This document shows positions 1-64,000 of a stretch of 64,000 nucleotides of DNA, piece after piece. Below the pieces are notes generated by a model. It was not told the DNA's origin. It saw only the letters and a program-made list of their open reading frames with translations, and did not search any database. Source of the stretch: a virus; IMG/VR virus record IMGVR_UViG_3300025120_006500, positions 1 through 64,000 of that record; one strand, 5' to 3'. The position numbers and the translations under genes are program-made. Each line of letters starts with the position of its first letter. Position 1 is the first letter of the stretch.

Positions 1-152
1 CATGGTTCAAAGAACTGCCATTTGATCAAGCGTCAATGGAAACAGGTATTGTTGATCAAAAGGTAGAAAACTTAATGGGAGTGCTAGACTGGAAGATATC
101 AGAAAACACTCAAATATCAACGACATTCGATGATCTATTTAAATTTGAATAA
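1..152 (+). CDS. C-terminal end of a gene cut by the window edge
   Basis: A reading frame open from base 3 encodes 49 residues and ends at TAA 150-152. The start lies outside the window. The stop overlaps the next ATG as TAATG, so the two genes are translationally adjacent and probably in one operon. The fragment ends in an acidic/aromatic tail (DDLFKFE) and I do not recognise it. Being upstream of a clamp gene it could belong to the replication cluster, but that is only position. Confidence 0.6.
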   Translation, partial: WFKELPFDQASMETGIVDQKVENLMGVLDWKISENTQISTTFDDLFKFE

Positions 153-1084
153 TGATTACTGACCTAGTTCGTTTTAGAAATAGTCTATTAGATAATTACA
201 AACAATTAACTAATACTGCTGACCAATCACAAAAACGTAATGTAGTAACACAACTAAACCAAGACAATCCACAGCAAGGATATCTATTAGATCTGGTAAA
301 GCTATATAACTCTAAGGCAGAGCTGGATCGTGAAGTAATTACAACCCTAGACGATATTATCACCGTACTAGAAGCAGATATTCTGCACCAAGTTGAAATA
401 CAATTTAGTGGTCCAGACTATCTCGCCAAGTTCAGTGACCGTAATCACGTAAGACCAAGTGGACCATACACACACGAAATACAAGAACATATAAGTTCAA
501 AGATATCAGGATATAGCAGTCAGGCATATCCTAGTTTACAGATAATGCCAATGGAAAGAATATATACAGTCTGTATGGTTGCCAGTGATCCACTATATCT
601 CACTGATACAAACATAAACAAACAATCATTCCGTGATTTATTAAACACATTTCCGCCACAGTATCAATCTAGGCTTCGCTGTTATAAAGTAGCAGACAGG
701 AACTTTGATGAGTTACCACAAGAACAATTTGCATTTGTATTAGCCTGGGACTTTTTCACTGGTCTGGCACAAGAGTATGTAACAGAGTATCTCAAACAGG
801 TCTATACCCTATTGCGTAGTGGTGGTACGTTTATGTTTAATTATGTTAACTGCGATCGTATTGAAGGGTGCATACAGGCACAACAAGGCTCCGAAAGTTG
901 GAATACCGAAACAGCTATTAAGCAGGTAGCCCTAGACATAGGATATGAAATAGCAGACTTAAACAATATTTCTAATGCTGAAAGCGACTGGTTTCGAACT
1001 GCCAGCTGGATTGAACTAAAAAAACCTGGAAAACTACAGACAATGAAAAATACCCAATCTATGGGAGAGGTCCTACGGAAATGA
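152..1084 (+). CDS. Putative class I SAM-dependent methyltransferase-like protein
   Basis: This 310-residue protein has a poorly conserved helical N-terminal half. Its C-terminal half looks like the end of a Rossmann methyltransferase: an acidic strand (FAFVLAWDFF), a helix, then LLRSGGTFMFNYVN, which resembles the 'LkpGG.li' post-motif. A clear glycine-rich SAM loop is not obvious, so it may be degenerate or only fold-related. The start overlaps the previous stop. Substrate is unknown. Function is inferred from the C-terminal pattern only. Confidence 0.45.
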   Translation: MITDLVRFRNSLLDNYKQLTNTADQSQKRNVVTQLNQDNPQQGYLLDLVKLYNSKAELDREVITTLDDIITVLEADILHQVEIQFSGPDYLAKFSDRNHVRPSGPYTHEIQEHISSKISGYSSQAYPSLQIMPMERIYTVCMVASDPLYLTDTNINKQSFRDLLNTFPPQYQSRLRCYKVADRNFDELPQEQFAFVLAWDFFTGLAQEYVTEYLKQVYTLLRSGGTFMFNYVNCDRIEGCIQAQQGSESWNTETAIKQVALDIGYEIADLNNISNAESDWFRTASWIELKKPGKLQTMKNTQSMGEVLRK

Positions 1085-1099
1085 TTTTATCAAAAGAGG

Positions 1100-1128
1100 T
1101 TGCTTACGACCTAAATACCATATATAAT
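1100..1128 (+). promoter_or_regulatory. Sigma70-type promoter before the sliding clamp gene
   Basis: TTGCTT (1100-1105), a 17-bp spacer and TATAAT (1123-1128) predict a start near 1135 and a ~25-nt leader. The spacer plus -10 box (1106-1128, 23 bp) is identical to 8670-8692 upstream of folE, so the element is conserved beyond the two hexamers. A good ribosome-binding site (TTGGAGAA) lies at 1143-1150. Confidence 0.7.
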
Positions 1129-1159
1129 AATATTATTAATTCTTTGGAGAACTATCAAA

Positions 1160-1891
1160 ATGCGTGATCATTTATTAGACATCGTAAAAAACACTTATGG
1201 CTTAGGTATTATAGACCTAGTTAAAGTTAGTGGTACCGATGCAGAAACAAACATAGAAGCAATAGCAGAAGATCGTAGTGTTATTGTAAAAGCAAAATTA
1301 AATACGCCAGTGACTGAATTCAATGGTACATTTGGTATGCCTAACCTAGGTAAGTTAAGTACTATCTTAGGTATTAGTGAATATGCTAAAGACGCTAAAA
1401 TTACATTGACTAAACAAGATCGCAATGGTGAAAGTGTTCCAGTTGGATTACATTTTGAAAATGCCGCAGGTGACTTTAAGAATGATTACAGATTTATGAC
1501 ACAACAGATTGTTGAAGATAAACTTAAAACTGTTACAATGCGTCAAGTAAATTGGAATATAGAATTTACACCTAGTGTTAATAACATACAGAGACTTAAA
1601 TTTATGGCATCGGCTAATGCAGAAGAACTTAACTTTACTGCAAAAACAGAAGGTACTGATCTTAAATTATTCTTTGGTGATCATAGCAGTCACGCAGGAG
1701 ACTTTGTATTCCAGGCTGGTGTTACAGGTACACTAACTAAAGCGTGGGCTTGGCCAGTTGCGGCTGTAAGCAGTATTTTAAGTTTATCAGGCGATAAAAC
1801 ATTTAGAATATCAGATGAAGGTGCGGCACAGATTACTGTTGACTCAGGACTGGCAACATATGACTACATCTTACCAGCACAAAGCAAATAA
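1160..1891 (+). CDS. 45: Sliding clamp, T4 gp45-like DNA polymerase processivity factor
   Basis: The 243-residue product matches the T4 gp45 family in length (T4: 228) and layout. It starts with a short helix (LLDIVKNTYG), has an early 'ivkakl' strand region and the NLGKLSTIL segment, and contains repeated beta-strand halves. In this family the protein forms a trimeric ring that tethers the replicative polymerase to DNA and in T4 also activates late transcription with the sigma-like gp55. The ATG follows the TTGGAGAA ribosome site. The gene has its own sigma70-type promoter. The TAATG stop overlaps the next start. The late-transcription role is suggestive here because T4-like late boxes occur elsewhere in the window. 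Confidence 0.85.
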   Translation: MRDHLLDIVKNTYGLGIIDLVKVSGTDAETNIEAIAEDRSVIVKAKLNTPVTEFNGTFGMPNLGKLSTILGISEYAKDAKITLTKQDRNGESVPVGLHFENAAGDFKNDYRFMTQQIVEDKLKTVTMRQVNWNIEFTPSVNNIQRLKFMASANAEELNFTAKTEGTDLKLFFGDHSSHAGDFVFQAGVTGTLTKAWAWPVAAVSSILSLSGDKTFRISDEGAAQITVDSGLATYDYILPAQSK

Positions 1892-3489
1892 TGACATTTG
1901 AAATAGACAACTTAACTGCAAAACAAAAAGACTACGCTGTATTCTTGCCAGCACTAAGTGGCTTTTATGCCACTTATATAGGTAAGCAGAGACATCCTGA
2001 TCCAAAGTATAAAACATCAAACGGTCTATACATTGAAGACTCACGTATACCTAAAGACTTTGAGAAAGGTATAGAAGGTCTTAATTGGCTTAATCCAAAA
2101 GAAGCATACTTTCCATACCAATGGGCATTATATTCAGCAGGTCACGCAGAACTAGATACCAACAAGGTAAGTGCTAAAGAAGATATGATACGTAATAGAG
2201 ATCGTGCTAATAGTTTTGTATTAGGTGACTCAGGTGGATTCCAGATTGGTAAAGGTGTATGGGAAGGTGATTGGAAAAATCCAAACTGCCCTAAAGCACA
2301 AAAGAAACGTGAACTAGTACTTGCGTGGATGGATGCTTATATGGATTATGGAATGATACTAGATATTCCAGCGTGGGTTTGTCGTTCACCAGAAGGTCGT
2401 AAGGCATCGGGTATTAACTCTTATCTTGAAGCAGTCGAAGGTACATATATTAACAACGATTACTTTATGAAAAATAGAACAGGTGCCTGTAAGTTTTTAA
2501 ATGTATTGCAAGGTGAGAATCACGCAGAAGCAGATGATTGGTATGATAGGATGAAAAAATACTGTGATCCTACGCAATATGAAAAACCATTTAATGGTTG
2601 GGCAATGGGTGGACAGAATATGTGTGATATACACTTAGTTCTACGTAGACTAGTTACCTTAAGATTCGACGGGTTACTGAAAGAAGGATTGCACGATTGG
2701 ATGCACTTCCTAGGCACAAGTAAATTAGAGTGGGCAGTATTGCTAACTGATGTTCAAAGAGCAGTACGCAAGTATGTAAATCCAAACTTTACAATATCAT
2801 TTGATTGTGCTTCACCTTTCTTAGCAAGTGCGAATGGACAAATATATATTCAAACAGAAATTGAAGAGAAATCAAAATGGGTATATAGAATGGTGCCTAG
2901 TGTAGATGATAAGAAGTATGCTACAGATACTAGACGTTTTAGTGATGGTGTATTGCAGGATAAAGTGTTTGAAAACTTTACTGATAGTCCAATTAGTAAA
3001 CGTTGCACTATGAACGATATTTGTGTGTATAAGCCAGGTGATCTAAATAAAATTAACAAAGAAGGAAAAACTTCGTGGGATTCATTTAGTTATGCTATAC
3101 AGATGGGACATAATGTTTGGAGTCATTTAACATCGGTCCAAGAAGCTAATAGGCAGTATGATATCGGAGTGAAACCGGCAATGATGTCGGCTACAACTGC
3201 AGATAAGAAAACACCTAGAGATTATAATGGTATAAATGATTTCCGTGACATAGTAGATATGATCTTTAGTTTAGACAATAAAAGTGATGCACTTGAATTA
3301 ATTGAACACTATAACAAGTATTGGATGGCTATAATTGGTACACGTGGAGCAATAGGTAAAAAAACTACAAATAGTTCAACTATGTTTAATAATCTATTTG
3401 ATACGGGTGCAGATGAGGAAGAAATAGTTATCAATGATGATGTTATACTAGATGAGGACAAACTAGATAAACTAGAATTGGAGGAATAA
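1891..3489 (+). CDS. dpdA: tRNA-guanine transglycosylase-like protein (DpdA-type DNA base exchange)
   Basis: This 532-residue protein resembles bacterial Tgt and phage DpdA. Visible are DSGGFQ (residues 113-118; Tgt Asp102 region), LDIP (157-160; second catalytic Asp region), NVLQG (204-208; substrate Gln), GWAMGGQ (236-242; Gly loop) and FDCASPF (304-310; Asp305 at the nucleophile position of Tgt). The canonical CxCxxC zinc site of tRNA Tgt is not apparent, and there is an acidic C-terminal tail. DpdA proteins exchange guanine in DNA for a 7-deazaguanine. Co-occurrence with folE, queD and queE in this window supports that role. A tRNA-modifying role cannot be excluded. Confidence 0.75.
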   Translation: MTFEIDNLTAKQKDYAVFLPALSGFYATYIGKQRHPDPKYKTSNGLYIEDSRIPKDFEKGIEGLNWLNPKEAYFPYQWALYSAGHAELDTNKVSAKEDMIRNRDRANSFVLGDSGGFQIGKGVWEGDWKNPNCPKAQKKRELVLAWMDAYMDYGMILDIPAWVCRSPEGRKASGINSYLEAVEGTYINNDYFMKNRTGACKFLNVLQGENHAEADDWYDRMKKYCDPTQYEKPFNGWAMGGQNMCDIHLVLRRLVTLRFDGLLKEGLHDWMHFLGTSKLEWAVLLTDVQRAVRKYVNPNFTISFDCASPFLASANGQIYIQTEIEEKSKWVYRMVPSVDDKKYATDTRRFSDGVLQDKVFENFTDSPISKRCTMNDICVYKPGDLNKINKEGKTSWDSFSYAIQMGHNVWSHLTSVQEANRQYDIGVKPAMMSATTADKKTPRDYNGINDFRDIVDMIFSLDNKSDALELIEHYNKYWMAIIGTRGAIGKKTTNSSTMFNNLFDTGADEEEIVINDDVILDEDKLDKLELEE

Positions 3490-3492
3490 GAT

Positions 3493-3687
3493 ATGAGTGG
3501 TAAAGACATATTAAGATTAGAAGCACTGCAACTAAAACACAAACGTCTTGATAAACAATGTAAAGAAGGACACAGTAACTATCTGAACGATTCTGAGATA
3601 AAAAAGATGAAGACAGAAAAGGCATATATTAAAGCTGAGATTGCTGAACTTAATAAATTGGTAGAAGCAGATAAAGACGTTGACTAA
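3493..3687 (+). CDS. Small coiled-coil protein, YdcH/DUF465-like
   Basis: A 64-residue, highly charged helical protein whose pattern (LRLEALQLKHKRLDKQ, then EIKKMKTEKAYIKAEIAEL) resembles the YdcH/DUF465 family of short helical hairpins. The start follows a GAGGAATAAGAT ribosome site 3 nt after the previous stop, so it is co-transcribed with the TGT-like gene. Its 3' end overlaps the -35 box of the next promoter. Function in that family is unknown. Confidence 0.6.
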   Translation: MSGKDILRLEALQLKHKRLDKQCKEGHSNYLNDSEIKKMKTEKAYIKAEIAELNKLVEADKDVD

Positions 3688-3708
3688 TTTGCAAAAAGGC
3701 TGTATACT
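3680..3708 (+). promoter_or_regulatory. Sigma70-type promoter giving a predicted leaderless mRNA
   Basis: TTGACT (3680-3685), a 17-bp spacer and TATACT (3703-3708). The -10 box ends exactly 6 nt before the ATG at 3715, so the predicted +1 is the A of the start codon. There is no room for a ribosome-binding site. Confidence 0.75.
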
Positions 3709-3714
3709 AGCAAT

Positions 3715-4230
3715 ATGAAACGATTATATAACACAGGCGAAGCAGAACATATCGAAATGTTTATAGGTGTGGAAGTAGAAAAGACACCTGCATACGGTCT
3801 TAAGACTTTGTTTGTTGTTGGTGCATTGGCTCCGGAGAACATAATCACGATCGCCACAGAAAATGACTGCGATCATTTATACTTTGGAGCCAACCAATCA
3901 TATGATGGCGGTAGTAAACACAAGTGGGACCATATGATTTTCCATTGCCTAAGATTAGGTTTTAAGTGTACATTAGACTTTGATGTTACACACTGTAAAA
4001 CTGATCAGAAATGGTTAGCTGAATTAGGCAAGTATGAGAACTTTATTCCTCAGATATCAGTTAAGATTCCCAACTTGACACAGTTAGGGGAAAATGCTAC
4101 AATAAAGATTGATGACATTGATTTTTCTGCTACCAATCCAGGAGTATGGTGTCATAACGTATCAACATTAACTAAAGCAGATTCATACACGGATTGGAGT
4201 GAATATGCTAAGGACGAGGTAATATCATGA
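3715..4230 (+). CDS. Unknown protein, 171 aa, predicted leaderless
   Basis: I do not recognise this family. The protein is soluble and mixed alpha/beta, with no signal peptide or membrane segment. A histidine-containing strand pair (HKWDHMIFHCLRLGF, then TLDFDVTHCK) and a PGVWCHN segment could bind metal, but no known motif is complete. It heads a run of four genes overlapping by 4, 1 and 1 nt that ends in a glycosyltransferase. Its promoter predicts translation from the 5' end of the mRNA. Confidence 0.65.
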   Translation: MKRLYNTGEAEHIEMFIGVEVEKTPAYGLKTLFVVGALAPENIITIATENDCDHLYFGANQSYDGGSKHKWDHMIFHCLRLGFKCTLDFDVTHCKTDQKWLAELGKYENFIPQISVKIPNLTQLGENATIKIDDIDFSATNPGVWCHNVSTLTKADSYTDWSEYAKDEVIS

Positions 4231-4421
4231 GTATATTAAATGTACTAGCAGTACAATATCAAGCAAATATAGATCTACACAAAGAAAACATCAAGATTTT
4301 TATGGCAAATCCTGTAGGTGTTGCTGAACATATTAACTATGCTGAAAGTATTGAAAAAGAACTTACAGCAATTGCTACAAATATGGATTTACTTGAAGCA
4401 TTAGAAGAAGTTAACAAATAA
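4227..4421 (+). CDS. Small unknown helical protein, 64 aa
   Basis: The ATG overlaps the upstream TGA (ATGA) and the stop overlaps the following ATG (TAATG), so the frame is locked between two genes in one operon. The sequence is almost wholly helical with acidic/hydrophobic heptads (SIEKELTAIATNMDLLEALEEV). No motif recognised. Confidence 0.6.
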   Translation: MSILNVLAVQYQANIDLHKENIKIFMANPVGVAEHINYAESIEKELTAIATNMDLLEALEEVNK

Positions 4422-4867
4422 TGATACAAAATGAAAGAGAGACTATAGAAAGAATCGTAGAGAAGTCGCAGAAGAAAATATGGATAACTTTTCGTAAAGA
4501 AGGTATTCATCAGTACCCTGCGGCATTAACCGATCCTAAACTTGCAACTGGTGATGAGTATGATGTTTCATTCCTAGGACACCCACATAGACACATCTTT
4601 CACTTTAAAGTGACTATTGATGTTGGGCACGACGATCGAGAAATTGAATTTATACAATTTAAACGCTGGTGTGAAAATCTTTATCAAGATGATGGTATTC
4701 TTAATCTTAAAAATCAAAGTTGTGAAATGATAAGTGATGCATTATATATTGAAATTGCTAATAGATATCCAGGTAGAGATATTTGGATTGAAGTAAGTGA
4801 AGATGGAGAAAATGGATCTATTGTACAATATAATACTACACAGCCTGGACATTCGGTCGTTATTTAA
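4421..4867 (+). CDS. Unknown 148-aa protein, possibly tunnelling-fold (QueD-like)
   Basis: The central part has a His-rich strand (GHPHRHIFHFKVTID), then IEFIQFKRWCENLY, then a helix with SCEMISDALYIEIANRYPG and a final strand IWIEVSEDGEN. That order mirrors 6-pyruvoyl-tetrahydropterin synthase/QueD proteins: H-x-H strand, 'DF..lk' helix, 'sTaEnla..i' helix, 'v.v.Et' strand. The match is by pattern only and several catalytic residues are not identifiable, so it may be an unrelated phage protein. It overlaps both neighbours by 1 nt. Confidence 0.5.
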   Translation: MIQNERETIERIVEKSQKKIWITFRKEGIHQYPAALTDPKLATGDEYDVSFLGHPHRHIFHFKVTIDVGHDDREIEFIQFKRWCENLYQDDGILNLKNQSCEMISDALYIEIANRYPGRDIWIEVSEDGENGSIVQYNTTQPGHSVVI

Positions 4868-5940
4868 TGGCAAATATATTTTTAATTGATCTTGAAGCAG
4901 TTGACACTAGATATACAGGTCAGTGGAAAACTCACGTACCTAAACTATTAGAGGAGGCTGGACACAATGTTACAGTTATTGAAGGACCTAGTGATATTCC
5001 CAATGCCACTACTCCTGGCGCTTTTCTTAACTTTGGTGGTACTAACATATACAAGGCTAGACAAGTTGAGGAACTCAGTCGCTTGTTCACTAGCGGTAAA
5101 ATACACAGTGGGGATCACGTTATCTTTACTGACGCTTGGCATCCTGGTATCATTAATCTAAAGTATATGAGTGAGTTACTTGATATAAAAGTAACGATAC
5201 ACGCACTATGGCACGCTGGATCATATGACCCACAAGACTTCTTAGGTAGACTGATAGGTGATGCTAATTGGGTAAGACATACTGAATGTGCATTCTTTGA
5301 AGCTATTGATCATAACTACTTTGCTACAGACTTCCATATTGATATGTTCTGTGAAAACTTATTAGGTATGAGAGATGGCGAACTAGACATAATGAGGTAT
5401 CGTAAGAAAATTGTACGCACAGGTTGGCCTATGGAGTATATGCCTAAACTATTTGAAGAATACAGTAGCTTACCTAAACGTAACCTTATACTATTTCCAC
5501 ATAGACTAGCACCTGAGAAACAGGTAGATATATTCAATGACCTTGCTTCAGCAATGCCTCAATATGAATGGATAGTATGTCAGTATGAAAAGTTAACTAA
5601 GGATCAGTACCACACTTTATTAGGTCAAGCAAAGTTAGTATTCTCAGCAAATCTACAAGAAACACTAGGTATTAGTATGTATGAAGGTGCTCTTTGTAAT
5701 ACTACACCATTAGTGCCAGATAGATTAAGTTATTCAGAAATGTACAGTTCAATATTTAAATATCCAACCGAATATACAGAATCGTGGGACAGTTATCTTG
5801 AGTATAGACAAGAACTAATGGATGCTATTGAATATCATATAGAGAATTATGAATCAGTATTACCTAAGGTTAAAGCACAGGCCAGAATACTAGATGAAAA
5901 TTTCTTTTCAGCAAGTGCTATATTAGAAAACATTGAGTAA
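4867..5940 (+). CDS. GT-B glycosyltransferase, GT4-like
   Basis: This 357-residue protein has the two-lobed GT-B layout. The C-terminal lobe contains LILFPHRLAPEKQVD (donor-lobe start) and the signature region SANLQETLGISMYEGALC, with the E-x7-E-like pair that contacts the nucleotide sugar. A C-terminal helix crosses back, as is usual. No signal peptide or membrane segment, so it is likely cytoplasmic. Acceptor is unknown; modified phage DNA, host glycans or virion proteins are possible. Its 3' end overlaps a DegT-like aminotransferase, hinting at a shared sugar pathway. Confidence 0.75.
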   Translation: MANIFLIDLEAVDTRYTGQWKTHVPKLLEEAGHNVTVIEGPSDIPNATTPGAFLNFGGTNIYKARQVEELSRLFTSGKIHSGDHVIFTDAWHPGIINLKYMSELLDIKVTIHALWHAGSYDPQDFLGRLIGDANWVRHTECAFFEAIDHNYFATDFHIDMFCENLLGMRDGELDIMRYRKKIVRTGWPMEYMPKLFEEYSSLPKRNLILFPHRLAPEKQVDIFNDLASAMPQYEWIVCQYEKLTKDQYHTLLGQAKLVFSANLQETLGISMYEGALCNTTPLVPDRLSYSEMYSSIFKYPTEYTESWDSYLEYRQELMDAIEYHIENYESVLPKVKAQARILDENFFSASAILENIE

Positions 5941-6520
5941 TCCATTTGATCATATAACAGAGTTTGAAGATGCACTAGCATCATACACTGGTGCCAAATA
6001 TGCAGTAATGACTGATTGTTGTACACACGCTTTAGAGTTATCATTCTTAGCAACTGGCTATAAAAAAACGCAATTTACTCCATACACATATATTAGTATA
6101 CCAATGATGCTTAAAAAAATATCTGTAGAGTATGAATTTAATGATATAGAAAACTGGCTAGGCGAGTATCACTTCTTCGATACTAACATATGGGATTCAG
6201 CTCGTAAACTAACTCCAGAAATGTATAAGCCAGGGCAGATACAATGCCTAAGTTTTGGCTATGGTAAACCCTTAGTGCTAGGCAGAGGTGGTGCAATACT
6301 GTTAGATGATTATGATTTATATAAGAAACTAAAACTTATGTGCTATGATGGTCGTGACCTATCAATAACACCATGGGAAGACCAAAAAGAATTCGTGCTA
6401 GGATATCATTATAAACCTACACCAGAAGAAGCTCTAATAGGACTAGATCTATTAGGTAGTCATAACGAACTCCCCGAAATTAAAAAATACCCAAATCTCA
6501 ATACTTTATCTATAACATAG
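5933..6520 (+). CDS. Truncated DegT/DnrJ/EryC1-type aminotransferase-like protein
   Basis: At 195 residues it is about half the usual ~370. It keeps the N-terminal TGAKYAVMTDCCTHALELS block (cofactor-binding start), WDSAR (pyridine-N aspartate region) and SFGYGKPLVLGRGGAILL, whose Lys lies where DegT enzymes carry the PLP lysine. The C-terminal small domain is missing. The likely start is TTG at 5933, overlapping the glycosyltransferase stop by 8 nt. The family makes amino-sugars for glycans. Whether this minimal version is active is uncertain. Confidence 0.65.
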   Translation: MSNPFDHITEFEDALASYTGAKYAVMTDCCTHALELSFLATGYKKTQFTPYTYISIPMMLKKISVEYEFNDIENWLGEYHFFDTNIWDSARKLTPEMYKPGQIQCLSFGYGKPLVLGRGGAILLDDYDLYKKLKLMCYDGRDLSITPWEDQKEFVLGYHYKPTPEEALIGLDLLGSHNELPEIKKYPNLNTLSIT

Positions 6521-6533
6521 AAGCTGGTAAGTT

Positions 6534-6541
6534 CATAAATA
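6534..6541 (+). promoter_or_regulatory. T4-late-like promoter box
   Basis: CATAAATA within TTCATAAATACTT lies 7 nt before the ATG at 6549. The same 13-nt string occurs on the minus strand before the radical SAM gene starting at 22356. T4 late consensus is TATAAATA with a start about 6 nt downstream, so the mRNA would have almost no leader. Confidence 0.5.
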
Positions 6542-6548
6542 CTTTACT

Positions 6549-6683
6549 ATGAAGAAGATCGATTGGAAAGACGTTTGGAGACAAGCACGGAACGAATCTA
6601 AAAAGCACGGTAACATAGAAGGTCCTGAGAAATGGGCTTTGTATGTAGTCGTAGTATTCCTGCTGTTTTTTGTATTAATATAG
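6549..6683 (+). CDS. Small single-pass membrane protein, 44 aa
   Basis: A charged N-terminal half (MKKIDWKDVWRQARNESKKHG) is followed by a C-terminal hydrophobic stretch (WALYVVVVFLLFFVLI), giving one membrane segment with the basic half probably cytoplasmic. It sits alone between two genes directly behind a late-like box, which supports it being real. It could be a small holin- or spanin-type or regulatory membrane protein; nothing specific is recognisable. Confidence 0.6.
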   Translation: MKKIDWKDVWRQARNESKKHGNIEGPEKWALYVVVVFLLFFVLI

Positions 6684-6740
6684 AAAGTATCTTCTTTCTT
6701 AGATCAGCACGAACCTATTATTTTAGGGTAATTACTAACT

Positions 6741-6748
6741 AATAAATA
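6741..6748 (+). promoter_or_regulatory. T4-late-like promoter box
   Basis: AATAAATA followed by CTGTAT and then the ATG at 6755 (6-nt gap). No ribosome-binding site precedes the ATG, so a near-leaderless late transcript is predicted. Confidence 0.45.
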
Positions 6749-6754
6749 CTGTAT

Positions 6755-8629
6755 ATGAAGAATATATATCTACTTCAGGCCAGTAACCTTGGTGGTTACC
6801 GTGGCACTTTCCTTGCTTGGGCACCTTATGCTGTTGGCTGTCTATGGGCATACGTATCACAATTCAAAGAGATTACTGATCACATCGATCTTAAAGAAAT
6901 GATGGCACTTAAAGAGCCAATTGGTGATATAGTCGATAGGCTAGACAATCCAGATATGTTTGGATTCAGCTCGTATGTTTGGAACTTTAATTATAATATA
7001 GAATTAAGTCGTCGTATCAAAGAACGTTATCCCAACTGTAAAATAGTATTTGGTGGACCGCATATTAACAGAAAAACTCTTGGTGACTATCCACATATTG
7101 ACGCAATAATTATAGCAGAAGCTGAACTTAGTTTTAAGTCTTTACTCGAGGATCTTATTGTTGATGATGTACAGGCTGTATACGAAAGAGAAAGGATTGA
7201 TAACCTTGATATACTACCTAGTCCGTATGCTACAGGAATGTTTAATAAACTAATCGAAAGTCATCCAGAGCTAGTTTGGGCGGCTACTTTAGAAACTAAT
7301 AGGGGGTGTCCGTACTCTTGTACTTTTTGTGATTGGGGTAGCCTAACAGCTAGTAAGGTACAAAAGATGACTTTGGACCGATTACAAGATGATATCGATT
7401 GGATCAAATCCAAACCCAACTTGGTTCAAATTAATATCGCTGATGCTAACTTTGGTATATTTAAACAGAGAGATCTCGATGCCGCTAAGATTATTAGGCA
7501 GGCTATCGACGATGGCAATGTAGATGAAATACAACTTAGTTACACTAAAAAATTTAACAAAGAATTGTACGATATAATCTTATTGTTAAATCAACCAACT
7601 GGATTCCAAATAAGTTTACAGACTGACAATAAAGACACACTCAAAGCTATCAAAAGAAAGAACTTACCCGAAGAAGATATTGCTAAGTTAATTGCGTTTG
7701 CTGATGAACACAGTATATCACACGAACAAGAATATATATTAGGTTTACCTTTAGAAACTAAAGACAGTTGGTATGACTCAATGACTAATAGACTAGAAGA
7801 AGGACAGCACAAGGTATTTGATGTGTTTATATGCAGTATATTACCTAATACCGAGATGGCCAATGATTACTACAGAAAACAATATGGAATTAAAAGTGTA
7901 TTGACTCCAGATCTTAATTCGGTTGCACCTACATCAGAAGGTGACTTTCAAGTGTTAGAGTATAGTGAAATTATAACAGAAACATCAACAATGCCTAGAG
8001 AAGAATTAATTGACTGTTTCTTGTTTAGCCATATCATACAACACGTACACGCAACAGGATATAGTTTTGTTGCTAGTCGTATAGCACACAAACATTTTGG
8101 TATACCAATGGTCGACTTCTATCGAGAATTAGAAAAGCGTATGTATGCAGATCGCGATATAGGCAATCAATTACGCTTTGTTAGATCACTATTAAATGAA
8201 ATGTTTGATACCGGTAGGATACAAAATCCTACTTATAAAGAAGAAGGACGTCTTGACCTATCAAGTTACAAACCGTTTTTCAAAATGAAAAATAAATTGA
8301 TGCAACTAGCAGTCGATAGTATACGCTCACTTGCTGACTGTGATCAAGAAACAATCGAAGACATATTAGCATTACAGAAAGCCTATACATTTGATGTTAC
8401 TCACGAACAAGAGAGTGAATTTACTAGTCAATATGATATTGATACCTTTGCCCATACTAAAACCTTATATAAAATTAATACTAGTATGAGCAAAGGAGAA
8501 TTTATCAAACAATGGGCAGGAAATGGATCATTCCATATCCTACACCAAGAACACAAATTGGTAAACACCTTTACCAAAATACCAACTGCTCGCACGATCC
8601 TTGAGCAGATAGCCGTCCAAGCAGTCTAA
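6755..8629 (+). CDS. B12-binding-domain radical SAM protein
   Basis: This 624-residue protein has an N-terminal Rossmann/cobalamin-binding-type domain (about 1-150, with FGFSSYVWN and IVFGGPHI), then a radical SAM domain with CPYSCTFC (Cys185, Cys189, Cys192) that would hold the 4Fe-4S cluster. The classical DxHxxG cobalamin motif is not seen, as in many family members. The C-terminal ~200 residues are helical. The family does radical methylation, ring contraction or similar chemistry on unknown substrates. Preceded by a late-like box with no ribosome site. Confidence 0.85.
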   Translation: MKNIYLLQASNLGGYRGTFLAWAPYAVGCLWAYVSQFKEITDHIDLKEMMALKEPIGDIVDRLDNPDMFGFSSYVWNFNYNIELSRRIKERYPNCKIVFGGPHINRKTLGDYPHIDAIIIAEAELSFKSLLEDLIVDDVQAVYERERIDNLDILPSPYATGMFNKLIESHPELVWAATLETNRGCPYSCTFCDWGSLTASKVQKMTLDRLQDDIDWIKSKPNLVQINIADANFGIFKQRDLDAAKIIRQAIDDGNVDEIQLSYTKKFNKELYDIILLLNQPTGFQISLQTDNKDTLKAIKRKNLPEEDIAKLIAFADEHSISHEQEYILGLPLETKDSWYDSMTNRLEEGQHKVFDVFICSILPNTEMANDYYRKQYGIKSVLTPDLNSVAPTSEGDFQVLEYSEIITETSTMPREELIDCFLFSHIIQHVHATGYSFVASRIAHKHFGIPMVDFYRELEKRMYADRDIGNQLRFVRSLLNEMFDTGRIQNPTYKEEGRLDLSSYKPFFKMKNKLMQLAVDSIRSLADCDQETIEDILALQKAYTFDVTHEQESEFTSQYDIDTFAHTKTLYKINTSMSKGEFIKQWAGNGSFHILHQEHKLVNTFTKIPTARTILEQIAVQAV

Positions 8630-8663
8630 AAATTACCTTTGAGCATAAAAATTATCGTAACGG

Positions 8664-8692
8664 TTGACCACGACCTAAATACCATATATAAT
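8664..8692 (+). promoter_or_regulatory. Sigma70-type promoter before folE
   Basis: TTGACC (8664-8669), a 17-bp spacer and TATAAT (8687-8692). Bases 8670-8692 duplicate the spacer and -10 box of the clamp promoter at 1106-1128 exactly. Start is predicted near 8699, giving a ~60-nt leader. The rest of the 128-nt gap holds no gene that I can support. Confidence 0.75.
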
Positions 8693-8757
8693 GTAAGTTA
8701 TATTATGAATTATATTTTTTAAATTGGCAATCCACTGCCTTAACATCGGAGAATAAA

Positions 8758-9444
8758 TTGAGTAAAAGTAAGGAAATTAAGGAACGTTTACAAAAAGCAG
8801 ACAAACGCTTTTGGGCTGGCGACAATATTAGCGAAATATTAGAAGAAGGTGATAAAGACAAACTTATCACAGAAGCAACTACAGCATTTGAAAGTGTATT
8901 AGATGCACTTGTAATCGACAGACACACTGACCCGAATTCGAAAGGAACAGCGAAACGTCTAGCAAAGATGTATATTAATGAAATAATGAGTGGTAGGTAT
9001 GATCCTATGCCAGCGGCAACAGCATTTCCAAATGACGGTGAAAATCGTTATGAAGGTATGTTAGTTGTGCGTAGTGAACTTACAAGTATGTGTTCACATC
9101 ATCATCAAACAGTAAAAGGAGTTGCGTACATTGGTATTATAGCCGCAGAAAAGTTAATTGGTTTATCAAAGTACACAAGAATAGCTCAGTGGTGCTCTCT
9201 CAGGGGTACTTTGCAAGAAGAGCTAGCGAATGACATTGCCAGGGAAATACAAAATGCCACTGGTAGTGAGAACGTAGCGGTTTACATCCAAGCAACACAC
9301 GGATGTGTTGAAAACCGTGGCATTTTGGCACATTCTTCATTGACTCAAACTACAGTACTCAAAGGAGCATTTAAAGATGATTCTGGTACTAAGAAAGAGT
9401 TTATGGACAATGTTAAACTTCAACAAGAGTTTGCACCTAGATAA
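8758..9444 (+). CDS. folE: GTP cyclohydrolase I
   Basis: This 228-residue protein matches FolE (E. coli 222). Zinc ligands are visible as Cys112 and His115 in MCSHHHQT and Cys183 in THGCVENRG. The family blocks IGLSKYTRIAQWCSLRGTLQE and VAVYIQATHGC are present. It converts GTP to 7,8-dihydroneopterin triphosphate, the first step to both folate and 7-deazaguanines. With queD and queE nearby, the deazaguanine route is the likely purpose. TTG start, preceded by a CGGAG ribosome site 8 nt upstream. The next gene, a secreted protease, follows after 9 nt. Confidence 0.95.
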   Translation: MSKSKEIKERLQKADKRFWAGDNISEILEEGDKDKLITEATTAFESVLDALVIDRHTDPNSKGTAKRLAKMYINEIMSGRYDPMPAATAFPNDGENRYEGMLVVRSELTSMCSHHHQTVKGVAYIGIIAAEKLIGLSKYTRIAQWCSLRGTLQEELANDIAREIQNATGSENVAVYIQATHGCVENRGILAHSSLTQTTVLKGAFKDDSGTKKEFMDNVKLQQEFAPR

Positions 9445-9453
9445 GGGGGATGT

Positions 9454-11622
9454 ATGAATATCAAACTTAGAAATGCAGTAAAAGCGGCTACATTTGTAGC
9501 TGGAATTGCTGGTATGCTAGGTACTACAGTTGCACACGCTGATGCGTTAGTCGAACTTGACACCAGTATGTGGGATAACAGTGCCGAATATACCAGTGAT
9601 GTATTTAGTAGAGGCAAGGTTGGCGACAATAATCTTGACACTATCAACGCAAGTTCAGCTTGGGCTAGAGGATTTACCGGTCAAGGTGCTAAGATTATGA
9701 TCATTGACAGTGGTATAAATATCGGCCACAGCGAATTTGCTGGATCTATTACAGAAACGAAATGTTTTATTCGTAGATGTAGTGGACGAAGAGGTGGTGG
9801 AATAGCTGACAAAGTTGGCCATGGTACTTTAATGGCTTCCATTGCCGCAGGTAATTGGGACGGTACTGGTAACGGTACAAGTGGTGTAGCATATAATGCC
9901 GATCTAGCAATTGCTAAGATCACTAACAGAAATTCAGCTAGTGATGTCGGTATGAGAAAAGCTATTAAATGGGGAGCGTCAATTGATGCTACTGTTGCAA
10001 ACATTTCATCTAATACACGATATCGAGGTAGATATGGTAATTGGAAAATGATGGACGACGGTAGTTTTTATAACGCTGATAAAAGATTTAAGAGAAACTA
10101 CTACACAGGTAGACGTGCAACTGGTTTTTATCGAGGACTTAATCCTAAAAAATGGGCTAAAGCACTCGGTGACAGTGAAATGGTTATCGTGGTATCAAGT
10201 GGTAATAGTGGTTTAGCTTATCCTGAAAATCCAGCAACAATTGCAACAGCAACTAAAGACGACGGTACTTTGTGGTTAGGTGGTCAAATGTTGATTGCAG
10301 GTGCTTGGGACGTAGAGAATAATAGATCTGCAGGTTACAGTAATAAAGCTGGTCATTTATGTCAATACAAAAACCAAGTTGGCGGAACTTGTCTAGATAC
10401 ATATAGAATAAGTGATTACTACATTATGGCTCCAGGTCAAGCATTTGGTGCTGGTAAACGTGGTGATTCTTATGTATTAGGTACAGGTACTTCAGAAGCG
10501 GCGGCAACAGTGTCCGGAGCAGTAGCTATTGTACATTCACAATGGCCACATATGAAGGGTTCAAACATTGTTAAGCTGTTAACTCAAACTGCTAATAGAG
10601 ATATTCCAGGATACAACAAAGAAGAACACGGTATGGGTCTATTGGATCTAGAACGTGCTACTCGTCCAATTGGTGAGATTGGTATACCTACAGAAGGTCG
10701 TAAGGGTACTGTACCACTAAGTGGATCAATTAGCGTAACTGGTGGAAGTGCTGAATTAGCATCTTCATTATCAAGTGTTATGACAGTTGATGAATACGGT
10801 AGAGACTTTTATGTTGATATGAGTGCTGGCGTACAAGCTAAGAAAACTCCTAAGGTGGCGTTCAATCCACATACAAGAGCTAACTTCTACAGTGGTTACA
10901 ATCCATATGATAACATTAACACTTACCAATTCGACAACAAACTTGGATTTGGTGCTGATAATGAGTATGATATGAGAGTAGCAATGAATGAAGAAATAGG
11001 CTCTGGTACACTTATGGAACTTGGACACACTCTTGCACTAAATGATAGTGCTAGTGTACGTGTTGGTATGGGTTTTATGAATGAGGAAGGCCAGTATATG
11101 GATCAATCATTAGGTGGTGCATTTGGTGAGATTGATGACAGTACAACGTCGTTTATTAATGTTAGTGGTAAGTATGATCTTAGCTCAATAACTAAAGGCT
11201 TTAGTGCTTTTGGTAGTGCTTGGGTAGGTGAAACTGAAGCTGATATGCAAACACAAGGTATTGTTACTAATGTTAGCGATACACAATCATACAGCTGGAA
11301 CGTTGGATTAGACTACACATTAAATGACAAGTATGATAATAGTCATAGTTTTGGTAGTACGTTTAGTCAGCCAGTTACAATTTCACGTAGTGAAGTTGAC
11401 ATAGCAGTAGCATCTGGCTTTAATGCAGATGGGTCAACATACTATGAACGTTCAACTGTAGATATGGCACCAGATGCTAACCAATATAACATCGGTACTT
11501 ACTATAAGTTTGGTAATGAGTCACATTCGTTAACTGCATATGCAGAACACGAAATGAACTATCTTAACCAAGCTGACGTAACTAACAATGTTGTTGGTGC
11601 ATCATATGCTTGGACATTTTAA
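9454..11622 (+). CDS. Secreted subtilisin-like protease with C-terminal outer-membrane barrel
   Basis: This 722-residue protein starts with a Sec signal peptide (basic MNIKLRNAVK, hydrophobic core, AHA cleavage near residue 28). The S8 peptidase domain has Asp85 (IDSG), His123 (GHGT), Asn251 (SSGNSG) and Ser347 (GTGTSEAAA). The region after ~430 is Gly/Ser/Asn-rich with alternating strands and ends in YAWTF, the terminal-aromatic signature of outer-membrane barrels, so it is probably an autotransporter. This is unusual for a phage. It may process host surface proteins or block superinfection. The ribosome site GGGGG lies 6 nt before the ATG. Confidence 0.85.
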   Translation: MNIKLRNAVKAATFVAGIAGMLGTTVAHADALVELDTSMWDNSAEYTSDVFSRGKVGDNNLDTINASSAWARGFTGQGAKIMIIDSGINIGHSEFAGSITETKCFIRRCSGRRGGGIADKVGHGTLMASIAAGNWDGTGNGTSGVAYNADLAIAKITNRNSASDVGMRKAIKWGASIDATVANISSNTRYRGRYGNWKMMDDGSFYNADKRFKRNYYTGRRATGFYRGLNPKKWAKALGDSEMVIVVSSGNSGLAYPENPATIATATKDDGTLWLGGQMLIAGAWDVENNRSAGYSNKAGHLCQYKNQVGGTCLDTYRISDYYIMAPGQAFGAGKRGDSYVLGTGTSEAAATVSGAVAIVHSQWPHMKGSNIVKLLTQTANRDIPGYNKEEHGMGLLDLERATRPIGEIGIPTEGRKGTVPLSGSISVTGGSAELASSLSSVMTVDEYGRDFYVDMSAGVQAKKTPKVAFNPHTRANFYSGYNPYDNINTYQFDNKLGFGADNEYDMRVAMNEEIGSGTLMELGHTLALNDSASVRVGMGFMNEEGQYMDQSLGGAFGEIDDSTTSFINVSGKYDLSSITKGFSAFGSAWVGETEADMQTQGIVTNVSDTQSYSWNVGLDYTLNDKYDNSHSFGSTFSQPVTISRSEVDIAVASGFNADGSTYYERSTVDMAPDANQYNIGTYYKFGNESHSLTAYAEHEMNYLNQADVTNNVVGASYAWTF

Positions 11623-11623
11623 G

Positions 11624-11968
11624 ATGGATTTAAAAGCCAAAGCAGAGCAGTACTTTAAAACATTTTCTAGCAAGGATCTTAACGGCCTTGCTAGTATGTT
11701 TGCTGATAATATTATGTTACGTGATTGGACCGGTGATGCAACTGGTAAAGAAAAAGTACTCACCGCTAATCAAGATATATTTGATGCAGTAGACACTATC
11801 CAAGTAAAACCATTGACTTTATATCAAGCAGAAGCTAGTTTAGAAGATAATACAGTTATTGCTGAGATTGAAATAGAGGTAAATGGAGATGAAAAACTAA
11901 TGGTTGTCGATGTTATAGACTATGATGATAATGGTCTTATCACCTCAATTAGGGCTTACAAAGGATAG
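11624..11968 (+). CDS. SnoaL/NTF2-like fold protein
   Basis: A 114-residue protein with the NTF2-like pattern: N-terminal helix AEQYFKTFSSKDLNGLASMFADNIMLRDWTG (split across motifs), then a sheet with AEIEIEV and MVVDVIDYDDNGLITSIRAY, typical of SnoaL-like domains. These are small ligand-binding or isomerase-like folds with no single function. The ATG at 11624, one base after the protease stop, is preferred over an upstream in-frame start inside the protease gene. Confidence 0.7.
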   Translation: MDLKAKAEQYFKTFSSKDLNGLASMFADNIMLRDWTGDATGKEKVLTANQDIFDAVDTIQVKPLTLYQAEASLEDNTVIAEIEIEVNGDEKLMVVDVIDYDDNGLITSIRAYKG

Positions 11969-11970
11969 TA

Positions 11971-12270
11971 ATGGGATGGATTAAAAATAAGGTGGGTGGT
12001 TGGTCTGGAAAAAAGTCAGTTATTGACGTCGATGTGTTTGAAAGCAACGACACTCCTAGGTACAATGATTCGCCTAATTTTTATCAACGTAATCCACAAC
12101 ACACATTTCGTGTGTACAATGCTACAGGTGGAATGATCATAGAAACAAGTAGATGGAATCCAACTGCAGGCGAGTGGGAAACTGAAATGACTGTAATTCA
12201 TAATGATAGCACAGAACAAGTAACTAATGATATTGCTAAAATTATAACTCTAGAGAGTCTAAAAAAATGA
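11971..12270 (+). CDS. Unknown protein, 99 aa
   Basis: A Trp/Asn-rich soluble protein with a predicted beta core (HTFRVYNATGGMIIETSRW, EMTVIH) and a short basic N terminus. No family recognised. It starts 2 nt after the upstream stop, and its stop overlaps the PRTase ATG (ATGA), so it belongs to the same operon. Confidence 0.6.
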   Translation: MGWIKNKVGGWSGKKSVIDVDVFESNDTPRYNDSPNFYQRNPQHTFRVYNATGGMIIETSRWNPTAGEWETEMTVIHNDSTEQVTNDIAKIITLESLKK

Positions 12271-12734
12271 AAAAGAAATTCTACACACACAAACAAATAG
12301 ATAAATTAACAGAGAAAATTGTTTACCAATTAGCTAGAGAGCAATGGAAGCCTGATTATGTAATTGGGTTAACCAGAGGTGGACTAATACCGGCTGTTTA
12401 TATCAGCCATATACTAGATGTTCCAATGTTAACACTTAAAATTAATCTACGTGATCACGTAGAACAAGATGATCTCTATGAAGCTCATCACGGTATATAC
12501 GATTTGATAGGGCATAAGAAGATATTGATAGTAGATGACATCAATGATACTGGTGCTACATTAAATTATATATTAGATCAAGTTAATGTTGATCAACAGT
12601 CAGCTGATCTTAAATTTGCAGTACTAATAGATAATCTTAGTAGTGACTTTAAAGGCACAATTAACTATGCAGGAACAGAAATTAATAAAGCTGAAGAGCC
12701 TGTTTGGATAGTATACCCATGGGAAGTTGATTGA
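12267..12734 (+). CDS. Type I phosphoribosyltransferase
   Basis: This 155-residue protein has the PRPP-binding loop ILIVDDINDTGATL and the N-terminal 'GLTRGGLIPA' PPi loop, typical of purine (xanthine/hypoxanthine-guanine) phosphoribosyltransferases. It would join a nucleobase to PRPP, salvaging purines or acting on a deazapurine base. The hood region is short, so the base cannot be assigned. Overlaps genes on both sides by 4 nt. Confidence 0.85.
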   Translation: MKKKFYTHKQIDKLTEKIVYQLAREQWKPDYVIGLTRGGLIPAVYISHILDVPMLTLKINLRDHVEQDDLYEAHHGIYDLIGHKKILIVDDINDTGATLNYILDQVNVDQQSADLKFAVLIDNLSSDFKGTINYAGTEINKAEEPVWIVYPWEVD

Positions 12735-12961
12735 CTTTTATACTTAAATATAGTAAAATAATAGGATGGATAGCAAATATTTTTACTGTTATAGGAGTTG
12801 CACTAACAAGTTGGAATATATTTCCGTTGAATGTATGGATACTATCTTTCGCAAGTCTAGTTTGGATACTATCAGGCATTGCTTGGAGAAAACCTGAGTT
12901 ATGGACTTTGAATATATTATTGTTTACTTTATATTTTTATGGAGCTCTAAATGCTAGTTAA
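12731..12961 (+). CDS. Small membrane protein, paralogue of the 19284 gene
   Basis: A 76-residue protein with about three hydrophobic segments (IIGWIANIFTVIGVAL; VWILSFASLVWILSGIAW; LWTLNILLFTLYFYGA). Its core (NIFPLNVWILSFAS, then GIAWRKPELW) matches the protein at 19284 (DVYPYNVWLGFLAG, then GWRWGEPALV). The likely start is TTG at 12731, overlapping the PRTase stop. Function unknown. Confidence 0.65.
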   Translation: MTFILKYSKIIGWIANIFTVIGVALTSWNIFPLNVWILSFASLVWILSGIAWRKPELWTLNILLFTLYFYGALNAS

Positions 12962-13307
12962 AGACACACCGTGGTTTCAATCAAAACCATTAATTGAACA
13001 TCCTTTATATTATGTATTTGAAGACAAATATCCTGTAACTAAAGGACACTTATTATTTGTTCCTAGAGAAGACACGCCATTACATATTCGAGAATGTTAT
13101 ATAGCCGCATATGAATGGGGATTAGACTTATTTCAAAAAGAAGTATGTGATGGCTATAACATAGGGCAAAACGTAGGAAAGTCAGCAGGACAAACTGTAA
13201 TGTATCCACACATACATATGATACCACGAAGAGAAGGCGATATTGCTGATCCTCGAGGTGGTGTTAGACACGTTATTCCAGAGAAAGGTAATTATTTAAA
13301 TGGCTAA
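12951..13307 (+). CDS. HIT-family protein
   Basis: 118 residues with the HIT fold pattern: 'HPLYYVFEDKYPVTKGHLLFVP' (split), a conserved NIGQNVGKSAGQTV, and the nucleotide loop YPHIHMIPRR. The usual HxHxH has Tyr for the first His, leaving the His pair needed for nucleotidyl transfer. Family members hydrolyse or transfer dinucleoside or nucleoside phosphates. The start overlaps the membrane protein's 3' end by 11 nt. Confidence 0.85.
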   Translation: MLVKDTPWFQSKPLIEHPLYYVFEDKYPVTKGHLLFVPREDTPLHIRECYIAAYEWGLDLFQKEVCDGYNIGQNVGKSAGQTVMYPHIHMIPRREGDIADPRGGVRHVIPEKGNYLNG

Positions 13308-14166
13308 AGTAGCTAAGTTAAAGGTAAGTGAAATATTTTATTCGGCACAAGGTGAAGGCAGATTTATAGGTGTGCCTAGTATCTTTTTGCGTACATTTGG
13401 GTGTAACTTTACCTGCGATGGCTTTGGTATGGCACGAGGTGAAAAGTCAACTGAGCGTAATGCTGTTAAAGTAGAACTGTTTAATCAATATGAAGGATTA
13501 CCTTTAGTAGAAACAGGATGTGATAGTTATGCAAGTTGGGATCCAAGATTTAAACATCTATCACCAATGTTAGAAATACCAACAGTAATTGAACGTATGA
13601 GAGAACTATGCCCTGGTGGGGATTGGTTACAAGCAAATGGTAATGATGTACACATTGTTATTACAGGTGGCGAACCGTTATTAGGTTGGCAACGTGCATA
13701 TCCGCAAATGATTGAACACGAAGATATGAAAACTCTGCGTAACATAACATTTGAAACAAACGGTACACAACTATTAACTGAAGACTGTGCTGACACATTA
13801 GTATTATGGAAAGCGGAATGTCCTAAAAGAGAAATAACATTCTCAGTCAGTGCTAAACTATCAGCAAGCGGAGAAACTTGGGAAGATGCTGTTAAGCCAG
13901 AGGTAGTAGTTGGGTATGAACGTGTTGGTACAACATATCTTAAATTTGTAGTTGAAAAGCCAAACGATCTAGATGAAGTTGATCGTGCAGTAAAAGCATA
14001 TAGAGAAGCAGGATTCCAAGGTGTTGTATACATAATGCCAGTTGGTGGCGTTGAAAGTGTATACGATGGTAATAAATTTAACATAGCCGATGAAGCAATG
14101 CTTCGTGGGTATTATTATAGCCCAAGGTTACACGTTGATCTTTGGGGAAACAGTTGGGGAAAATAA
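13300..14166 (+). CDS. queE: 7-carboxy-7-deazaguanine synthase, QueE-like radical SAM enzyme
   Basis: This 288-residue protein has the QueE hallmarks: an N-terminal SEIFYSAQGEGRFIGVPSIFLR, the cluster region GCNFTC (Cys35, Cys39), VITGGEPLLG and ETNGTQ. QueE turns 6-carboxytetrahydropterin into 7-carboxy-7-deazaguanine with SAM. The third cluster Cys does not follow at +3. The best candidate is Cys74 in TGCDSYASW, about 35 residues on, so the loop is expanded. It is directly followed by metK with no spacing, pairing a SAM consumer with a SAM producer. Longer than the usual ~220 residues because of that insert. Confidence 0.88.
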   Translation: MAKVAKLKVSEIFYSAQGEGRFIGVPSIFLRTFGCNFTCDGFGMARGEKSTERNAVKVELFNQYEGLPLVETGCDSYASWDPRFKHLSPMLEIPTVIERMRELCPGGDWLQANGNDVHIVITGGEPLLGWQRAYPQMIEHEDMKTLRNITFETNGTQLLTEDCADTLVLWKAECPKREITFSVSAKLSASGETWEDAVKPEVVVGYERVGTTYLKFVVEKPNDLDEVDRAVKAYREAGFQGVVYIMPVGGVESVYDGNKFNIADEAMLRGYYYSPRLHVDLWGNSWGK

Positions 14167-15249
14167 TTGGACAAGTATATATTTACAAGTGAATCAGTAT
14201 CAGACGGACATCCAGATAAAGTAGCAGATCAAATATCCGATGCCTTAGTAGATGCTGGGTTAACAGAAGGTGATCGCACAACAAGAGTAGCAATTGAAAC
14301 ATTAGTAGCAACAAATCACGTAACACTAGCTGGTGAAGTTAAAAACTTTAATGTCGTTGATGTTAATCAAATAGTTAGAGATACTGTTAAGAAGATTGGA
14401 TACGAACAAGAAGGATTCCATTGGAATACATTAGAAATAGACAATCATATACATAGCCAATCAAGTGATATTGCACTAGGTACAGACGATTTTGGGGCAG
14501 GTGATCAAGGTATTATGTTTGGATATGCTAACAGAGACAACGAAGCATACTTGCCTGCACCTATCTATTACAGTCACCAAATACTTAAACAATTAAAGCA
14601 AGCAAGACAAAACAATGATATCTTATTGCCAGATGCTAAAAGTCAAGTAAGTGTCGAATATAGAGGTGATCAAATACAGCGTATTGACCAAGTGGTAATA
14701 AGCACCCAACACACTGAAGGCGATTGTGAAGAGGCTAGAAAAGAAACAAAACTGATTGCAGAGTCAGTATTAGGACATCTAGTAGATGATGATACTGTAT
14801 GGCATCTTAATCCTACTGGTAACTTTGTGGTAGGCGGTCCAGATGGTGATTCGGGACTAACAGGACGTAAAATTATTGTAGATACATATGGTGGATGGGC
14901 ACCGCACGGTGGTGGTGCATTTAGTGGCAAGGATCCAACTAAAGTAGATCGTTCAGCGGCCTATATGGCCCGTTGGTTAGCAAAGAATGTGGTAGCTGAT
15001 GAAATGGCTGATTGGTGTCAAATACAGTTAAGTTATGCCATTGGCGTTAAGGAACCTACATCAGTGTACATAGAGTCAAATGGTCATAATCGTTCTATAG
15101 AAAAATTTATTAGAGATAATATTGATCTAACACCGTTAGGAATCATTGACAGATTTGATTTATTCAAGTATAATAACTATAGTGAGAACTGTGTATATGG
15201 TCACTTTGGTAATAAAAATGTTCCATGGGAACAGATAGGATGGAAATAA
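14167..15249 (+). CDS. metK: S-adenosylmethionine synthetase
   Basis: A 360-residue MetK with FTSESVSDGHPDKVADQ (His15, Lys18), GAGDQGIMFGYA, GDSGLTGRKI and the GGGAFSGKDPTKVDRSAAY signature. Makes SAM from ATP and methionine in the cytosol. It is slightly shorter than E. coli MetK (384) but all core blocks are present. It starts at TTG, immediately after queE. Phage-borne metK is rare; here it can supply roughly ten radical SAM proteins and the putative methyltransferase. A shorter fate as a SAM-pool regulator cannot be excluded. Confidence 0.95.
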   Translation: MDKYIFTSESVSDGHPDKVADQISDALVDAGLTEGDRTTRVAIETLVATNHVTLAGEVKNFNVVDVNQIVRDTVKKIGYEQEGFHWNTLEIDNHIHSQSSDIALGTDDFGAGDQGIMFGYANRDNEAYLPAPIYYSHQILKQLKQARQNNDILLPDAKSQVSVEYRGDQIQRIDQVVISTQHTEGDCEEARKETKLIAESVLGHLVDDDTVWHLNPTGNFVVGGPDGDSGLTGRKIIVDTYGGWAPHGGGAFSGKDPTKVDRSAAYMARWLAKNVVADEMADWCQIQLSYAIGVKEPTSVYIESNGHNRSIEKFIRDNIDLTPLGIIDRFDLFKYNNYSENCVYGHFGNKNVPWEQIGWK

Positions 15250-15250
15250 T

Positions 15251-15631
15251 ATGTTAGATAAACTTAAAAAACTAATAGGTAAGACTACTAGTAAAAAGAA
15301 AACAACAAAAAAACTTACAGCTAAAGAAGTTGCTGATAAGAAAAAAGAGCCTTATGTAGAAGTATTAAGTATGGACATTGATCCAGACAATCCAAGTGAT
15401 GGGGCTTTTGAACTAGATTGGAATGATATCTTTGTAGCTCGATTAATAAAAAGTGGATATCAAGGTAAAACTGATGCAGACATTGTTGACAACTGGTTTC
15501 AAGCAGTATGTCGGAATGTAGTAATGGAAAACTATGAGCAAGAACAAGCTGATCCAGAACGCAGAAGTTGGGAAGAGAAAAAGGTTATAAACAAGCGAGA
15601 TCTAGGAGATGGAAGGTCTGAGATTAGTTGA
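15251..15631 (+). CDS. Unknown protein with Lys-rich N terminus, 126 aa
   Basis: The N-terminal ~30 residues are Lys/Thr-rich (LKKLIGKTTSKKKTTKKL) and the rest is acidic and helical (WNDIFVARLIKSGY; VDNWFQAVCRNVVMENY). It may bind nucleic acid through the basic tail. No family recognised. Begins 1 nt after metK and ends inside the next promoter. Confidence 0.6.
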   Translation: MLDKLKKLIGKTTSKKKTTKKLTAKEVADKKKEPYVEVLSMDIDPDNPSDGAFELDWNDIFVARLIKSGYQGKTDADIVDNWFQAVCRNVVMENYEQEQADPERRSWEEKKVINKRDLGDGRSEIS

Positions 15632-15660
15632 TTGACTTTCTTAACAATTGATAGTATAAT
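15632..15660 (+). promoter_or_regulatory. Sigma70-type promoter giving a predicted leaderless mRNA
   Basis: TTGACT (15632-15637), 17-bp spacer, TATAAT (15655-15660); the ATG at 15667 begins exactly 6 nt later. A near-consensus promoter without space for a ribosome-binding site. Confidence 0.8.
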
Positions 15661-15666
15661 ACTATT

Positions 15667-16662
15667 ATGAGATACTTACTAGTAGACACAGCAAACACAT
15701 TCTTTCGTGCTAGACATTCAGCACATCGGCAGGCAGATACTTGGGATAAACTAGGTTTTGCTATGCACGTAACCCTAGCGTCAATAAACAAGAGTTGGAG
15801 AGATCAAAAAGCTGATCACGTTATATTTTGTTTAGAAGGACGTTCATGGCGTAAAGACTTTTACGAACCTTACAAGAAAAATAGAACAGTTGCTAGACAG
15901 GCATTAACTGAAAAGCAAGCAGAAGAAGATACCCTGTTTTGGGAAGCCTTTGATAACTTAAATAATTTTGTTAAGAATGATACTAACTGTACTGTATTAC
16001 AACATAAAGAGCTTGAAGCAGATGATTTAATTGCTGGCTGGATACAAAGTCATCCAGATGATCATCATACTATAGTTTCCAGTGATAGTGACTTTTATCA
16101 GCTATTAGCTGGTAATGTTAATCAATACAATGGTATCAGTGATGAGTTACATACTCTAGAAGGTATCTTTGATAAGAAGGGTAAACGTGTAATTGACAAG
16201 AAAACTAGCGAACCTAAAGTAGTTCCAGATCCACAGTATCTATTGTTTAAGAAATGTATCCGCGGTGATACATCAGATAATGTGTTTAGTGCCTTTCCAG
16301 GCGTAAGAGAAAAAGGCTCAAAGAATAAAGTTGGACTGCTAGAAGCGTACGAAGATAAAAACAAAAAAGGTTACAATTGGAATAACTTAATGCTACAGCG
16401 TTGGGTTGACCATAATGAAGTTGAGCATAGAGTACTAGATGATTATGAACGTAACAGAATTTTAGTAGATCTTACAATGCAACCAGATGATATTAAAACT
16501 AAAATTGCAGGAACTATTGCAGAGGGTATGGTAGTTAAACAGAACCCTATGGTAGGTGCAAAGTTCTTAAAATTCTGTGGTAGATATGATTTAACTAAAC
16601 TCAGTGATAATGCTAGTACAATTGCTGACTTTTTATCGGCACCGTATCCAACTAAAGTATGA
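15667..16662 (+). CDS. 5'-3' exonuclease / flap endonuclease, T4 RNase H-like
   Basis: This 331-residue protein has PIN/FEN motifs: LLVDTANTFFRAR at the N terminus, ELEADDLIAGW and VSSDSDFYQL, and RGDTSDNV further on, which together supply the acidic metal ligands. T4 RNase H and its kin (305 aa) remove RNA primers and flaps during lagging-strand synthesis. The stop overlaps the next exonuclease (ATGA), giving a two-exonuclease unit. The transcript appears leaderless. Confidence 0.87.
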   Translation: MRYLLVDTANTFFRARHSAHRQADTWDKLGFAMHVTLASINKSWRDQKADHVIFCLEGRSWRKDFYEPYKKNRTVARQALTEKQAEEDTLFWEAFDNLNNFVKNDTNCTVLQHKELEADDLIAGWIQSHPDDHHTIVSSDSDFYQLLAGNVNQYNGISDELHTLEGIFDKKGKRVIDKKTSEPKVVPDPQYLLFKKCIRGDTSDNVFSAFPGVREKGSKNKVGLLEAYEDKNKKGYNWNNLMLQRWVDHNEVEHRVLDDYERNRILVDLTMQPDDIKTKIAGTIAEGMVVKQNPMVGAKFLKFCGRYDLTKLSDNASTIADFLSAPYPTKV

Positions 16663-17240
16663 TAACCGACGGAAGTTTCCTAGCCCTTGATCTAGAAATG
16701 AACCAACCAAGTGGCAAGATTATACAGGTCGGAATAGCCATTGGTGACGTAGATATGCGGTATGATGACTACTTTGTTAAAAGCTGGTACATAGATCCTA
16801 AAGAAGAAATTAGCTCATTCATAACCGAATTAACCGGAATAAGTAGTAGTACGATCCGTGGTGAGGCTTTTTCACACGAATATGTAGCTCGAGAGCTTAG
16901 TGCAGTAATTAATCAATATAAACCTTTTATTAACCCTGTGGTATGGGGGCATAACGATAGTGACGATTTAAGCAAGGAATTCAGTCAAAACAACGTTGAT
17001 TTTGGCCATTTTGGCCAGCGTTGGATAGATGTTAAGACCTGGCATACATACTTGATGCTTAGTCGTGCAAAAAGCGTCGGAGGAAGTCTTAAGGATGCCT
17101 GTGCAAGTCACAATATAAACTTTATCGGTCTTGAACATAGAGCTGATGTTGACGCTAAGAATACACTAGCATTATTTTTTAAATTATTAAGAAGGCAAAG
17201 TAGTATGGAAAGTATGGCCCTAATTGGAAAAGAGGTATAA
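16659..17240 (+). CDS. DnaQ-like 3'-5' exonuclease (DEDDh)
   Basis: 193 residues. Exo I: LALDLEMNQPSGKIIQVG (Asp and Glu). Exo II: VWGHNDSDDL. Exo III: GLEHRADVDAKNT with the His and final Asp of the DEDDh type. Likely degrades DNA or RNA ends or provides proofreading. Overlaps the flap exonuclease by 4 nt, so the two are probably coupled. Confidence 0.85.
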   Translation: MITDGSFLALDLEMNQPSGKIIQVGIAIGDVDMRYDDYFVKSWYIDPKEEISSFITELTGISSSTIRGEAFSHEYVARELSAVINQYKPFINPVVWGHNDSDDLSKEFSQNNVDFGHFGQRWIDVKTWHTYLMLSRAKSVGGSLKDACASHNINFIGLEHRADVDAKNTLALFFKLLRRQSSMESMALIGKEV

Positions 17241-17244
17241 TAGG

Positions 17245-17273
17245 TTGACTTTGATCGCTACAGAAACTATAAT
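17245..17273 (+). promoter_or_regulatory. Sigma70-type promoter before queD
   Basis: TTGACT (17245-17250), 17-bp spacer, TATAAT (17268-17273). Start predicted near 17280, leaving a ~65-nt structured leader ahead of queD. Confidence 0.8.
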
Positions 17274-17281
17274 ACTATTAC

Positions 17282-17320
17282 AGAGGACTTTTATGCGTCG
17301 CCCCTCTTTAAATACTCCGC
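17282..17320 (+). promoter_or_regulatory. Candidate preQ1-I-like aptamer in the queD leader
   Basis: AGAGG (17282-17286) can pair with CCTCT (17303-17307). GCG in the loop (17295-17297) can pair with CGC (17318-17320) in the 3' tail, an H-type pseudoknot order like class I preQ1 riboswitches. It sits at the very 5' end of the queD mRNA, where such elements occur. Against it: the loop (16 nt) is longer than the classic example and the tail is less A-rich. A 19-codon frame (17293-17352) overlapping the queD start is an alternative explanation as a leader peptide. Confidence 0.25.
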
Positions 17321-17344
17321 CGTTCATTGCACTAGGAGAAACGA

Positions 17345-17815
17345 ATGAGTAAGTTTTATAGCACAAAACATTATGGACACAACATTGGCTTGAGTGCCGT
17401 CTTTAGGCAACCAAATGCAGATCACTCACACTGTCATTTACTTCACGGTTATAGTTTAGCATTTAAATTTACATTCGGGTGTAATAAACTAGATAACAAA
17501 AACTGGGCAGTAGACTTCGGTGGACTTAAAGGAATTAAGGCTTGGTTAGAAGATAGCTTTGATCATAAAACCTGTGTAGATACTGATGATCCACATAAAG
17601 ATGAGTTTTATCGATTACAAGAAAAAGGATTATGTGAAGTACGTGAGTTCTCAGGTGTTGGTGCAGAGAAGTTTGCAGAACACGCATTTAATATGGCTGA
17701 CCAATTGATTAGATCTAATACAGATAATCGTTGTTGGGTGCATTCAGTAGAATGTGCAGAGCACGGTGCTAACTCTGCGATATACGAGGGAGATCATAAT
17801 GAGCTTAATAGCTAA
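17345..17815 (+). CDS. queD: QueD / 6-pyruvoyl-tetrahydropterin synthase-like
   Basis: 156 residues with the tunnelling-fold pattern: HSHCHLLHGYS (Cys30, His34), WAVDFGGLKGIKAWL, SFDHKT and a C-terminal VECAEHGANSAIY with the substrate Glu. It converts dihydroneopterin triphosphate to 6-carboxytetrahydropterin, between FolE and QueE. The normal HGH zinc pair reads HGY here, so one ligand is replaced or supplied by a nearby His (27, 29 or 31). ATG at 17345 follows an AGGAG ribosome site. The 3' end overlaps the next gene by 17 nt. Confidence 0.9.
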   Translation: MSKFYSTKHYGHNIGLSAVFRQPNADHSHCHLLHGYSLAFKFTFGCNKLDNKNWAVDFGGLKGIKAWLEDSFDHKTCVDTDDPHKDEFYRLQEKGLCEVREFSGVGAEKFAEHAFNMADQLIRSNTDNRCWVHSVECAEHGANSAIYEGDHNELNS

Positions 17816-18305
17816 AGCAATAGTAAAAAATAAATGTTGGATTGTCGAAGACGATGGTAACAAAGTAGGTAATATATTCCAATCACCACGTGGAGTAATA
17901 TATCACCATGAAGGTAAAAGAGAACCATTTGCCAGCTTAGGAAAACTTACTGCTCGATATAATATCAAAGTTGATAAAAATACACCAGTAAAAGTAGAAA
18001 TTGAAACGAATTCAGTTTATGGATATCCTTGTGAGCATCGAGCAAATAATATTTTGTGGGACGTGCCTAAAGGGTTACCGGTATTTACTAAAGGTAAAAA
18101 GTCTAAGAGTTTCTTTTGTGCTGGTTATTACATACTTAAATTTAATAACGGTTGGGTCAAGAGTTATTGTCCTAAGTTAATAACATTGAATAGGTATGCC
18201 TATGCTGGACCATACAACACATTAGAAGAAATGCAAGAAAACTTAAGAATAGCAAACGGAGCACTTTATGGAACATCAGTTAAGCCTGCATCTGAAGAAA
18301 TTTAA
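17799..18305 (+). CDS. Unknown protein, 168 aa
   Basis: Starts at ATG 17799 inside the queD 3' end behind a GAGGGA ribosome site; a longer in-frame start inside queD is less likely. Predicted beta-rich, with IVEDDGNKVGNIF, HEGKREPFASLGKL and an aromatic YYILKFNNGWVKSYCPK core. A C-terminal helix follows. Not recognised; no membrane segment. Shares the queD promoter. Confidence 0.65.
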   Translation: MSLIAKAIVKNKCWIVEDDGNKVGNIFQSPRGVIYHHEGKREPFASLGKLTARYNIKVDKNTPVKVEIETNSVYGYPCEHRANNILWDVPKGLPVFTKGKKSKSFFCAGYYILKFNNGWVKSYCPKLITLNRYAYAGPYNTLEEMQENLRIANGALYGTSVKPASEEI

Positions 18306-18492
18306 CGACCGAGTTAAGGTAATGAATCAAACAAACGGCAAAGAACTCCTATTGCCTAAGCTAGAAGCATTGAATCTTCATAGCGAAATATTTGAATTAC
18401 TAGCCAGGATTGAAGATCTTACAAAGAATGTAGAGACAGATAAAACGGATAATGCAAATATAGAAGCAGACTTCGATGGTGGTAATTTTTGA
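18268..18492 (+). CDS. Unknown small helical protein, 74 aa
   Basis: ATG 18268 with GGAG 8 nt upstream overlaps the previous gene by 38 nt. An internal ATG at 18322 would give 56 residues. Leu-rich central helix (LLLPKLEALNLHSEIFELLARIEDL) with an acidic tail. Function not recognised. Confidence 0.55.
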   Translation: MEHQLSLHLKKFNDRVKVMNQTNGKELLLPKLEALNLHSEIFELLARIEDLTKNVETDKTDNANIEADFDGGNF

Positions 18493-18523
18493 GTTAATAT
18501 ATAGTTATAATAGCAGTTTACTT

Positions 18524-18531
18524 GATAAATA
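18524..18531 (+). promoter_or_regulatory. T4-late-like promoter box
   Basis: GATAAATA ends directly before an ATG at 18532. The predicted start would be ~18537, just before a CGGAG ribosome site, which favours the downstream TTG at 18553 as the true initiation codon. Confidence 0.45.
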
Positions 18532-18552
18532 ATGTATACGGAGAACATTATT

Positions 18553-18840
18553 TTGAGTAGACCTAAACCAGAAGTGCTGTTAGAGCACGTTAACAAAGCA
18601 ACATATAAGAGCGATCAAGTGCTGAATAGCGAAGGCATTTGGGCAGTTTTCTTTAAAGAAAAGCCAATCAATCTTAAGACACAGAATGTCCTTATTGCCT
18701 ACCCAGGCCCTAAGTATAAGAAAGTATCCTTTAGTAATCCAGGACACGCAATTAATCTTGCTAAAAAACTTAACTCGCTATTTAAATGCGATGATTTTAC
18801 AGTCGTATTACTTAAACAAGGCGAAAAGATTTATCCATAG
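18553..18840 (+). CDS. Unknown protein, 95 aa
   Basis: Start chosen at TTG 18553: CGGAG lies 9 nt upstream, the context matches the folE TTG start, and the upstream ATG at 18532 would precede the predicted late mRNA start. Basic protein with KATYKSDQVLNSEGIWAVF and a final strand FTVVLLKQGEKIYP. No family recognised. Confidence 0.6.
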   Translation: MSRPKPEVLLEHVNKATYKSDQVLNSEGIWAVFFKEKPINLKTQNVLIAYPGPKYKKVSFSNPGHAINLAKKLNSLFKCDDFTVVLLKQGEKIYP

Positions 18841-18842
18841 GT

Positions 18843-19241
18843 ATGCCACGCACTAACGAATCACTTCAGACCATATGGCAAGCTAAATTCCAAGAATATC
18901 AGTTAAATCCATTTGCACCTAGTCGCATACATAATATAACAGCTACATATTATCCTTTGAATAAGCCATCCAGCTGGTGGTACAATCCAATTAATCCAGA
19001 CAGTTTAAGACTAACTAGATTTTCGTTTCAAATGATATCTAAGCAAAAAAAGATTAAGAATTGGAAATTTAAAACTAACGTTATACTGCCCAAGACTTTG
19101 TTAAAAATGGAAAAATACTTTACTAGTCCATATTTTATCGGTCCTAACAGTAAGTCAATCTATGTATATGACGAGCGTGATGCAATGATGTTGGGATTAC
19201 ACGCAAACAATCTCGAACAGTATATAGATAACCAATTTTAA
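18843..19241 (+). CDS. Unknown protein, 132 aa
   Basis: Begins 2 nt after the previous stop. Basic and aromatic, with a PSSWWYNPINPDSLRLTRF segment and a KFKTNVILPKTLLKMEKYF stretch. C-terminal DERDAMMLGLHANNLEQYI looks helical. No known motif or membrane segment. Its stop lies just ahead of the next promoter. Confidence 0.6.
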   Translation: MPRTNESLQTIWQAKFQEYQLNPFAPSRIHNITATYYPLNKPSSWWYNPINPDSLRLTRFSFQMISKQKKIKNWKFKTNVILPKTLLKMEKYFTSPYFIGPNSKSIYVYDERDAMMLGLHANNLEQYIDNQF

Positions 19242-19248
19242 CAAAGCA

Positions 19249-19277
19249 TTGACTTTAGCACCAAATGAGTATATACT
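19249..19277 (+). promoter_or_regulatory. Sigma70-type promoter giving a predicted leaderless mRNA
   Basis: TTGACT (19249-19254), 17-bp spacer, TATACT (19272-19277), then 6 nt and ATG 19284. A second ATG two codons later has no ribosome site either. Confidence 0.75.
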
Positions 19278-19283
19278 ATAAAT

Positions 19284-19571
19284 ATGAATATGAAATCAGC
19301 ATTCAAAAAACCTGCAACCTATGTAGATTACGATGAACAATTAACCTGGTGGGTTAAGTGGATCGCAACGGCTATGGCTATCGGGTGTGCAACACTAAGT
19401 TCATTGGACGTCTATCCATATAATGTATGGTTAGGTTTCCTAGCTGGTGTAGGGTGGACTTGGGTAGGTTGGAGATGGGGCGAGCCAGCTCTAGTAGTTA
19501 TTAATGTAGCAATGACTGTCGTATACGGCACCGGAGTTGTTTTATCACTATTAAGAATATTAGGAGCATAA
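19284..19571 (+). CDS. Small multi-pass membrane protein
   Basis: 95 residues: a ~25-residue soluble N terminus, then three hydrophobic segments (WIATAMAIGCATL; VWLGFLAGVGWTWVGW; LVVINVAMTVVYGTGVVLSLL). Core DVYPYNVW and GWRWGEP match the protein at 12731, so the two are paralogues. Expressed from a strong promoter, probably as a leaderless mRNA. Function unknown. Confidence 0.7.
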   Translation: MNMKSAFKKPATYVDYDEQLTWWVKWIATAMAIGCATLSSLDVYPYNVWLGFLAGVGWTWVGWRWGEPALVVINVAMTVVYGTGVVLSLLRILGA

Positions 19572-19575
19572 TACT

Positions 19576-19830
19576 ATGGAAACTGTAATTATAATTAGTG
19601 CATTTGTAGCAGTTGTAGCAGGGTCTCCTTGGTTGGTAGAAAAATTTAACGATTTTGAGAACTGGCAAGAGCAACGTGAGCAAGTGGCACTTATGGAAGA
19701 AATGGACCAGATGATTAAGGATCGAGGTAATACTATAATAGTACCTCCGAATCCTAATAGACAAAGACTAGTTATAACTCTAGATCCAATAATTATAAAA
19801 CCAACCAAAGGAGTAGCGTCAATTGACTGA
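19576..19830 (+). CDS. Small protein with N-terminal membrane anchor, 84 aa
   Basis: A hydrophobic N terminus (VIIISAFVAVVAGSPWLV) is followed by a charged helix (WQEQREQVALMEEMDQMIKD) and a Pro-rich beta tail. Topology resembles a phage spanin or a membrane-anchored regulator, but there is no proof. It follows the multi-pass protein by 4 nt and overlaps the next frame. Confidence 0.6.
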   Translation: METVIIISAFVAVVAGSPWLVEKFNDFENWQEQREQVALMEEMDQMIKDRGNTIIVPPNPNRQRLVITLDPIIIKPTKGVASID

Positions 19831-19987
19831 AACAGATCAACAAATAGTAGATGCAATATGGGGTGACGATCAATATGAAGTAGATCGTAAAGTATTTGAT
19901 GAAATTTTTGCATTTGCTGATGCAATTAAGAACTGTGAAGCTCAAGGAAAATTAGTAGTAGTTACCGGCATAGAAACCCTACATTAA
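19823..19987 (+). CDS. Small acidic protein, 54 aa, TTG start
   Basis: Starts at TTG 19823, overlapping the previous stop by 8 nt, with AAAGGAG about 11 nt upstream. Acidic helix (FDEIFAFADAIKNCEAQGK) followed by a strand LVVVTGIETLH. It fills the gap up to the next promoter and shares the phage's codon pattern. Not recognised. Confidence 0.5.
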   Translation: MTETDQQIVDAIWGDDQYEVDRKVFDEIFAFADAIKNCEAQGKLVVVTGIETLH

Positions 19988-19994
19988 ATAGGCA

Positions 19995-20023
19995 TTGACA
20001 GATAGTTATTTTGGTGTTATAAT
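19995..20023 (+). promoter_or_regulatory. Sigma70-type promoter before the MoxR-like ATPase gene
   Basis: TTGACA (19995-20000), 17-bp spacer, TATAAT (20018-20023): both hexamers match consensus. Predicted leader is ~25 nt with AAAAAGGAC as ribosome site. Confidence 0.8.
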
Positions 20024-20054
20024 ACTTGTATTAACATTAAAAAAGGACTAGACA

Positions 20055-21146
20055 ATGTCAGCAGAAAATAGAACAGTTACAAGTATAGAAGCAGAGACTA
20101 GTATCAGACGCTGTTTTGAAAAGAAACGCCCAGTCTTCCTTTGGGGACCTCCGGGCATTGGTAAGTCAGAATTAATTCAAAGTATTACAGACGAAATGAA
20201 AGGTCATATGATTGATCTACGTCTAGGTCAAATGGATCCTACAGACATCAGAGGCATTCCTTTTTACAATAAGGACAATGGTACAATGGATTGGGCACCT
20301 CCAATTGATCTTCCAACTAAAGAAATGGCAGAGAAATATCCTGTTATTGTTTTATTCTTTGATGAAATGAATTCAGCGGCTCCTAGTGTACAGGCCGCGG
20401 CTTATCAGCTAGTGTTAAACAGACGTATTGGCAAGTACGAACTCCCAGATAATGTTGTTATTGTAGCGGCTGGTAACAGAGAAGGTGATAAAGGTGTTAC
20501 ATATAGAATGCCATCACCATTAAGTAACAGATTTGTACATATAGAAATGAGAGTAGATTTTGAATCGTGGCAGAAGTGGGCAGTAACTAATAATGTTCAT
20601 CAAGACGTTGTAGGATATGTGTCGTTTGCCAAACAAGACTTGTTTGACTTTGATCCTAAATCTAGTTCACGTGCATTTGCAACTCCTCGTTCATGGACAT
20701 TTGTTAGTGATTTATTAGGGGACGAACTAGACACTAATACAGAGACTGATCTAGTATCAGGTACTGTTGGTGACGGTACTGCTGTTAAGTTTATGGCACA
20801 TAGAAAAATAGCTAGTCAAATGCCTAATCCAACAGACATACTTAACGGTAAGGTTAAAGATCTTGCTATTAAAGAAATATCAGCAATGTATTCATTAACT
20901 GTTTCTATGTGTTATGAGCTTAAGGCAATGCACGAAAGTAAAGATAAAGATGATAAAAAATGGCACGAAATGGTAGATAACTTTTTTAGTTATATGATGG
21001 CTAATTTTACTACAGAGTTAACAGTAATGGGTGCTAGAGTAGCTCTTACAGTTTATAACTTACCATTTGTTCCTAACAAACTAAAAACATTTGATGAGTT
21101 TCATAAACGCTTTGGCAAATATATTGTCCAGGCTGTAGGTAACTAG
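20055..21146 (+). CDS. MoxR-type AAA+ ATPase
   Basis: 363 residues: Walker A GPPGIGKSE (31-39), Walker B VLFFDEMN (Asp103-Glu104), sensor-1-like VIVAAGNREGD and an arginine-finger region MPSPLSNRFVHIEM. The helical C-terminal part is long. MoxR ATPases work with VWA-domain partners as metal-insertion or remodelling chaperones. Such a partner, also with an HExxH site, is encoded at 22458. Cytoplasmic. Target unknown. Confidence 0.9.
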   Translation: MSAENRTVTSIEAETSIRRCFEKKRPVFLWGPPGIGKSELIQSITDEMKGHMIDLRLGQMDPTDIRGIPFYNKDNGTMDWAPPIDLPTKEMAEKYPVIVLFFDEMNSAAPSVQAAAYQLVLNRRIGKYELPDNVVIVAAGNREGDKGVTYRMPSPLSNRFVHIEMRVDFESWQKWAVTNNVHQDVVGYVSFAKQDLFDFDPKSSSRAFATPRSWTFVSDLLGDELDTNTETDLVSGTVGDGTAVKFMAHRKIASQMPNPTDILNGKVKDLAIKEISAMYSLTVSMCYELKAMHESKDKDDKKWHEMVDNFFSYMMANFTTELTVMGARVALTVYNLPFVPNKLKTFDEFHKRFGKYIVQAVGN

Positions 21147-21157
21147 GGGGATAAAAG

Positions 21158-21343
21158 ATGTTAACTAAAACTTATGATGTAGTGTATTGGGGAGAAGATG
21201 GTAAGAAAGAACTTATCAGTAGTTTCCCTACAAAGGAAGAAGCACAACAAGTATATTTTAAATGTATGGAAGGTGATAAAGAAGCACAAATCAATAACAG
21301 TTATGACATCGAAGAAGGTTACGTAGGAGTTCCTGGATTTTAG
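21158..21343 (+). CDS. Unknown small protein, 61 aa
   Basis: Acidic, with KTYDVVYWGEDGKKELISSF resembling a short beta-hairpin domain and a helix EEAQQVYFKCMEG. Begins 11 nt after the ATPase gene, behind a GGGGG ribosome site, and its stop overlaps that of the minus-strand radical SAM gene. Confidence 0.55.
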   Translation: MLTKTYDVVYWGEDGKKELISSFPTKEEAQQVYFKCMEGDKEAQINNSYDIEEGYVGVPGF

Positions 21344-22356
21344 TTAGGATGTAGCTGGAATACTTTTTTAGTTTTTAGTAGATGTTCGATACCTCCAGAT
21401 ACTTCTATTTGGGGGTCTTTTTTAATTTCTTGCAATAGACTATCAAGATACTCAGTATCTTGTGTACTCATTTCTACACTGTTATCTTGCCACCACTCAT
21501 ATGTCATATGTGGCAATTTAAGCATTAGCTGTAAACAAATTTTATCTACTCCAAGGTCTTTACATAACTTAATATACTGTTCTATATCATGACAGTTCTT
21601 TTGTTGTACAACAAACTGTGTCCATACCTCAATTCCTTGCTGTTTTAATAATCGTATACCGTCTGTAACTATTGATAACTTTCCTCCACGTACCTCTTGA
21701 TATACATCTGCACTTCCAGCATCTAAACTAACTTCAACCATTTCAAGTTGATCTTTTAACTTTATAACAAGATCCATATGTTTAGTCAATTGATTGCCAT
21801 TGGTCTGCAGATTAAACATAAAGCATTTAGGTAAATTGTCATCATAAAAGAATTCAAGATAACTTGCTGATGTAAATATGTCACCACTTCCATCACAATG
21901 CACATTTACCCTATGCTCAAATTCTTTGTATTCTTGTGATAGTTTACGTAGTATTGCTGAAGCTTCTTTATTTTTCTTAGGGCTATAAATTATGTCTTTA
22001 CGACATATTTTGCATTTTAGATTACAATTATGATCTATCTGTAACTGTATGGTAGTTGGTAAAGTTGGACCAATTGGTACGTGATCAAAGTTGTCAACTT
22101 CTTCCATTCGGTGAAAGTCTACACAAACATCTTCTCTACAATGCTTAAAAGATTGATCGATAATTGTAGACCTAAACTCTTTTTGCCAATCATTGTTAAA
22201 CACTTCCGATAGACTTTTATTACCAAGTCGTGTATTCTCACCCTTACTTTGCCAAGCATCACAGAAACAGCTAGATACTACACCTGCCTGACTGTCAGGA
22301 AATAATCCACTGCGGGTAATATGTATGGTATTCCAAGGGGCTGAACAGTATTTCAT
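21340..22356 (-). CDS. Radical SAM protein with N-terminal SPASM-like Cys block
   Basis: 338 residues. The N terminus carries CSAPW (Cys4), Cys30/Cys32, GNKSLSEVF and Cys73/Cys78, resembling a SPASM/twitch auxiliary-cluster domain. The radical SAM motif CNLKCKIC (Cys111, 115, 118) follows, with the FNLQTNGN strand. It is an isolated member of the family found seven times at 34233-43463. It is inverted between plus-strand genes and has its own late-like box. Substrate unknown; peptide or protein modification is typical for SPASM-type members. Confidence 0.82.
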   Translation of the reverse strand: MKYCSAPWNTIHITRSGLFPDSQAGVVSSCFCDAWQSKGENTRLGNKSLSEVFNNDWQKEFRSTIIDQSFKHCREDVCVDFHRMEEVDNFDHVPIGPTLPTTIQLQIDHNCNLKCKICRKDIIYSPKKNKEASAILRKLSQEYKEFEHRVNVHCDGSGDIFTSASYLEFFYDDNLPKCFMFNLQTNGNQLTKHMDLVIKLKDQLEMVEVSLDAGSADVYQEVRGGKLSIVTDGIRLLKQQGIEVWTQFVVQQKNCHDIEQYIKLCKDLGVDKICLQLMLKLPHMTYEWWQDNSVEMSTQDTEYLDSLLQEIKKDPQIEVSGGIEHLLKTKKVFQLHPN

Positions 22357-22361
22357 ATAAG

Positions 22362-22369
22362 TATTTATG
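22362..22369 (-). promoter_or_regulatory. T4-late-like promoter box
   Basis: On the minus strand, CATAAATA followed by CTTAT and ATG 22356 (5-nt gap). The 13-nt context TTCATAAATACTT is identical to that at 6532-6544. Confidence 0.5.
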
Positions 22370-22394
22370 AATCCATACTATGGCCATTTTGGTA

Positions 22395-22423
22395 TTGACT
22401 TACTGCCAAAAAGACTGTATAAT
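22395..22423 (+). promoter_or_regulatory. Sigma70-type promoter before the VWA/metallopeptidase gene
   Basis: TTGACT (22395-22400), 17-bp spacer, TATAAT (22418-22423). Leader ~28 nt with AAAAAGG as ribosome site for ATG 22458. Confidence 0.8.
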
Positions 22424-22457
22424 ATACATATTAAAGCAAAAAAGGTGACTAGACAAA

Positions 22458-23750
22458 ATGGCAACTTCAACAGCAAACGATAAAGAATACAAAAGTTTAG
22501 TAGGATGTGTAACAGATCCAAAAACTGATGCAGAAGTACGTGAAAAAATTATCAGTGCTCGTATTGCACTATTACTAAAAGCACCTTTCTTTGGTAACCT
22601 AGCTACACGTCTAGAAGTAATTAATGCTGATAAATGGTGTGGTACAGCCGCAACTGACGGACGTAAGCTGTATTACAATTCTGAATTTCTTAAAACTATG
22701 CCTGCTAAACAATTAGAATTTTTAATTGGACACGAAGTACTACATTGTGTTTATGATCATATGGGGCGTTGTGGAGACCGTGATAGACGCTTATGGAACA
22801 TAGCAGACGACTATTGTGTAAATCAAGATCTTGTAGATCAAAACATAGGTGAAAAGATTCCAGTAGGATTATATGATACAAAATATAAAGGTATGAGTGC
22901 AGAAGAAGTATATGATGATCTTTATGAACAAGCAGACAAGATCGATGTTGACAATCTATTAGATCAATTGATCGATGAACATCTAGATGGAGAAGAAAAT
23001 GGCGAAGGCGCTGAAGAAGGTAAAGACGGGAATGGAGATGGCAAAGGTAAAAGCGGTGCTAAGCCGAAAATATCAGCGGCTGAGAGAAAAGAGATCAGAG
23101 ACGAAATGAAAGAAGCTATGTTATCCGCGGCACAAAGTTCAGGTGTAGGTAACTTACCAAAAGGTGTACAAAGATTAATTGGCGAATTTACTGCACCACA
23201 ACTTAACTGGAACGAACTAATACAACAAGAAATAAAAAGTGTTCTTAAATCAGACTATACGTTTGCTCGTGCAAGTCGTAAAGGATGGCATATGGATGCT
23301 ATTCTTCCAGGCAGTAACTTTGATGATGATATTGATATTGCTATATGTACTGATGCATCAGGGTCAATGACCGACGAAATGAATCAACAAATTTATAGTG
23401 AAATAAAAGGTATAATGGAGAGCTTTGGTAACTTTAGATTACACCTTTGGACATTTGATACCGAGTGCTATAATGCACAAGTGTTTACTCCAGAAAACAT
23501 CGACGAAATAATGGACTATAAAGTTGCTGGTGGCGGTGGTACTGACTTTATGTGCAACTGGGAGTTCATGAAGGCAAATGATATATTACCTAAAAAACTT
23601 ATAATGTTCACAGATGGATATGCTTGGGATAGTTGGGGTGATCCTAACTACTGCGATACACTATTTGTTATACACGGGTCAAAAGATATTGAGGCTCCAT
23701 TTGGTATGACAACGTACTATGAATTTGAAAAAGATAAAGTTCGTGCTTAG
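22458..23750 (+). CDS. Metallopeptidase-like/VWA domain protein (DUF2201-type)
   Basis: 430 residues. The N-terminal domain carries FLIGHEVLHCVYDHM (HEVLH at 92-96), a zinc-peptidase motif with a conserved aspartate-rich IADDYCVN downstream. A Gly/Lys/Asp-rich linker (about 165-200) leads to a VWA domain whose MIDAS motif is ICTDASGSM (about 297-305). MoxR ATPase at 20055 is the expected partner. Together they may process or remodel a protein during infection. Cleavage activity is inferred, since all five HExxH residues are kept. Confidence 0.85.
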   Translation: MATSTANDKEYKSLVGCVTDPKTDAEVREKIISARIALLLKAPFFGNLATRLEVINADKWCGTAATDGRKLYYNSEFLKTMPAKQLEFLIGHEVLHCVYDHMGRCGDRDRRLWNIADDYCVNQDLVDQNIGEKIPVGLYDTKYKGMSAEEVYDDLYEQADKIDVDNLLDQLIDEHLDGEENGEGAEEGKDGNGDGKGKSGAKPKISAAERKEIRDEMKEAMLSAAQSSGVGNLPKGVQRLIGEFTAPQLNWNELIQQEIKSVLKSDYTFARASRKGWHMDAILPGSNFDDDIDIAICTDASGSMTDEMNQQIYSEIKGIMESFGNFRLHLWTFDTECYNAQVFTPENIDEIMDYKVAGGGGTDFMCNWEFMKANDILPKKLIMFTDGYAWDSWGDPNYCDTLFVIHGSKDIEAPFGMTTYYEFEKDKVRA

Positions 23751-24036
23751 TCGAGGCGAACCAAATCCACTTAACGTAACTGACCTAAGAAGAATTGATC
23801 ATTGCCCACCTCACTTTACCAAAGTGACATTTGAACCTTTTGCCAAAGAAAAAGTGTTTAGTGATTGGCTTTGGGAAAATCTAGAAGGTAGGTTTTATAT
23901 CGGCGATCACGTTGTAGACCGCAAAGATACTGGCAAACCTATCGATCGACATCTACTAGTAGGATTCGAATTACCAACAGAAGCTAGCTATTTTAGCTTG
24001 TTAATGCCAACTCTAAATCACCCAGATTTTACCTAA
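23719..24036 (+). CDS. Unknown protein, 105 aa
   Basis: The first ATG (23719) lies 32 nt inside the VWA gene; a GTG at 23743 is an alternative start with a weak AAAG site. Segment FEPFAKEKVFSDWLWENLEGRFYIGDHVV resembles a small alpha/beta domain. A Lys/Arg-rich N terminus precedes it. Function not recognised. Confidence 0.55.
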   Translation: MNLKKIKFVLSRGEPNPLNVTDLRRIDHCPPHFTKVTFEPFAKEKVFSDWLWENLEGRFYIGDHVVDRKDTGKPIDRHLLVGFELPTEASYFSLLMPTLNHPDFT

Positions 24037-24129
24037 TAACGCTCTAAGAAATTTTACCATCCTTGTCTCTCCGGTTAAATATTAATGTTATGATGAAGAA
24101 TGAACGCAAACAAACGACCGGAGAACTTA

Positions 24130-24456
24130 ATGGCAACTCGACTACCTAAGACAAAAGCTAAGGCTAAAGCTAAAGCAACAGTTAAAGCAACAGCAACACC
24201 TGCGTCAGCTGACGCAATGAGAAACGAATCTAGTACTCCACCTGAAGGATTATCTGACACTTCAATACAACTACAAGATTTAGTATTGGTTACACAAATT
24301 ATACAGATATGTTCATCACGTGGAGCATTTAATGCAGACGAACTAAAACAGGTTGGTGATCTTTATACTAAACTTGTTACGTTCTTACAAGCAACTGGTG
24401 CAATAATGGATGCAAAAACTCCACCAGCACCAGAAGTATCATCAACGGAGAAATAA
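24130..24456 (+). CDS. Lys/Ala-rich-tailed protein, 108 aa
   Basis: Start at ATG 24130 follows CCGGAGAACTTA. An upstream in-frame ATG at 24100 would add 10 residues. The N terminus is histone-H1-like (LPKTKAKAKAKATVKATA) and the rest is helical (DLVLVTQIIQICSSRGAF). It is the first of three adjacent genes with such tails, so a nucleic-acid-binding or packaging role is possible. No family recognised. Confidence 0.6.
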   Translation: MATRLPKTKAKAKAKATVKATATPASADAMRNESSTPPEGLSDTSIQLQDLVLVTQIIQICSSRGAFNADELKQVGDLYTKLVTFLQATGAIMDAKTPPAPEVSSTEK

Positions 24457-24457
24457 A

Positions 24458-25267
24458 ATGGCAATAATGAAACACGTCGGAAGACACGGCGACAAAAAAG
24501 TAGTAGTAGCTTACAATACAGTACCAGATGAAGATCATATGTGTCTAGTAATTTACAATGAATCTTTACCAAGAAACGTAGCGACTGACCTTGATAACTG
24601 TGTAAAATCAGCTGTTGGACAAGAGTCTGTATCTTTAGCTGATGCACTATATAGATTCACAACAGGTGACGGTGTTAATTTGCTAGGAGTATTACATAAA
24701 GGTAATTGGATTAAGAAAGTACAAACTAAACAGGTAATACTTACTCCAAATGCCGCAACAAATGTTCGTCTAGACGAGTTAAATTCTATTATGGCTAAAA
24801 TGGCAACAGGCCAAGACGCTATTGATGAATTAGCCGCTATCGATGAAGGGTTAGGCTATGCTAGTACTAATAAAGAAAAAGCAATGGACAAGAAAAAGCA
24901 AAAGCTGAAAAAAGATCAACTAGATCAAGAAACTCAATGGGGCCGTGATGTTGGAATGGGACCTAATGATGCTGAAATGTCTAGAGGGCAAGGAGAAGCT
25001 AAAACAAGTTCGGGCGATATGACAGGATTTGCTAAAGCAATGTCTGAAGGAACAACACCTAACTTGCGTGAAGCATTAACTGATGCAGATCTTGCGGCAA
25101 GTAGTTTGTCACAGGCTAAAGGATTAGAAGCACAGGCTAAGAGTTTACTAGCTGAAGCAACACGTTTAAAAGCTGAAGCAAAATCATTTGCTCCTGCGAA
25201 AGCAAAAGCAACTAAAACTAAAGCAAAGGCAAAAAATGGCAGAACAACCAAAAAAGCTACCGCGTAA
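24458..25267 (+). CDS. Protein with basic C-terminal tail, 269 aa
   Basis: ATG 24458 follows GGAGAAATAAA. The N-terminal ~110 residues form a mixed domain (MKHVGRHGDKKVVVAYNT; LLGVLHKGNWIKKVQ). A coiled, Lys/Gln-rich middle (KEKAMDKKKQKLKKDQLDQ) follows, then an Ala/Lys-rich C terminus (AKAKATKTKAKAKNGR) like histone H1. Overlaps the next gene by 32 nt. Possible DNA-binding or virion-internal protein; unproven. Confidence 0.65.
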   Translation: MAIMKHVGRHGDKKVVVAYNTVPDEDHMCLVIYNESLPRNVATDLDNCVKSAVGQESVSLADALYRFTTGDGVNLLGVLHKGNWIKKVQTKQVILTPNAATNVRLDELNSIMAKMATGQDAIDELAAIDEGLGYASTNKEKAMDKKKQKLKKDQLDQETQWGRDVGMGPNDAEMSRGQGEAKTSSGDMTGFAKAMSEGTTPNLREALTDADLAASSLSQAKGLEAQAKSLLAEATRLKAEAKSFAPAKAKATKTKAKAKNGRTTKKATA

Positions 25268-25580
25268 GAAAAAAGCGACGAAGCTCAATACCAACAAGAA
25301 AAAGAGTTGGCAGGACATAGTTAATCAGGTTGATAAAAAAGAAGTTCCGATTGATGTACTACAATCAATATCAGTATCATTGATCGATGGAACTAATATT
25401 ACTATCAACGTTAAAGATTTAATAGCTAAAGGTCAAAATCCTCAAGATATCGAGGATATGTTAGATGAAAAATTTAATGAGTTAGATGACTATATTAAAG
25501 GAGTTGATTTCTTTGTTGATGTCAAGAAAGTTGAAACAGCAGTACAACCAGCAACAGACAAGGCATTGAAAGGTCTGTGA
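25236..25580 (+). CDS. Small protein with basic N terminus, 114 aa
   Basis: Start at ATG 25236 within the preceding gene's 3' end. The first ~25 residues (PKKLPRKKKATKLNTNKKK) are strongly basic; the rest is acidic, with SISVSLIDGTNITINVKDLI and a helix EDMLDEKFNELDDYI. Third member of the Lys-rich trio. Stop overlaps the DHFR GTG start by 4 nt. Confidence 0.6.
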   Translation: MAEQPKKLPRKKKATKLNTNKKKSWQDIVNQVDKKEVPIDVLQSISVSLIDGTNITINVKDLIAKGQNPQDIEDMLDEKFNELDDYIKGVDFFVDVKKVETAVQPATDKALKGL

Positions 25581-26065
25581 TCTGTAGCATATTAGCCTCA
25601 AGTAGTCTAGGAGGCATAGGTAATAAAGGAACGTTACCATGGGATAAACATTACGGCGATTTAGCTTGGTTTCGTGAATGGACCATGAATCAAATTGTTG
25701 TAATGGGACGTAAAACCTGGGACGATCCTTTAATGCCAAAACCACTACCCGACAGAGTTAATTTCGTAGTTACTAGTAAAAGTCTTAATACAATAGATGC
25801 ACGAGTACTGTCAGGTGATCCACAAGAAAAAATAAAGCAGGTCTCTGAACAATTTCCAGATAAAAATGTATTCATTATTGGTGGTAAACAATTATATGAA
25901 GCTACTGAATCTATTGTTGACCGCATATACCTAACTAGAATGAAAGGTCAGTATTTTGCAGATACTCGGATTGATCTAGAACAGTATCTATCCAACTTCC
26001 GTATCATGACTGCTAGACCAGGACGAGGTTGCACACACGAAATATGGATTCGAACAAGCTCGTAA
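25577..26065 (+). CDS. Dihydrofolate reductase
   Basis: 162 residues with GTG start (25577). Conserved segments: N-terminal ILASSSLGGIGNKGTLPW, MGRKTWDDP, FVVTSKS and NVFIIGGKQLYE, then a C-terminal beta hairpin ending in HEIWIRT. Regenerates tetrahydrofolate after thymidylate synthesis; paired with thyA 45 nt downstream, as in many T4-like phages. The catalytic acidic residue is Asp23 in PWDK (bacterial-type DHFR Asp). Confidence 0.93.
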   Translation: MICSILASSSLGGIGNKGTLPWDKHYGDLAWFREWTMNQIVVMGRKTWDDPLMPKPLPDRVNFVVTSKSLNTIDARVLSGDPQEKIKQVSEQFPDKNVFIIGGKQLYEATESIVDRIYLTRMKGQYFADTRIDLEQYLSNFRIMTARPGRGCTHEIWIRTSS

Positions 26066-26074
26066 CAATACTAG

Positions 26075-26103
26075 TTGACTCATAGTAATCAAATTGCTAT
26101 AAT
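26075..26103 (+). promoter_or_regulatory. Sigma70-type promoter giving a predicted leaderless mRNA
   Basis: TTGACT (26075-26080), 17-bp spacer, TATAAT (26098-26103), then exactly 6 nt and ATG 26110. No ribosome site between them. Confidence 0.8.
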
Positions 26104-26109
26104 ATAACA

Positions 26110-27096
26110 ATGAAAACATATTTAGATTCCTTACAGTATATTTTAGACAACGGTGAACAACGCACAGATAGAACTGGTGTTGGTACACTTAGTATATTCG
26201 GTATGCAACAACGATATAATCTACGAGATTCATTTCCAGCTGTTACTACTAAGAAACTAGCATTTAAAAGTTGTTTAAGTGAACTACTTTGGTTTATAGA
26301 AGGGTCAAGTGATGAACGTAGACTAGCAGAAATCCTACACGGTACTCGAGATATAGAAAAGAAAACTATATGGACAGCTAATGCACTAAGTCCTGACTGG
26401 CAAGAACGTAAAAGCGTATTTCCTAAGACTGTAGGGTTAGATGTAGTAGTCAAAGGAGAAGGACCAGATCAAAACAATGAACTATCTGCTCCGGATTATG
26501 ACCTAGGACGTGTGTATGGCGTACAATGGAGATCGTGGCGTAAAAGTATACAGTTTGCTTCGTATAGTCAATATGAAAATACTGCAGATGGTTTTATAAA
26601 AAATCCAAATCCAGACTATCACGTAGATCAACTTCTAGAATTAATAAAAGGAATCAAACAAGATCCAACAGGGCGTAGGCACATACTATCTGCTTGGAAT
26701 CCTGGAGAACTAGACCAAATGGCTTTACCCCCCTGTCACTGCTTTGCACAGTTTTATGTGTCGAGTAGTGGCGAGTTGTCGTGTCAGATGTATCAGCGAT
26801 CCTGTGATATGTTTTTGGGCGTGCCCTTTAATATATCATCCTATGCCTTGCTCACACATATGATTGCTCAAGTGTGTGAACTAAAAGTAGGTGACTTAGT
26901 TCACGTGTTAGGAGACGCACATATATATCTGAACCATTTAGAGCAGGTAAAAGAACAATTGCTACGTGAACCATTACCTGCTCCGCAACTCTATATCAAC
27001 CCTGACGTTAAAGATATTGAAAAATTTACAATGGACGATTTTAAATTAGAAAACTATAATTCATTAGGTACTCTTACAGCACCTATGGCAGTATAA
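26110..27096 (+). CDS. thyA: Thymidylate synthase ThyA
   Basis: 328 residues. The active-site Cys209 lies in PPCHCFAQFYV, and CDMFLGVPFNISSYALL retains the Asn that selects dUMP over dCMP, so it is not a dCMP hydroxymethylase. VYGVQWRSW is the substrate Trp/Arg block. Longer than E. coli ThyA (264): extra residues lie between the ELLWF and VYGVQW blocks (about 88-150). Methylates dUMP using methylene-THF; DHFR upstream recycles the product. The transcript is predicted leaderless. Confidence 0.95.
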   Translation: MKTYLDSLQYILDNGEQRTDRTGVGTLSIFGMQQRYNLRDSFPAVTTKKLAFKSCLSELLWFIEGSSDERRLAEILHGTRDIEKKTIWTANALSPDWQERKSVFPKTVGLDVVVKGEGPDQNNELSAPDYDLGRVYGVQWRSWRKSIQFASYSQYENTADGFIKNPNPDYHVDQLLELIKGIKQDPTGRRHILSAWNPGELDQMALPPCHCFAQFYVSSSGELSCQMYQRSCDMFLGVPFNISSYALLTHMIAQVCELKVGDLVHVLGDAHIYLNHLEQVKEQLLREPLPAPQLYINPDVKDIEKFTMDDFKLENYNSLGTLTAPMAV

Positions 27097-27098
27097 TT

Positions 27099-27398
27099 AT
27101 GGAGATCTCAAAAAAACATAGAGTTAGATTCCTTGTTGAACTTCTTGATCCTAAAGAATGTAACAGACTAACTAGTAGTGAAATATTTTGGAAAATAGCT
27201 GATAAGTTTAAAGAGACTGAAGAAGCTCGTTGGGTAGATGACAACAACATTACCCTTAAAATGCTACAAGAAGAAACTGATCAAATTTGGGTAAAACATC
27301 CAATCTCTAACGTAGCTGTTATATACGGGGATCTAACTGCACAGGAATATATGGCATATAGTTTAAAATTCTTCAAACATAAACAAGAATGGAAATAA
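27099..27398 (+). CDS. Unknown protein, 99 aa
   Basis: Starts 2 nt after thyA. Basic N terminus, EIFWKIADKFKETEEARWV helix, and a C-terminal VAVIYGDLTAQEYMAYSLKFF. No family recognised; probably same operon as thyA. Confidence 0.6.
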   Translation: MEISKKHRVRFLVELLDPKECNRLTSSEIFWKIADKFKETEEARWVDDNNITLKMLQEETDQIWVKHPISNVAVIYGDLTAQEYMAYSLKFFKHKQEWK

Positions 27399-27408
27399 GG
27401 AGAACACA

Positions 27409-27570
27409 ATGAGTAACCTATGGTTAAAACAAGCATTGGACAAAAAGAAAAAGCTAGGACAGGAAAAAACAGGTGGAAAGAATAGTAATAGTAGTAAAGG
27501 AAACTCTAAAGGTAAAAATCAAGTAACTAGTAATAGGCCTAGTAAAAAAGCGGCAGGAAGAGGGAGATAG
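27409..27570 (+). CDS. Small Lys/Ser/Asn-rich protein, 53 aa
   Basis: Follows an AAGGAGAACACA ribosome site. Very basic and low-complexity (KNSNSSKGNSKGKNQV, SKKAAGRGR). Its stop is directly followed by the epimerase ATG (TAGATG). Possibly nucleic-acid binding; it could also be a disordered accessory protein. Confidence 0.5.
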   Translation: MSNLWLKQALDKKKKLGQEKTGGKNSNSSKGNSKGKNQVTSNRPSKKAAGRGR

Positions 27571-28536
27571 ATGAAAGTATTAGTTACAGGTGGTGCTGGA
27601 TTCATTGGTCATAATGTTGTTAGACAACTAGAACAACTAGATCATGAATGTTTAATTTTAGATACCCATACAGACTATGGCTTTGTTCCTAGTGAAGAAA
27701 ATAAGTATCTCATTGACCATCGATTACGTCGTGTAAAAGCAACCTGTAAATTAATTGATATTAGGCACCCTGCTTATATAGAAACTATTATTGAATCATT
27801 CCGTCCAGACATATTGATACATATGGCTAGTTTTCCTAGACAAAAAATAGTAGGCAGAACTCCAATATTGGCCAGTGATGTAATGAGTAATGGCTTATTG
27901 AATCTATTAGAAGCAAGTAAAGATAGAATTGAAAAATTTGTGTACATATCAAGTTCGATGGTATACGGTGACTTTGAAAATGATGTTACAGAAGATAGCG
28001 ACTGTAATCCAATTGGACAATATGGTATACAAAAGCTAGCAGGAGAAAAGTTAGTAAAAGATTATACACGCCAAGAATATTTCGATAATATTATTATTAG
28101 GCCAAGTGCTGTTTACGGAGAGTGGGACGTCAATGATCGTGTAGTAAGTAAGTTTATGACCATGGCTATGCGTAACGAAATTCTTAAGGTCCATGGGCAG
28201 GATGAAATTTTAGACTTTACATATGTAGAAGATACTGCTAATGGTATTGTGTTGGCCGCAACTAAAGATGTTAAAAATACTACATACAATATAACAAGAT
28301 CAAATGATCGTACATATACTTTACACGATGCCGCAAAACTTGCTAATAAAATTGCAAATCCTTTAGGTAAAATTGATCTAGGACCTAGAGATTTAGATTT
28401 TCCTAAACGTGGTAGATTAGATATAACAAAAGCAATCAGAGAACTAGGATATAATCCTAAAGTTAATGTTGAAGAAGGGTTTAAAAAATACCATGAATGG
28501 TATCTAGATAATCCTAAGTTATGGCGTGACTTTTAA
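27571..28536 (+). CDS. NAD-dependent nucleotide-sugar epimerase/dehydratase (extended SDR)
   Basis: 321 residues. N-terminal GGAGFIGHN nucleotide loop, catalytic YGIQK (Tyr-x3-Lys), SSSMVYG strand and ILDFTYVEDTA follow the GalE/RfbB family order. It converts a nucleotide sugar, probably feeding the glycosyltransferases in the window. The 3' end overlaps the minus-strand gene by 18 nt, so convergent transcripts meet here. Confidence 0.9.
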   Translation: MKVLVTGGAGFIGHNVVRQLEQLDHECLILDTHTDYGFVPSEENKYLIDHRLRRVKATCKLIDIRHPAYIETIIESFRPDILIHMASFPRQKIVGRTPILASDVMSNGLLNLLEASKDRIEKFVYISSSMVYGDFENDVTEDSDCNPIGQYGIQKLAGEKLVKDYTRQEYFDNIIIRPSAVYGEWDVNDRVVSKFMTMAMRNEILKVHGQDEILDFTYVEDTANGIVLAATKDVKNTTYNITRSNDRTYTLHDAAKLANKIANPLGKIDLGPRDLDFPKRGRLDITKAIRELGYNPKVNVEEGFKKYHEWYLDNPKLWRDF

Positions 28537-29841
28537 TTTAGTCACGAAATTAAAGTGTTTCTCTAACCAATCCCAATCAAACGATTTCATTAAAGCATCA
28601 TGGACGGGATATCTTTCTCCGTTCTGAACGCATTCATTGTAGTAACGGATACCATCCTCTGCACCTTTAATACTATATTCTGCATTTAGTCCTTGTGCTC
28701 TTGTTAACCAGGTTTGTAATCTATGTATGCTTTCTATATTCTCTGTGTCAATTTTTAATTTAATTACTTCACGGAATGCTGTACGCCAGGTCATTAATTG
28801 ATCACTGTTATAATGTGCTGTTCCGCTTACTAGAGGTACTACAGTGTGCAACTGGCTCATGGTAAAGTCTAACCCATACTGATCAGTATCAAGTACTAGC
28901 TGTTTGTTATATGCAACTACTGCCATATGTCCATATACTAGATCATTTATTGGGTTTCGTGCGTGAAATATATAATGCTTTGGTTGTTGTAGGTAGTCTG
29001 GTTGCCACTCCCAATCAAAATCTTTATTAACTTCTAGTTTTCCCCATACTGCAAAAAACCATGGTGTTGTACTTAACTTGGCCGCCTGTTTGATAGCAAG
29101 TTCTCTACCTGTGACATTCTTAACACGTTTAACATTATGATCTGTAGTTGTTAATAGATGATCAAACCACTTCTCACTATCTATTTCTCCGTTACTGATA
29201 TAGATTATATCCAGCATTTGAGACGTCATAATCGCTGGTTTTTGCTTAATTACATAGGGGTAATCATAGATTTGAGACTCTAAATGTGACTGTATTTCAC
29301 GTGGGGCTACTGCGATACTACCGCTTTTATTAAAAGTGTAATATGCACGTTTATTCCATAATGGAGGATCAAAGTCTACAGTTTGGTTAATCGATAGATA
29401 GGGAGCATTAAAGTGTGCATCCTTAAGATGTTCTGTTATGTTTTCTGTTGTACATTCTACTACAGGCCATGGCAGTCTAGGTACTCCGTCTTCGTGCCAA
29501 TTAATGTCTTTATACCATTCTAACAGTTCTATATCTTGTTGCTTTAAAAACTGATCTTTTGGTACTAAAAAAGTATCACCAAATTCTTGTTTTCCACTTG
29601 CCCAGCAGTGTATTTGATAGTTTTCCCATGGTACTGACTTGTAGTTAAAATTAAAATCATCATAGGAGCAACAACTTGAAATTACCCAAGCATATGGGGT
29701 TCTACAACGTGAAATACAGCGTTTTAACGTGTCTAAGTGATTATCGTAGTATCTTACCACCTTTGCGTGTGGAAAACGCTCTACGAGACCCTGTACATTG
29801 TCATTGTGTCCGCCCAGATCCATGATAAAAATGTCGTACAT
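28519..29841 (-). CDS. Large two-domain protein, C-terminal half paralogous to the 43456 gene
   Basis: 440 residues. The C-terminal half (HARNPINDLVYGHMAV, then WRTAFREVIKLK) matches the GT-A-like protein ending at 43456 (KARNEINGLMYG, WRAGFREGVKM). The N-terminal half is Asp/Tyr/Trp-rich with FIMDLGGHNDN and RCISRCRTPYAWV. It probably binds a nucleotide sugar or a related donor; no catalytic motif is complete. Last gene of the minus-strand operon. ATG overlaps the preceding stop by 1 nt. Confidence 0.6.
   Translation of the reverse strand: MYDIFIMDLGGHNDNVQGLVERFPHAKVVRYYDNHLDTLKRCISRCRTPYAWVISSCCSYDDFNFNYKSVPWENYQIHCWASGKQEFGDTFLVPKDQFLKQQDIELLEWYKDINWHEDGVPRLPWPVVECTTENITEHLKDAHFNAPYLSINQTVDFDPPLWNKRAYYTFNKSGSIAVAPREIQSHLESQIYDYPYVIKQKPAIMTSQMLDIIYISNGEIDSEKWFDHLLTTTDHNVKRVKNVTGRELAIKQAAKLSTTPWFFAVWGKLEVNKDFDWEWQPDYLQQPKHYIFHARNPINDLVYGHMAVVAYNKQLVLDTDQYGLDFTMSQLHTVVPLVSGTAHYNSDQLMTWRTAFREVIKLKIDTENIESIHRLQTWLTRAQGLNAEYSIKGAEDGIRYYNECVQNGERYPVHDALMKSFDWDWLEKHFNFVTKLKVTP
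28525..28546. terminator. Candidate bidirectional terminator hairpin at convergent ends
   Basis: CGTGACT (28525-28531) pairs with AGTCACG (28540-28546), loop TTTAATTT, within the overlap between epimerase and minus-strand stops. There is no clear U-run beyond the stem, so termination is only suggested by position. Confidence 0.35.
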
Positions 29842-30263
29842 TACTTCTGTTTTTCCATATAATTACTTACTACCTTTAACAATTCATTATGCGTATTGTC
29901 AAACCATTCTCGAACGTGATAGTTGTAATTTTTAGGATTTTCAAATATTAAATTAGTATCATTGAATCGTCCTTCTTTAATCGTATCCATCCATATGGTA
30001 TAATCAGCGTTGAATATATCTCTTGTTTCGTTAGTAGGACATACAAAGTCTGCTACAGCAATCTTTCCAGCTAGTTGTACTCCGTCTGCTAAATGTCGCA
30101 TACGGTATGCCTGCTTGACACGACCGTCTACCGTAAAGTCTTGATCATCGTATCTAGTTCTAACCTTATCAGCATTAATCCAAATTCCATTAATTAACTC
30201 AGCGAATGGTTCTGCTAGTGTTGTTTTACCACTTCCGGGCAGTCCGCATATTAATATCCGCAT
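29841..30263 (-). CDS. APS-kinase-like P-loop kinase
   Basis: 140 residues with Walker A GLPGSGKTTLA (7-17) and WINADKVRTRYDDQDF, GRVKQAYRMRHLADGVQL and VADFVCPTNETR. These follow the adenylylsulfate-kinase (CysC) order closely but the domain is short. Might phosphorylate a sugar or nucleoside instead of APS. Overlaps the carbamoyltransferase by 13 nt. Confidence 0.75.
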   Translation of the reverse strand: MRILICGLPGSGKTTLAEPFAELINGIWINADKVRTRYDDQDFTVDGRVKQAYRMRHLADGVQLAGKIAVADFVCPTNETRDIFNADYTIWMDTIKEGRFNDTNLIFENPKNYNYHVREWFDNTHNELLKVVSNYMEKQK

Positions 30264-31738
30264 AATACTTTTACCTTATATGTTTCTTCAAATCTGTTAG
30301 CATCACTGATATCATTGACCATTGGTTCACCTCGAATATTTAGACTAGTGTTTAATAACATCGGGCATCCAGTCCACTGATACCAAGCTTCTAGTAATTT
30401 TCTTATACCACTAGGACAATCTTTACCGACTGTTTGTACACGACTAGTTCCGTCTTTATGTACAATCGCTGGAAATTTTCCTGGATGTATACAACGACCT
30501 ACGGCCTGCATATAAGGACTTGATTTAAATCCAATTGGCATATCAAAATAATCACTAACAAGTTCTTCTAGTATGACCGGAGCAAATGGACGGAATTTTT
30601 GTCTATGTTTAATTTGATTTACTTGGTCTTTAATATCTTTACCGCGAGGGTCTGCTAGTAATGATCTATTACCTAAAGCACGAGGACCGAACTCTGCACG
30701 ACCATTTGCTACTCCTACTATTTTGTTTGTTACTAATTCATTTAGTAATTCTTTAACAGGATATTCCCCAAATATATCTGTACCTAAATAAGGACCTTGC
30801 CAATTTAATTTCTTACCATAACTTAATGCGGCCGCACCTAAACTTGATCCAGCATCACCTGGATTAGGCATAATCCAAATATTGTTAAAGTATGCACCTA
30901 GATGTTCATTGGCTAGACAATTAAGTGCAACTCCTCCCATATACACTAAATTTTTACTTTTACCTAGTTCGTCTGCACGTAACATTATTTGATGCAAACA
31001 GGTTTCTAATGTCCATTGTGCAGAAGCGGCTACATCAAAGTTGATCATTTCGGGCATCCAGTCCTGACATCCAATGTGTAAGTTTTCTTTGAATCTTATG
31101 TCCTTGGCACTCTCTAAGAAATGTCCCCAGGTGTTTGCATCGTATTTCCCATATGCCGCCATACCCATTAAGATATATTCTTCATCCATTGGTAAAAGTC
31201 CTGCACGTTGAGTCATTGCTGAATAAAACATACCTAGGCTGTGCGGATATTTTTGACTCCACAACTTTTTGTATTTGGCATAACCATTGCTATCATAGGT
31301 GGCGTCCCATATGGATATAGTATCCCATTCTCCTATTGCATCAATAACAACTACTGTTGCATCATCATATGGTGATGTTTGAAATCCGCTAGCGGCGTGT
31401 GATAAATGATGGCTATGATGTTTTACTGGAATATTTTTTAGATTTGCCCATGGTGCTATTCTATCTAGCATTGAACTTACTGATTCAAAGTTAAAGGCAT
31501 CTCGATATTGTCCAGCATATAGTTGCCTAGTCTTTTTTAACCATGGACGTTCGTAGTAAGCAATCTGATCAGGACGACCGGTTTGAGTAATGCAATCGCT
31601 GAGTAACTTAGTATTCAGCTGACTATCGTGTTTGTTTTTACTGTATCGTTCCGAATGAGCGGCAAATAAAATTTTATCATTACTAATAAAACTTATCCCT
31701 GCATCATGAAACCCAGCCGATATTCCTAATATGTTCAT
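30251..31738 (-). CDS. NodU/CmcH/TobZ-type carbamoyltransferase
   Basis: 495 residues. N-terminal Kae1-like domain: ILGISAGFHDAG, HHSHHLSHAASGF (metal His cluster), VVIDAIGEWDT and GLLPMDEEY. C-terminal YrdC-like domain: ANGRAEFGPRALGNRS and FRPFAPVI. Uses carbamoyl phosphate and ATP to O-carbamoylate a hydroxyl, commonly on sugars or natural products. Slightly shorter than the ~560-residue type. In phages such enzymes have been tied to carbamoylated DNA bases, which is one option. Confidence 0.93.
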   Translation of the reverse strand: MNILGISAGFHDAGISFISNDKILFAAHSERYSKNKHDSQLNTKLLSDCITQTGRPDQIAYYERPWLKKTRQLYAGQYRDAFNFESVSSMLDRIAPWANLKNIPVKHHSHHLSHAASGFQTSPYDDATVVVIDAIGEWDTISIWDATYDSNGYAKYKKLWSQKYPHSLGMFYSAMTQRAGLLPMDEEYILMGMAAYGKYDANTWGHFLESAKDIRFKENLHIGCQDWMPEMINFDVAASAQWTLETCLHQIMLRADELGKSKNLVYMGGVALNCLANEHLGAYFNNIWIMPNPGDAGSSLGAAALSYGKKLNWQGPYLGTDIFGEYPVKELLNELVTNKIVGVANGRAEFGPRALGNRSLLADPRGKDIKDQVNQIKHRQKFRPFAPVILEELVSDYFDMPIGFKSSPYMQAVGRCIHPGKFPAIVHKDGTSRVQTVGKDCPSGIRKLLEAWYQWTGCPMLLNTSLNIRGEPMVNDISDANRFEETYKVKVLCGY

Positions 31739-32375
31739 TGATTGTCTCTGCTATCCGTTGATGTCCTAGCTCAAGTGGATGACCACCTGGACCTTTTGGG
31801 CAATCACCTTGCCACGTTAATATACCTTCTGTTGGCCAACCTAAGAAATAATCTTGATCAATTTGGTCGACTAAATGACTGTTACGTGCTATTCTTGCTT
31901 GTGCATTAGGATATAAATCTGTCCACATATCAAATGTGTTTACAAATAGATATTTTTGATTACGTGACTTAAGAAATTCTTGTATTAGTACTACGTTCTG
32001 CAGATATTTCTGATAATCAAAATCTAAATCTTGTGCATACTTAAAATAATTTACTGCCCAAGAAAAGTTAGGTTCATTATTCCACTTTGGCCCTGCACTT
32101 GTTGTTATCCCCTCGCCGTTCCAGCCTTGACCTATATCGCCATCTTTAATCATAAATCTTTCGATGTATGTCCAAGCTATAATTACTATGTCATACTCTT
32201 TATCAATCTCTTCTAGTAGAGTTCTAATAATTCTATCGTTACTACCACCACTCTTAGCTAGGTTTACAAGATCCCAACCATTTTCTTTACATAGTTGACT
32301 TGGCCAACTTTGAGTCATTCGATCATCTAGTTCATCACCGTAAGTAAAACTACATCCTAATGTTAGTAGTTTCAT
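31704..32375 (-). CDS. SGNH/GDSL-like hydrolase or acyltransferase-type protein
   Basis: 223 residues. Block I GCSFTYGDEL carries the nucleophile Ser position; SGGSNDRI is a block-III-like Gly/Asn turn; GGHPLELGHQRIA provides the block-V His. The family hydrolyses or transfers acyl groups. No signal peptide, so it is likely cytoplasmic. Its 3' end overlaps the carbamoyltransferase gene by 35 nt. A paralogue follows at 32400. Confidence 0.7.
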   Translation of the reverse strand: MKLLTLGCSFTYGDELDDRMTQSWPSQLCKENGWDLVNLAKSGGSNDRIIRTLLEEIDKEYDIVIIAWTYIERFMIKDGDIGQGWNGEGITTSAGPKWNNEPNFSWAVNYFKYAQDLDFDYQKYLQNVVLIQEFLKSRNQKYLFVNTFDMWTDLYPNAQARIARNSHLVDQIDQDYFLGWPTEGILTWQGDCPKGPGGHPLELGHQRIAETINEHIRNIGWVS

Positions 32376-32384
32376 TTGTAAATA

Positions 32385-32411
32385 AAAGGGTCTCTTTTTT
32401 TAAGAGCCTTT
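32385..32411 (-). terminator. Intra-operon hairpin between the two SGNH-like genes
   Basis: On the plus strand AAAGG-gt-CTCTT (32385-32396) pairs with AAGAG-CCTTT (32402-32411). On the minus strand the stem follows the stop of the upstream gene (33050-32400) and is followed by U-rich sequence. It could attenuate expression of the distal genes rather than end the operon. Confidence 0.4.
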
Positions 32412-33050
32412 AACTTTTTTCGATAAGATATTTCTAACTTGATACGTTTGTAAATTCTTTTTAACCATTGCATCGAATCTCTCCTTAATTAAATCTGCGG
32501 CATCTTGATGTGCTTGTTCTAACGGATGACTATCTGGACCTATACTGTACTTATTTTCTACTGCCCATTGGTAAAAGCCTCTTGGTGTTGTTGTTTGACT
32601 ACTTACAGGCCGATCGGGCATAACAGTTCCTGATGGAAACATAAACCAACTATCGTAATCTATTGCAGGATTGTTTGTAATTATGCAATTATCAACGCAG
32701 GTAAACACGTATGGAATAGCAAGATCTACTAAGTGTTTCTGGAGACTAAGTATCCAATGATCACTATCTATGTCATTGTCTCTAGCTTGCCAAGTCCAAC
32801 ATACCATTACTGCACTAGTATCTTGTGTTACTGCTTTTATAACCCTGTCGTGTATCTCATTATTTCCAATTCCTGGATATGCTGTACAGACATATCTATC
32901 AGTAGATACTAGTGCCTGTAGTGATACAGCTGAGCTAGTAGATAACAATGCAGGAAATGTCTGCATACTGTATCCATTAGGTCCACCGTGTGGGCAATCA
33001 GCTAGCTCACTACCCCAAATAAAACTGTCACCACCGGATACTAAAATCAT
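32400..33050 (-). CDS. SGNH-like protein, paralogue of the 31704 gene
   Basis: 216 residues: block I GGDSFIWGSEL, block III PGIGNNEIH, block V DSHPLEQAHQDAA. Similar in order to the neighbouring SGNH-like protein, but with a longer basic C terminus (ILSKKVKGS). Likely a duplicated acyl hydrolase/transferase or a noncatalytic partner. Overlaps the next upstream gene by 4 nt. Confidence 0.65.
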   Translation of the reverse strand: MILVSGGDSFIWGSELADCPHGGPNGYSMQTFPALLSTSSAVSLQALVSTDRYVCTAYPGIGNNEIHDRVIKAVTQDTSAVMVCWTWQARDNDIDSDHWILSLQKHLVDLAIPYVFTCVDNCIITNNPAIDYDSWFMFPSGTVMPDRPVSSQTTTPRGFYQWAVENKYSIGPDSHPLEQAHQDAADLIKERFDAMVKKNLQTYQVRNILSKKVKGS

Positions 33051-34258
33051 TGTGTCGATGACACCGTACTGCTATAGTTGTATCCATCTTGCATTTTAGC
33101 AATTTGTTGTTCTTTATAATCAAGATCAGTCCAGCAATAATTATATTCGTTAGTAATTGTATCTTTCCATTCTGGAACCAGTATAGAAATACTATAGATA
33201 TCTAAATATCTACCTAATATTTTTCTAACTTCAATTGGATCCATATTATTCATATCTTGACCATTATATAGATCGTCGAATCGAACCTGCCCTATAGGAG
33301 CATAACCTAAACTTAGCATTTTGTTATCTGGATCGTAATTATTTTTTATTAGCCACTCACGAAATTCCTTTTGTTCTTGGTCGTGCCATGGTGTAGATGG
33401 ATTGCCTGCAACTACGTTATTTCCCCATTCTATATTAAATTCCCCACTAAAGTATTCTTGATGTGTTATTGCTTCACACATTGCTTGATCTAGATCAGGA
33501 GCATTTTCGTCTCTGAATACTTCAAACAGAGTTTTTCCTAGTTGTGGCCAATGTAAGTACACTATGCCAAATTCTCTATCGTATCCATTTTCTAGAAACA
33601 CTTCTCTCATTTCGTCTGTTAGCGTAATTCTAGGTGCTTGAAGGAATGTAGTTATTTGACTACTACGCACCCATTCGGGACTAGTTTCTTGCTTACGTAA
33701 ACTTAACATTAAACTTTCTAGTTCATGACAGATTATGTTTAACTGCCTTATAGCATATTTGGTATCATGGTCTGCTACTCGATAGTATTCACTAAGATTA
33801 CCTACTGTTCCTTGTAGTATTTCAAAATGGTTGTGTAATTGATTCATTAAATAGTCGCTAGGATCTAACCCGTTACGTATAGTATCTTCGGCATATACTT
33901 CTTGTATAGTATATTTTAGTTCGTGTTCGTGGAAGAAAGAATTTATTTGATCTACTGCTTTGTTTAGTTCTTGAAGTAGATAAGGAATATTACGTGCAGT
34001 ATTTGGAAATCCCATAAAACAAAAGTTCTTTTCTAGATGGTATTTGTTCTGTACTAAATTTACTAGTGCATCACTCCACTCTTGTACTAGTTCACTGCCT
34101 GAGAATGCTTCAATTACATATGTTAATGTATCACTATGATCCAATGGGTTACGTAAAACAATTTTTATTTCTCTTCTTTGCCAATGCCCAATCCCAGTAT
34201 CTCCGCTATACTCATATGTTGTTCCATCTTTCCTAGTTATTGTTTGTGTACCACTCAT
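33047..34258 (-). CDS. Unknown large protein in the radical SAM operon, 403 aa
   Basis: Not recognised. Soluble and acidic, with a predicted beta-rich N terminus (IKIVLRNPLDHSDTLTYVIEAF) and a mainly helical middle (NQLHNHFEILQGTVGNLSEYY; NIICHELESLMLSLRK). Segments FNIEWGNNVVAGNPSTPWHDQEQ and LSLGYAPIGQVRF are distinctive and could form a binding site. It has no homologue in this window. Overlaps the adjacent radical SAM gene by 26 nt; it may be a partner or substrate-binding subunit. Confidence 0.65.
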   Translation of the reverse strand: MSGTQTITRKDGTTYEYSGDTGIGHWQRREIKIVLRNPLDHSDTLTYVIEAFSGSELVQEWSDALVNLVQNKYHLEKNFCFMGFPNTARNIPYLLQELNKAVDQINSFFHEHELKYTIQEVYAEDTIRNGLDPSDYLMNQLHNHFEILQGTVGNLSEYYRVADHDTKYAIRQLNIICHELESLMLSLRKQETSPEWVRSSQITTFLQAPRITLTDEMREVFLENGYDREFGIVYLHWPQLGKTLFEVFRDENAPDLDQAMCEAITHQEYFSGEFNIEWGNNVVAGNPSTPWHDQEQKEFREWLIKNNYDPDNKMLSLGYAPIGQVRFDDLYNGQDMNNMDPIEVRKILGRYLDIYSISILVPEWKDTITNEYNYCWTDLDYKEQQIAKMQDGYNYSSTVSSTQ

Positions 34259-35534
34259 GAACCTCTTTCCTCCCCTGCAGGATATTTTCTAGTGTTAATT
34301 TATCTTTACGTATATCTTCTAATTGTAACACACGAGCCTTACCTTTTGCAATACCTTTGGTATATTCATCAGGCCATTGCTCTTGGAAAGTTGGACGTGT
34401 TTTTAACTGTTTAAGGGTATCCTGCAATGCACCGGTAGTTTTTGGTACTAGTTCATCGACCCATGGATGTAATATTGATTTTGGTAATGCTAAAGGACTT
34501 AATATGATATCAGGGCTAAAACTAAACACTATCTTAGATAAGATATCCACACCTAGTTCTTGCCCTAGTTCTTGTATTTTGATAACTTCAAACATACCCG
34601 GAAGAGTAAGAGTGAAGTCTATTCTCATTTGTCGTCTGGACGTAACTCCTCGAAGGCCTTCTTCAAAGTTTTCACGCCACTTCTTATAGCTAAGACCTGT
34701 TCTGATATATTCTCCAATTTCTTCCGTGCCATCGAGGCTTGCACAAATCTGCCAGTCCCGTAGCCTAGATAGAATATCAGTATAGAGGTTGATACCGCGA
34801 TAATTGATGCGACTAAGATTTGTGTTGTATCTAGCATAAACATTTTTGCCATCTCCTAATTCAACTATACGTTTCATATACCGCCAATGTTGTTCATACA
34901 TTAACGGTTCACCACCTACCCAATACACTTCCTCGATTTGATGGTTCTCCACCGCGGTAGAAAACTCCTGTTCTATCTCAGTGTCTTGAAACTTTTCGAT
35001 TTGTTTTTTTATTGTAGGACGCATCCAATTATTTTTTGGATTATCCCAATTGATAGTGTTATGTTTCTTTTGCTCTGTTTCCCAACTACTAGATAACATA
35101 TCACCGCACATACGACACTTAAAATTACAAAGATTACTAAATCGATAATCCCAGCTTACGGGTTTCATGGTTGTATAACCATCTGCGTCCGTAGTATCCC
35201 ATATACTATCATACTTATTACTAAACATATTGTTGAAATACGATCTGTATACGTCTGTGTTCAATAGCTTGTGGTTACAAACTTCACATTCGTCTAAAGT
35301 TTCTCCTGCCATCATACGCTTACGCACTGATTTCATATGGTCTGAATTCCAATGTTTTTCTAGTGTTATTGGTTGATATTCACCACTGCCGGCTTTGGTA
35401 TCTATATACTGTTCAAAGCTCTGTGCAGGCTCGCGACTAGCACAACACATTCTACGTTCAGTCTGTGGCGATAGGTAAGTATGAGTCCACGGAGCCATAC
35501 ATAAATTATTCGGTGTGCTATCTGGTTTACTCAT
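34233..35534 (-). CDS. Radical SAM protein with N-terminal SPASM-like block (operon copy 1, group A)
   Basis: 433 residues. An N-terminal Cys block (Cys12 in CMAPW, Cys30/31, then Cys83/86 in CEVC) precedes the cluster motif CNFKCRMC (Cys136, 140, 143) and the GGEPLMYEQHW strand. ICASLDGTEE is a typical core strand. This gives a SPASM-first order, opposite to classic enzymes. Part of a seven-gene tandem family. Substrate unknown. Overlaps neighbours on both sides by 26 and 8 nt. Confidence 0.85.
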   Translation of the reverse strand: MSKPDSTPNNLCMAPWTHTYLSPQTERRMCCASREPAQSFEQYIDTKAGSGEYQPITLEKHWNSDHMKSVRKRMMAGETLDECEVCNHKLLNTDVYRSYFNNMFSNKYDSIWDTTDADGYTTMKPVSWDYRFSNLCNFKCRMCGDMLSSSWETEQKKHNTINWDNPKNNWMRPTIKKQIEKFQDTEIEQEFSTAVENHQIEEVYWVGGEPLMYEQHWRYMKRIVELGDGKNVYARYNTNLSRINYRGINLYTDILSRLRDWQICASLDGTEEIGEYIRTGLSYKKWRENFEEGLRGVTSRRQMRIDFTLTLPGMFEVIKIQELGQELGVDILSKIVFSFSPDIILSPLALPKSILHPWVDELVPKTTGALQDTLKQLKTRPTFQEQWPDEYTKGIAKGKARVLQLEDIRKDKLTLENILQGRKEVHEWYTNNN

Positions 35535-36750
35535 ATCCCATTGCCTTAGCTATTTCTTTGTGCGTTATATGCAAACTTTGATCTCGGTATTGATCAGTTT
35601 GTTGCATTTTTTGCAAAAATTCCGTACCATCGGAGCCTTCTCCATTCCGAATAACTTGTACAATACGCAAAATCTCAGCTTTAAATCTTGGAGTAAACTG
35701 ATATTGAGTTAATCTATCTATTACTAGATCCTGTGCTGTTTCGGTCATCCTGCTAATCGACATATGCCATGGATCGTGTAACATATTAAAATGCGTTTGA
35801 TTAAAATTTTGCGTGCTTATCCAATCACATATTTCTGGTAGATAATAGACATTTTGTACATTAGCTGTCCAACATAATTGTAATTGTATCTTTTTATTGT
35901 TATTTGCTAACTCAGCAAACTTTGTAATATTTTCCTGTACCTCTTGCCACTTAGCACCATATCGTTCATATTCAAATCGGTCACCAGTATTGTCTATGCT
36001 TAATGCTATTTCTACAGTTCTAAATCTATTCCATAACTCTACTTTCTCGGGAAACACAGTACCGTTAGTATTGTAATGTATCTCAATGTTTTCGCTATAG
36101 CCTTGTTCAACAGCATATTCTAATAGATCAAAGTGCTGTTTAATAAGGAACGGTTCCCCGCCTGTGAATTCAAAGTATTTGATATTAGGTAGTAGTGTTT
36201 TTAAGTTATCCCAAAAATCATTGTTCTCGCGAGGCCAAGCACCGTCTTTGAGATATGTAAATGCTAGGTGTTCTTTCCTGTTATAGTTTGGATCATCTTT
36301 CCATATCTTGTCAACATACGCAACTTCTTCTTTTGCCCATTTCGAGCTTGACCATGATCCACATATACGGCATTTTAAATTACATATATTTCCTAATTTT
36401 AGATCTAAAAACCATGGGTGTTTTGGATCAGTGTCATGGAAATTAATCTTGTTGTAGTGTTCCTTAAGACGCACTCGACTGTTCATACGCTTACTAGTAC
36501 GTCCCGCGGCTTCCTCTTTCCAACAACTTTTACAGGTTTCAGGTTTATTGCCTGCTAGGAAGTCTTTCCTAAGATCTTGCATATAGCCACTCTGGAATGC
36601 CTCTTCTAGAGTATTTTGTTTAAGACTATACTTGTTACCATCTGATTTACTTATTTCTTCTTGTGCCAGACAGCAGGGGCGTACAGTGCCTGTCGGTGAA
36701 GCTTCAACAGACGTCCATGGTAACATACATATTTTATCCGGTAGTGACAT
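35527..36750 (-). CDS. Radical SAM protein with N-terminal SPASM-like block (copy 2, group A)
   Basis: 407 residues: CMLPW (Cys8), CC (26-27), CKSC (73, 76), then CNLKCRIC (123, 127, 130), TGGEPFLIKQHFD and EIALSIDNTGD. The N-terminal block resembles the SPASM consensus in its order: Cys-PW, CC, 'tleEaf', Cys-x2-Cys. The catalytic core carries all three cluster Cys. Overlaps neighbours by 8 and 17 nt. Confidence 0.87.
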   Translation of the reverse strand: MSLPDKICMLPWTSVEASPTGTVRPCCLAQEEISKSDGNKYSLKQNTLEEAFQSGYMQDLRKDFLAGNKPETCKSCWKEEAAGRTSKRMNSRVRLKEHYNKINFHDTDPKHPWFLDLKLGNICNLKCRICGSWSSSKWAKEEVAYVDKIWKDDPNYNRKEHLAFTYLKDGAWPRENNDFWDNLKTLLPNIKYFEFTGGEPFLIKQHFDLLEYAVEQGYSENIEIHYNTNGTVFPEKVELWNRFRTVEIALSIDNTGDRFEYERYGAKWQEVQENITKFAELANNNKKIQLQLCWTANVQNVYYLPEICDWISTQNFNQTHFNMLHDPWHMSISRMTETAQDLVIDRLTQYQFTPRFKAEILRIVQVIRNGEGSDGTEFLQKMQQTDQYRDQSLHITHKEIAKAMGYE

Positions 36751-38056
36751 ACGACCTTAAGTCCTTGTATTCAGGGAATGTATCTTCAAACAGTTCTTTT
36801 CTATAGTCATCGTGCTTGTCGTTTACTTCTATAAAATTGTGTAGCAGAGTTTGTTTATCTTGATTTTCCATAAATGTTAATATGCTTTCATACCCAACAA
36901 CAGCACGATTTAAATGATCCAATGGTCTTAACCATTCGATATGTTCTAGTATCTTTTCTTTTACTTGTTCTTTATAAATCTTTGGTAGCACGTCAATTCT
37001 ATCTCTATCTGGACCTTGCAAGATATTAATATTCCAATCTTGTGCTTTAATTAGCCCACGATTGACCCAGTCACGATGAAAGTCCATTACGTGTAGGGCA
37101 TTGTAAATACTAACAGTACTGCTAACATAAAAGTCTGTGTCAGGACATTCTCGTAACATACGTTCTCTGTTGCTAACAGTTTTACTCCACTCAGTACCTT
37201 TACGTATATATTCTGCTCTAGCACCCATAGCGTCTAGACTAGCACCCACTGATACTGAATTAAATTTTTGCCAGTATTCAAAAACGTGTTTGTCTTTTAG
37301 TCTAAGTTTACTAAAATTAGTATTATAAATTAATCTTACATCAAATAGTTTTTGTCTTTCTAATTCATCTAATAGGCGATAGTGTTCTTCCATTATCAAA
37401 GGTTCACCACCAGCAAAGTATACTTGTTCTAGATAAGGAATGTGTTCTTGTAATTGATTCCACATATCTTCTTTATCTTTTCCAGCAAACATAAACTTAG
37501 GATACTCACGCTTACCATACAGATCTGTTTCTTCATCGTGCCAACTACTTGAAAACCAACCACCGCAAGTCCTACAGCTCATATTACATAAGTTACTAAA
37601 TCTAATATCATAGTAACGTAGTTTGAAATCATCAAAGGTCCCATCTGGCTTAGTATCATCAACTAATGCTATATGCTGTCCAAAGTTTTTGTTAGTTGAA
37701 TTACGCATACTAACAAAACCCATATCTTCTTGTTCATAACACTTGGTACACTCTTTACAGCTCTTTTCTTCAAGCATATTTTTACGCATAGTTTTATATG
37801 CGTCATCATTCCATACTTCTCGAATAGTATTTTTATGTAAGTCACCGATAGGATGACTACTATCAGCAAGACAGCAAGGAAATGCTTTTCCGTTAGGAAA
37901 TGCGTGTACGTGTATCCAGGGTATCATACAGAATGTTTTACTTTTAACCAGACGTTCCAATTGGTCAGGTCGTAGTTTATCTTCTGCTATATAAACAGGT
38001 TTACGATCATGATACTCATGATTTTTATAGTAGTCTTCTGCTTCTTTGTCGCTCAT
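36734..38056 (-). CDS. Radical SAM protein with N-terminal SPASM-like block (copy 3, group A)
   Basis: 440 residues: CMIPW (Cys43), CC (61-62), Cys100/103/106, then CNMSCRTC (157, 161, 164) and AGGEPLIMEEHYR. The 'IGDLHKNTIREVWND' stretch is a textbook SPASM sub-motif, here before rather than after the radical SAM domain. It has a ~40-residue charged N-terminal extension. Preceded by the one-TM microprotein, with which it overlaps by 4 nt. Confidence 0.88.
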   Translation of the reverse strand: MSDKEAEDYYKNHEYHDRKPVYIAEDKLRPDQLERLVKSKTFCMIPWIHVHAFPNGKAFPCCLADSSHPIGDLHKNTIREVWNDDAYKTMRKNMLEEKSCKECTKCYEQEDMGFVSMRNSTNKNFGQHIALVDDTKPDGTFDDFKLRYYDIRFSNLCNMSCRTCGGWFSSSWHDEETDLYGKREYPKFMFAGKDKEDMWNQLQEHIPYLEQVYFAGGEPLIMEEHYRLLDELERQKLFDVRLIYNTNFSKLRLKDKHVFEYWQKFNSVSVGASLDAMGARAEYIRKGTEWSKTVSNRERMLRECPDTDFYVSSTVSIYNALHVMDFHRDWVNRGLIKAQDWNINILQGPDRDRIDVLPKIYKEQVKEKILEHIEWLRPLDHLNRAVVGYESILTFMENQDKQTLLHNFIEVNDKHDDYRKELFEDTFPEYKDLRSYVTTG

Positions 38057-38220
38057 TTAAACTTCCTGTCTATCCATTTCTTACCTACATATAACACAGC
38101 CACAACAATAACAATAGTACCAAGTAAGACTGCTTCTGACAATAAGTCTCCTTGACTGCTATCTATTTCAACACCATCTGTGCTTATTGCAATACGTTGT
38201 GTACTTAGTTCTCCGCTCAT
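38053..38220 (-). CDS. One-pass membrane microprotein, 55 aa
   Basis: The N terminus is soluble (MSGELSTQRIAISTDGVEID), followed by LLSEAVLLGTIVIVVAVLYVG (membrane segment) and a basic end KKWIDRKFK. It overlaps both flanking radical SAM genes as ATGA, making the frame well supported. It could be a membrane anchor or scaffold for the pathway, a holin-like protein, or a leader/precursor peptide for modification; there is no Cys in it. Confidence 0.65.
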   Translation of the reverse strand: MSGELSTQRIAISTDGVEIDSSQGDLLSEAVLLGTIVIVVAVLYVGKKWIDRKFK

Positions 38221-39629
38221 AATGTATTATACCATTCTGTTAATTTAGGAAATATTTCTGTAAAATTTTTATCTCGACGTAGATCATATTGTTGAAAGAA
38301 ACTTTTAAAATCTTTTCTTAATCCACTTATATTAATATCTTCAGCTAGGTCGCTAAACTCTAGATTATGCTCCCCTCTATGAGGCTCTTTAATGTCTTTA
38401 AGATAGTTTGCAAATCTTGTTATTATTGCAATCTCATTCTTATTGAATACCGAACTGTTATTAACAAAATTACTTATATCTAGACTCAGCTGATTCCTTA
38501 CAGTTTGAGGTAACACTACTACATTCTGGAACGTTGGAAATCTAACTATGTTTATATACAAACTATAAAAATCTGCACCATACTTTTTCTTTTGCACTTC
38601 TAGCCATTCTAGAAACTTAACAAAGCCAGTAGCACCTAATGCTCCCATTGTTGTTAATACTTCAACCTGAGTAAATAAATTACTTTTAGCAACAGACTCC
38701 ATATTAGTTTCCCATTGTGACCAATTAAATCCATCTCTAATATAATCTCCTGTTGCTCCGATACTTTCCCCACTTACTGCTAATATTACCCGAGGCTTAA
38801 TTTGTTTTACTTTATCGAATAACTTTTCTAACACACTGTTGTCGTATGCAAGATTTGTTGTAATATGTATCTGTTGTAAACTACAGTCAGGGTTATCAAT
38901 TAACCAATCTAAAAACTTCCAGGTATATCCTGACATCATCGGCTCACCACCTGTTAGTCGAAGTATCCTTAAATTATCTTTAAGACTCTTTTCCCACCAG
39001 TCAAAAAACGCATCGGCATAAGGATTACTCTCATTAATTTTAAATTTTATCCTATCGTCGGCAGTTGATTTATAAAGGTCTCTATCATCTGTAGTTATAT
39101 TTTCATATGCTCCATGATTCCTTATGTCTCTTGCCCAACTACTACTTACTTCTGGACAACAATAGCTACAGGCCAATTGGCAGGTTCTGTCAAATGATAC
39201 TTCAAGTACCCTGGGATCAATTATATCAGTTTTAGATTCCCATACATCATCTAGAGTTTTCCAGTTTTGAGCTTCATCCTCAGGATCACTGTTGCTACTA
39301 TACACAACTCTGTCTGGTATTCCTCCACTATCTTCTATAACCCAACAATATTGACACCCTTCAGGTCTTTTATCTTCTCGCATTAACTGTCTTTCTTTAA
39401 TTTTCTGGTCAGTTGAATTTAATCTACCAGGGTCTTGCTTTGCTTGGTCAAGGTCTATAGGGTGTGGTGGATTATGGTGACAGCTAGCTGTTGTGCCATT
39501 ATACAACCATATGGAAGATGTTAACCATTTAGCACCACAGAAAGTTTTACTCTTGGTATCGAGATGTTCTTTTTTCCAGAGTATAATCTCTTGTTCGGTT
39601 ACCTGCTGTTTCATATACTTTGATACCAT
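38217..39629 (-). CDS. Radical SAM protein (copy 4, group B)
   Basis: 470 residues. N-terminal Cys31 (CGAKW), Cys50 (SCHHNPPHPID), Cys92/95 (CQYCW), then the cluster motif CQLACSYC (150, 154, 157) and TGGEPMMSGYTWK. C-terminal signature QQYDLRRDKNFTEIFP. Group B differs from group A by 'AKW' for PW and by the HHPxxHPID segment. ATG at 39629. Stop overlaps the microprotein. Confidence 0.87.
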   Translation of the reverse strand: MVSKYMKQQVTEQEIILWKKEHLDTKSKTFCGAKWLTSSIWLYNGTTASCHHNPPHPIDLDQAKQDPGRLNSTDQKIKERQLMREDKRPEGCQYCWVIEDSGGIPDRVVYSSNSDPEDEAQNWKTLDDVWESKTDIIDPRVLEVSFDRTCQLACSYCCPEVSSSWARDIRNHGAYENITTDDRDLYKSTADDRIKFKINESNPYADAFFDWWEKSLKDNLRILRLTGGEPMMSGYTWKFLDWLIDNPDCSLQQIHITTNLAYDNSVLEKLFDKVKQIKPRVILAVSGESIGATGDYIRDGFNWSQWETNMESVAKSNLFTQVEVLTTMGALGATGFVKFLEWLEVQKKKYGADFYSLYINIVRFPTFQNVVVLPQTVRNQLSLDISNFVNNSSVFNKNEIAIITRFANYLKDIKEPHRGEHNLEFSDLAEDINISGLRKDFKSFFQQYDLRRDKNFTEIFPKLTEWYNTL

Positions 39630-40966
39630 TCTTCAAGTTGAGGAAATGTTTCTGTAAAGTTCTTACCCCTACGTTGATCATATTGTTGATAGAATTCTTT
39701 AAAGTCCTTACGTAAAGTGTTAACTTCCATTGCTTCACTATGCGGAGTCTTAACTATGTCTAAGTAATCTATTAATCGCTGTACGTGATTTACTTCGTAT
39801 TCGTGTAAGGTTACATCAAGTTCATTTGTGTTAAGCCACTCTTGAAGTCTTTGTTTATATTCTATCCTAATATTATCTGGTAATACCAATGCACTTTGGA
39901 AACTTGGAAAACGCATTATATTAAGACTAAAGCTCAATGAGAACTTACCGTGTCGATGTTTTAGTGTCATTAGATACTCTAACAGATCTGTAATAGAATC
40001 TAAACATAAAGCATTTATAGTAAACATCACGTGCATTATCTTAATTGAATTACTAGCCATTAATGTTTCAAGATTACGTTGCCATTGAGTGTATTCTATG
40101 CCGTCTCGAATATATTCACTTTGAGCGTGTACACTTTCGTTACTGGTATATATTTCTAGATTAGGTATCCCTTCAACTGCTTCTAGTAACTTTTGTAACT
40201 TATTATCATCAAATGCTAAATTTGAGTTTATAGCTAGCTTTGTGTCGCTCTTGCCTTTATTATGTTTAAACCAATCTATAAGTTTCCAGGTATGTCCACT
40301 CATAAAAGGTTCACCTCCGGTAATACGTAACTCGTTTAGTGTTTTGTGTAAGTCTGTTTCCCACCATTTAAAGAAAGCCTCGATGTAAGGATTCGTTTCA
40401 CTAAAAGTATACAACTGGCTACTGTCATGACTGTGAGTAAAATGATCCCTGCCGTCGGACACCAAGCCGGCATAGGGACCATTACGTTTAATATCTTTAA
40501 CCCAAGTACTGCTAAATGCAGGGTTACAATAGCTACAAGCAAGCTGGCAAGTCCTATCGAAAGCAATTTCCAGGGTTTTAAGATTGACATCTTCTGTATG
40601 TGGTTTGTTAAAAGCTTCTTCATTTTCTTTATCCTTATATATAATTGTTTTATAAACACGATCACTAATTGCATCTGTTCCCATATCCTCGACTTTCCAG
40701 CAGTATTCACACCCACTAGGACGGTCGCCCTCTTGCATCTGCTTACGTTCTTGTTTTTTCTTAGCAGTATTATGTATAGCACTTGGATTAGTTTTAATTG
40801 CTTCACGATCTATAGGGTGCGGTAACGGATGATGGCAACTAGTAGTCATACCTGATCCTAACCATATGGTAGCATTATACCATTTAGCCGCACAGAAGCT
40901 ATCACTTTTAATATCAATGACTCTACGTTTGTATTCTAGGTCTGTTTCGTTAAACTGTTTTGCCAT
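39611..40966 (-). CDS. Radical SAM protein (copy 5, group B)
   Basis: 451 residues, the closest relative of the neighbouring group B copy: CAAKW (Cys25), TSCHHPLPHPID (Cys44), CEYCW (86, 89), cluster motif CQLACSYC (140, 144, 147), TGGEPFMSGHTWK and QQYDQRRGKNFTETFP at the end. Probably a recent tandem duplication with divergence in the middle. Overlaps copy 4 by 19 nt and abuts copy 6. Confidence 0.88.
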   Translation of the reverse strand: MAKQFNETDLEYKRRVIDIKSDSFCAAKWYNATIWLGSGMTTSCHHPLPHPIDREAIKTNPSAIHNTAKKKQERKQMQEGDRPSGCEYCWKVEDMGTDAISDRVYKTIIYKDKENEEAFNKPHTEDVNLKTLEIAFDRTCQLACSYCNPAFSSTWVKDIKRNGPYAGLVSDGRDHFTHSHDSSQLYTFSETNPYIEAFFKWWETDLHKTLNELRITGGEPFMSGHTWKLIDWFKHNKGKSDTKLAINSNLAFDDNKLQKLLEAVEGIPNLEIYTSNESVHAQSEYIRDGIEYTQWQRNLETLMASNSIKIMHVMFTINALCLDSITDLLEYLMTLKHRHGKFSLSFSLNIMRFPSFQSALVLPDNIRIEYKQRLQEWLNTNELDVTLHEYEVNHVQRLIDYLDIVKTPHSEAMEVNTLRKDFKEFYQQYDQRRGKNFTETFPQLEEWYQSI

Positions 40967-42088
40967 CTATAGAAACTCGTATGGTATTTTAATATTCTTA
41001 CGCTGGCTAAATTCTTGCAAGAACTCTTGTAATTCATCGTATAATTTTTTATCAAATCTATGCACTATCAGAGATTCAATTATTGAATCAACGTTTTTGA
41101 TAAAAGGTTGACTTCTCAGTGTGTTAAGGGTTATAAGATATGGTATCTTTTCTTCCTCAGGCACTGTAGCAAATCCCTGTATTTTAGGACTAACACAATA
41201 GCTTAATCTCCAGGTTGCACTATCAGTACGACCGCAGTATCCTGTAATCAATTGGATCGTGTTTGCTATATCTTTTATAGTTAAGCTAGTAAACAGAGTT
41301 AAGAATATGATTTCTACATTGTCTGCCATATTATCTAATATGTAATCGACATTGTCCTTCCATTGTGTAAAATCTAGTCCTAGTCTAGTAAACTCTCCTA
41401 TCTTATCGGTACTGTCGATACTAATACCTAACCTTAATTTTTTATATTTCTTGCTTAACTGTAATATCTTGTCTAGTTTCTTTTGACTACAGCTAAGATT
41501 AGTTGTTATACTTAAAGTGTCAACATTATCTACAGAATCTAATAATTTAAAAAGATTCTTGTTCTGCAGAGGTTCACCACCTATTACATTTAGCAATTCA
41601 ATTTGATCATATTGCTTTAAGAAATCTAGATTATTTTCTTTATTTTCTTTCGACTTTGGTTCAATTTTATAGTGATGTAGATCTGTTTTAAATTTATAAT
41701 GCTTTTTAGAGATATCACCTTCCCACTTGCTACTAAAAGTAGGGCCACAATAAGTACATTGAAAATTACATTCATTACCTAAATTAACTTCTATATTCTT
41801 TGGCTGTCGATTATTAACATATTCGTCGTATGTTGTGGTATCAAACGTGCTCATGAATGCGTTTCTATCACTAACGCCTCCTTGATTTTCTATATCCCAA
41901 CAGTAATTACAACTTGGATCTTGTGTGTCTGATAATAAATTTTCTTTTTGTCGATCTAGTTCTTTACTCCAATCACTAACAAAGTTGATAGGGCTAGCCT
42001 TACAACAAGCGTATGCACGATTATAATTAAAGTTAAGATGTAGATCATCCCACTTCGATGGACAAAATGTCTTAGAGATTTTCGGCAT
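40967..42088 (-). CDS. Radical SAM protein (copy 6, short)
   Basis: 373 residues: CPSKW (Cys9), CC (28-29), CNYCW (60, 63), cluster motif CNFQCTYC (107, 111, 114), GGEPLQNKNLFK and ISIDSTDK. It is intermediate between the groups and lacks the C-terminal QYDxRRxxNF signature, though a related QEFSQRKNIKIP remains. Overlaps copy 7 by 17 nt. Confidence 0.86.
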   Translation of the reverse strand: MPKISKTFCPSKWDDLHLNFNYNRAYACCKASPINFVSDWSKELDRQKENLLSDTQDPSCNYCWDIENQGGVSDRNAFMSTFDTTTYDEYVNNRQPKNIEVNLGNECNFQCTYCGPTFSSKWEGDISKKHYKFKTDLHHYKIEPKSKENKENNLDFLKQYDQIELLNVIGGEPLQNKNLFKLLDSVDNVDTLSITTNLSCSQKKLDKILQLSKKYKKLRLGISIDSTDKIGEFTRLGLDFTQWKDNVDYILDNMADNVEIIFLTLFTSLTIKDIANTIQLITGYCGRTDSATWRLSYCVSPKIQGFATVPEEEKIPYLITLNTLRSQPFIKNVDSIIESLIVHRFDKKLYDELQEFLQEFSQRKNIKIPYEFL

Positions 42089-43463
42089 ACCACTTGCACT
42101 CCTGCCAAAATTCTTTCATCTGAGGGAACGTGGCTACAAAGTCTAGTTGCCTACGTTTATCATACTCACTAAAAAACTTATAAAAGTCACTACGTTGCTC
42201 TTGCAAATATTTTTCTGATAATTTTTTACCTTTTTTCATCCAATCGATATCACGTCTTAATCGTTGTATCTCATAATCTTTAAACCCAGCAAATTGATCG
42301 CTATCTTCATCTAGTTTATGTAGTTCCATCCACTTATAAACATTTTCTAAAATATTTACATAGCTCTCAGGTAAAATTTGCAGACTTTGCCAACTTGGTG
42401 TACGTAATACAGGAGTATCAAACCATATCTTTTGATAGTCTTTTGAATATAATCTACGTAATTCTAATATCCATTCGAACTGTCTCTGTAACCCAAGTAT
42501 ACTGAGATTATTCATAGTTATAATAAAAGTTAAGCTATTCCTATTAGGAACTGATGTTAGATATTTGTGTACATAGCTATGCAGACGTTGTGGATCTAAT
42601 CCGTCTCTAATATATTTTGCGTGATCATGATCACCGGTATCTAAACTAACATACTGCATAAAGTGTTCTATTCGTTCACCCTTACATAACTGTTTTACCT
42701 TGTCAATGTATTTGTCAAACAGTTGAGGCACTACTGAAAAATTTGATGTAACATCAACGTGTAAATCTGGTTTAGGCATAGATAAAATATAGTCAAACAC
42801 TTTATGAGTATTATTATCCATTAATGGTTCACCACCTGTCATACGGAAGTGTTTTAAGTTAGGATATAATTCAGGCCACCACTTCCAAAATGCTTCTACA
42901 TAAGGATTATTTTCACGTACTGGAATTGGTTGTCTCCTGCCTTTAAAGTGCATTGGATCATTGTGTGGTGACTTTGTAGGATATGCTCCCCATCGATTAA
43001 TATCTTTAGTCCATTCTGTTGAAAACTGTGGGCTACAATAACTACAGGCAAGATTACAAGCATTGCTAAAGTTTACTTCTACATAACTTGGAACAACATC
43101 AGCGTCCCATGGTTGATTAACTATCTTATCATGATGTTCTGCGGCCCATGGCTCACCACTACGATAATGTCTATCACTTAAATGACCAGCGTCCTCCATA
43201 TTCCAACAGTATGAACATTCGCTAGGCTTTTCACCTTGTAGCATTTTTTTACGTTGGAGTTTTTTGTGTGCAGTGTTATGCAATGCGCCTGGATTAAATT
43301 CTATAACTGCACTGTCAATTTCGTGTAATGGTGGGTGATAGCAACTATTATTAAGTCCTGTAGGTAAATGTAAACTAACCTGTTGCCATTTAGCAAGACA
43401 CAGACTAGGACCTAATTTATCCTTCATTTCTTCAGCTGATGACAAAAATTTACTTTTACTCAC
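42072..43463 (-). CDS. Radical SAM protein (copy 7, group B)
   Basis: 463 residues: CLAKW (Cys22), NSCYHPPLHEID (Cys41), CSYCW (83, 86), cluster motif CNLACSYC (136, 140, 143), TGGEPLMDNNTHK and a C-terminal SEYDKRRQLDFVATFP. All cluster residues kept. Begins within 8 nt of the GT-A-like gene's 3' end and is the first radical SAM gene transcribed in the operon. Confidence 0.88.
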   Translation of the reverse strand: MSKSKFLSSAEEMKDKLGPSLCLAKWQQVSLHLPTGLNNSCYHPPLHEIDSAVIEFNPGALHNTAHKKLQRKKMLQGEKPSECSYCWNMEDAGHLSDRHYRSGEPWAAEHHDKIVNQPWDADVVPSYVEVNFSNACNLACSYCSPQFSTEWTKDINRWGAYPTKSPHNDPMHFKGRRQPIPVRENNPYVEAFWKWWPELYPNLKHFRMTGGEPLMDNNTHKVFDYILSMPKPDLHVDVTSNFSVVPQLFDKYIDKVKQLCKGERIEHFMQYVSLDTGDHDHAKYIRDGLDPQRLHSYVHKYLTSVPNRNSLTFIITMNNLSILGLQRQFEWILELRRLYSKDYQKIWFDTPVLRTPSWQSLQILPESYVNILENVYKWMELHKLDEDSDQFAGFKDYEIQRLRRDIDWMKKGKKLSEKYLQEQRSDFYKFFSEYDKRRQLDFVATFPQMKEFWQECKWYAENL

Positions 43464-44349
43464 GTACCATTACCCCTTGGTTTTTAAATCCTGATTTATA
43501 ATGTTTCTTAAAGAAAGTACTTTGTTCTAGATCTAGTTCTACTATGTCTAGATCTAGTCTACGTAGACTATTAGCATATTGAGCAAGTAGAGGTTCTGGA
43601 TTTTGATCTTTGATTGTATTCCATTTCTTTTCTAAATTATCAAACCACTGCACTTCTGTATAATCCCAATCGCCTAACATAGTCATTTTAGTTCCTAATC
43701 TGGCACCTAGCATACTCCATTGTCCATTCTCAACATCGCGACCTACGTTATGCCATATAGCAAGATGATCTAGATTGCGATTATGTGCTTTTTGTTTAAA
43801 GTCACTTATGCTAGGTTTTGTTCCTCTATCTAAACACATCTTAACACCTTCACGGAATCCTGCTCGCCAGGCCTGGAAAGGAGTTGCATTAGGATATGTA
43901 GTTGAATAGCAATCGTGCATTGCCCAGTAATTAGGATCAAAACAAAACTCTACTGCTGTGTCGTCACTACCATCACTGTTTTCATGAGTTTTCATATTGT
44001 ATATAAATTGTTTAGTCCAACAACTTAGTCCACCATTACCGTACATAAGTCCATTTATTTCGTTACGGGCTTTCCAACGGAATACACAATCTTGATTATC
44101 GTCATCTAACACTAACTGTTGATTAAAGAACTCTGATTTCGGAATGTTATCACCGTCTATTAGAATAAATCTATCTGTAGTGCTAGCATCAGCCGCGGCT
44201 TTGTGTGCGGCATCACTGCCTTTAACTCCATCTATTCTAGTTGCCCAAGGTACCATATTGGAAATTTTAATCCAATACTCTTCTTTTTTAGGCTCGTCGT
44301 AACTGAGATAAACACAATCTAAATCAGCTATATCAACTATTTTCTTCAT
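43456..44349 (-). CDS. GT-A-like glycosyltransferase-family protein
   Basis: 297 residues from ATG 44349; a longer frame to 44391 would overlap the previous gene deeply. Contains DRFILIDGDNIPKSEFF with a DGD motif like the DxD metal site, and ARNEINGLMYG and WRAGFREGVKM shared with the 28519 gene. Likely binds a nucleotide sugar. Acceptor unknown. ATG overlaps the upstream stop. Confidence 0.65.
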   Translation of the reverse strand: MKKIVDIADLDCVYLSYDEPKKEEYWIKISNMVPWATRIDGVKGSDAAHKAAADASTTDRFILIDGDNIPKSEFFNQQLVLDDDNQDCVFRWKARNEINGLMYGNGGLSCWTKQFIYNMKTHENSDGSDDTAVEFCFDPNYWAMHDCYSTTYPNATPFQAWRAGFREGVKMCLDRGTKPSISDFKQKAHNRNLDHLAIWHNVGRDVENGQWSMLGARLGTKMTMLGDWDYTEVQWFDNLEKKWNTIKDQNPEPLLAQYANSLRRLDLDIVELDLEQSTFFKKHYKSGFKNQGVMVRE

Positions 44350-44680
44350 AGTATTCCACGTTAGTGTATGTTTCTTTTTCCAGCAAGACACCTGCGTGAT
44401 TCATGACCACTTGATATCCTTGATTGCTACTCTTTAATTGTACACGATATCCGGTCGGGAAGTCAATAATTTTCGGCTTACCGTCAACTATTTTATAGTC
44501 TCGAGTATCAAAATAAACAGTTTCGTCTACTACAATATACTGAGTATTCTCTGGATGGTTTTGTAGCGTCTGCATATAGATAAAACCAGTATGGTCATAG
44601 TGTAATCTATATTCAACGGCCTCTTCAATGATCTCTGGCCATTTTTCCATAGCTTGATCTAGTTCTTGTTGTGTAAACAT
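44333..44680 (-). CDS. Unknown protein, 115 aa
   Basis: A helical N terminus (QQELDQAMEKWPEIIEEAV) is followed by strand-like repeats (YIVVDETVYFDTRDYKIV, YRVQLKSSNQGYQVVMN). Soluble. Overlaps its neighbours by 17 and 22 nt, so it is part of the glycosyltransferase block. Not recognised. Confidence 0.6.
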   Translation of the reverse strand: MFTQQELDQAMEKWPEIIEEAVEYRLHYDHTGFIYMQTLQNHPENTQYIVVDETVYFDTRDYKIVDGKPKIIDFPTGYRVQLKSSNQGYQVVMNHAGVLLEKETYTNVEYYEENS

Positions 44681-45510
44681 TCTTTATACCTTTCGATTAT
44701 CTCATCGGTGAGCCAATTCTTATCTTGGTAGTGTATAGGATGATATTGATTAACATTGTTAATACGTATCATTGGAAGATCTATTTCTGTCATTATCATT
44801 TCAGTCCAAGATTTATCATCAGGCCAATCATTGATTGCATTTTTCATATGAGTAAAGTTGATAAAATCACAATCAGGCAATGTACATAGTTCAACTCCTA
44901 ATGTTTTTGCCGTAATAGCATAAACTACGTCAGTTGATGCTTCTTCATAATTAAATCCTTTTAGTATATTTTCTTTTACTGTTTCCCATTGTTTAAATAC
45001 TTGTTCTGCTATTTCAAAAAATTCACTAGCAGTTTTGCTATAACGAAAGTACATTAGTCCGTTGTAAACATCCGGCAATTGGTTAGCATCAAATATTTTT
45101 CTATACACTCTTGACTTGGCTTGTTTACCTTTAAAATCTCGTGTGCCTAGACTTAACACTATGTCGCGTAGCCTAAATGCGTGCCACCAATGTTCTATAC
45201 TGCGTGTAAACAAGATATCGCTTTCTACTTTTATTGTTTCTTTGTAAGGACTTAGATTAAACACTTGCCATTCGTTGGCTAACTTCCACTCATCTTGTTT
45301 GGCATAGTCCTCATCTAGAACTCGAATATGATCAAACACTAGTCGTTGCTCGTCTGTGATTTGTTCGTTAGTAGATTTATCAACAATAACACAATATTGA
45401 CTGTCAGGCATAGTTAACTTAATACTCATAGCCTGTGCATATGCTAGTCGTAGATAGTCTACTCCGTCTGTGTTCTGTGCTATAGTTAAAAATCCTCTAT
45501 CTATAGACAT
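44659..45510 (-). CDS. GT-A-like glycosyltransferase-family protein
   Basis: 283 residues starting FLTIAQNTDGVDYLRLAYAQA, with SPYKETIKVESDILF at the DxD-like position (ESD) and a long C-terminal helix region. Paralogous to the 45501 protein. The predicted role is sugar transfer; the degenerate metal site leaves activity uncertain. Overlaps neighbours by 22 and 10 nt. Confidence 0.65.
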   Translation of the reverse strand: MSIDRGFLTIAQNTDGVDYLRLAYAQAMSIKLTMPDSQYCVIVDKSTNEQITDEQRLVFDHIRVLDEDYAKQDEWKLANEWQVFNLSPYKETIKVESDILFTRSIEHWWHAFRLRDIVLSLGTRDFKGKQAKSRVYRKIFDANQLPDVYNGLMYFRYSKTASEFFEIAEQVFKQWETVKENILKGFNYEEASTDVVYAITAKTLGVELCTLPDCDFINFTHMKNAINDWPDDKSWTEMIMTEIDLPMIRINNVNQYHPIHYQDKNWLTDEIIERYKECLHNKN

Positions 45511-46268
45511 ATTTCATCCAACAGTTTTTGGTGGCTGTCACCTAATAGGTAATCTTTATCCATGATGTGTAAATTCTGTCTTGTTATTATGTATGCCTTG
45601 CTGTCTTCTCTCACTATTAGTTTGTTGTTTTGTGTTTCAATCTTTTTAACTCTATGGTCAATTGTTAACATACGCCAAGGTATGCCCGGGCTGGCTTGAT
45701 ATCCTGAAAGAATGTTATCAGCTATAGCAAAAGCATAATCATTACGGAAGTTATCTTCTCTTAAGTGATATAATTTTACGTAGTATTCGTAGTTCCTTTG
45801 TATCCTACCAACTAAATCAAATAACTGTTTGGCTTTTTGAGTTTTTTTAAATACTACCGCAGTCGCCCAGACAAATGCTAAACTTAATATACCCATATCT
45901 CCGTCTTGGCTATGTGTTGGTGATTGGTTGTTTGACATTATTTTATAATCGTCAACCGTATCTAAGATCTTAATCAGGCTGTTGTCAAATATCAAATAGT
46001 CACTGTCTAACAATAAAGTTTCATCATACGGGCTAAGTTCATAAGCACGATATCTATCACCATTAAACCATTGGCTACCGTTTTTATATCCTATCCTCAC
46101 ATTAGTTTGAGGACTCTGCATATCAGTTATAATGGTAACAGGTAATTTTAAATTGTGTTCAATCAATCGTGCGGCACGTTCTGCGATTTTAACGTAGTCG
46201 ACACTGTCAGTGTTGTAGGCAAATAATAAAACGCCTCTAGACTTTGCGTTGTCGTTTAAGTTCTGCAT
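45501..46268 (-). CDS. GT-A-like glycosyltransferase-family protein (DSD motif)
   Basis: 255 residues from ATG 46268; an in-frame ATG at 46286 lies further inside the upstream gene. GVLLFAYNTDSVDYVKIA at the start and SPYDETLLLDSDYLIF with an intact DSD metal motif fit the GT-A fold. Similar start to the 44659 protein. Nucleotide-sugar donor is likely; acceptor unknown. Confidence 0.7.
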   Translation of the reverse strand: MQNLNDNAKSRGVLLFAYNTDSVDYVKIAERAARLIEHNLKLPVTIITDMQSPQTNVRIGYKNGSQWFNGDRYRAYELSPYDETLLLDSDYLIFDNSLIKILDTVDDYKIMSNNQSPTHSQDGDMGILSLAFVWATAVVFKKTQKAKQLFDLVGRIQRNYEYYVKLYHLREDNFRNDYAFAIADNILSGYQASPGIPWRMLTIDHRVKKIETQNNKLIVREDSKAYIITRQNLHIMDKDYLLGDSHQKLLDEICL

Positions 46269-46551
46269 ACTCAATATGCCACGCATTCATCACTGAGTGA
46301 TAATGTTCTTGGCATTTAGTTAGAAACTCTTGTCTATTGACGGGGATTGGATTGTTGTATGTATCTTCTACAAATAATTCTTCGTCATTCCACGTTGAAA
46401 GGAATGCTATCAGTTCAACAGAAACTAAAAATAAACCACCGTTGTGTGCTACGTGTAAGTCTGTCTTAATCTTTTCACGTAATATCTGTTTATTAGTCTG
46501 AAAATCTGTTGCCTGCTTGATGTGTTCTACTAGTTTATTGATTTCGCTCAT
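46237..46551 (-). CDS. Unknown small protein, first gene of the minus-strand operon
   Basis: 104 residues from ATG 46551, 5 nt behind a late-like box; a longer upstream frame crosses the terminator and is rejected. Mainly helical (MSEINKLVEHIKQATDF; EFLTKCQEHYHSVMNAW) with a basic tail. No family recognised. Confidence 0.65.
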   Translation of the reverse strand: MSEINKLVEHIKQATDFQTNKQILREKIKTDLHVAHNGGLFLVSVELIAFLSTWNDEELFVEDTYNNPIPVNRQEFLTKCQEHYHSVMNAWHIEYAELKRQRKV

Positions 46552-46556
46552 ACTAC

Positions 46557-46564
46557 TATTTATC
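46557..46564 (-). promoter_or_regulatory. T4-late-like promoter for the ~18-kb modification operon
   Basis: Minus-strand GATAAATA followed by GTAGT and ATG 46551 (5-nt gap). It sits just downstream of the terminator of the preceding unit and precedes 19 overlapping genes, so it is the natural operon promoter. Near-leaderless start. Confidence 0.6.
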
Positions 46565-46580
46565 GGCCATTGGTAGGAGG

Positions 46581-46609
46581 TAAAAAAAAGCACCCCTCGA
46601 GGTGCTTTT
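46581..46609 (-). terminator. Rho-independent terminator of the fiber-like gene
   Basis: On the minus strand, GCACC-TCGAGG-GGTGC stem with a run of eight T residues after it, 14 nt past the stop of the 46623 gene. A complementary A-run makes it potentially bidirectional. It separates structural genes from the modification operon. Confidence 0.85.
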
Positions 46610-46622
46610 AGTATACGTTTTA

Positions 46623-47573
46623 TTATGCTAACGCAACCACCGGAGTGCCTGAGACAGCGGCCAAATAAGTTGTTGAAGGATACTGTATGTCCACTCTGTG
46701 ACGTAAGGTCATTGAGATAGTATCGTCCCAAGTTTTGTTAGCAACTGCTAGATTTATTCTAAATCTAACTACATTTCCTTTAGCACCTCTGTCTGTGGCT
46801 CCTGCGTAATATACATTAATATTAGCATTGCTGGCAGTGTATGCCGAAGTAGTATCAGTTACTTTAATTAACGTTTGTTCACTGGTAGTAAGATCGTAAT
46901 AACCAATCGATGTAGTATTGGTGTTTAGTGTAATACCTGAACCAGTACGTCCACCGTTGTCTATAGTTCTAAAGTTAACACCACCAATACCGGTTATTAG
47001 ACGATCCACTGACTGTTCACTACCACTACCGCCACCACTAACGCTACTCATTCTATATTGTAGTTCACCACCTGCGTTAAAGAAGTATCTAGCCTGATCA
47101 GCTGATGCAAATGTTACTGTTACGTCATAGTTTGTTGCGATACTCAGTCCACTAGTTGAACTTAGTGAATCGTCTAAGTTACTGCCTGTTGTTTTTGTAC
47201 CCACAGCGTGATGTGTCAAATTAGTAGTATTAATTTGAGTAATTCCTGTTACTACATTTGCAAATGATGTAACAGTTTCTCCAGTAACGATACCGATGTT
47301 TGATCCATTAGCTAATTGTGTCTGCGACTGGTGTGCTAGTGCTTTATTTACGTGATATACCAGTCCACTCCAGCTGGCCGCTGTAACTAAACTGCCAGTA
47401 GTAACTACTGGAAACGCACTAACATCTTGACCGTAGCCCTTTTGTCCAGTACCAACACCCCAGACTAGAGCGAGATTATTAGTGTTTTCATCGTAAGTGC
47501 CACTGGTGTTGCCTGCCCACGCTAATATATTATAGTCCCATTCTCTTATTTCTCCGCCGCTTGTATATGCCAT
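46623..47573 (-). CDS. Fiber/virion structural-like protein
   Basis: 316 residues, Gly/Ser/Thr/Asn-rich beta-type sequence with little charge. It starts MAYTSGGEIREWDYNIL; WGVGTGQKGYGQD and TGIGGVNFRTIDNGGRTGSG are repeat-like turns, and there is a C-terminal SMTLRHRVDIQYP. The composition and position fit a tail or fiber protein. AGGAAAAG serves as ribosome site. Not assignable to a named T4 gene. Confidence 0.65.
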   Translation of the reverse strand: MAYTSGGEIREWDYNILAWAGNTSGTYDENTNNLALVWGVGTGQKGYGQDVSAFPVVTTGSLVTAASWSGLVYHVNKALAHQSQTQLANGSNIGIVTGETVTSFANVVTGITQINTTNLTHHAVGTKTTGSNLDDSLSSTSGLSIATNYDVTVTFASADQARYFFNAGGELQYRMSSVSGGGSGSEQSVDRLITGIGGVNFRTIDNGGRTGSGITLNTNTTSIGYYDLTTSEQTLIKVTDTTSAYTASNANINVYYAGATDRGAKGNVVRFRINLAVANKTWDDTISMTLRHRVDIQYPSTTYLAAVSGTPVVALA

Positions 47574-47601
47574 TACATTCTTTTCCTAAAAATAGTTCTA
47601 A

Positions 47602-49050
47602 TTAATTGTTTAGTTTTACTACTGCTTCTACTGTTCCTGAACCGCTTGTTGTTTTTGTTTGTAATGATCTACCTATAACATTAAATGCCGACATCTCTGT
47701 CCTTAATGCTGATCTAGCGAACCCGTTACCTGCTGATACTAATCTATCGCCTTTCTCTACTGTACCTAGTACTCTAACAGGAACTCTTCCTTGTACTGCA
47801 ATTGCTGGGTGAGTAATATCATTCCCTGCATCACCATTCATCAAGAATGCCGCATTAGTACTTACTACACCAAATACATCTTCTGATAAATCTTCACCTA
47901 CTGCTGTAACTTCTTTAACACCGCCTAATGACACAACAGTGCCAGCTGGTAGTGATTTATCTGATTCAAAGCGTTCTGCCAAATCCGCATATTGTGCAGT
48001 AACAGCTCTTCCATTAAATGTTGTTGCGTATATTGTACTAAATTTAGTACCACTCGCACCTATATCAATGGTATTGTCTGCGTTTGGTAAAATCTTATTT
48101 TGTACTGTTGTAATTCCAACTAAACTTGTTGTGCTTGAATGTGTAACTGCTCCTGTGGCTGTTACTGTTCCTGTAACTGCAACCGCATTTGAGAATGTAG
48201 CAGTATCATTTGACCCTTTAAGTTCAAGTATCTTAGTACTAACTCCACCTTTATTAACAAAGAACTGTATATCTTTGTTAGCTGTAGCATTAGTCATTGT
48301 AATATCACTTGATGATGATGCAATAGTTAAGTCTGATCCTACTAGTAAACTACCAACAGTTAGTGCATATGATGTACTAGCCGCTTGGTCGCTACGTAAA
48401 AATTGTCCTGATGTAATGCCTGACAGTGATGACGCATTAGTAACAGTTCCTGTAACTACTGCCCCTGTAATCGCTGTTGATAATTGGAATCCTGGAACAA
48501 TTGTAGTAAATCCACTTATGCCTGTCCCTGGAGTATATGTAGTATCTTTACTTAAAGTTGCAACAACTGTGTTACTGATATAAAATTTAACAATAACGTG
48601 GCTTGCGGCAGAATCGTCTAGGATTGTTTCTACTACTGCTCCACTAGTTCCACTTGCTGTTGTGTATGTTGGTCCTACAGTTATAAATGCTGAACCACTC
48701 CATACTTTTAATTGTGCGTTAGCTGAATCATACCATAAGTCACCAGTTACCGGACTTGCTGGTTGTGTTGCTCCACTTGCTGAACTTGAAATTGGTTTCC
48801 AAATTGTTCCGTTATAAACTTTTAAAAGTTGATTTGTACTATCAAACCAAAGTTGTCCTTTTAGTGGAGCACTTGGTTCTGTACTGCTATTGAAATTTTC
48901 TAATAACTTAACATAATTTTCATTGAGGAATATACCATAGCCTGCATAGTTTTTTCCTATTAGAGTTAAACTGGTAGCGGTGCTGTTGACCGTCCCATCT
49001 GCTATGGATGCTAGTGTTGTTCCAGCTGTTGTTGTAATTGTATATGCCAT
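47602..49050 (-). CDS. Tail-fiber-like protein with N-terminal repeat domain
   Basis: 482 residues. The N-terminal MAYTITTTAGTTLASIADGT and GQLWFDSTNQLLKVY domain is shared with the 49098 protein. The middle is Thr/Ser-rich beta (VGSLLVGSDLTIASSSSDI). The C-terminal ADLAERFESDKSLPAGTVV region is seen in many phage fiber proteins and probably forms a globular tip. A fiber or receptor-binding role is likely. Confidence 0.75.
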   Translation of the reverse strand: MAYTITTTAGTTLASIADGTVNSTATSLTLIGKNYAGYGIFLNENYVKLLENFNSSTEPSAPLKGQLWFDSTNQLLKVYNGTIWKPISSSASGATQPASPVTGDLWYDSANAQLKVWSGSAFITVGPTYTTASGTSGAVVETILDDSAASHVIVKFYISNTVVATLSKDTTYTPGTGISGFTTIVPGFQLSTAITGAVVTGTVTNASSLSGITSGQFLRSDQAASTSYALTVGSLLVGSDLTIASSSSDITMTNATANKDIQFFVNKGGVSTKILELKGSNDTATFSNAVAVTGTVTATGAVTHSSTTSLVGITTVQNKILPNADNTIDIGASGTKFSTIYATTFNGRAVTAQYADLAERFESDKSLPAGTVVSLGGVKEVTAVGEDLSEDVFGVVSTNAAFLMNGDAGNDITHPAIAVQGRVPVRVLGTVEKGDRLVSAGNGFARSALRTEMSAFNVIGRSLQTKTTSGSGTVEAVVKLNN

Positions 49051-49076
49051 CTATCTATGTACCTATATTATAGTTA

Positions 49077-49084
49077 TATTTATC
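49077..49084 (-). promoter_or_regulatory. T4-late-like promoter box
   Basis: Minus-strand GATAAATA, 26 nt before ATG 49050. Here a short leader is present, unlike the near-leaderless cases. Confidence 0.45.
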
Positions 49085-49097
49085 GTTGTTTAAAACC

Positions 49098-50468
49098 CTA
49101 TGCTTCTCTTTGGAACCAAAAATCTCCATCTTTACCAGCACTTGCATCTGGTTCTGCTGTACTTACCCACTTTGCACTACCACTCCAATACTGTGTTGCT
49201 TTACTAACATAATTACCTGTTGCAATAGTAGTATTACCTAATGCACTAGTGTTAGCAAAATATTGATGGAATGCTGTTGGAGTAATAATACCTTGTGTTA
49301 CTGCTGTTGCTCCACTAGTTAATGCTACTCCGCTAGTTGTTGCACTTAGAACCTGTGTATTTGCAACCACAAGATTAGCAGTTGTAGTATCCATCCAAGC
49401 ATACGTCCAACTTGCTTTATTAACCTTATAAGGATATAATCCTGAATTATTTGTTACCCACTGTGTAGTAGCTACTGTAGTATCTGCTGTACCTGTACCT
49501 TGTGTTACTGCTGATAAGTTGCCACTAAATGTACCTGTTGTTCCACTTAATAGACCAACTACTGTTGCTGTTGTTCTAACTGTTAAATTAGTTGTTATAT
49601 CTGCCGCAACCATTCTAGTCATACTAGAATTACTATCTATGGTTAGTGTTTCTAGACTACCATTTTTAAATACAATATCGCCAGCTTTGTTGTTAGTTAT
49701 CGTAACATTACCTGTTGAATCTGAAATAATACTAGCATTAGTATCTAGTCCTATTACAACATTTGCTAATGTAATTTTATTTGTAGCAGTGTCTTCAGCA
49801 TTCGAACGTAGATAACTTGCGGCCAATTGACCACCTAGGTATGACGCATTATTTGCAGTAGCCCAAATTGTAGCTGAGTTAAGACTAGTATTACCATTAA
49901 TACCTTGCTTGATTGTTGCGTATCCAATAATTGGAGTTTGTGGAGTAAAGTCAGCATCTTTTGAAATTATTTGTGTACGTGCATTATCTAAATATAAACT
50001 AAGAACATTATGACTTGATGCACCACTGTCAGTGATAGTTTCCCAAATTGCACCACTACCATTACGTTGAGGTCCTACTAATTTCCAGCCTGCTACATTA
50101 AATGGCGTTGTTCCATCATAAACATATAACTGTCCGTAACTGGTATCCCACCAAATATCGCCTGATACTGTTGTTGTGGGTGCTGTTCCTTGTGATGTTG
50201 CTGAACTAACTGTTTTAAATTCTGCTCCTGTGTACACACTTAACCTATTAGTTGATGTACTCCACCATAATTGGCCGGCGAGCGGATTAGCTGGACTTGA
50301 TGAACGAGCAAAGTTCTCAATCATATGTACTAAATCATTAGCAATTAATTGACCATAGTCACTATAATTTTTACCAATTAATGTAACACTGGTAAAGCTA
50401 GTATTAATCGTTCCGTCGACGATTGTACCTAGTGTGGTTCCGTCTGTTTTAGTTATGGTATATGCCAT
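49098..50468 (-). CDS. Tail-fiber-like protein, paralogue of the 47602 gene
   Basis: 456 residues. N-terminal MAYTITKTDGTTLGTIVDGT and GQLWWSTSTNRLSVY, plus GDIWWDTSYGQLYVY, match the neighbour's N terminus (duplicated). The middle is Thr/Asn-rich beta; the C terminus ends DGDFWFQREA. AGGG lies before the ATG. Likely one of two alternative or paired fiber subunits. Confidence 0.75.
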   Translation of the reverse strand: MAYTITKTDGTTLGTIVDGTINTSFTSVTLIGKNYSDYGQLIANDLVHMIENFARSSSPANPLAGQLWWSTSTNRLSVYTGAEFKTVSSATSQGTAPTTTVSGDIWWDTSYGQLYVYDGTTPFNVAGWKLVGPQRNGSGAIWETITDSGASSHNVLSLYLDNARTQIISKDADFTPQTPIIGYATIKQGINGNTSLNSATIWATANNASYLGGQLAASYLRSNAEDTATNKITLANVVIGLDTNASIISDSTGNVTITNNKAGDIVFKNGSLETLTIDSNSSMTRMVAADITTNLTVRTTATVVGLLSGTTGTFSGNLSAVTQGTGTADTTVATTQWVTNNSGLYPYKVNKASWTYAWMDTTTANLVVANTQVLSATTSGVALTSGATAVTQGIITPTAFHQYFANTSALGNTTIATGNYVSKATQYWSGSAKWVSTAEPDASAGKDGDFWFQREA

Positions 50469-50486
50469 TGTTTTTCCCTAGTCCTT

Positions 50487-51155
50487 TTATCCCTGACTAC
50501 TTAAATTCGTCAATGTCTGTATTCTTACTGTATAATCAATTTGTATTAACCTATTCAATGATTTTTGTATTGGGCTAAAAATCACGTGTGTTAATAACTT
50601 ACCTGTTCCTGCACCATTAGTACTATACCCTTTGAGTCCTAACTCATCGAAAACAAATTGTCCATTTAAATCTTGACTATTATCAAATACACTTTGCCCA
50701 CTAGGCTCACCGTAGTCTAATAGACAACTAACTATTATATCAGTATAAACAAATCCTGGTGTATGTGTAACAACTATTTTATTTCTTGTAGGATCAGTAT
50801 TCGTTGCATTTGTATCGTCAACTATTTTATAATACTGCGGACTATATAAGTCAGCGTTTTGTACATTGGTATTAGTAGGCAAGTATGTAATTACACCAGT
50901 TGTGTCAACCGTTGTCCCACCGTTACCAAACCACATTTCTGATATGTATCCAGTGCCTTTATTACTAACGCTAAGTGCAAGTGCTTCACTCATATTTTCA
51001 TAGTGAATAGCATTACGCTTATCTACGTAAACTTCTTCACTTTCAGGGTCAAATATTTTGATATGACCTTGTACGTGAACACCACCTATATCATCAGGTT
51101 TCTTTTCTTGTTGAGTCACTTCCGTTTCCTGTTTGTTATCTTTATTATCGTCCAT
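50487..51155 (-). CDS. Virion-associated protein, probably baseplate/tail
   Basis: 222 residues. A disordered, charged N terminus (DDNKDNKQETEVTQQEK) leads to HVQGHIKIFDPESEEVYVDKR and AIHYENMSEALALSVSNKG, a pattern seen in T4-like marine phage structural proteins, then a beta-rich C terminus. Between the fiber genes and the repeat fiber. Late-like box 5 nt upstream of the ATG. Confidence 0.65.
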   Translation of the reverse strand: MDDNKDNKQETEVTQQEKKPDDIGGVHVQGHIKIFDPESEEVYVDKRNAIHYENMSEALALSVSNKGTGYISEMWFGNGGTTVDTTGVITYLPTNTNVQNADLYSPQYYKIVDDTNATNTDPTRNKIVVTHTPGFVYTDIIVSCLLDYGEPSGQSVFDNSQDLNGQFVFDELGLKGYSTNGAGTGKLLTHVIFSPIQKSLNRLIQIDYTVRIQTLTNLSSQG

Positions 51156-51160
51156 ATGCT

Positions 51161-51168
51161 TATTTATC
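51161..51168 (-). promoter_or_regulatory. T4-late-like promoter box
   Basis: Minus-strand GATAAATA followed by AGCAT and ATG 51155 (5-nt gap), predicting a start on the ATG. Confidence 0.5.
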
Positions 51169-51189
51169 GCTTATTAACCATGGGGTATT

Positions 51190-52452
51190 TTAACCTACTC
51201 TGTACCATATTCCACCAGTACCACCACCAACAAACATCAATTTAACTTCAGTGTTGGCCCCAAGAGCAACGTTTCCTAATCTTGTTACTGTGCTTACCCA
51301 TGGACTTATTGTTCTTAAGAACTGAATTTGTACATTTGAGCTAATTGTTAACATTCTTCCATCTTGCACTGTGTTAGGTAATGTTACATCTGTAAAGAAA
51401 CTAACTGGTGCAGGGTCTGATGTTGGTGCAACTAGCAATCTTGTGTTAGTTGCCGCTATTGTAAGTGCTACATTAGCTGATGGGTTTGTAATTTGATATG
51501 CACTTGTTATATCAGCATCATCAATATATCCTTTAATGCCAATATTTGCTACTGATACTTTGTTGTCAGTGTAACCTATTTGCCCAATATTGGCTGTTGT
51601 AACTTTGTTGTCAGTGTAACCTATTTGCCCAATATTTGCTACTGATACTTTGTTATCTGTATAACCTATTTGCCCAATATTTGCTGTTACTATGCCAGCA
51701 GTAACAATAGTATTTGCTACTGATACTTTGTTGTCTGTATAACCTATCTGTCCGATGTTTGCTACTGATACTTTGTTGTCTGTATAACCTATCTGTCCGA
51801 TGTTTGCTGTTACTATGCCAGCCGTAACAATAGTATTTGCTACTGATACTTTGTTATCTGTATAACCTATTTGCCCAATGTTTGCTGTTACTATTCCAGC
51901 AGTAACAATAGTATTTGCTACAGTAACTAAATTAAGTGTGTACCCTATTTGTCCTATATTAGCTGTGTTTACTCTTGATGTTATAACACTATCTTGGACT
52001 GTGTTAGCAAAATCAGTATACCCTTTTAGTGCAAGATTTGATCTAGTTATACCAGTTGCTGTTATAGTATTTGCTAGTCCAACAAATCCAATCATACCTG
52101 TATTAGCTGTTACTATGCCAGCAGTAACTATGGTATTACTTAATGTTGTTGCGGCATTAACAGCACTAATTTGTCCATTAACATAACTAATTGTGCCAGT
52201 ACCAACGTTGGCCGCGGCAACTTGGCCATCAACATAGCCTTTCATTATAGTGTTAGCGAATGCTGTTGCTGAATTACTAGCCGCTACATTTGCATCTGTT
52301 TGTGCTACCACAAATGTTTTTAATTCGTCTACTGTGCTTTTGAGAGTGGTCGGCAAGCCAATGAGATTACCTACCATAGGTAAGTACACATTTCCTGTAA
52401 GTCCCTGCACTGTGGCTGTTATATTAGCCAGTTCACTTATTTTAATTGCCAT
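51190..52452 (-). CDS. Repeat-containing tail-fiber-like protein
   Basis: 420 residues. N-terminal and C-terminal parts are ordinary fiber-like beta (C terminus FVGGGTGGIWYRVG). The centre is a modular array of two units: IGQIGYTDNKVSVAN and TIVTAGIVTAN, mixed in varying order. The array suggests a rod-like trimer with recombinogenic length. ATG abuts the giant gene's TAA, and a late-like box lies 51 nt upstream. Confidence 0.75.
   Translation of the reverse strand: MAIKISELANITATVQGLTGNVYLPMVGNLIGLPTTLKSTVDELKTFVVAQTDANVAASNSATAFANTIMKGYVDGQVAAANVGTGTISYVNGQISAVNAATTLSNTIVTAGIVTANTGMIGFVGLANTITATGITRSNLALKGYTDFANTVQDSVITSRVNTANIGQIGYTLNLVTVANTIVTAGIVTANIGQIGYTDNKVSVANTIVTAGIVTANIGQIGYTDNKVSVANIGQIGYTDNKVSVANTIVTAGIVTANIGQIGYTDNKVSVANIGQIGYTDNKVTTANIGQIGYTDNKVSVANIGIKGYIDDADITSAYQITNPSANVALTIAATNTRLLVAPTSDPAPVSFFTDVTLPNTVQDGRMLTISSNVQIQFLRTISPWVSTVTRLGNVALGANTEVKLMFVGGGTGGIWYRVG
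51530..51960 (-). repeat. Modular coding repeats in the fiber gene
   Basis: Six near-identical copies of the IGQIGYTDNK unit and several NTIVTAG units. The unit lengths are roughly 45 nt and 33 nt, with mixed order. Nucleotide identity is high across copies, so slippage or recombination could change the number of repeats. Confidence 0.8.
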
Positions 52453-55400
52453 TTAACCGCGTTCCCCTTCGAGTAAGTCTGTTCCATCTTCTGTAGATAT
52501 TGTATTTATCGCGTCTTCAGTTATTATTAAATCCGGTAGTGAATCAAATAATCCATCAGCATACGCCGCTTTTAAGAATAATATTTGACTTGTAGTATCT
52601 CCGTCAAATCCTCTACCATCTGTAGCAGTATTTGCTCCAGCTGAGTACCAACTATTTGTTTGAGTTAATATTGATCCTTTTCCAATAGTAACATTACCGC
52701 CACCTACCCAAGGTGTTACGTTGCCTTGTAGCGTTCTTGCAATCGGATACACATTAGTAAAGCTACCTTTAACTGTTAGGTTTGATGATAACACTGGAAC
52801 AGCATTTGAATTTGTAGGGAATATTGTAACATTACTACCATTAATAGCAATAATATTTCCTGTACCTAATGATAAAGGTGTAATACCATTATAGCGTATC
52901 TGTACACTTGTTTTACCAGCATTTGATATTGATACTTGTGCATTTGCATCACTACTTGGTTGTGTAATTACATCACCAACATTAGCTGATACGTTTCCAC
53001 TTAGAGTTACAACTACATTTGAATATGTAAAGTTATCAGTACCATTAAAGTTAACCCATATTGATTTAGCAATTGAATTACCACCTATCACTGTAACGTT
53101 TCCGCCTGACGCTTGTGTAATTATATCTCCTACATTAGCTTGCAAGTTTGCACTTAATTCAAGTATGTATGGGACAAACGTTGTTGCAACATATGTTGTA
53201 TTTGCACTTAGCGTAACATTGCCAAGTGCCGAGCTCGGAACTATTTGATCTTTACTTCCATCAACTACTCTAGTGCCAACAGTTTGTAATCCTTGTGCTG
53301 TACCTTGTGTTCCACGTCTAACCTGACCTAATGTATTTCCAATCACACTCCAATACGTTATTCTTTCTGCACCAAGCCATATAACTCCTGGTGTATTTTT
53401 ACCTGCATTTGGTATTGTTAATCTACTTGCGTCATCAACTGTAAGTGTGTCTTCTTTACCACCTTCAGTAAGTTCTGTTGTTAACCAAGTACTGAACGAA
53501 TCACTAACACGTGTATACACTGTGTCATCGACCATATTATCCCAAAGTCTATAAGCAATTACATTACCTACATTAGCAATATTTCCGCCCTGGTTAATTT
53601 TAGTATAAGTTACAATTTCTAAACTATCAAATGTTCTACCTGGAATTAGTTCTTGTGGTGCGTGACTTCCGTAAGTATCAACATATTCTCCGCCATCAAC
53701 ATCAATTTCTTCAACTGACTCTGCACCTGCGTATGTACTTCGTATAATAGTATCTAGATCATATGAACTAGAAGTAGCAATACCATCTTCGTCATATTCA
53801 ACATTATCAAATACACTAGTATCATATCGTGTTCCGGCTGTTGAGCTAAGAATATCTACTGATAGTGGATATGCAGATTTCCATATGCCATCTACCTGAA
53901 CATTACCACCCCTGTAAGATACATTAGCCTGTGTATTCGCTGTGTATCCACTTATGAAATCAGCTGTAGTTTGTATAGTACCTTGTACTTTGACTGATGA
54001 CCAAACTTTAGTAACTGATATTGACGCATCTACTACATCAAACGCTATCTGAGTATTACCGCCAATTGTACTTGATATTGGTCTAATGATTGAGTTACTC
54101 CAAGTATACGCTCCACCAAAGTCTAGATTAGCAACGAATACATTTGCGGCAAGTGGTGCACCGTCTAAGAATAAATTACCTGTAGTATTAAAGTTATTAT
54201 TATTATTTTTAAGGAAGTAGCCACTTAGTGAGTTAACAATATTGCCATGGAAAGTTCCATTTTGTACAGTATTACCATATACTGTTACATTTGCAAGACT
54301 GCCATCTTGTGTAATAAACTGTCCAACATTTGCTGTAATAGCATTAGCAAAATTTATTAAAACATCAGCTTCTGGTTGTATTATTAGATTACCTGTATGT
54401 CCAGATACCAGACCATGGGCGGCATTAAAGGTTACGTTAGCCGTTATTGATCCTGCAAATCCATCACCTTGATTAAATGGTATGCCTGTAACTTTTACAC
54501 CTGGATAATCAATTCCGTGTATTAATTGTTTTAGATCTTTAGCTGGCATATCATCTTGTGGATCGTAGTATGCCATTATGCGATCATTTGCATTATTAAA
54601 TAACTCAGCTGAGTAAACTGTATAATCACCAGGATTAAATATTATTCCTGTTGTTAGATTTGCAGTTACTTTATACCCTTCCCCAAGATAACTTACAATA
54701 GTATTTGCTTCAAAGAATGTATTAGACTGCCAGTTTTGTACACTGCTGTCATATGTAATACGATCAAATTTTAATGTACTATCAAATGTTCTTACATCAT
54801 TATTTTCTAATACTGCATATCCTTCTGCAGGAATGCTTGATGAGCCATTAATAGTTACTGTTGGAGTTAAGTAATATCCACTACCTTCGGTTACTACTGT
54901 GATACTAGTTACTGTTCCTGTGTCGCCATCAATTGTTGCAGTTGCAGTTGCCTGCATATTAGCATTTCCTTGTCCGCCACCTGATACTGTAACTGTAGGA
55001 ATGTTTGCATATCCTTGTCCTGGATTAGTTATTATTATTGTTGAAACGTGGAAGTTTCTATTTTGATACCATTGAGGATACATCTCATTAATGAGTGTAC
55101 TTACTCCACCTTCATTGAGATATCCTGTACTCCATAGCTGTGTATCTTTTGTAGGATACGTTCCATCTGGACTACGATATCTTTTAAGCTCAGGATCATA
55201 GTAGCTTGGTAAATCAAAGTCAGTTGTTGACCCTTGATAGGTATCATCGCCTTTGTATTCAGTTATATACTCTCTAATCTTAGTTCTGTATGGTTTGATT
55301 TCTTCAATATAACTTTGATAATAGCTAGTATTATCTCTAATATAATCAGGTGGTTGAGTTAGTTCTCTCAAGAAGTGTGTCACTGATAAGAAACTTGATT

Positions 55401-58400
55401 TAAATATCCAATCTACATTTTTCTGTTCACTGAATAGATAATTAATCATTACAAAGAATAAATTATTAAATTCACCTTGTAACTCATTAATGAATATATC
55501 ATTTTGAAGTGCTTCGATAATATATCTAATTTCTATGTTCGGGCTTTGATCAAATCTGTTAGCTGAATATCCTTGGTTACCAAATCCAATACCGTTGTCG
55601 TTAAAGTCACCTAATGTTTCATTTAATTTTATAGTTCCGTTTTCTATTCCTACTACAACGTAAGTACCATCTTCCGCAACAGTTAATAAATTCCATCCGC
55701 CACCTTGACCGTTAGCTACTTTAACTAAAACTTCATCACCAGGTCTTACTCCAACACCGGCTACATCTGGAAGTGTCTCAACTACAAATTCAATAAACTC
55801 ATCTGGACCAAATCCTGTTGCATACCAATCAATGTAACTCCAATACAACGAACTCTTATAACTTTGTACCTGTATTATTTCCCAAGTCTTGTCTGCGTTT
55901 AATGAATGTAAAGTCCAAAGATTATCTTGTTCTGTATTTTGATTAACTAATACTTTATATCCTGTAGCTAAAGGAGTTGTGTTAATGTATTCTAGATCTA
56001 TTTCTGTATCTACCTCTAGATCATACTCACCTAACTTCAAGCTAGGTTTAGCTTCTTGAGCTAACATACCTGTTAAATCATATTGTCTTGCTATTGGCTT
56101 CTTAATTAGCACACTGTTTACGTATAAAATAAGATCAGTCATTGCTCTTAATCTGTCAATAAACATACCTTGTCTAGGACGTATGAATATTCCGTATCTA
56201 TCTGCTACACTAAGTTTTGGATCTGGAACTACATCTCCTATAGAATCTATACCAGATAAACTATCAATCATCTTATCTGAAATTCTAGATGGTATAAGAC
56301 TGTCTGGATTTTTCTTCTGTACTAGATCATATTCACTGTGTATGATGTTGGTGTTTATAACATAATCATAATCTATATGTAATATAGTATTCGAAGCTGA
56401 CAGATATTGACTAACGTTATAGACTGTTACTGCATTCTGTTGAATTATGGCCGCATAACTAATTCCTTGTTCTTTAGGATTTTCAATAAGATTTGCTATT
56501 GACACAATTGGTAAATTACGTGTATCGTTATTCGGATCAACACTAGTCTTATCAGTTACCCAATAATAGTATTTGCTAATAATAATATTTGTTGTTTCAT
56601 CTACCTGTGTAATCTCAACGTAGTGACTGTCATCTGCAAACTTAGGTACACCCTCGCCACCATTTTCAACGTATTGGCTAGGCAATACTGTGCTTTCTAC
56701 CCATTCGCATATTTCTACTACACTGCCTGGGAATAATCTTCCCCAGTTAATACTACGATATGTTAATGAGCCTTGTTCATAGTCAATGTATCTTAGTGCT
56801 TCGAGGTTCCACCAAACTTGTCCTACTTGTACTGTACCCCAATAATAATTAGTGTTAGCATTTTTGCCTTTATTATATACAGCTGGATCATATTCTGTTT
56901 TGAAACTAATGTCTTGATCTGCTTGCCCTACTATCTTACCTTTAGCTGGATCAATAAACTGTAAGTTTGTATGTATTTCGTTTTCTAAACTATTGTATAG
57001 ATAAAGTCTGTTAACAGAATTTACATCAACTTGTGGCTGTTGATATCTTATAAGATCCCATCCACGTTGCATTGTTGGATTATTAAATATGTAAACACTG
57101 CCTGCATCATTTAATGTAGTATCATCACCAGGTGCTGACACCAGTATGTATCCATTAATGGTATCAACGGCTGTACCAAATTGATCACCTGGATTAAGTT
57201 GTCCTGAATTTAATTGTTGTGCAAAAGCATAGCGACCTGGCTGTTCAACTTCGTTACGAGGATCATCATAAAGTTCATAAACATATACGCTACCACTACC
57301 GGAAATACTATCAAAGAATCTTGTTGACGTTTGATCTAACACCATTGTTTTAGTATCGAATGTTGTATAGCCTTTTGTTGTTCCTTTTTCACTACCGATC
57401 ACAAGCATATAGGCATTCTGTGCTAACACTACTTTACTACCAAAGTTTTCACCTACGGTATTGTAAGGGTTAAGAATGATTTGCATAAATGCAAACACTC
57501 GCATATCAGCATCGGCTAACACACCATCACTTCCCGAAGGTTGGCCAGCATTTATACGCATTAAGTTTTTACTAGTTGTAGTTGTTGAATTTAACTGCCA
57601 CTGATAATTAACACTCTCTGAACTAATACCTAGTATGTTAGCGTCATTAACATCTTTTACCAGACTGTCAATACTAGCAACAGGGAATGCTGTAGTTGAA
57701 ACTCCTTTAACTCTTATAGTGCCACTGTTGAACGTAAATAGATTACCAGTTTGGCTACCACCAAGTTTAATATTACCACCTGTTGACAAGTGCCTTGATC
57801 CACTACCGGCAGTATTAGCCATAACTGTAACATTTGCATAATATGCACTACCTAAATCTTGACTAATAAGATCGCCTACATTAGCTCTTACATTACTGCT
57901 TAAGGTTAACACATTACTAGTTGCATATATTAATGGTATGCTAGTAACTTCAGTAACTGTACTAGCTAGCACATTACCTGGCATCATTCTACCACTAACT
58001 GTTACTTCAAAATTGTTTAATCTAAGGGTGTCGCCAGCAGTAAATGTTGGATCAAATGTAAAGCCAGTGTTAGTTCCATATAGTGTTCCTCTGTTATGGA
58101 ACTTCCAAACAGCACCAACACCATACGCTGTACCATTATTATAATATGGTGCACCAATATATATTGCACAGTTGTTTGAACAAATTGTTAGGCTAGTACC
58201 AAACGCCGCATTGGCCTGTACTGTTGAAGTATTACCTTCTAGTGTAGTAACTCCTGACAGTGTTTCTAATAAGAACAATTTATTTGTTTCTATTTTTACT
58301 ATTTGCCCTGAAGCCGGTGGATTAATAAATCTTAGTGTGTTAGTACCAATACCACTCGGTAAGAAATAATTATCAACTTCAACATCTTCTACTGTAACTC

Positions 58401-61400
58401 GATGTACTAGATCAATATCTTCTGTTGTTATATAATCTGCAAGACCAGTTGTGTTAAATGCTTCAATAGTCCTATCATACATAAACACTGATCCAGCATT
58501 AGCCTGCCATCCGCCACGAGCAAACACATTACCACTAGGTGCACCAACACCAAGCTGTGCTCCATCGAGGCTACAATCTACCGCTGATCCAAATTTACTG
58601 TTGGCTTCACCTTGTATTGTATTTGCTAGACTATAATAAGGAGCCTGTTCAATTACATATGTATCTTGAACTAGGTTATTTTTAAATGTAATTGTTGTAC
58701 CGTTTAAAGTATAATCTAAATTAGCAATAAAGACTCTATTTGAGTTTGATACTTTAAGTGACTCAGCTGACAGTGAACAATTTGGAGTAAAGCTAGTTGT
58801 AATAATATTAATATTTGATATAGTATATGTTCTTCCATTTGGTGCGGCAATATTAGTAGAAGAGTCAATGCTATTAATAAAGATATTACCAGTACCAGTA
58901 AATCCTGATAGGTTGTCAACAATTATATTTGAATTATTTGTCCAGCGTCCTTCGAGAACAATAGCTTCACCACCGGTCGATGGCATTGTAATATGGTCCC
59001 CTGGACTTGCAGTAAATGTATTACCTGAAAGACTTAGTGTATTTCTATTGTTAATAGATATTGTATCTTTTTCTAGAGTAACGTGATCATTCCTACCATA
59101 CACATAAACTTTATCGCTACCTGGTGCACCTACATATAACCAAGTACCATTTTGATCAACACTTACTGCCTCACCAAATCTGTCCATGGTAGGTCTTGTT
59201 GCTGACAAGTTTCCACTCCACACAATCTGCGGAACATCATAATTACTAGTACCTTCTGCTCTGTTGTAAACATAAACAAAACCTATGTTACCGTAACTTC
59301 CTGGTGATCCAACTACAACCTGTCCTGGGTTAGCTTGGTCGATACTATATCCAAATTCTCTATTTGTTATTGCCGCATTACCTGCATAAGGTATTAACTG
59401 TGTGCCAATTTCAAAATTACCTTGGAAGTTTTGTGCAAAAACATTAACTACGCCAGTTATTTCTTCACTTCCACCACTGTATGGTGTAGAGTTTGCAAAT
59501 GGACTACCTATTGTAGCAGTTAACCCATCATAACTTAATTTAACACTCTTACCAAACCCGTCATCTTTTTTGTATGAGGTGCTAGCTTTTAATAGTGTTT
59601 GATCATAATCCCATGGTTCTGTTTTTTCGTATACTTTCCAGGTACCTGATTCAGTGTCATATGATTGACCTGTAGCTGTTGTTGTTTCTGCATCTGTGTC
59701 AATCCAAATCTTGTCTCCTACTTTCCATCCATTGATCGGCTCACTAAGTCCGTATATTCTAGCGTCTTCCATATATTCAAATCTTGAACTTGCTAGTTTG
59801 TAGAATGGAGCAACCGCAGTTAATGTAGTCAAACTAGTTAAATTATCTGCGTCGCCAAAATAGTTAACTGTAATTGTTTCTAGATCAGGCGTACTGTAAA
59901 CCTGATAAAATCCGTCAAACTCTGTGCTAAATCCTTGTATAACGAATACATCATTTTCACTAAGTCCGTGTGGTGTGTTTGTAGTCCAACTAATGTATCC
60001 GTCGAGTTCATTAACTAGACCAACTACCTGATTATCTGTTTCTGTAACTCTAAACACATTCCATTTATCATCGAAGTCTTTAGCACACCATATGGTATAA
60101 CCAGACCCAATTTGACTAAGATTAGCATCTAGATCTGTATATGTTTTTATATCAAATATAGTAGTGCTGATGTCATCGATATTAACATAACCTGCTGTTA
60201 GTATATCATCTTCATAGTCACTGCTTGATGTTCTATTAAGAGCAATGTTAGCATTGAATGAATCAGATTTTCTATAGGTTTGATCAATTGAAAATATTGT
60301 TACATCATTTGCTAGTCCGGCATCTCCGGTATCAACAAATTGTGCTATAGCAGGATTTACTGAAAACGCACTCTCTTCCAAAGGAATTTCAACATATGGG
60401 TTAGAACCTAATGCTCCGTACTCACCAGTACGCATTGCCCACTCTTCATAGAAGCTAATATTTCCACTTATGTTGTTAAATGTTGCATCTTTTAATCCGT
60501 TAATTGCATTTGCTGTACCTTTTTGTTTGATATAACCTTTATAAAACTCAACCTGTGTTGTATCAGACATACCAAGATCTTCAAACCACTGACGTTTTTT
60601 AAATCCAATAAGGCCATTACTTTGGTCCTGCTCTGTTTCATTTTTAATTTTACCATAGTCATCGTAATAACTCTGTGACTGTACTGCCAATGTTTGGAAG
60701 TTGGTTAATAATCCTGTTTGTATTTCATCCTGACTTATTTGTTTCCAAAGAACAAAACTAAATTCTGTAGTGCCTGCAACATCTTGTAGTGCTACATAGT
60801 ATTGACTCTTAAAGTCTACCAGATCACCTTTAAGGTAATCTTGTCCAGGTGCCCAACTTGGAACTATGTTATTATTATATATAAATCCTGGTGCGAATAA
60901 ACTACCATCCCACTCCGCAGTTTTTTGCCCAACTAGTTTTAATCTATACTGTCTGTTACCAAGTTGTGGTTGGTATATAACATCATTGAATACTGTTACA
61001 TTATCGAATGTTAATACGTGTTCGTATTGTACTAGATTTAATACTACTAGTGCTAACACATTGTCAGTTGTCAGTGATACATTAAAGTTAGTAGCTGACC
61101 GCTGAACAGTGTAACCTGTATTTTTTATTACGTTAAAGTTTTGATCTATTACTCTACTACCTTGTGATTCATCGGTAATTGCATCTACTATGACTCCATC
61201 TGTAACTACAGATATTGAATTTGTTACAGGACTTAGTATTAGTAAACTACCATTGTTCCATCCTTGTTGTGCCCAGAATAAAAACTCTTTTACTGACAAT
61301 TTAAAGCTACGTAGTTCTGCTAGATCATCGTCAATTTGATCGAATCTAAATCCTTGTGCTTCAAGGAATCTTTCATAACTGATCAAGAAGTCAACAACCT

Positions 61401-64000
61401 GTTGTGGAGTTGTAAACTCATAACCATATGGAGTGTTTATTTTAAGATCTTGATAGTTGTTATATATTGTACCTTTAAGATTTTGCACAGTAACACTAGT
61501 AGCATTGTTGTTAACTACACTAGGTATTATAGTAAAGAAAGGACTTTTTGTATCGTACCCCCTGACAGAATATCCAAGATTTGTTTTTTCTATAATAACA
61601 GCTGAGTATGTTATAGTACTAGTTGGAGTTGATTTATATAACACAACATCATAATTTTCATCTGGCAATAATACTGAGTTTGCTGTAGAGTTCGGTGAAC
61701 TTTGTTCAGCTAATACTTTAAGATATTTCTTATCACTAAATCCTGCCATCTTGTATGCTAATTTTACATTATAATCTCTTAGCATAGGTTTAATTTTTGT
61801 TGTTGGGTTTATTCCTAAATTACGTAGATTGTCAGCTATGTAGTTAATATACCCAGCACCACGATATATCTCAGTAGTAACAACATCCATTGATGTTACA
61901 CCAGCTGATGTTTTAGTATAAACATTACCACCATTGAAATTAATATCGCTTTGTCTAATATGATGATTATCTGTTGTTACTAGATATTGATTTAGTTCAT
62001 GATTCTTTTGTACTTTGTAAGTGTCAACAAATTGTCCAAAGTAAACAGCCGGTGTCAGTACTGACGCGGCCTGTTGCATTGCAAAAGGAAAATCAACACT
62101 AGACATCCAAGCCCATTCTGTTGGTCCTAGCTGTCCAGGTGCCCACGCACCACTGGCATACTTGGCATTAGTTCCTTGTGCTATTACTTTTTCAGGACTT
62201 ATTAAATATCCATTTTCATCTACTGGTATTACCTGTGTTAGTTTTGGTCGTACATATCTTGGATCAATACCTACACCTTCACCTAGATCCAATAGTGATC
62301 GAGGTCCTTGACGAATTCTCCCGGCTTCAAGGTCAGTCCATAATAAATCGTTAGCACCAGTATAAGGAGCAGGACCATAATAATCAGTCCACCAACTTGG
62401 TGCAATACTAAAACCTAACATTTCCCATGGACGTTGATGTGGGTATATGGTATCATAATAGAATTGATACACTGCACGCCAACTGCCTTTCATATATTCT
62501 TGATCTAGTCTATCAACAAATCTAGAAAAGTTCCAAGTAAACGGACCATTGTTTTCAAATGTACTATTTGTTGAGAAGTCAACTCTATTAGCACCTACCC
62601 AAGTTAAAAAGCTGTTGCTTAATACTTGCCATACTTCATCGTAGCTGTATGGATTTTCTTCTACTGTTCTAAATTTGCCCGGTAACAGATTAGTTATAGA
62701 CATACTCTGATCAGTATCTGGTAATTTAATATTATTAAATATTCTTTTTTCTAGTTCAAGTAAAAAGCTATCTCTAAAGTCATTAAATGCCGGAGTAATA
62801 CTACCATCGTGCCCACGTACAACATTTATAGTACTTTGGTATGTGTCATCTGCAACTAGTTCAGGCACAAACTTAGGATACAAGCCTAGCTTGGTTGGTG
62901 TTTCAGGAACATAAGTCCCATCGGTATTTGTTATTTCAACAATAGTTATAACATCGTCGACAGCAAAAGTTATGTTAGTTAAATCAAATGTTACTGCTGG
63001 CCTTGTAGTATCAAATACGTAGTCTATTCCTAATACTAATTGCACATTATTTTTATATACCAACACTGCTTTATTACTCAGTGTAGTGCTTGAGAATACA
63101 TTTGATAATTCATAGCTTGTGGTTAAGGTATCAAATACGATATAGTTTATGGTATTCCTTAATGTACTGTAAGGAACCATATCACTATAGAACCATGGAT
63201 CACTTGATGTCTTATGGATGTTAATCTGTTGCATTATTGTGTCAACACTCTTGCTAGGATTAGTATGATCAAGTCCACTTATTGTTGAGCAAAGTTCAAG
63301 GAATTTATTTCTAAATTTAGTGTATTCTCTTTGTGCTAGCTGTATACCGTTTGTAAAGTTTGCCTGGCTGTCCATTAAGAATAGTTCAGCATAAGGTATT
63401 GGTGCTGAATGCTGTAATATAGTTCCGCCCTGTGCTCGTACTTCTATATCTCTTAAATTACAACTTCCTAAAATATCGCCAACAACTGTTGTGCTATTTC
63501 TATTCAACCCAACAACGTGATTTCTAATAGTACCTAAAGTAATATCAGTAAGGTCAGTATTTTGTGCATTGTTGTCTAGATTAAGTGGGACACCATAAAA
63601 GCCTGTATCACTAACTTGACTACTGTAAACTAATATATCAATAACATCATTAGTGTTCGGAGTAGTGTTTAAGCTCACACTACTTCTACCATCAATACCT
63701 GCAGTAACAGTCCAGTCTGTAGTTTTTAGATAAAACTCATTCTTAAATACTTTCAGATATGGAATACTGTTTGATGTGCCCTGATAGGTTTGTTCGTTTG
63801 CTGTTATATCTAGTGCAAATGAGTTTGTACCTTGATATGTAAACTTAAACTGTTGATACTGTCTGCTAGGTTCGATTACAGTTACCCAAGTATTCTTCTT
63901 AGTAACAGTATGGCTATCAGTAATACTTTGTAAAAATCCTTGATTTACATATCTTGTAGTTTCTACATTATCAGTAACATAATTAAATGTATCTGTATTA
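52453..64000 (-). CDS. Giant virion structural protein, 5' end outside the window (>=3,848 aa)
   Basis: The frame is open from the right edge to the TAA at 52453, so the true start lies beyond base 64000; a GTG at 63678 is merely internal. The middle holds seven FG-GAP-like units (about 57110-59560), each 'FGxxv...g..l.vgaP...G.vyvy', suggesting a seven-bladed propeller. A recurring ANVGDxIxQ beta unit occurs at least four times nearer the C terminus. The segment PTVTVSGGGQGNANM is fiber-like. The position beside fibers supports a tail or adhesin-like virion role. Confidence 0.85.
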   Translation of the reverse strand, partial: NTDTFNYVTDNVETTRYVNQGFLQSITDSHTVTKKNTWVTVIEPSRQYQQFKFTYQGTNSFALDITANEQTYQGTSNSIPYLKVFKNEFYLKTTDWTVTAGIDGRSSVSLNTTPNTNDVIDILVYSSQVSDTGFYGVPLNLDNNAQNTDLTDITLGTIRNHVVGLNRNSTTVVGDILGSCNLRDIEVRAQGGTILQHSAPIPYAELFLMDSQANFTNGIQLAQREYTKFRNKFLELCSTISGLDHTNPSKSVDTIMQQINIHKTSSDPWFYSDMVPYSTLRNTINYIVFDTLTTSYELSNVFSSTTLSNKAVLVYKNNVQLVLGIDYVFDTTRPAVTFDLTNITFAVDDVITIVEITNTDGTYVPETPTKLGLYPKFVPELVADDTYQSTINVVRGHDGSITPAFNDFRDSFLLELEKRIFNNIKLPDTDQSMSITNLLPGKFRTVEENPYSYDEVWQVLSNSFLTWVGANRVDFSTNSTFENNGPFTWNFSRFVDRLDQEYMKGSWRAVYQFYYDTIYPHQRPWEMLGFSIAPSWWTDYYGPAPYTGANDLLWTDLEAGRIRQGPRSLLDLGEGVGIDPRYVRPKLTQVIPVDENGYLISPEKVIAQGTNAKYASGAWAPGQLGPTEWAWMSSVDFPFAMQQAASVLTPAVYFGQFVDTYKVQKNHELNQYLVTTDNHHIRQSDINFNGGNVYTKTSAGVTSMDVVTTEIYRGAGYINYIADNLRNLGINPTTKIKPMLRDYNVKLAYKMAGFSDKKYLKVLAEQSSPNSTANSVLLPDENYDVVLYKSTPTSTITYSAVIIEKTNLGYSVRGYDTKSPFFTIIPSVVNNNATSVTVQNLKGTIYNNYQDLKINTPYGYEFTTPQQVVDFLISYERFLEAQGFRFDQIDDDLAELRSFKLSVKEFLFWAQQGWNNGSLLILSPVTNSISVVTDGVIVDAITDESQGSRVIDQNFNVIKNTGYTVQRSATNFNVSLTTDNVLALVVLNLVQYEHVLTFDNVTVFNDVIYQPQLGNRQYRLKLVGQKTAEWDGSLFAPGFIYNNNIVPSWAPGQDYLKGDLVDFKSQYYVALQDVAGTTEFSFVLWKQISQDEIQTGLLTNFQTLAVQSQSYYDDYGKIKNETEQDQSNGLIGFKKRQWFEDLGMSDTTQVEFYKGYIKQKGTANAINGLKDATFNNISGNISFYEEWAMRTGEYGALGSNPYVEIPLEESAFSVNPAIAQFVDTGDAGLANDVTIFSIDQTYRKSDSFNANIALNRTSSSDYEDDILTAGYVNIDDISTTIFDIKTYTDLDANLSQIGSGYTIWCAKDFDDKWNVFRVTETDNQVVGLVNELDGYISWTTNTPHGLSENDVFVIQGFSTEFDGFYQVYSTPDLETITVNYFGDADNLTSLTTLTAVAPFYKLASSRFEYMEDARIYGLSEPINGWKVGDKIWIDTDAETTTATGQSYDTESGTWKVYEKTEPWDYDQTLLKASTSYKKDDGFGKSVKLSYDGLTATIGSPFANSTPYSGGSEEITGVVNVFAQNFQGNFEIGTQLIPYAGNAAITNREFGYSIDQANPGQVVVGSPGSYGNIGFVYVYNRAEGTSNYDVPQIVWSGNLSATRPTMDRFGEAVSVDQNGTWLYVGAPGSDKVYVYGRNDHVTLEKDTISINNRNTLSLSGNTFTASPGDHITMPSTGGEAIVLEGRWTNNSNIIVDNLSGFTGTGNIFINSIDSSTNIAAPNGRTYTISNINIITTSFTPNCSLSAESLKVSNSNRVFIANLDYTLNGTTITFKNNLVQDTYVIEQAPYYSLANTIQGEANSKFGSAVDCSLDGAQLGVGAPSGNVFARGGWQANAGSVFMYDRTIEAFNTTGLADYITTEDIDLVHRVTVEDVEVDNYFLPSGIGTNTLRFINPPASGQIVKIETNKLFLLETLSGVTTLEGNTSTVQANAAFGTSLTICSNNCAIYIGAPYYNNGTAYGVGAVWKFHNRGTLYGTNTGFTFDPTFTAGDTLRLNNFEVTVSGRMMPGNVLASTVTEVTSIPLIYATSNVLTLSSNVRANVGDLISQDLGSAYYANVTVMANTAGSGSRHLSTGGNIKLGGSQTGNLFTFNSGTIRVKGVSTTAFPVASIDSLVKDVNDANILGISSESVNYQWQLNSTTTTSKNLMRINAGQPSGSDGVLADADMRVFAFMQIILNPYNTVGENFGSKVVLAQNAYMLVIGSEKGTTKGYTTFDTKTMVLDQTSTRFFDSISGSGSVYVYELYDDPRNEVEQPGRYAFAQQLNSGQLNPGDQFGTAVDTINGYILVSAPGDDTTLNDAGSVYIFNNPTMQRGWDLIRYQQPQVDVNSVNRLYLYNSLENEIHTNLQFIDPAKGKIVGQADQDISFKTEYDPAVYNKGKNANTNYYWGTVQVGQVWWNLEALRYIDYEQGSLTYRSINWGRLFPGSVVEICEWVESTVLPSQYVENGGEGVPKFADDSHYVEITQVDETTNIIISKYYYWVTDKTSVDPNNDTRNLPIVSIANLIENPKEQGISYAAIIQQNAVTVYNVSQYLSASNTILHIDYDYVINTNIIHSEYDLVQKKNPDSLIPSRISDKMIDSLSGIDSIGDVVPDPKLSVADRYGIFIRPRQGMFIDRLRAMTDLILYVNSVLIKKPIARQYDLTGMLAQEAKPSLKLGEYDLEVDTEIDLEYINTTPLATGYKVLVNQNTEQDNLWTLHSLNADKTWEIIQVQSYKSSLYWSYIDWYATGFGPDEFIEFVVETLPDVAGVGVRPGDEVLVKVANGQGGGWNLLTVAEDGTYVVVGIENGTIKLNETLGDFNDNGIGFGNQGYSANRFDQSPNIEIRYIIEALQNDIFINELQGEFNNLFFVMINYLFSEQKNVDWIFKSSFLSVTHFLRELTQPPDYIRDNTSYYQSYIEEIKPYRTKIREYITEYKGDDTYQGSTTDFDLPSYYDPELKRYRSPDGTYPTKDTQLWSTGYLNEGGVSTLINEMYPQWYQNRNFHVSTIIITNPGQGYANIPTVTVSGGGQGNANMQATATATIDGDTGTVTSITVVTEGSGYYLTPTVTINGSSSIPAEGYAVLENNDVRTFDSTLKFDRITYDSSVQNWQSNTFFEANTIVSYLGEGYKVTANLTTGIIFNPGDYTVYSAELFNNANDRIMAYYDPQDDMPAKDLKQLIHGIDYPGVKVTGIPFNQGDGFAGSITANVTFNAAHGLVSGHTGNLIIQPEADVLINFANAITANVGQFITQDGSLANVTVYGNTVQNGTFHGNIVNSLSGYFLKNNNNNFNTTGNLFLDGAPLAANVFVANLDFGGAYTWSNSIIRPISSTIGGNTQIAFDVVDASISVTKVWSSVKVQGTIQTTADFISGYTANTQANVSYRGGNVQVDGIWKSAYPLSVDILSSTAGTRYDTSVFDNVEYDEDGIATSSSYDLDTIIRSTYAGAESVEEIDVDGGEYVDTYGSHAPQELIPGRTFDSLEIVTYTKINQGGNIANVGNVIAYRLWDNMVDDTVYTRVSDSFSTWLTTELTEGGKEDTLTVDDASRLTIPNAGKNTPGVIWLGAERITYWSVIGNTLGQVRRGTQGTAQGLQTVGTRVVDGSKDQIVPSSALGNVTLSANTTYVATTFVPYILELSANLQANVGDIITQASGGNVTVIGGNSIAKSIWVNFNGTDNFTYSNVVVTLSGNVSANVGDVITQPSSDANAQVSISNAGKTSVQIRYNGITPLSLGTGNIIAINGSNVTIFPTNSNAVPVLSSNLTVKGSFTNVYPIARTLQGNVTPWVGGGNVTIGKGSILTQTNSWYSAGANTATDGRGFDGDTTSQILFLKAAYADGLFDSLPDLIITEDAINTISTEDGTDLLEGERG
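52503..52510 (-). promoter_or_regulatory. T4-late-like promoter box inside the giant gene
   Basis: Minus-strand GATAAATA within the 3' end of the giant gene, 51 nt before the repeat-fiber ATG. Probably gives the fiber gene an independent late transcript. Confidence 0.4.

Follow-up and report, generated by a model that had tools for sequence, protein, structure and literature searches.

A long series of oxygen-sensitive enzymes is unusual in phages. One is encoded in virus record IMGVR_UViG_3300025120_006500, where seven radical SAM genes lie among genes for glycosyltransferase-like proteins and a carbamoyltransferase. The question is whether the genes of this locus form one pathway and, if so, what the pathway makes. 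In the following, the window is the whole 64,000-nucleotide stretch analysed (positions 1 to 64,000 of the record). The answer reached here is that about 20 genes in fixed order encode an enzyme set, with at least five distinct radical SAMs, whose probable role is to make an unusual sugar structure and decorate it.

Organization of the operon

Positions 28519-46551 are filled by 19 open reading frames (ORFs), all on the minus strand. The ORF list thus bears out the original prediction of nineteen overlapping same-strand genes, most of which do overlap. Overlaps of 1-59 nt are found at 16 of the 18 junctions (later starts would shorten some of them), one junction is abutting, and one has a 24-nt gap. 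The operon is directly downstream of tail-fibre and structural genes. Locus counts below refer to 80 relatives selected by g13. Of the related loci, 54 span the core set, which consists of eight genes: the GT-A protein g05, the radical SAMs g06, g08, g11, g12, and g13, g14, and the carbamoyltransferase g17.

46582..46608, minus: intrinsic terminator AAAGCACC-TCGA-GGGGTGCTTTTTTTT, separating the operon from the structural module, read from the sequence
46556..46564, minus: late-like box GATAAATA(G), just past the terminator, its end 6 nt ahead of the g01 start
46237..46551, minus: g01, 104 aa, no assigned function; orthologues at the same place in 20/80 loci (contig ends limit this count)
45501..46286, minus: g02, putative GT-A protein; invariant DxD (D85, D87)
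44659..45510, minus: g03, GT8-like, phrog_1903; best PDB matches are to glycogenin
44333..44680, minus: g04, 115 aa, no assigned function (ORF list and locus comparison)
43456..44391, minus: g05, GT-A fold glycosyltransferase, core; invariant D-x-D and H136, predicted structure
42072..43463, minus: g06, N-twitch radical SAM, core clade 1 (NF033640 score, tree, motifs)
40967..42088, minus: g07, N-twitch radical SAM, accessory; 5/80 loci
39611..40966, minus: g08, N-twitch radical SAM, core clade 2 (NF033640 score, tree, motifs)
38217..39629, minus: g09, N-twitch radical SAM, accessory, closest to g08 (NF033640 score, loci, tree)
38053..38220, minus: g10, 55-aa membrane microprotein, accessory; among the 80 loci only in L101
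36734..38056, minus: g11, N-twitch radical SAM, core clade 3 (NF033640 score, tree, motifs)
35527..36750, minus: g12, N-twitch radical SAM, core clade 4; absent from 6/54 spanning loci
34233..35534, minus: g13, N-twitch radical SAM, core clade 5; relatives found in at least 549 viral stretches
33047..34258, minus: g14, 403 aa, core; confident predicted fold without a PDB match, present in 80/80 g13-selected loci
32400..33050, minus: g15, SGNH-like, fast evolving; block I/V motifs only
31704..32375, minus: g16, SGNH/GDSL protein (DUF6071), fast evolving
30251..31738, minus: g17, NodU/TobZ-type O-carbamoyltransferase, core
29841..30263, minus: g18, P-loop kinase, APS-kinase-like, phrog_10255 (PF01583)
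28519..29841, minus: g19, degenerate GT-A protein, g05 homologue without DxD (hhalign)
27571..28536, plus: convergent NAD epimerase/dehydratase, nearest to dTDP-glucose 4,6-dehydratase; same place in 35/80 loci
26110..27096, plus: neighbouring ThyA, dUMP-type (Asn177, His147)

The genes had been described as a late operon following a single late-like box. In the window the GATAAATA box is indeed found before g01. It is also present upstream of minus-strand genes of 420, 222, and 482 aa and is shared with structural genes. The consensus TATAAATA is depleted in the window (2 occurrences vs 12 expected) and was rejected as a late box, so that only the G-variant was considered. The late-like character does not appear to be conserved. 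Among 18 relatives read, the box is seen only in L101 and, more loosely, near L024, and near-consensus sigma-70 sites precede g01 in L107, L095, L103, and L118. Because several relatives have sigma-70-like promoters instead, 'late' expression is weakly supported.

Radical SAM enzymes

All seven radical SAM proteins of the window score 190-403 bits against NCBIfam NF033640 (N_Twi_rSAM), whose curated cut-off is 170 bits, and all keep intact both the four-Cys N-terminal auxiliary motif and CxxxCxxC. The cluster motifs are retained in 91-100% of each orthologue group, and the four-Cys twitch together with CxxxCxxC in 91-98% of the core clade members. While the predicted number of seven therefore stands, the conserved core comprises five, which form five separate clades, each with the window gene inside it (support 0.70-1.0). 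g07 and g09 are accessory; g07 used as a query against viral contigs found zero relatives.

Profile searches do not tell sugar chemistry from peptide chemistry in these enzymes. SPASM domain matches are found in three of them, and there are weak matches to peptide maturases by profile and to YydG in the PDB. SPASM-type radical SAM enzymes with known function act on peptide substrates in most cases. BtrN is absent from the PDB matches. A role as prokaryotic viperins (pVip, a defence system) was rejected: scores are at most 41 bits, against the viperin equivalog score of 180 in NCBIfam, and padloc matches are weak.

Glycosyltransferases and other enzymes

The four predicted GT-A-like proteins differ in how well they hold up. 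The g05 model (pLDDT 89) has solely GT-A folds as top matches, SunS and HddC leading; four matches have E < 0.001, all GT-A with probability 0.92-1.0, but with TM of about 0.3. Its DxD is invariant in 43 sequences. The assignment is weaker for g03, whose profile matches glycogenin weakly in the PDB (E 0.0017), and for g02, which has no PDB match by sequence and is called GT-A from its invariant DxD only. By hhalign (99.5%), g19 is a g05 homologue, but its DxD is replaced by GK/AK. In some relatives it is lengthened by repeated segments that resemble degenerate GT-A pieces.

The predicted NodU-type carbamoyltransferase is borne out at the superfamily level. g17 matches PF16861 (5e-50), PF02543 (1e-37), and phrog_1601 (2e-101), and it keeps the HxxHLxHA and FGPRALGNRS motifs expected of a TobZ/NodU O-carbamoyltransferase. 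Its nearest relatives are the novobiocin, geldanamycin, and tobramycin carbamoyltransferases. Against the NodU equivalog NF041651 it scores 146 bits (cut-off 1000), placing it in the same superfamily as the nodulation NodU but not in that family. Similarly, g18 exceeds the gathering score of PF01583 but not the NCBIfam apsK cut-off (TIGR00455, 20.9 vs 138.7 bits). Of the two proteins predicted to be SGNH-like, g16 is confirmed by DUF6071 (3e-11) and a PDB GDSL protein (1e-5), and g15 rests on its motifs. The predicted membrane microprotein, g10, exists in the window as an accessory gene. Neither sequence nor fold searches of g14 against the PDB gave anything significant; scattered cyclophilin matches (E > 2) were dropped.

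Conservation in phages and bacteria

The whole core is kept in 48 of the 54 spanning loci, the other six lacking g12 only, and its order is collinear in 50. The genes are under purifying selection, with dN/dS of 0.04-0.19 against the closest relative for genes where dS could be estimated. Accessory slots are variable and hold FkbM and other methyltransferases, a DegT aminotransferase, or a Stf0 sulphotransferase, and about 37 relatives have a deaminase-like family in the g18-g19 region. That the set comes back in dozens of viral loci, its content and order fixed, supports the claim of one functional system. The synteny search for this composition had been proposed together with its refuting outcome, random subsets of the genes, and such subsets are not what the relatives show. 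Literature searches found no description of a pathway with the whole gene combination.

The phages that carry the operon are uncultured, T4-like, and of jumbo size. A gp23-type capsid (PF07068) is encoded in 13 of 18 long carrier records (the window record is not in this set), and the closest cultured capsids, 67-68% identical, are from phages of 285-469 kb. No match to g05, g14, or g08 was found in 50,697 cultured phages (tblastn), and there is therefore no cultured model. The cultured jumbo relatives PA5oct, Phosso, 2.275.O, Atu_ph07, and an Eneladusvirus have no N_Twi radical SAM above the cut-off. Within the first set of relatives, the five longest records (at least 218 kb) all have ATC, and three have IscU. 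Hosts suggested by MAG-binned phage contigs (Pelagibacter, Betaproteobacteria, Verrucomicrobia) were not trusted.

The enzymes also recur in predatory-type bacteria, which indicates a real shared pathway. A Bacteriovoracaceae MAG (G019) has orthologues of all five core radical SAMs and of g14, the latter occurring in two Bdellovibrionota MAGs. In another Bdellovibrionota genome (one MAG only) the g13 orthologue is flanked by glmU and glmS. A Bdellovibrionota g05 orthologue adjoins three GT2 genes, and MAG G020 groups radical SAM, g05-like glycosyltransferase, and SGNH-like genes.

Possible functions of the operon

From the sequence we infer, with moderate confidence, a glycan assembly and tailoring pathway acting on virion fibres or the host envelope. 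The starting unit would be an activated sugar, perhaps one derived from UDP-GlcNAc that the 4,6-dehydratase-like enzyme encoded next to the operon has shaped. Sugars would be transferred by g02, g03, and g05, with g19 as a non-catalytic GT-A relative serving as scaffold or acceptor binder. The five core radical SAMs would work one after another on carbons of sugars or glycans, catalysing two-electron oxidations or epimerisations in which the four-Cys auxiliary cluster accepts electrons (BtrN-like chemistry), and g14 may be an obligatory partner. g17 would cap a hydroxyl, and the SGNH proteins, the kinase, and the variable methyl-, sulpho-, and aminotransferases would add lineage-specific groups. 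The glycan would decorate phage tail fibres or the infected host's envelope, the virion being somewhat ahead as target.

Of the decoration pathways originally proposed, the glycan is plausible, with indirect support: it accords with the GT-A/GT8-like proteins, the carbamoyltransferase, the epimerase, the accessory genes, and the bacterial glmU-radical SAM-glmS arrangement. The host-envelope form of it, a sub-case whose share is counted within the glycan reading, is rather less likely than not to be the true one; the same glycan would alter host LPS or capsule and block superinfection. Pelagimyophage GT8 genes have been interpreted in this way, in host-recognition clusters that also differ by radical SAM cassettes (PMC7029224). 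The sigma-70 sites before g01 suggest expression by the host polymerase, possibly early, and bacterial homologues of the enzymes lie in chromosomal sugar loci. Against it, the box before g01 in the window is common to structural genes, the operon follows tail-fibre genes, and no gene for a flippase, a polymerase, or a membrane anchor could be recognised. In DNA-base hypermodification, g17 and the glycosyltransferases would produce notably carbamoylated cytosine, as a phage TobZ-type carbamoyltransferase does in making 5cmdC (PMC8670742). In favour of this, ThyA is adjacent, and the deaminase-like family is present in relatives. The 5hmC to 5cmC route, however, requires a dCMP-hydroxymethylase-type ThyA (Asp177), and carbamoyltransferases of unmodified contigs were flanked by genes such as glycosyltransferases (PMC8670742). 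Because all 14 ThyA sequences read, the window's included, have the dUMP-type Asn177 (with His147), and no record has more than one ThyA, cytosine carbamoylation was rejected and base modification is highly improbable.

It is unlikely, though less so, that the radical SAMs are peptide or protein maturases acting on a virion or operon protein (g04, the g19 repeats, or tail fibres), with the glycosyltransferases and g17 decorating the resulting side chains. The SPASM matches and the weak peptide-maturase and YydG matches agree with this, as do the g19 repeats and the top fold match of g05, since SunS is a peptide S-glycosyltransferase. Yet no recognisable precursor peptide is kept across loci (g10 is in one of 80, and g04 is unlike a precursor peptide), the repeats look like GT-A remnants, and the bacterial g13 orthologue keeps company with glmU and glmS. 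That the locus is a hot spot where unrelated cargo genes collect is already disfavoured and very unlikely. The accessory slots vary, and the g13 orthologue is in only 5 of 9 capsid-selected records of at least 100 kb, but the fixed core, the purifying selection, and the reunion of the core radical SAMs with g14 in the Bacteriovoracaceae MAG speak against it.

For the glycan pathway a bolder form can be offered tentatively: an undescribed system that Bdellovibrionota and abundant jumbo phages would have in common. In it a series of five radical SAMs, with g14 as obligatory partner, would turn a common glycan derived from an amino sugar into a surface polymer that is new and carbamoylated. Many large aquatic phages keep five radical SAMs in an unvarying order, and the largest records also have iron-sulphur supply genes, so that the product must be of great value to these phages. 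Should the product be a glycan, radical chemistry would be added to the phage-host surface arms race. The operon also gives the N-twitch radical SAM family, which is largely uncharacterised, a delimited set of enzymes open to testing, and it supplies a partner protein without known fold (g14) and a bacterial counterpart on which genetics could be done.

Comparison with known systems

T4-like viruses rich in radical SAMs have been reported previously (PMC5332604, PMC7029224). The environmental virus TARA_ERS488813_N000010 has 12 such genes and the iron-sulphur assembly genes ATC and paaD (Nishimura et al. 2017, PMC5332604). It resembles the present carriers in being T4-like and radical SAM-rich, and ATC is found in the largest carrier records too. 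As far as its description extends, the radical SAMs are treated there as iron-sulphur-related, and no operon, orthologue sets, or linkage to carbamoyltransferase or glycosyltransferases is named (PMC5332604). The pelagimyophage host recognition cluster is an island of variable content in which tail fibres are combined with glycosyltransferases (GT8 being the commonest in these phages), and two genomes differ by added radical SAM cassettes. That cluster is described as hypervariable, with no mention of a carbamoyltransferase in the text (PMC7029224), while here an eight-gene core is in fixed order. The 5hmC carbamoyltransferase system (PMC8670742) shares a phage TobZ-type enzyme with ThyA and deaminase genes nearby; it differs in that ThyA here is of the dUMP type and the carbamoyltransferase is linked to radical SAM and glycosyltransferase genes.

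BtrN and MoaA also combine a radical SAM core with a single twitch-type auxiliary cluster, ligated by four Cys in BtrN and three in MoaA (PMC9012708); the window proteins have four as in BtrN, but their twitch is N-terminal instead of C-terminal. Sequence similarity to MoaA is confined to the radical SAM core. The N_Twi_rSAM islands of Bdellovibrionota identified here (MAGs G019, G020, G027, and G174) have orthologues in common with the phage operon. These islands are chromosomal and scattered, and the core order and carbamoyltransferase linkage are seen in the phages and not in them.

Operon layout and expression

ORF reading bears out the original prediction of nineteen overlapping genes on one strand, with two junctions excepted:

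46551 to 28519, minus strand, operon of 19 ORFs (g01-g19)
46608-46582, terminator hairpin that parts the operon from structural genes upstream

Sixteen of the 18 gene junctions overlap, one abuts, and one has a 24-nt gap. The 3' end of the operon faces a plus-strand epimerase gene tail to tail, and ThyA is encoded farther out. The source record is a 66.7-kb IMG/VR virus entry, 64 kb of which form the window. Across the whole window TATAAATA is strongly depleted (2 vs 12 expected), as is ATAAATAG (1 vs 7.5), which looks like avoidance of the motif.

The operon had been taken as late. A GATAAATA box ends 6 nt ahead of the g01 start, and the same box precedes three minus-strand structural-region genes. 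Among 18 relatives, it is found upstream of g01 only in the closest one (L101) and, in a looser form, in L024. Other relatives have sigma-70-like sites there, TTGACA-N17-TATAAT being perfect in L107 and having one mismatch in L095, L103, and L118. Late expression is thus not general.

Radical SAM proteins

The seven predicted radical SAM proteins (g06-g09 and g11-g13) are confirmed: all exceed the cut-off of NF033640 (twitch-domain radical SAM), and all have an intact CxxxCxxC motif and four N-terminal cysteines. Their pairwise identity is mostly 20-26%, which indicates old paralogues, probably with different jobs. In a tree of 438 radical SAM proteins, g06, g08, g11, g12, and g13 define five separate clades, each including the window gene (support 0.89, 0.97, 0.94, 0.70, and 1.0, respectively). 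Related loci have four to eight such genes, most commonly five.

Two other radical SAM proteins are encoded on the plus strand of the window. One (6755-8629) is B12-binding and is nearest to KedN5-type C-methyltransferases (172 bits, under the cut-off). The other (13300-14166) has weak QueE-family matches and may contribute a 7-deazaguanine step to the modification of DNA or tRNA.

Other operon genes

g17 has both carbamoyltransferase family domains and matches the novobiocin, geldanamycin, and tobramycin carbamoyltransferases. The structure predicted for g05 (pLDDT 89) has GT-A enzymes as its top PDB fold matches, with TM-scores of only about 0.3. g03 has a weak profile match to glycogenin, and an invariant DxD is the sole GT-A sign in g02. 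g19 is homologous to g05 (hhalign 99.5%, E 3e-22) and lacks DxD; in relatives it is lengthened by repeats of g05/g19-type segments. Repeated 'FDFSW-PDP-PPYIYVFGNQ' segments make up g19 relatives of 872-2048 aa (L020 11491-17637, L022 11482-14817, L012 12294-14912). g16 is a GDSL protein, g15 is GDSL-like as judged by motif, and g18 is a P-loop kinase close to APS kinases. g14 is confidently predicted (pLDDT 90); no counterpart was found in the PDB, and its matches in a viral structure library are phage proteins only.

Conservation of the gene set

Related loci were obtained by a carbamoyltransferase query (80 loci) and a g13 alignment (at least 549 encoding stretches, 80 kept). Because g17 or g13 served to select the loci, the presence of these two genes is uninformative while that of the others is informative. 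The synteny search recovers operons of like composition. The core (g05, g06, g08, g11, g12, g13, g14, and g17) is complete in 48 of the 54 loci spanning g05 to g17, where g05, g14, and g17 are fixed by definition; g12 alone is missing in the other six. Fifty of the 54 are collinear on one strand, and in the remaining four an SGNH homologue sits between g05 and g06. dN/dS against L101 is 0.04-0.19 for genes with estimable dS; dS reaches saturation in g14 and is large in several further genes. The commonest accessory gene (54 accessory positions) belongs to a ~345 aa family without annotation (representative L114:5080-6117), occupying slots g12-g13, g06-g08, and g05-g06 in L089-L168.

Carriers and bacterial counterparts

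The operon is common, not universal, among capsid-selected records: five of nine of at least 100 kb have it (two of them already among the earlier relatives), including two of the three over 300 kb. T4-type gp23 is encoded by 13 of 18 long records. The closest cultured capsids (67-68% identical) are those of jumbo phages such as Vibrio phage 2.275.O, Sinorhizobium phage Phosso, and PA5oct; these nearest-capsid cultured phages have no operon-type radical SAM protein over the cut-off. Also in the window are a subtilase-family (S8) protease (9454-11622, plus strand) and a single 3741-aa ORF (52453-63678, minus strand) whose N-terminal part belongs to virion structural protein family phrog_10938.

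Bacterial counterparts are found in Bdellovibrionota. A Bacteriovoracaceae MAG (G019) encodes members of each of the five core radical SAM clades (support 0.83-0.99), adjoining housekeeping genes, and a g14 homologue (E 5e-69). In G174, another Bdellovibrionota genome, the g13 orthologue is flanked by glmU and glmS, all in the same orientation. In a Bdellovibrionia MAG (G020), some ten N_Twi (NF033640) radical SAM genes form an island together with genes for a g05-like glycosyltransferase and an SGNH-like protein; a second g05 orthologue in this MAG adjoins three GT2 genes. The island (L194, L195; contig C15, 634-671 kb) has other radical SAM-like genes too. Because these genomes are MAGs, contamination is possible.

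Proposed pathway

Loci of relatives include accessory methyl-, amino-, and sulphotransferases. These enzymes, the four conserved cysteines, and the sugar-related neighbours lead us to propose a glycan pathway, in which the radical SAM proteins would carry out oxidation or epimerisation steps, the glycosyltransferases would do the assembly, and the carbamoyl group would form the cap. Its target may be either the virion or the host envelope.

The radical SAM proteins may instead be peptide maturases. Carbamoylation of 5hmC in DNA is disfavoured, because ThyA has Asn177 and His147 in all 14 readable sequences (two further records fall outside the pattern with position 177 unread, and one more is unrecovered) and none of the records encodes a second copy.

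Comparison with known systems

No description of the ordered core was found in the open-access literature, and there is a fair chance that the chemistry of the pathway is categorically new. Host-recognition islands of phages that contain glycosyltransferases and radical SAM cassettes have been described before (PMC7029224), as have radical SAM-rich T4-like viruses. The T4-like genome of Nishimura et al. 2017 (PMC5332604) has 12 radical SAM genes and an A-type iron-sulphur carrier. Such a carrier is likewise found in all five records of 218 kb or more in the first set of relatives, three of which also encode IscU. The four conserved cysteines of the operon proteins resemble those of BtrN, a twitch radical SAM enzyme with a four-Cys auxiliary cluster that oxidises an aminocyclitol, while MoaA has three (PMC9012708).
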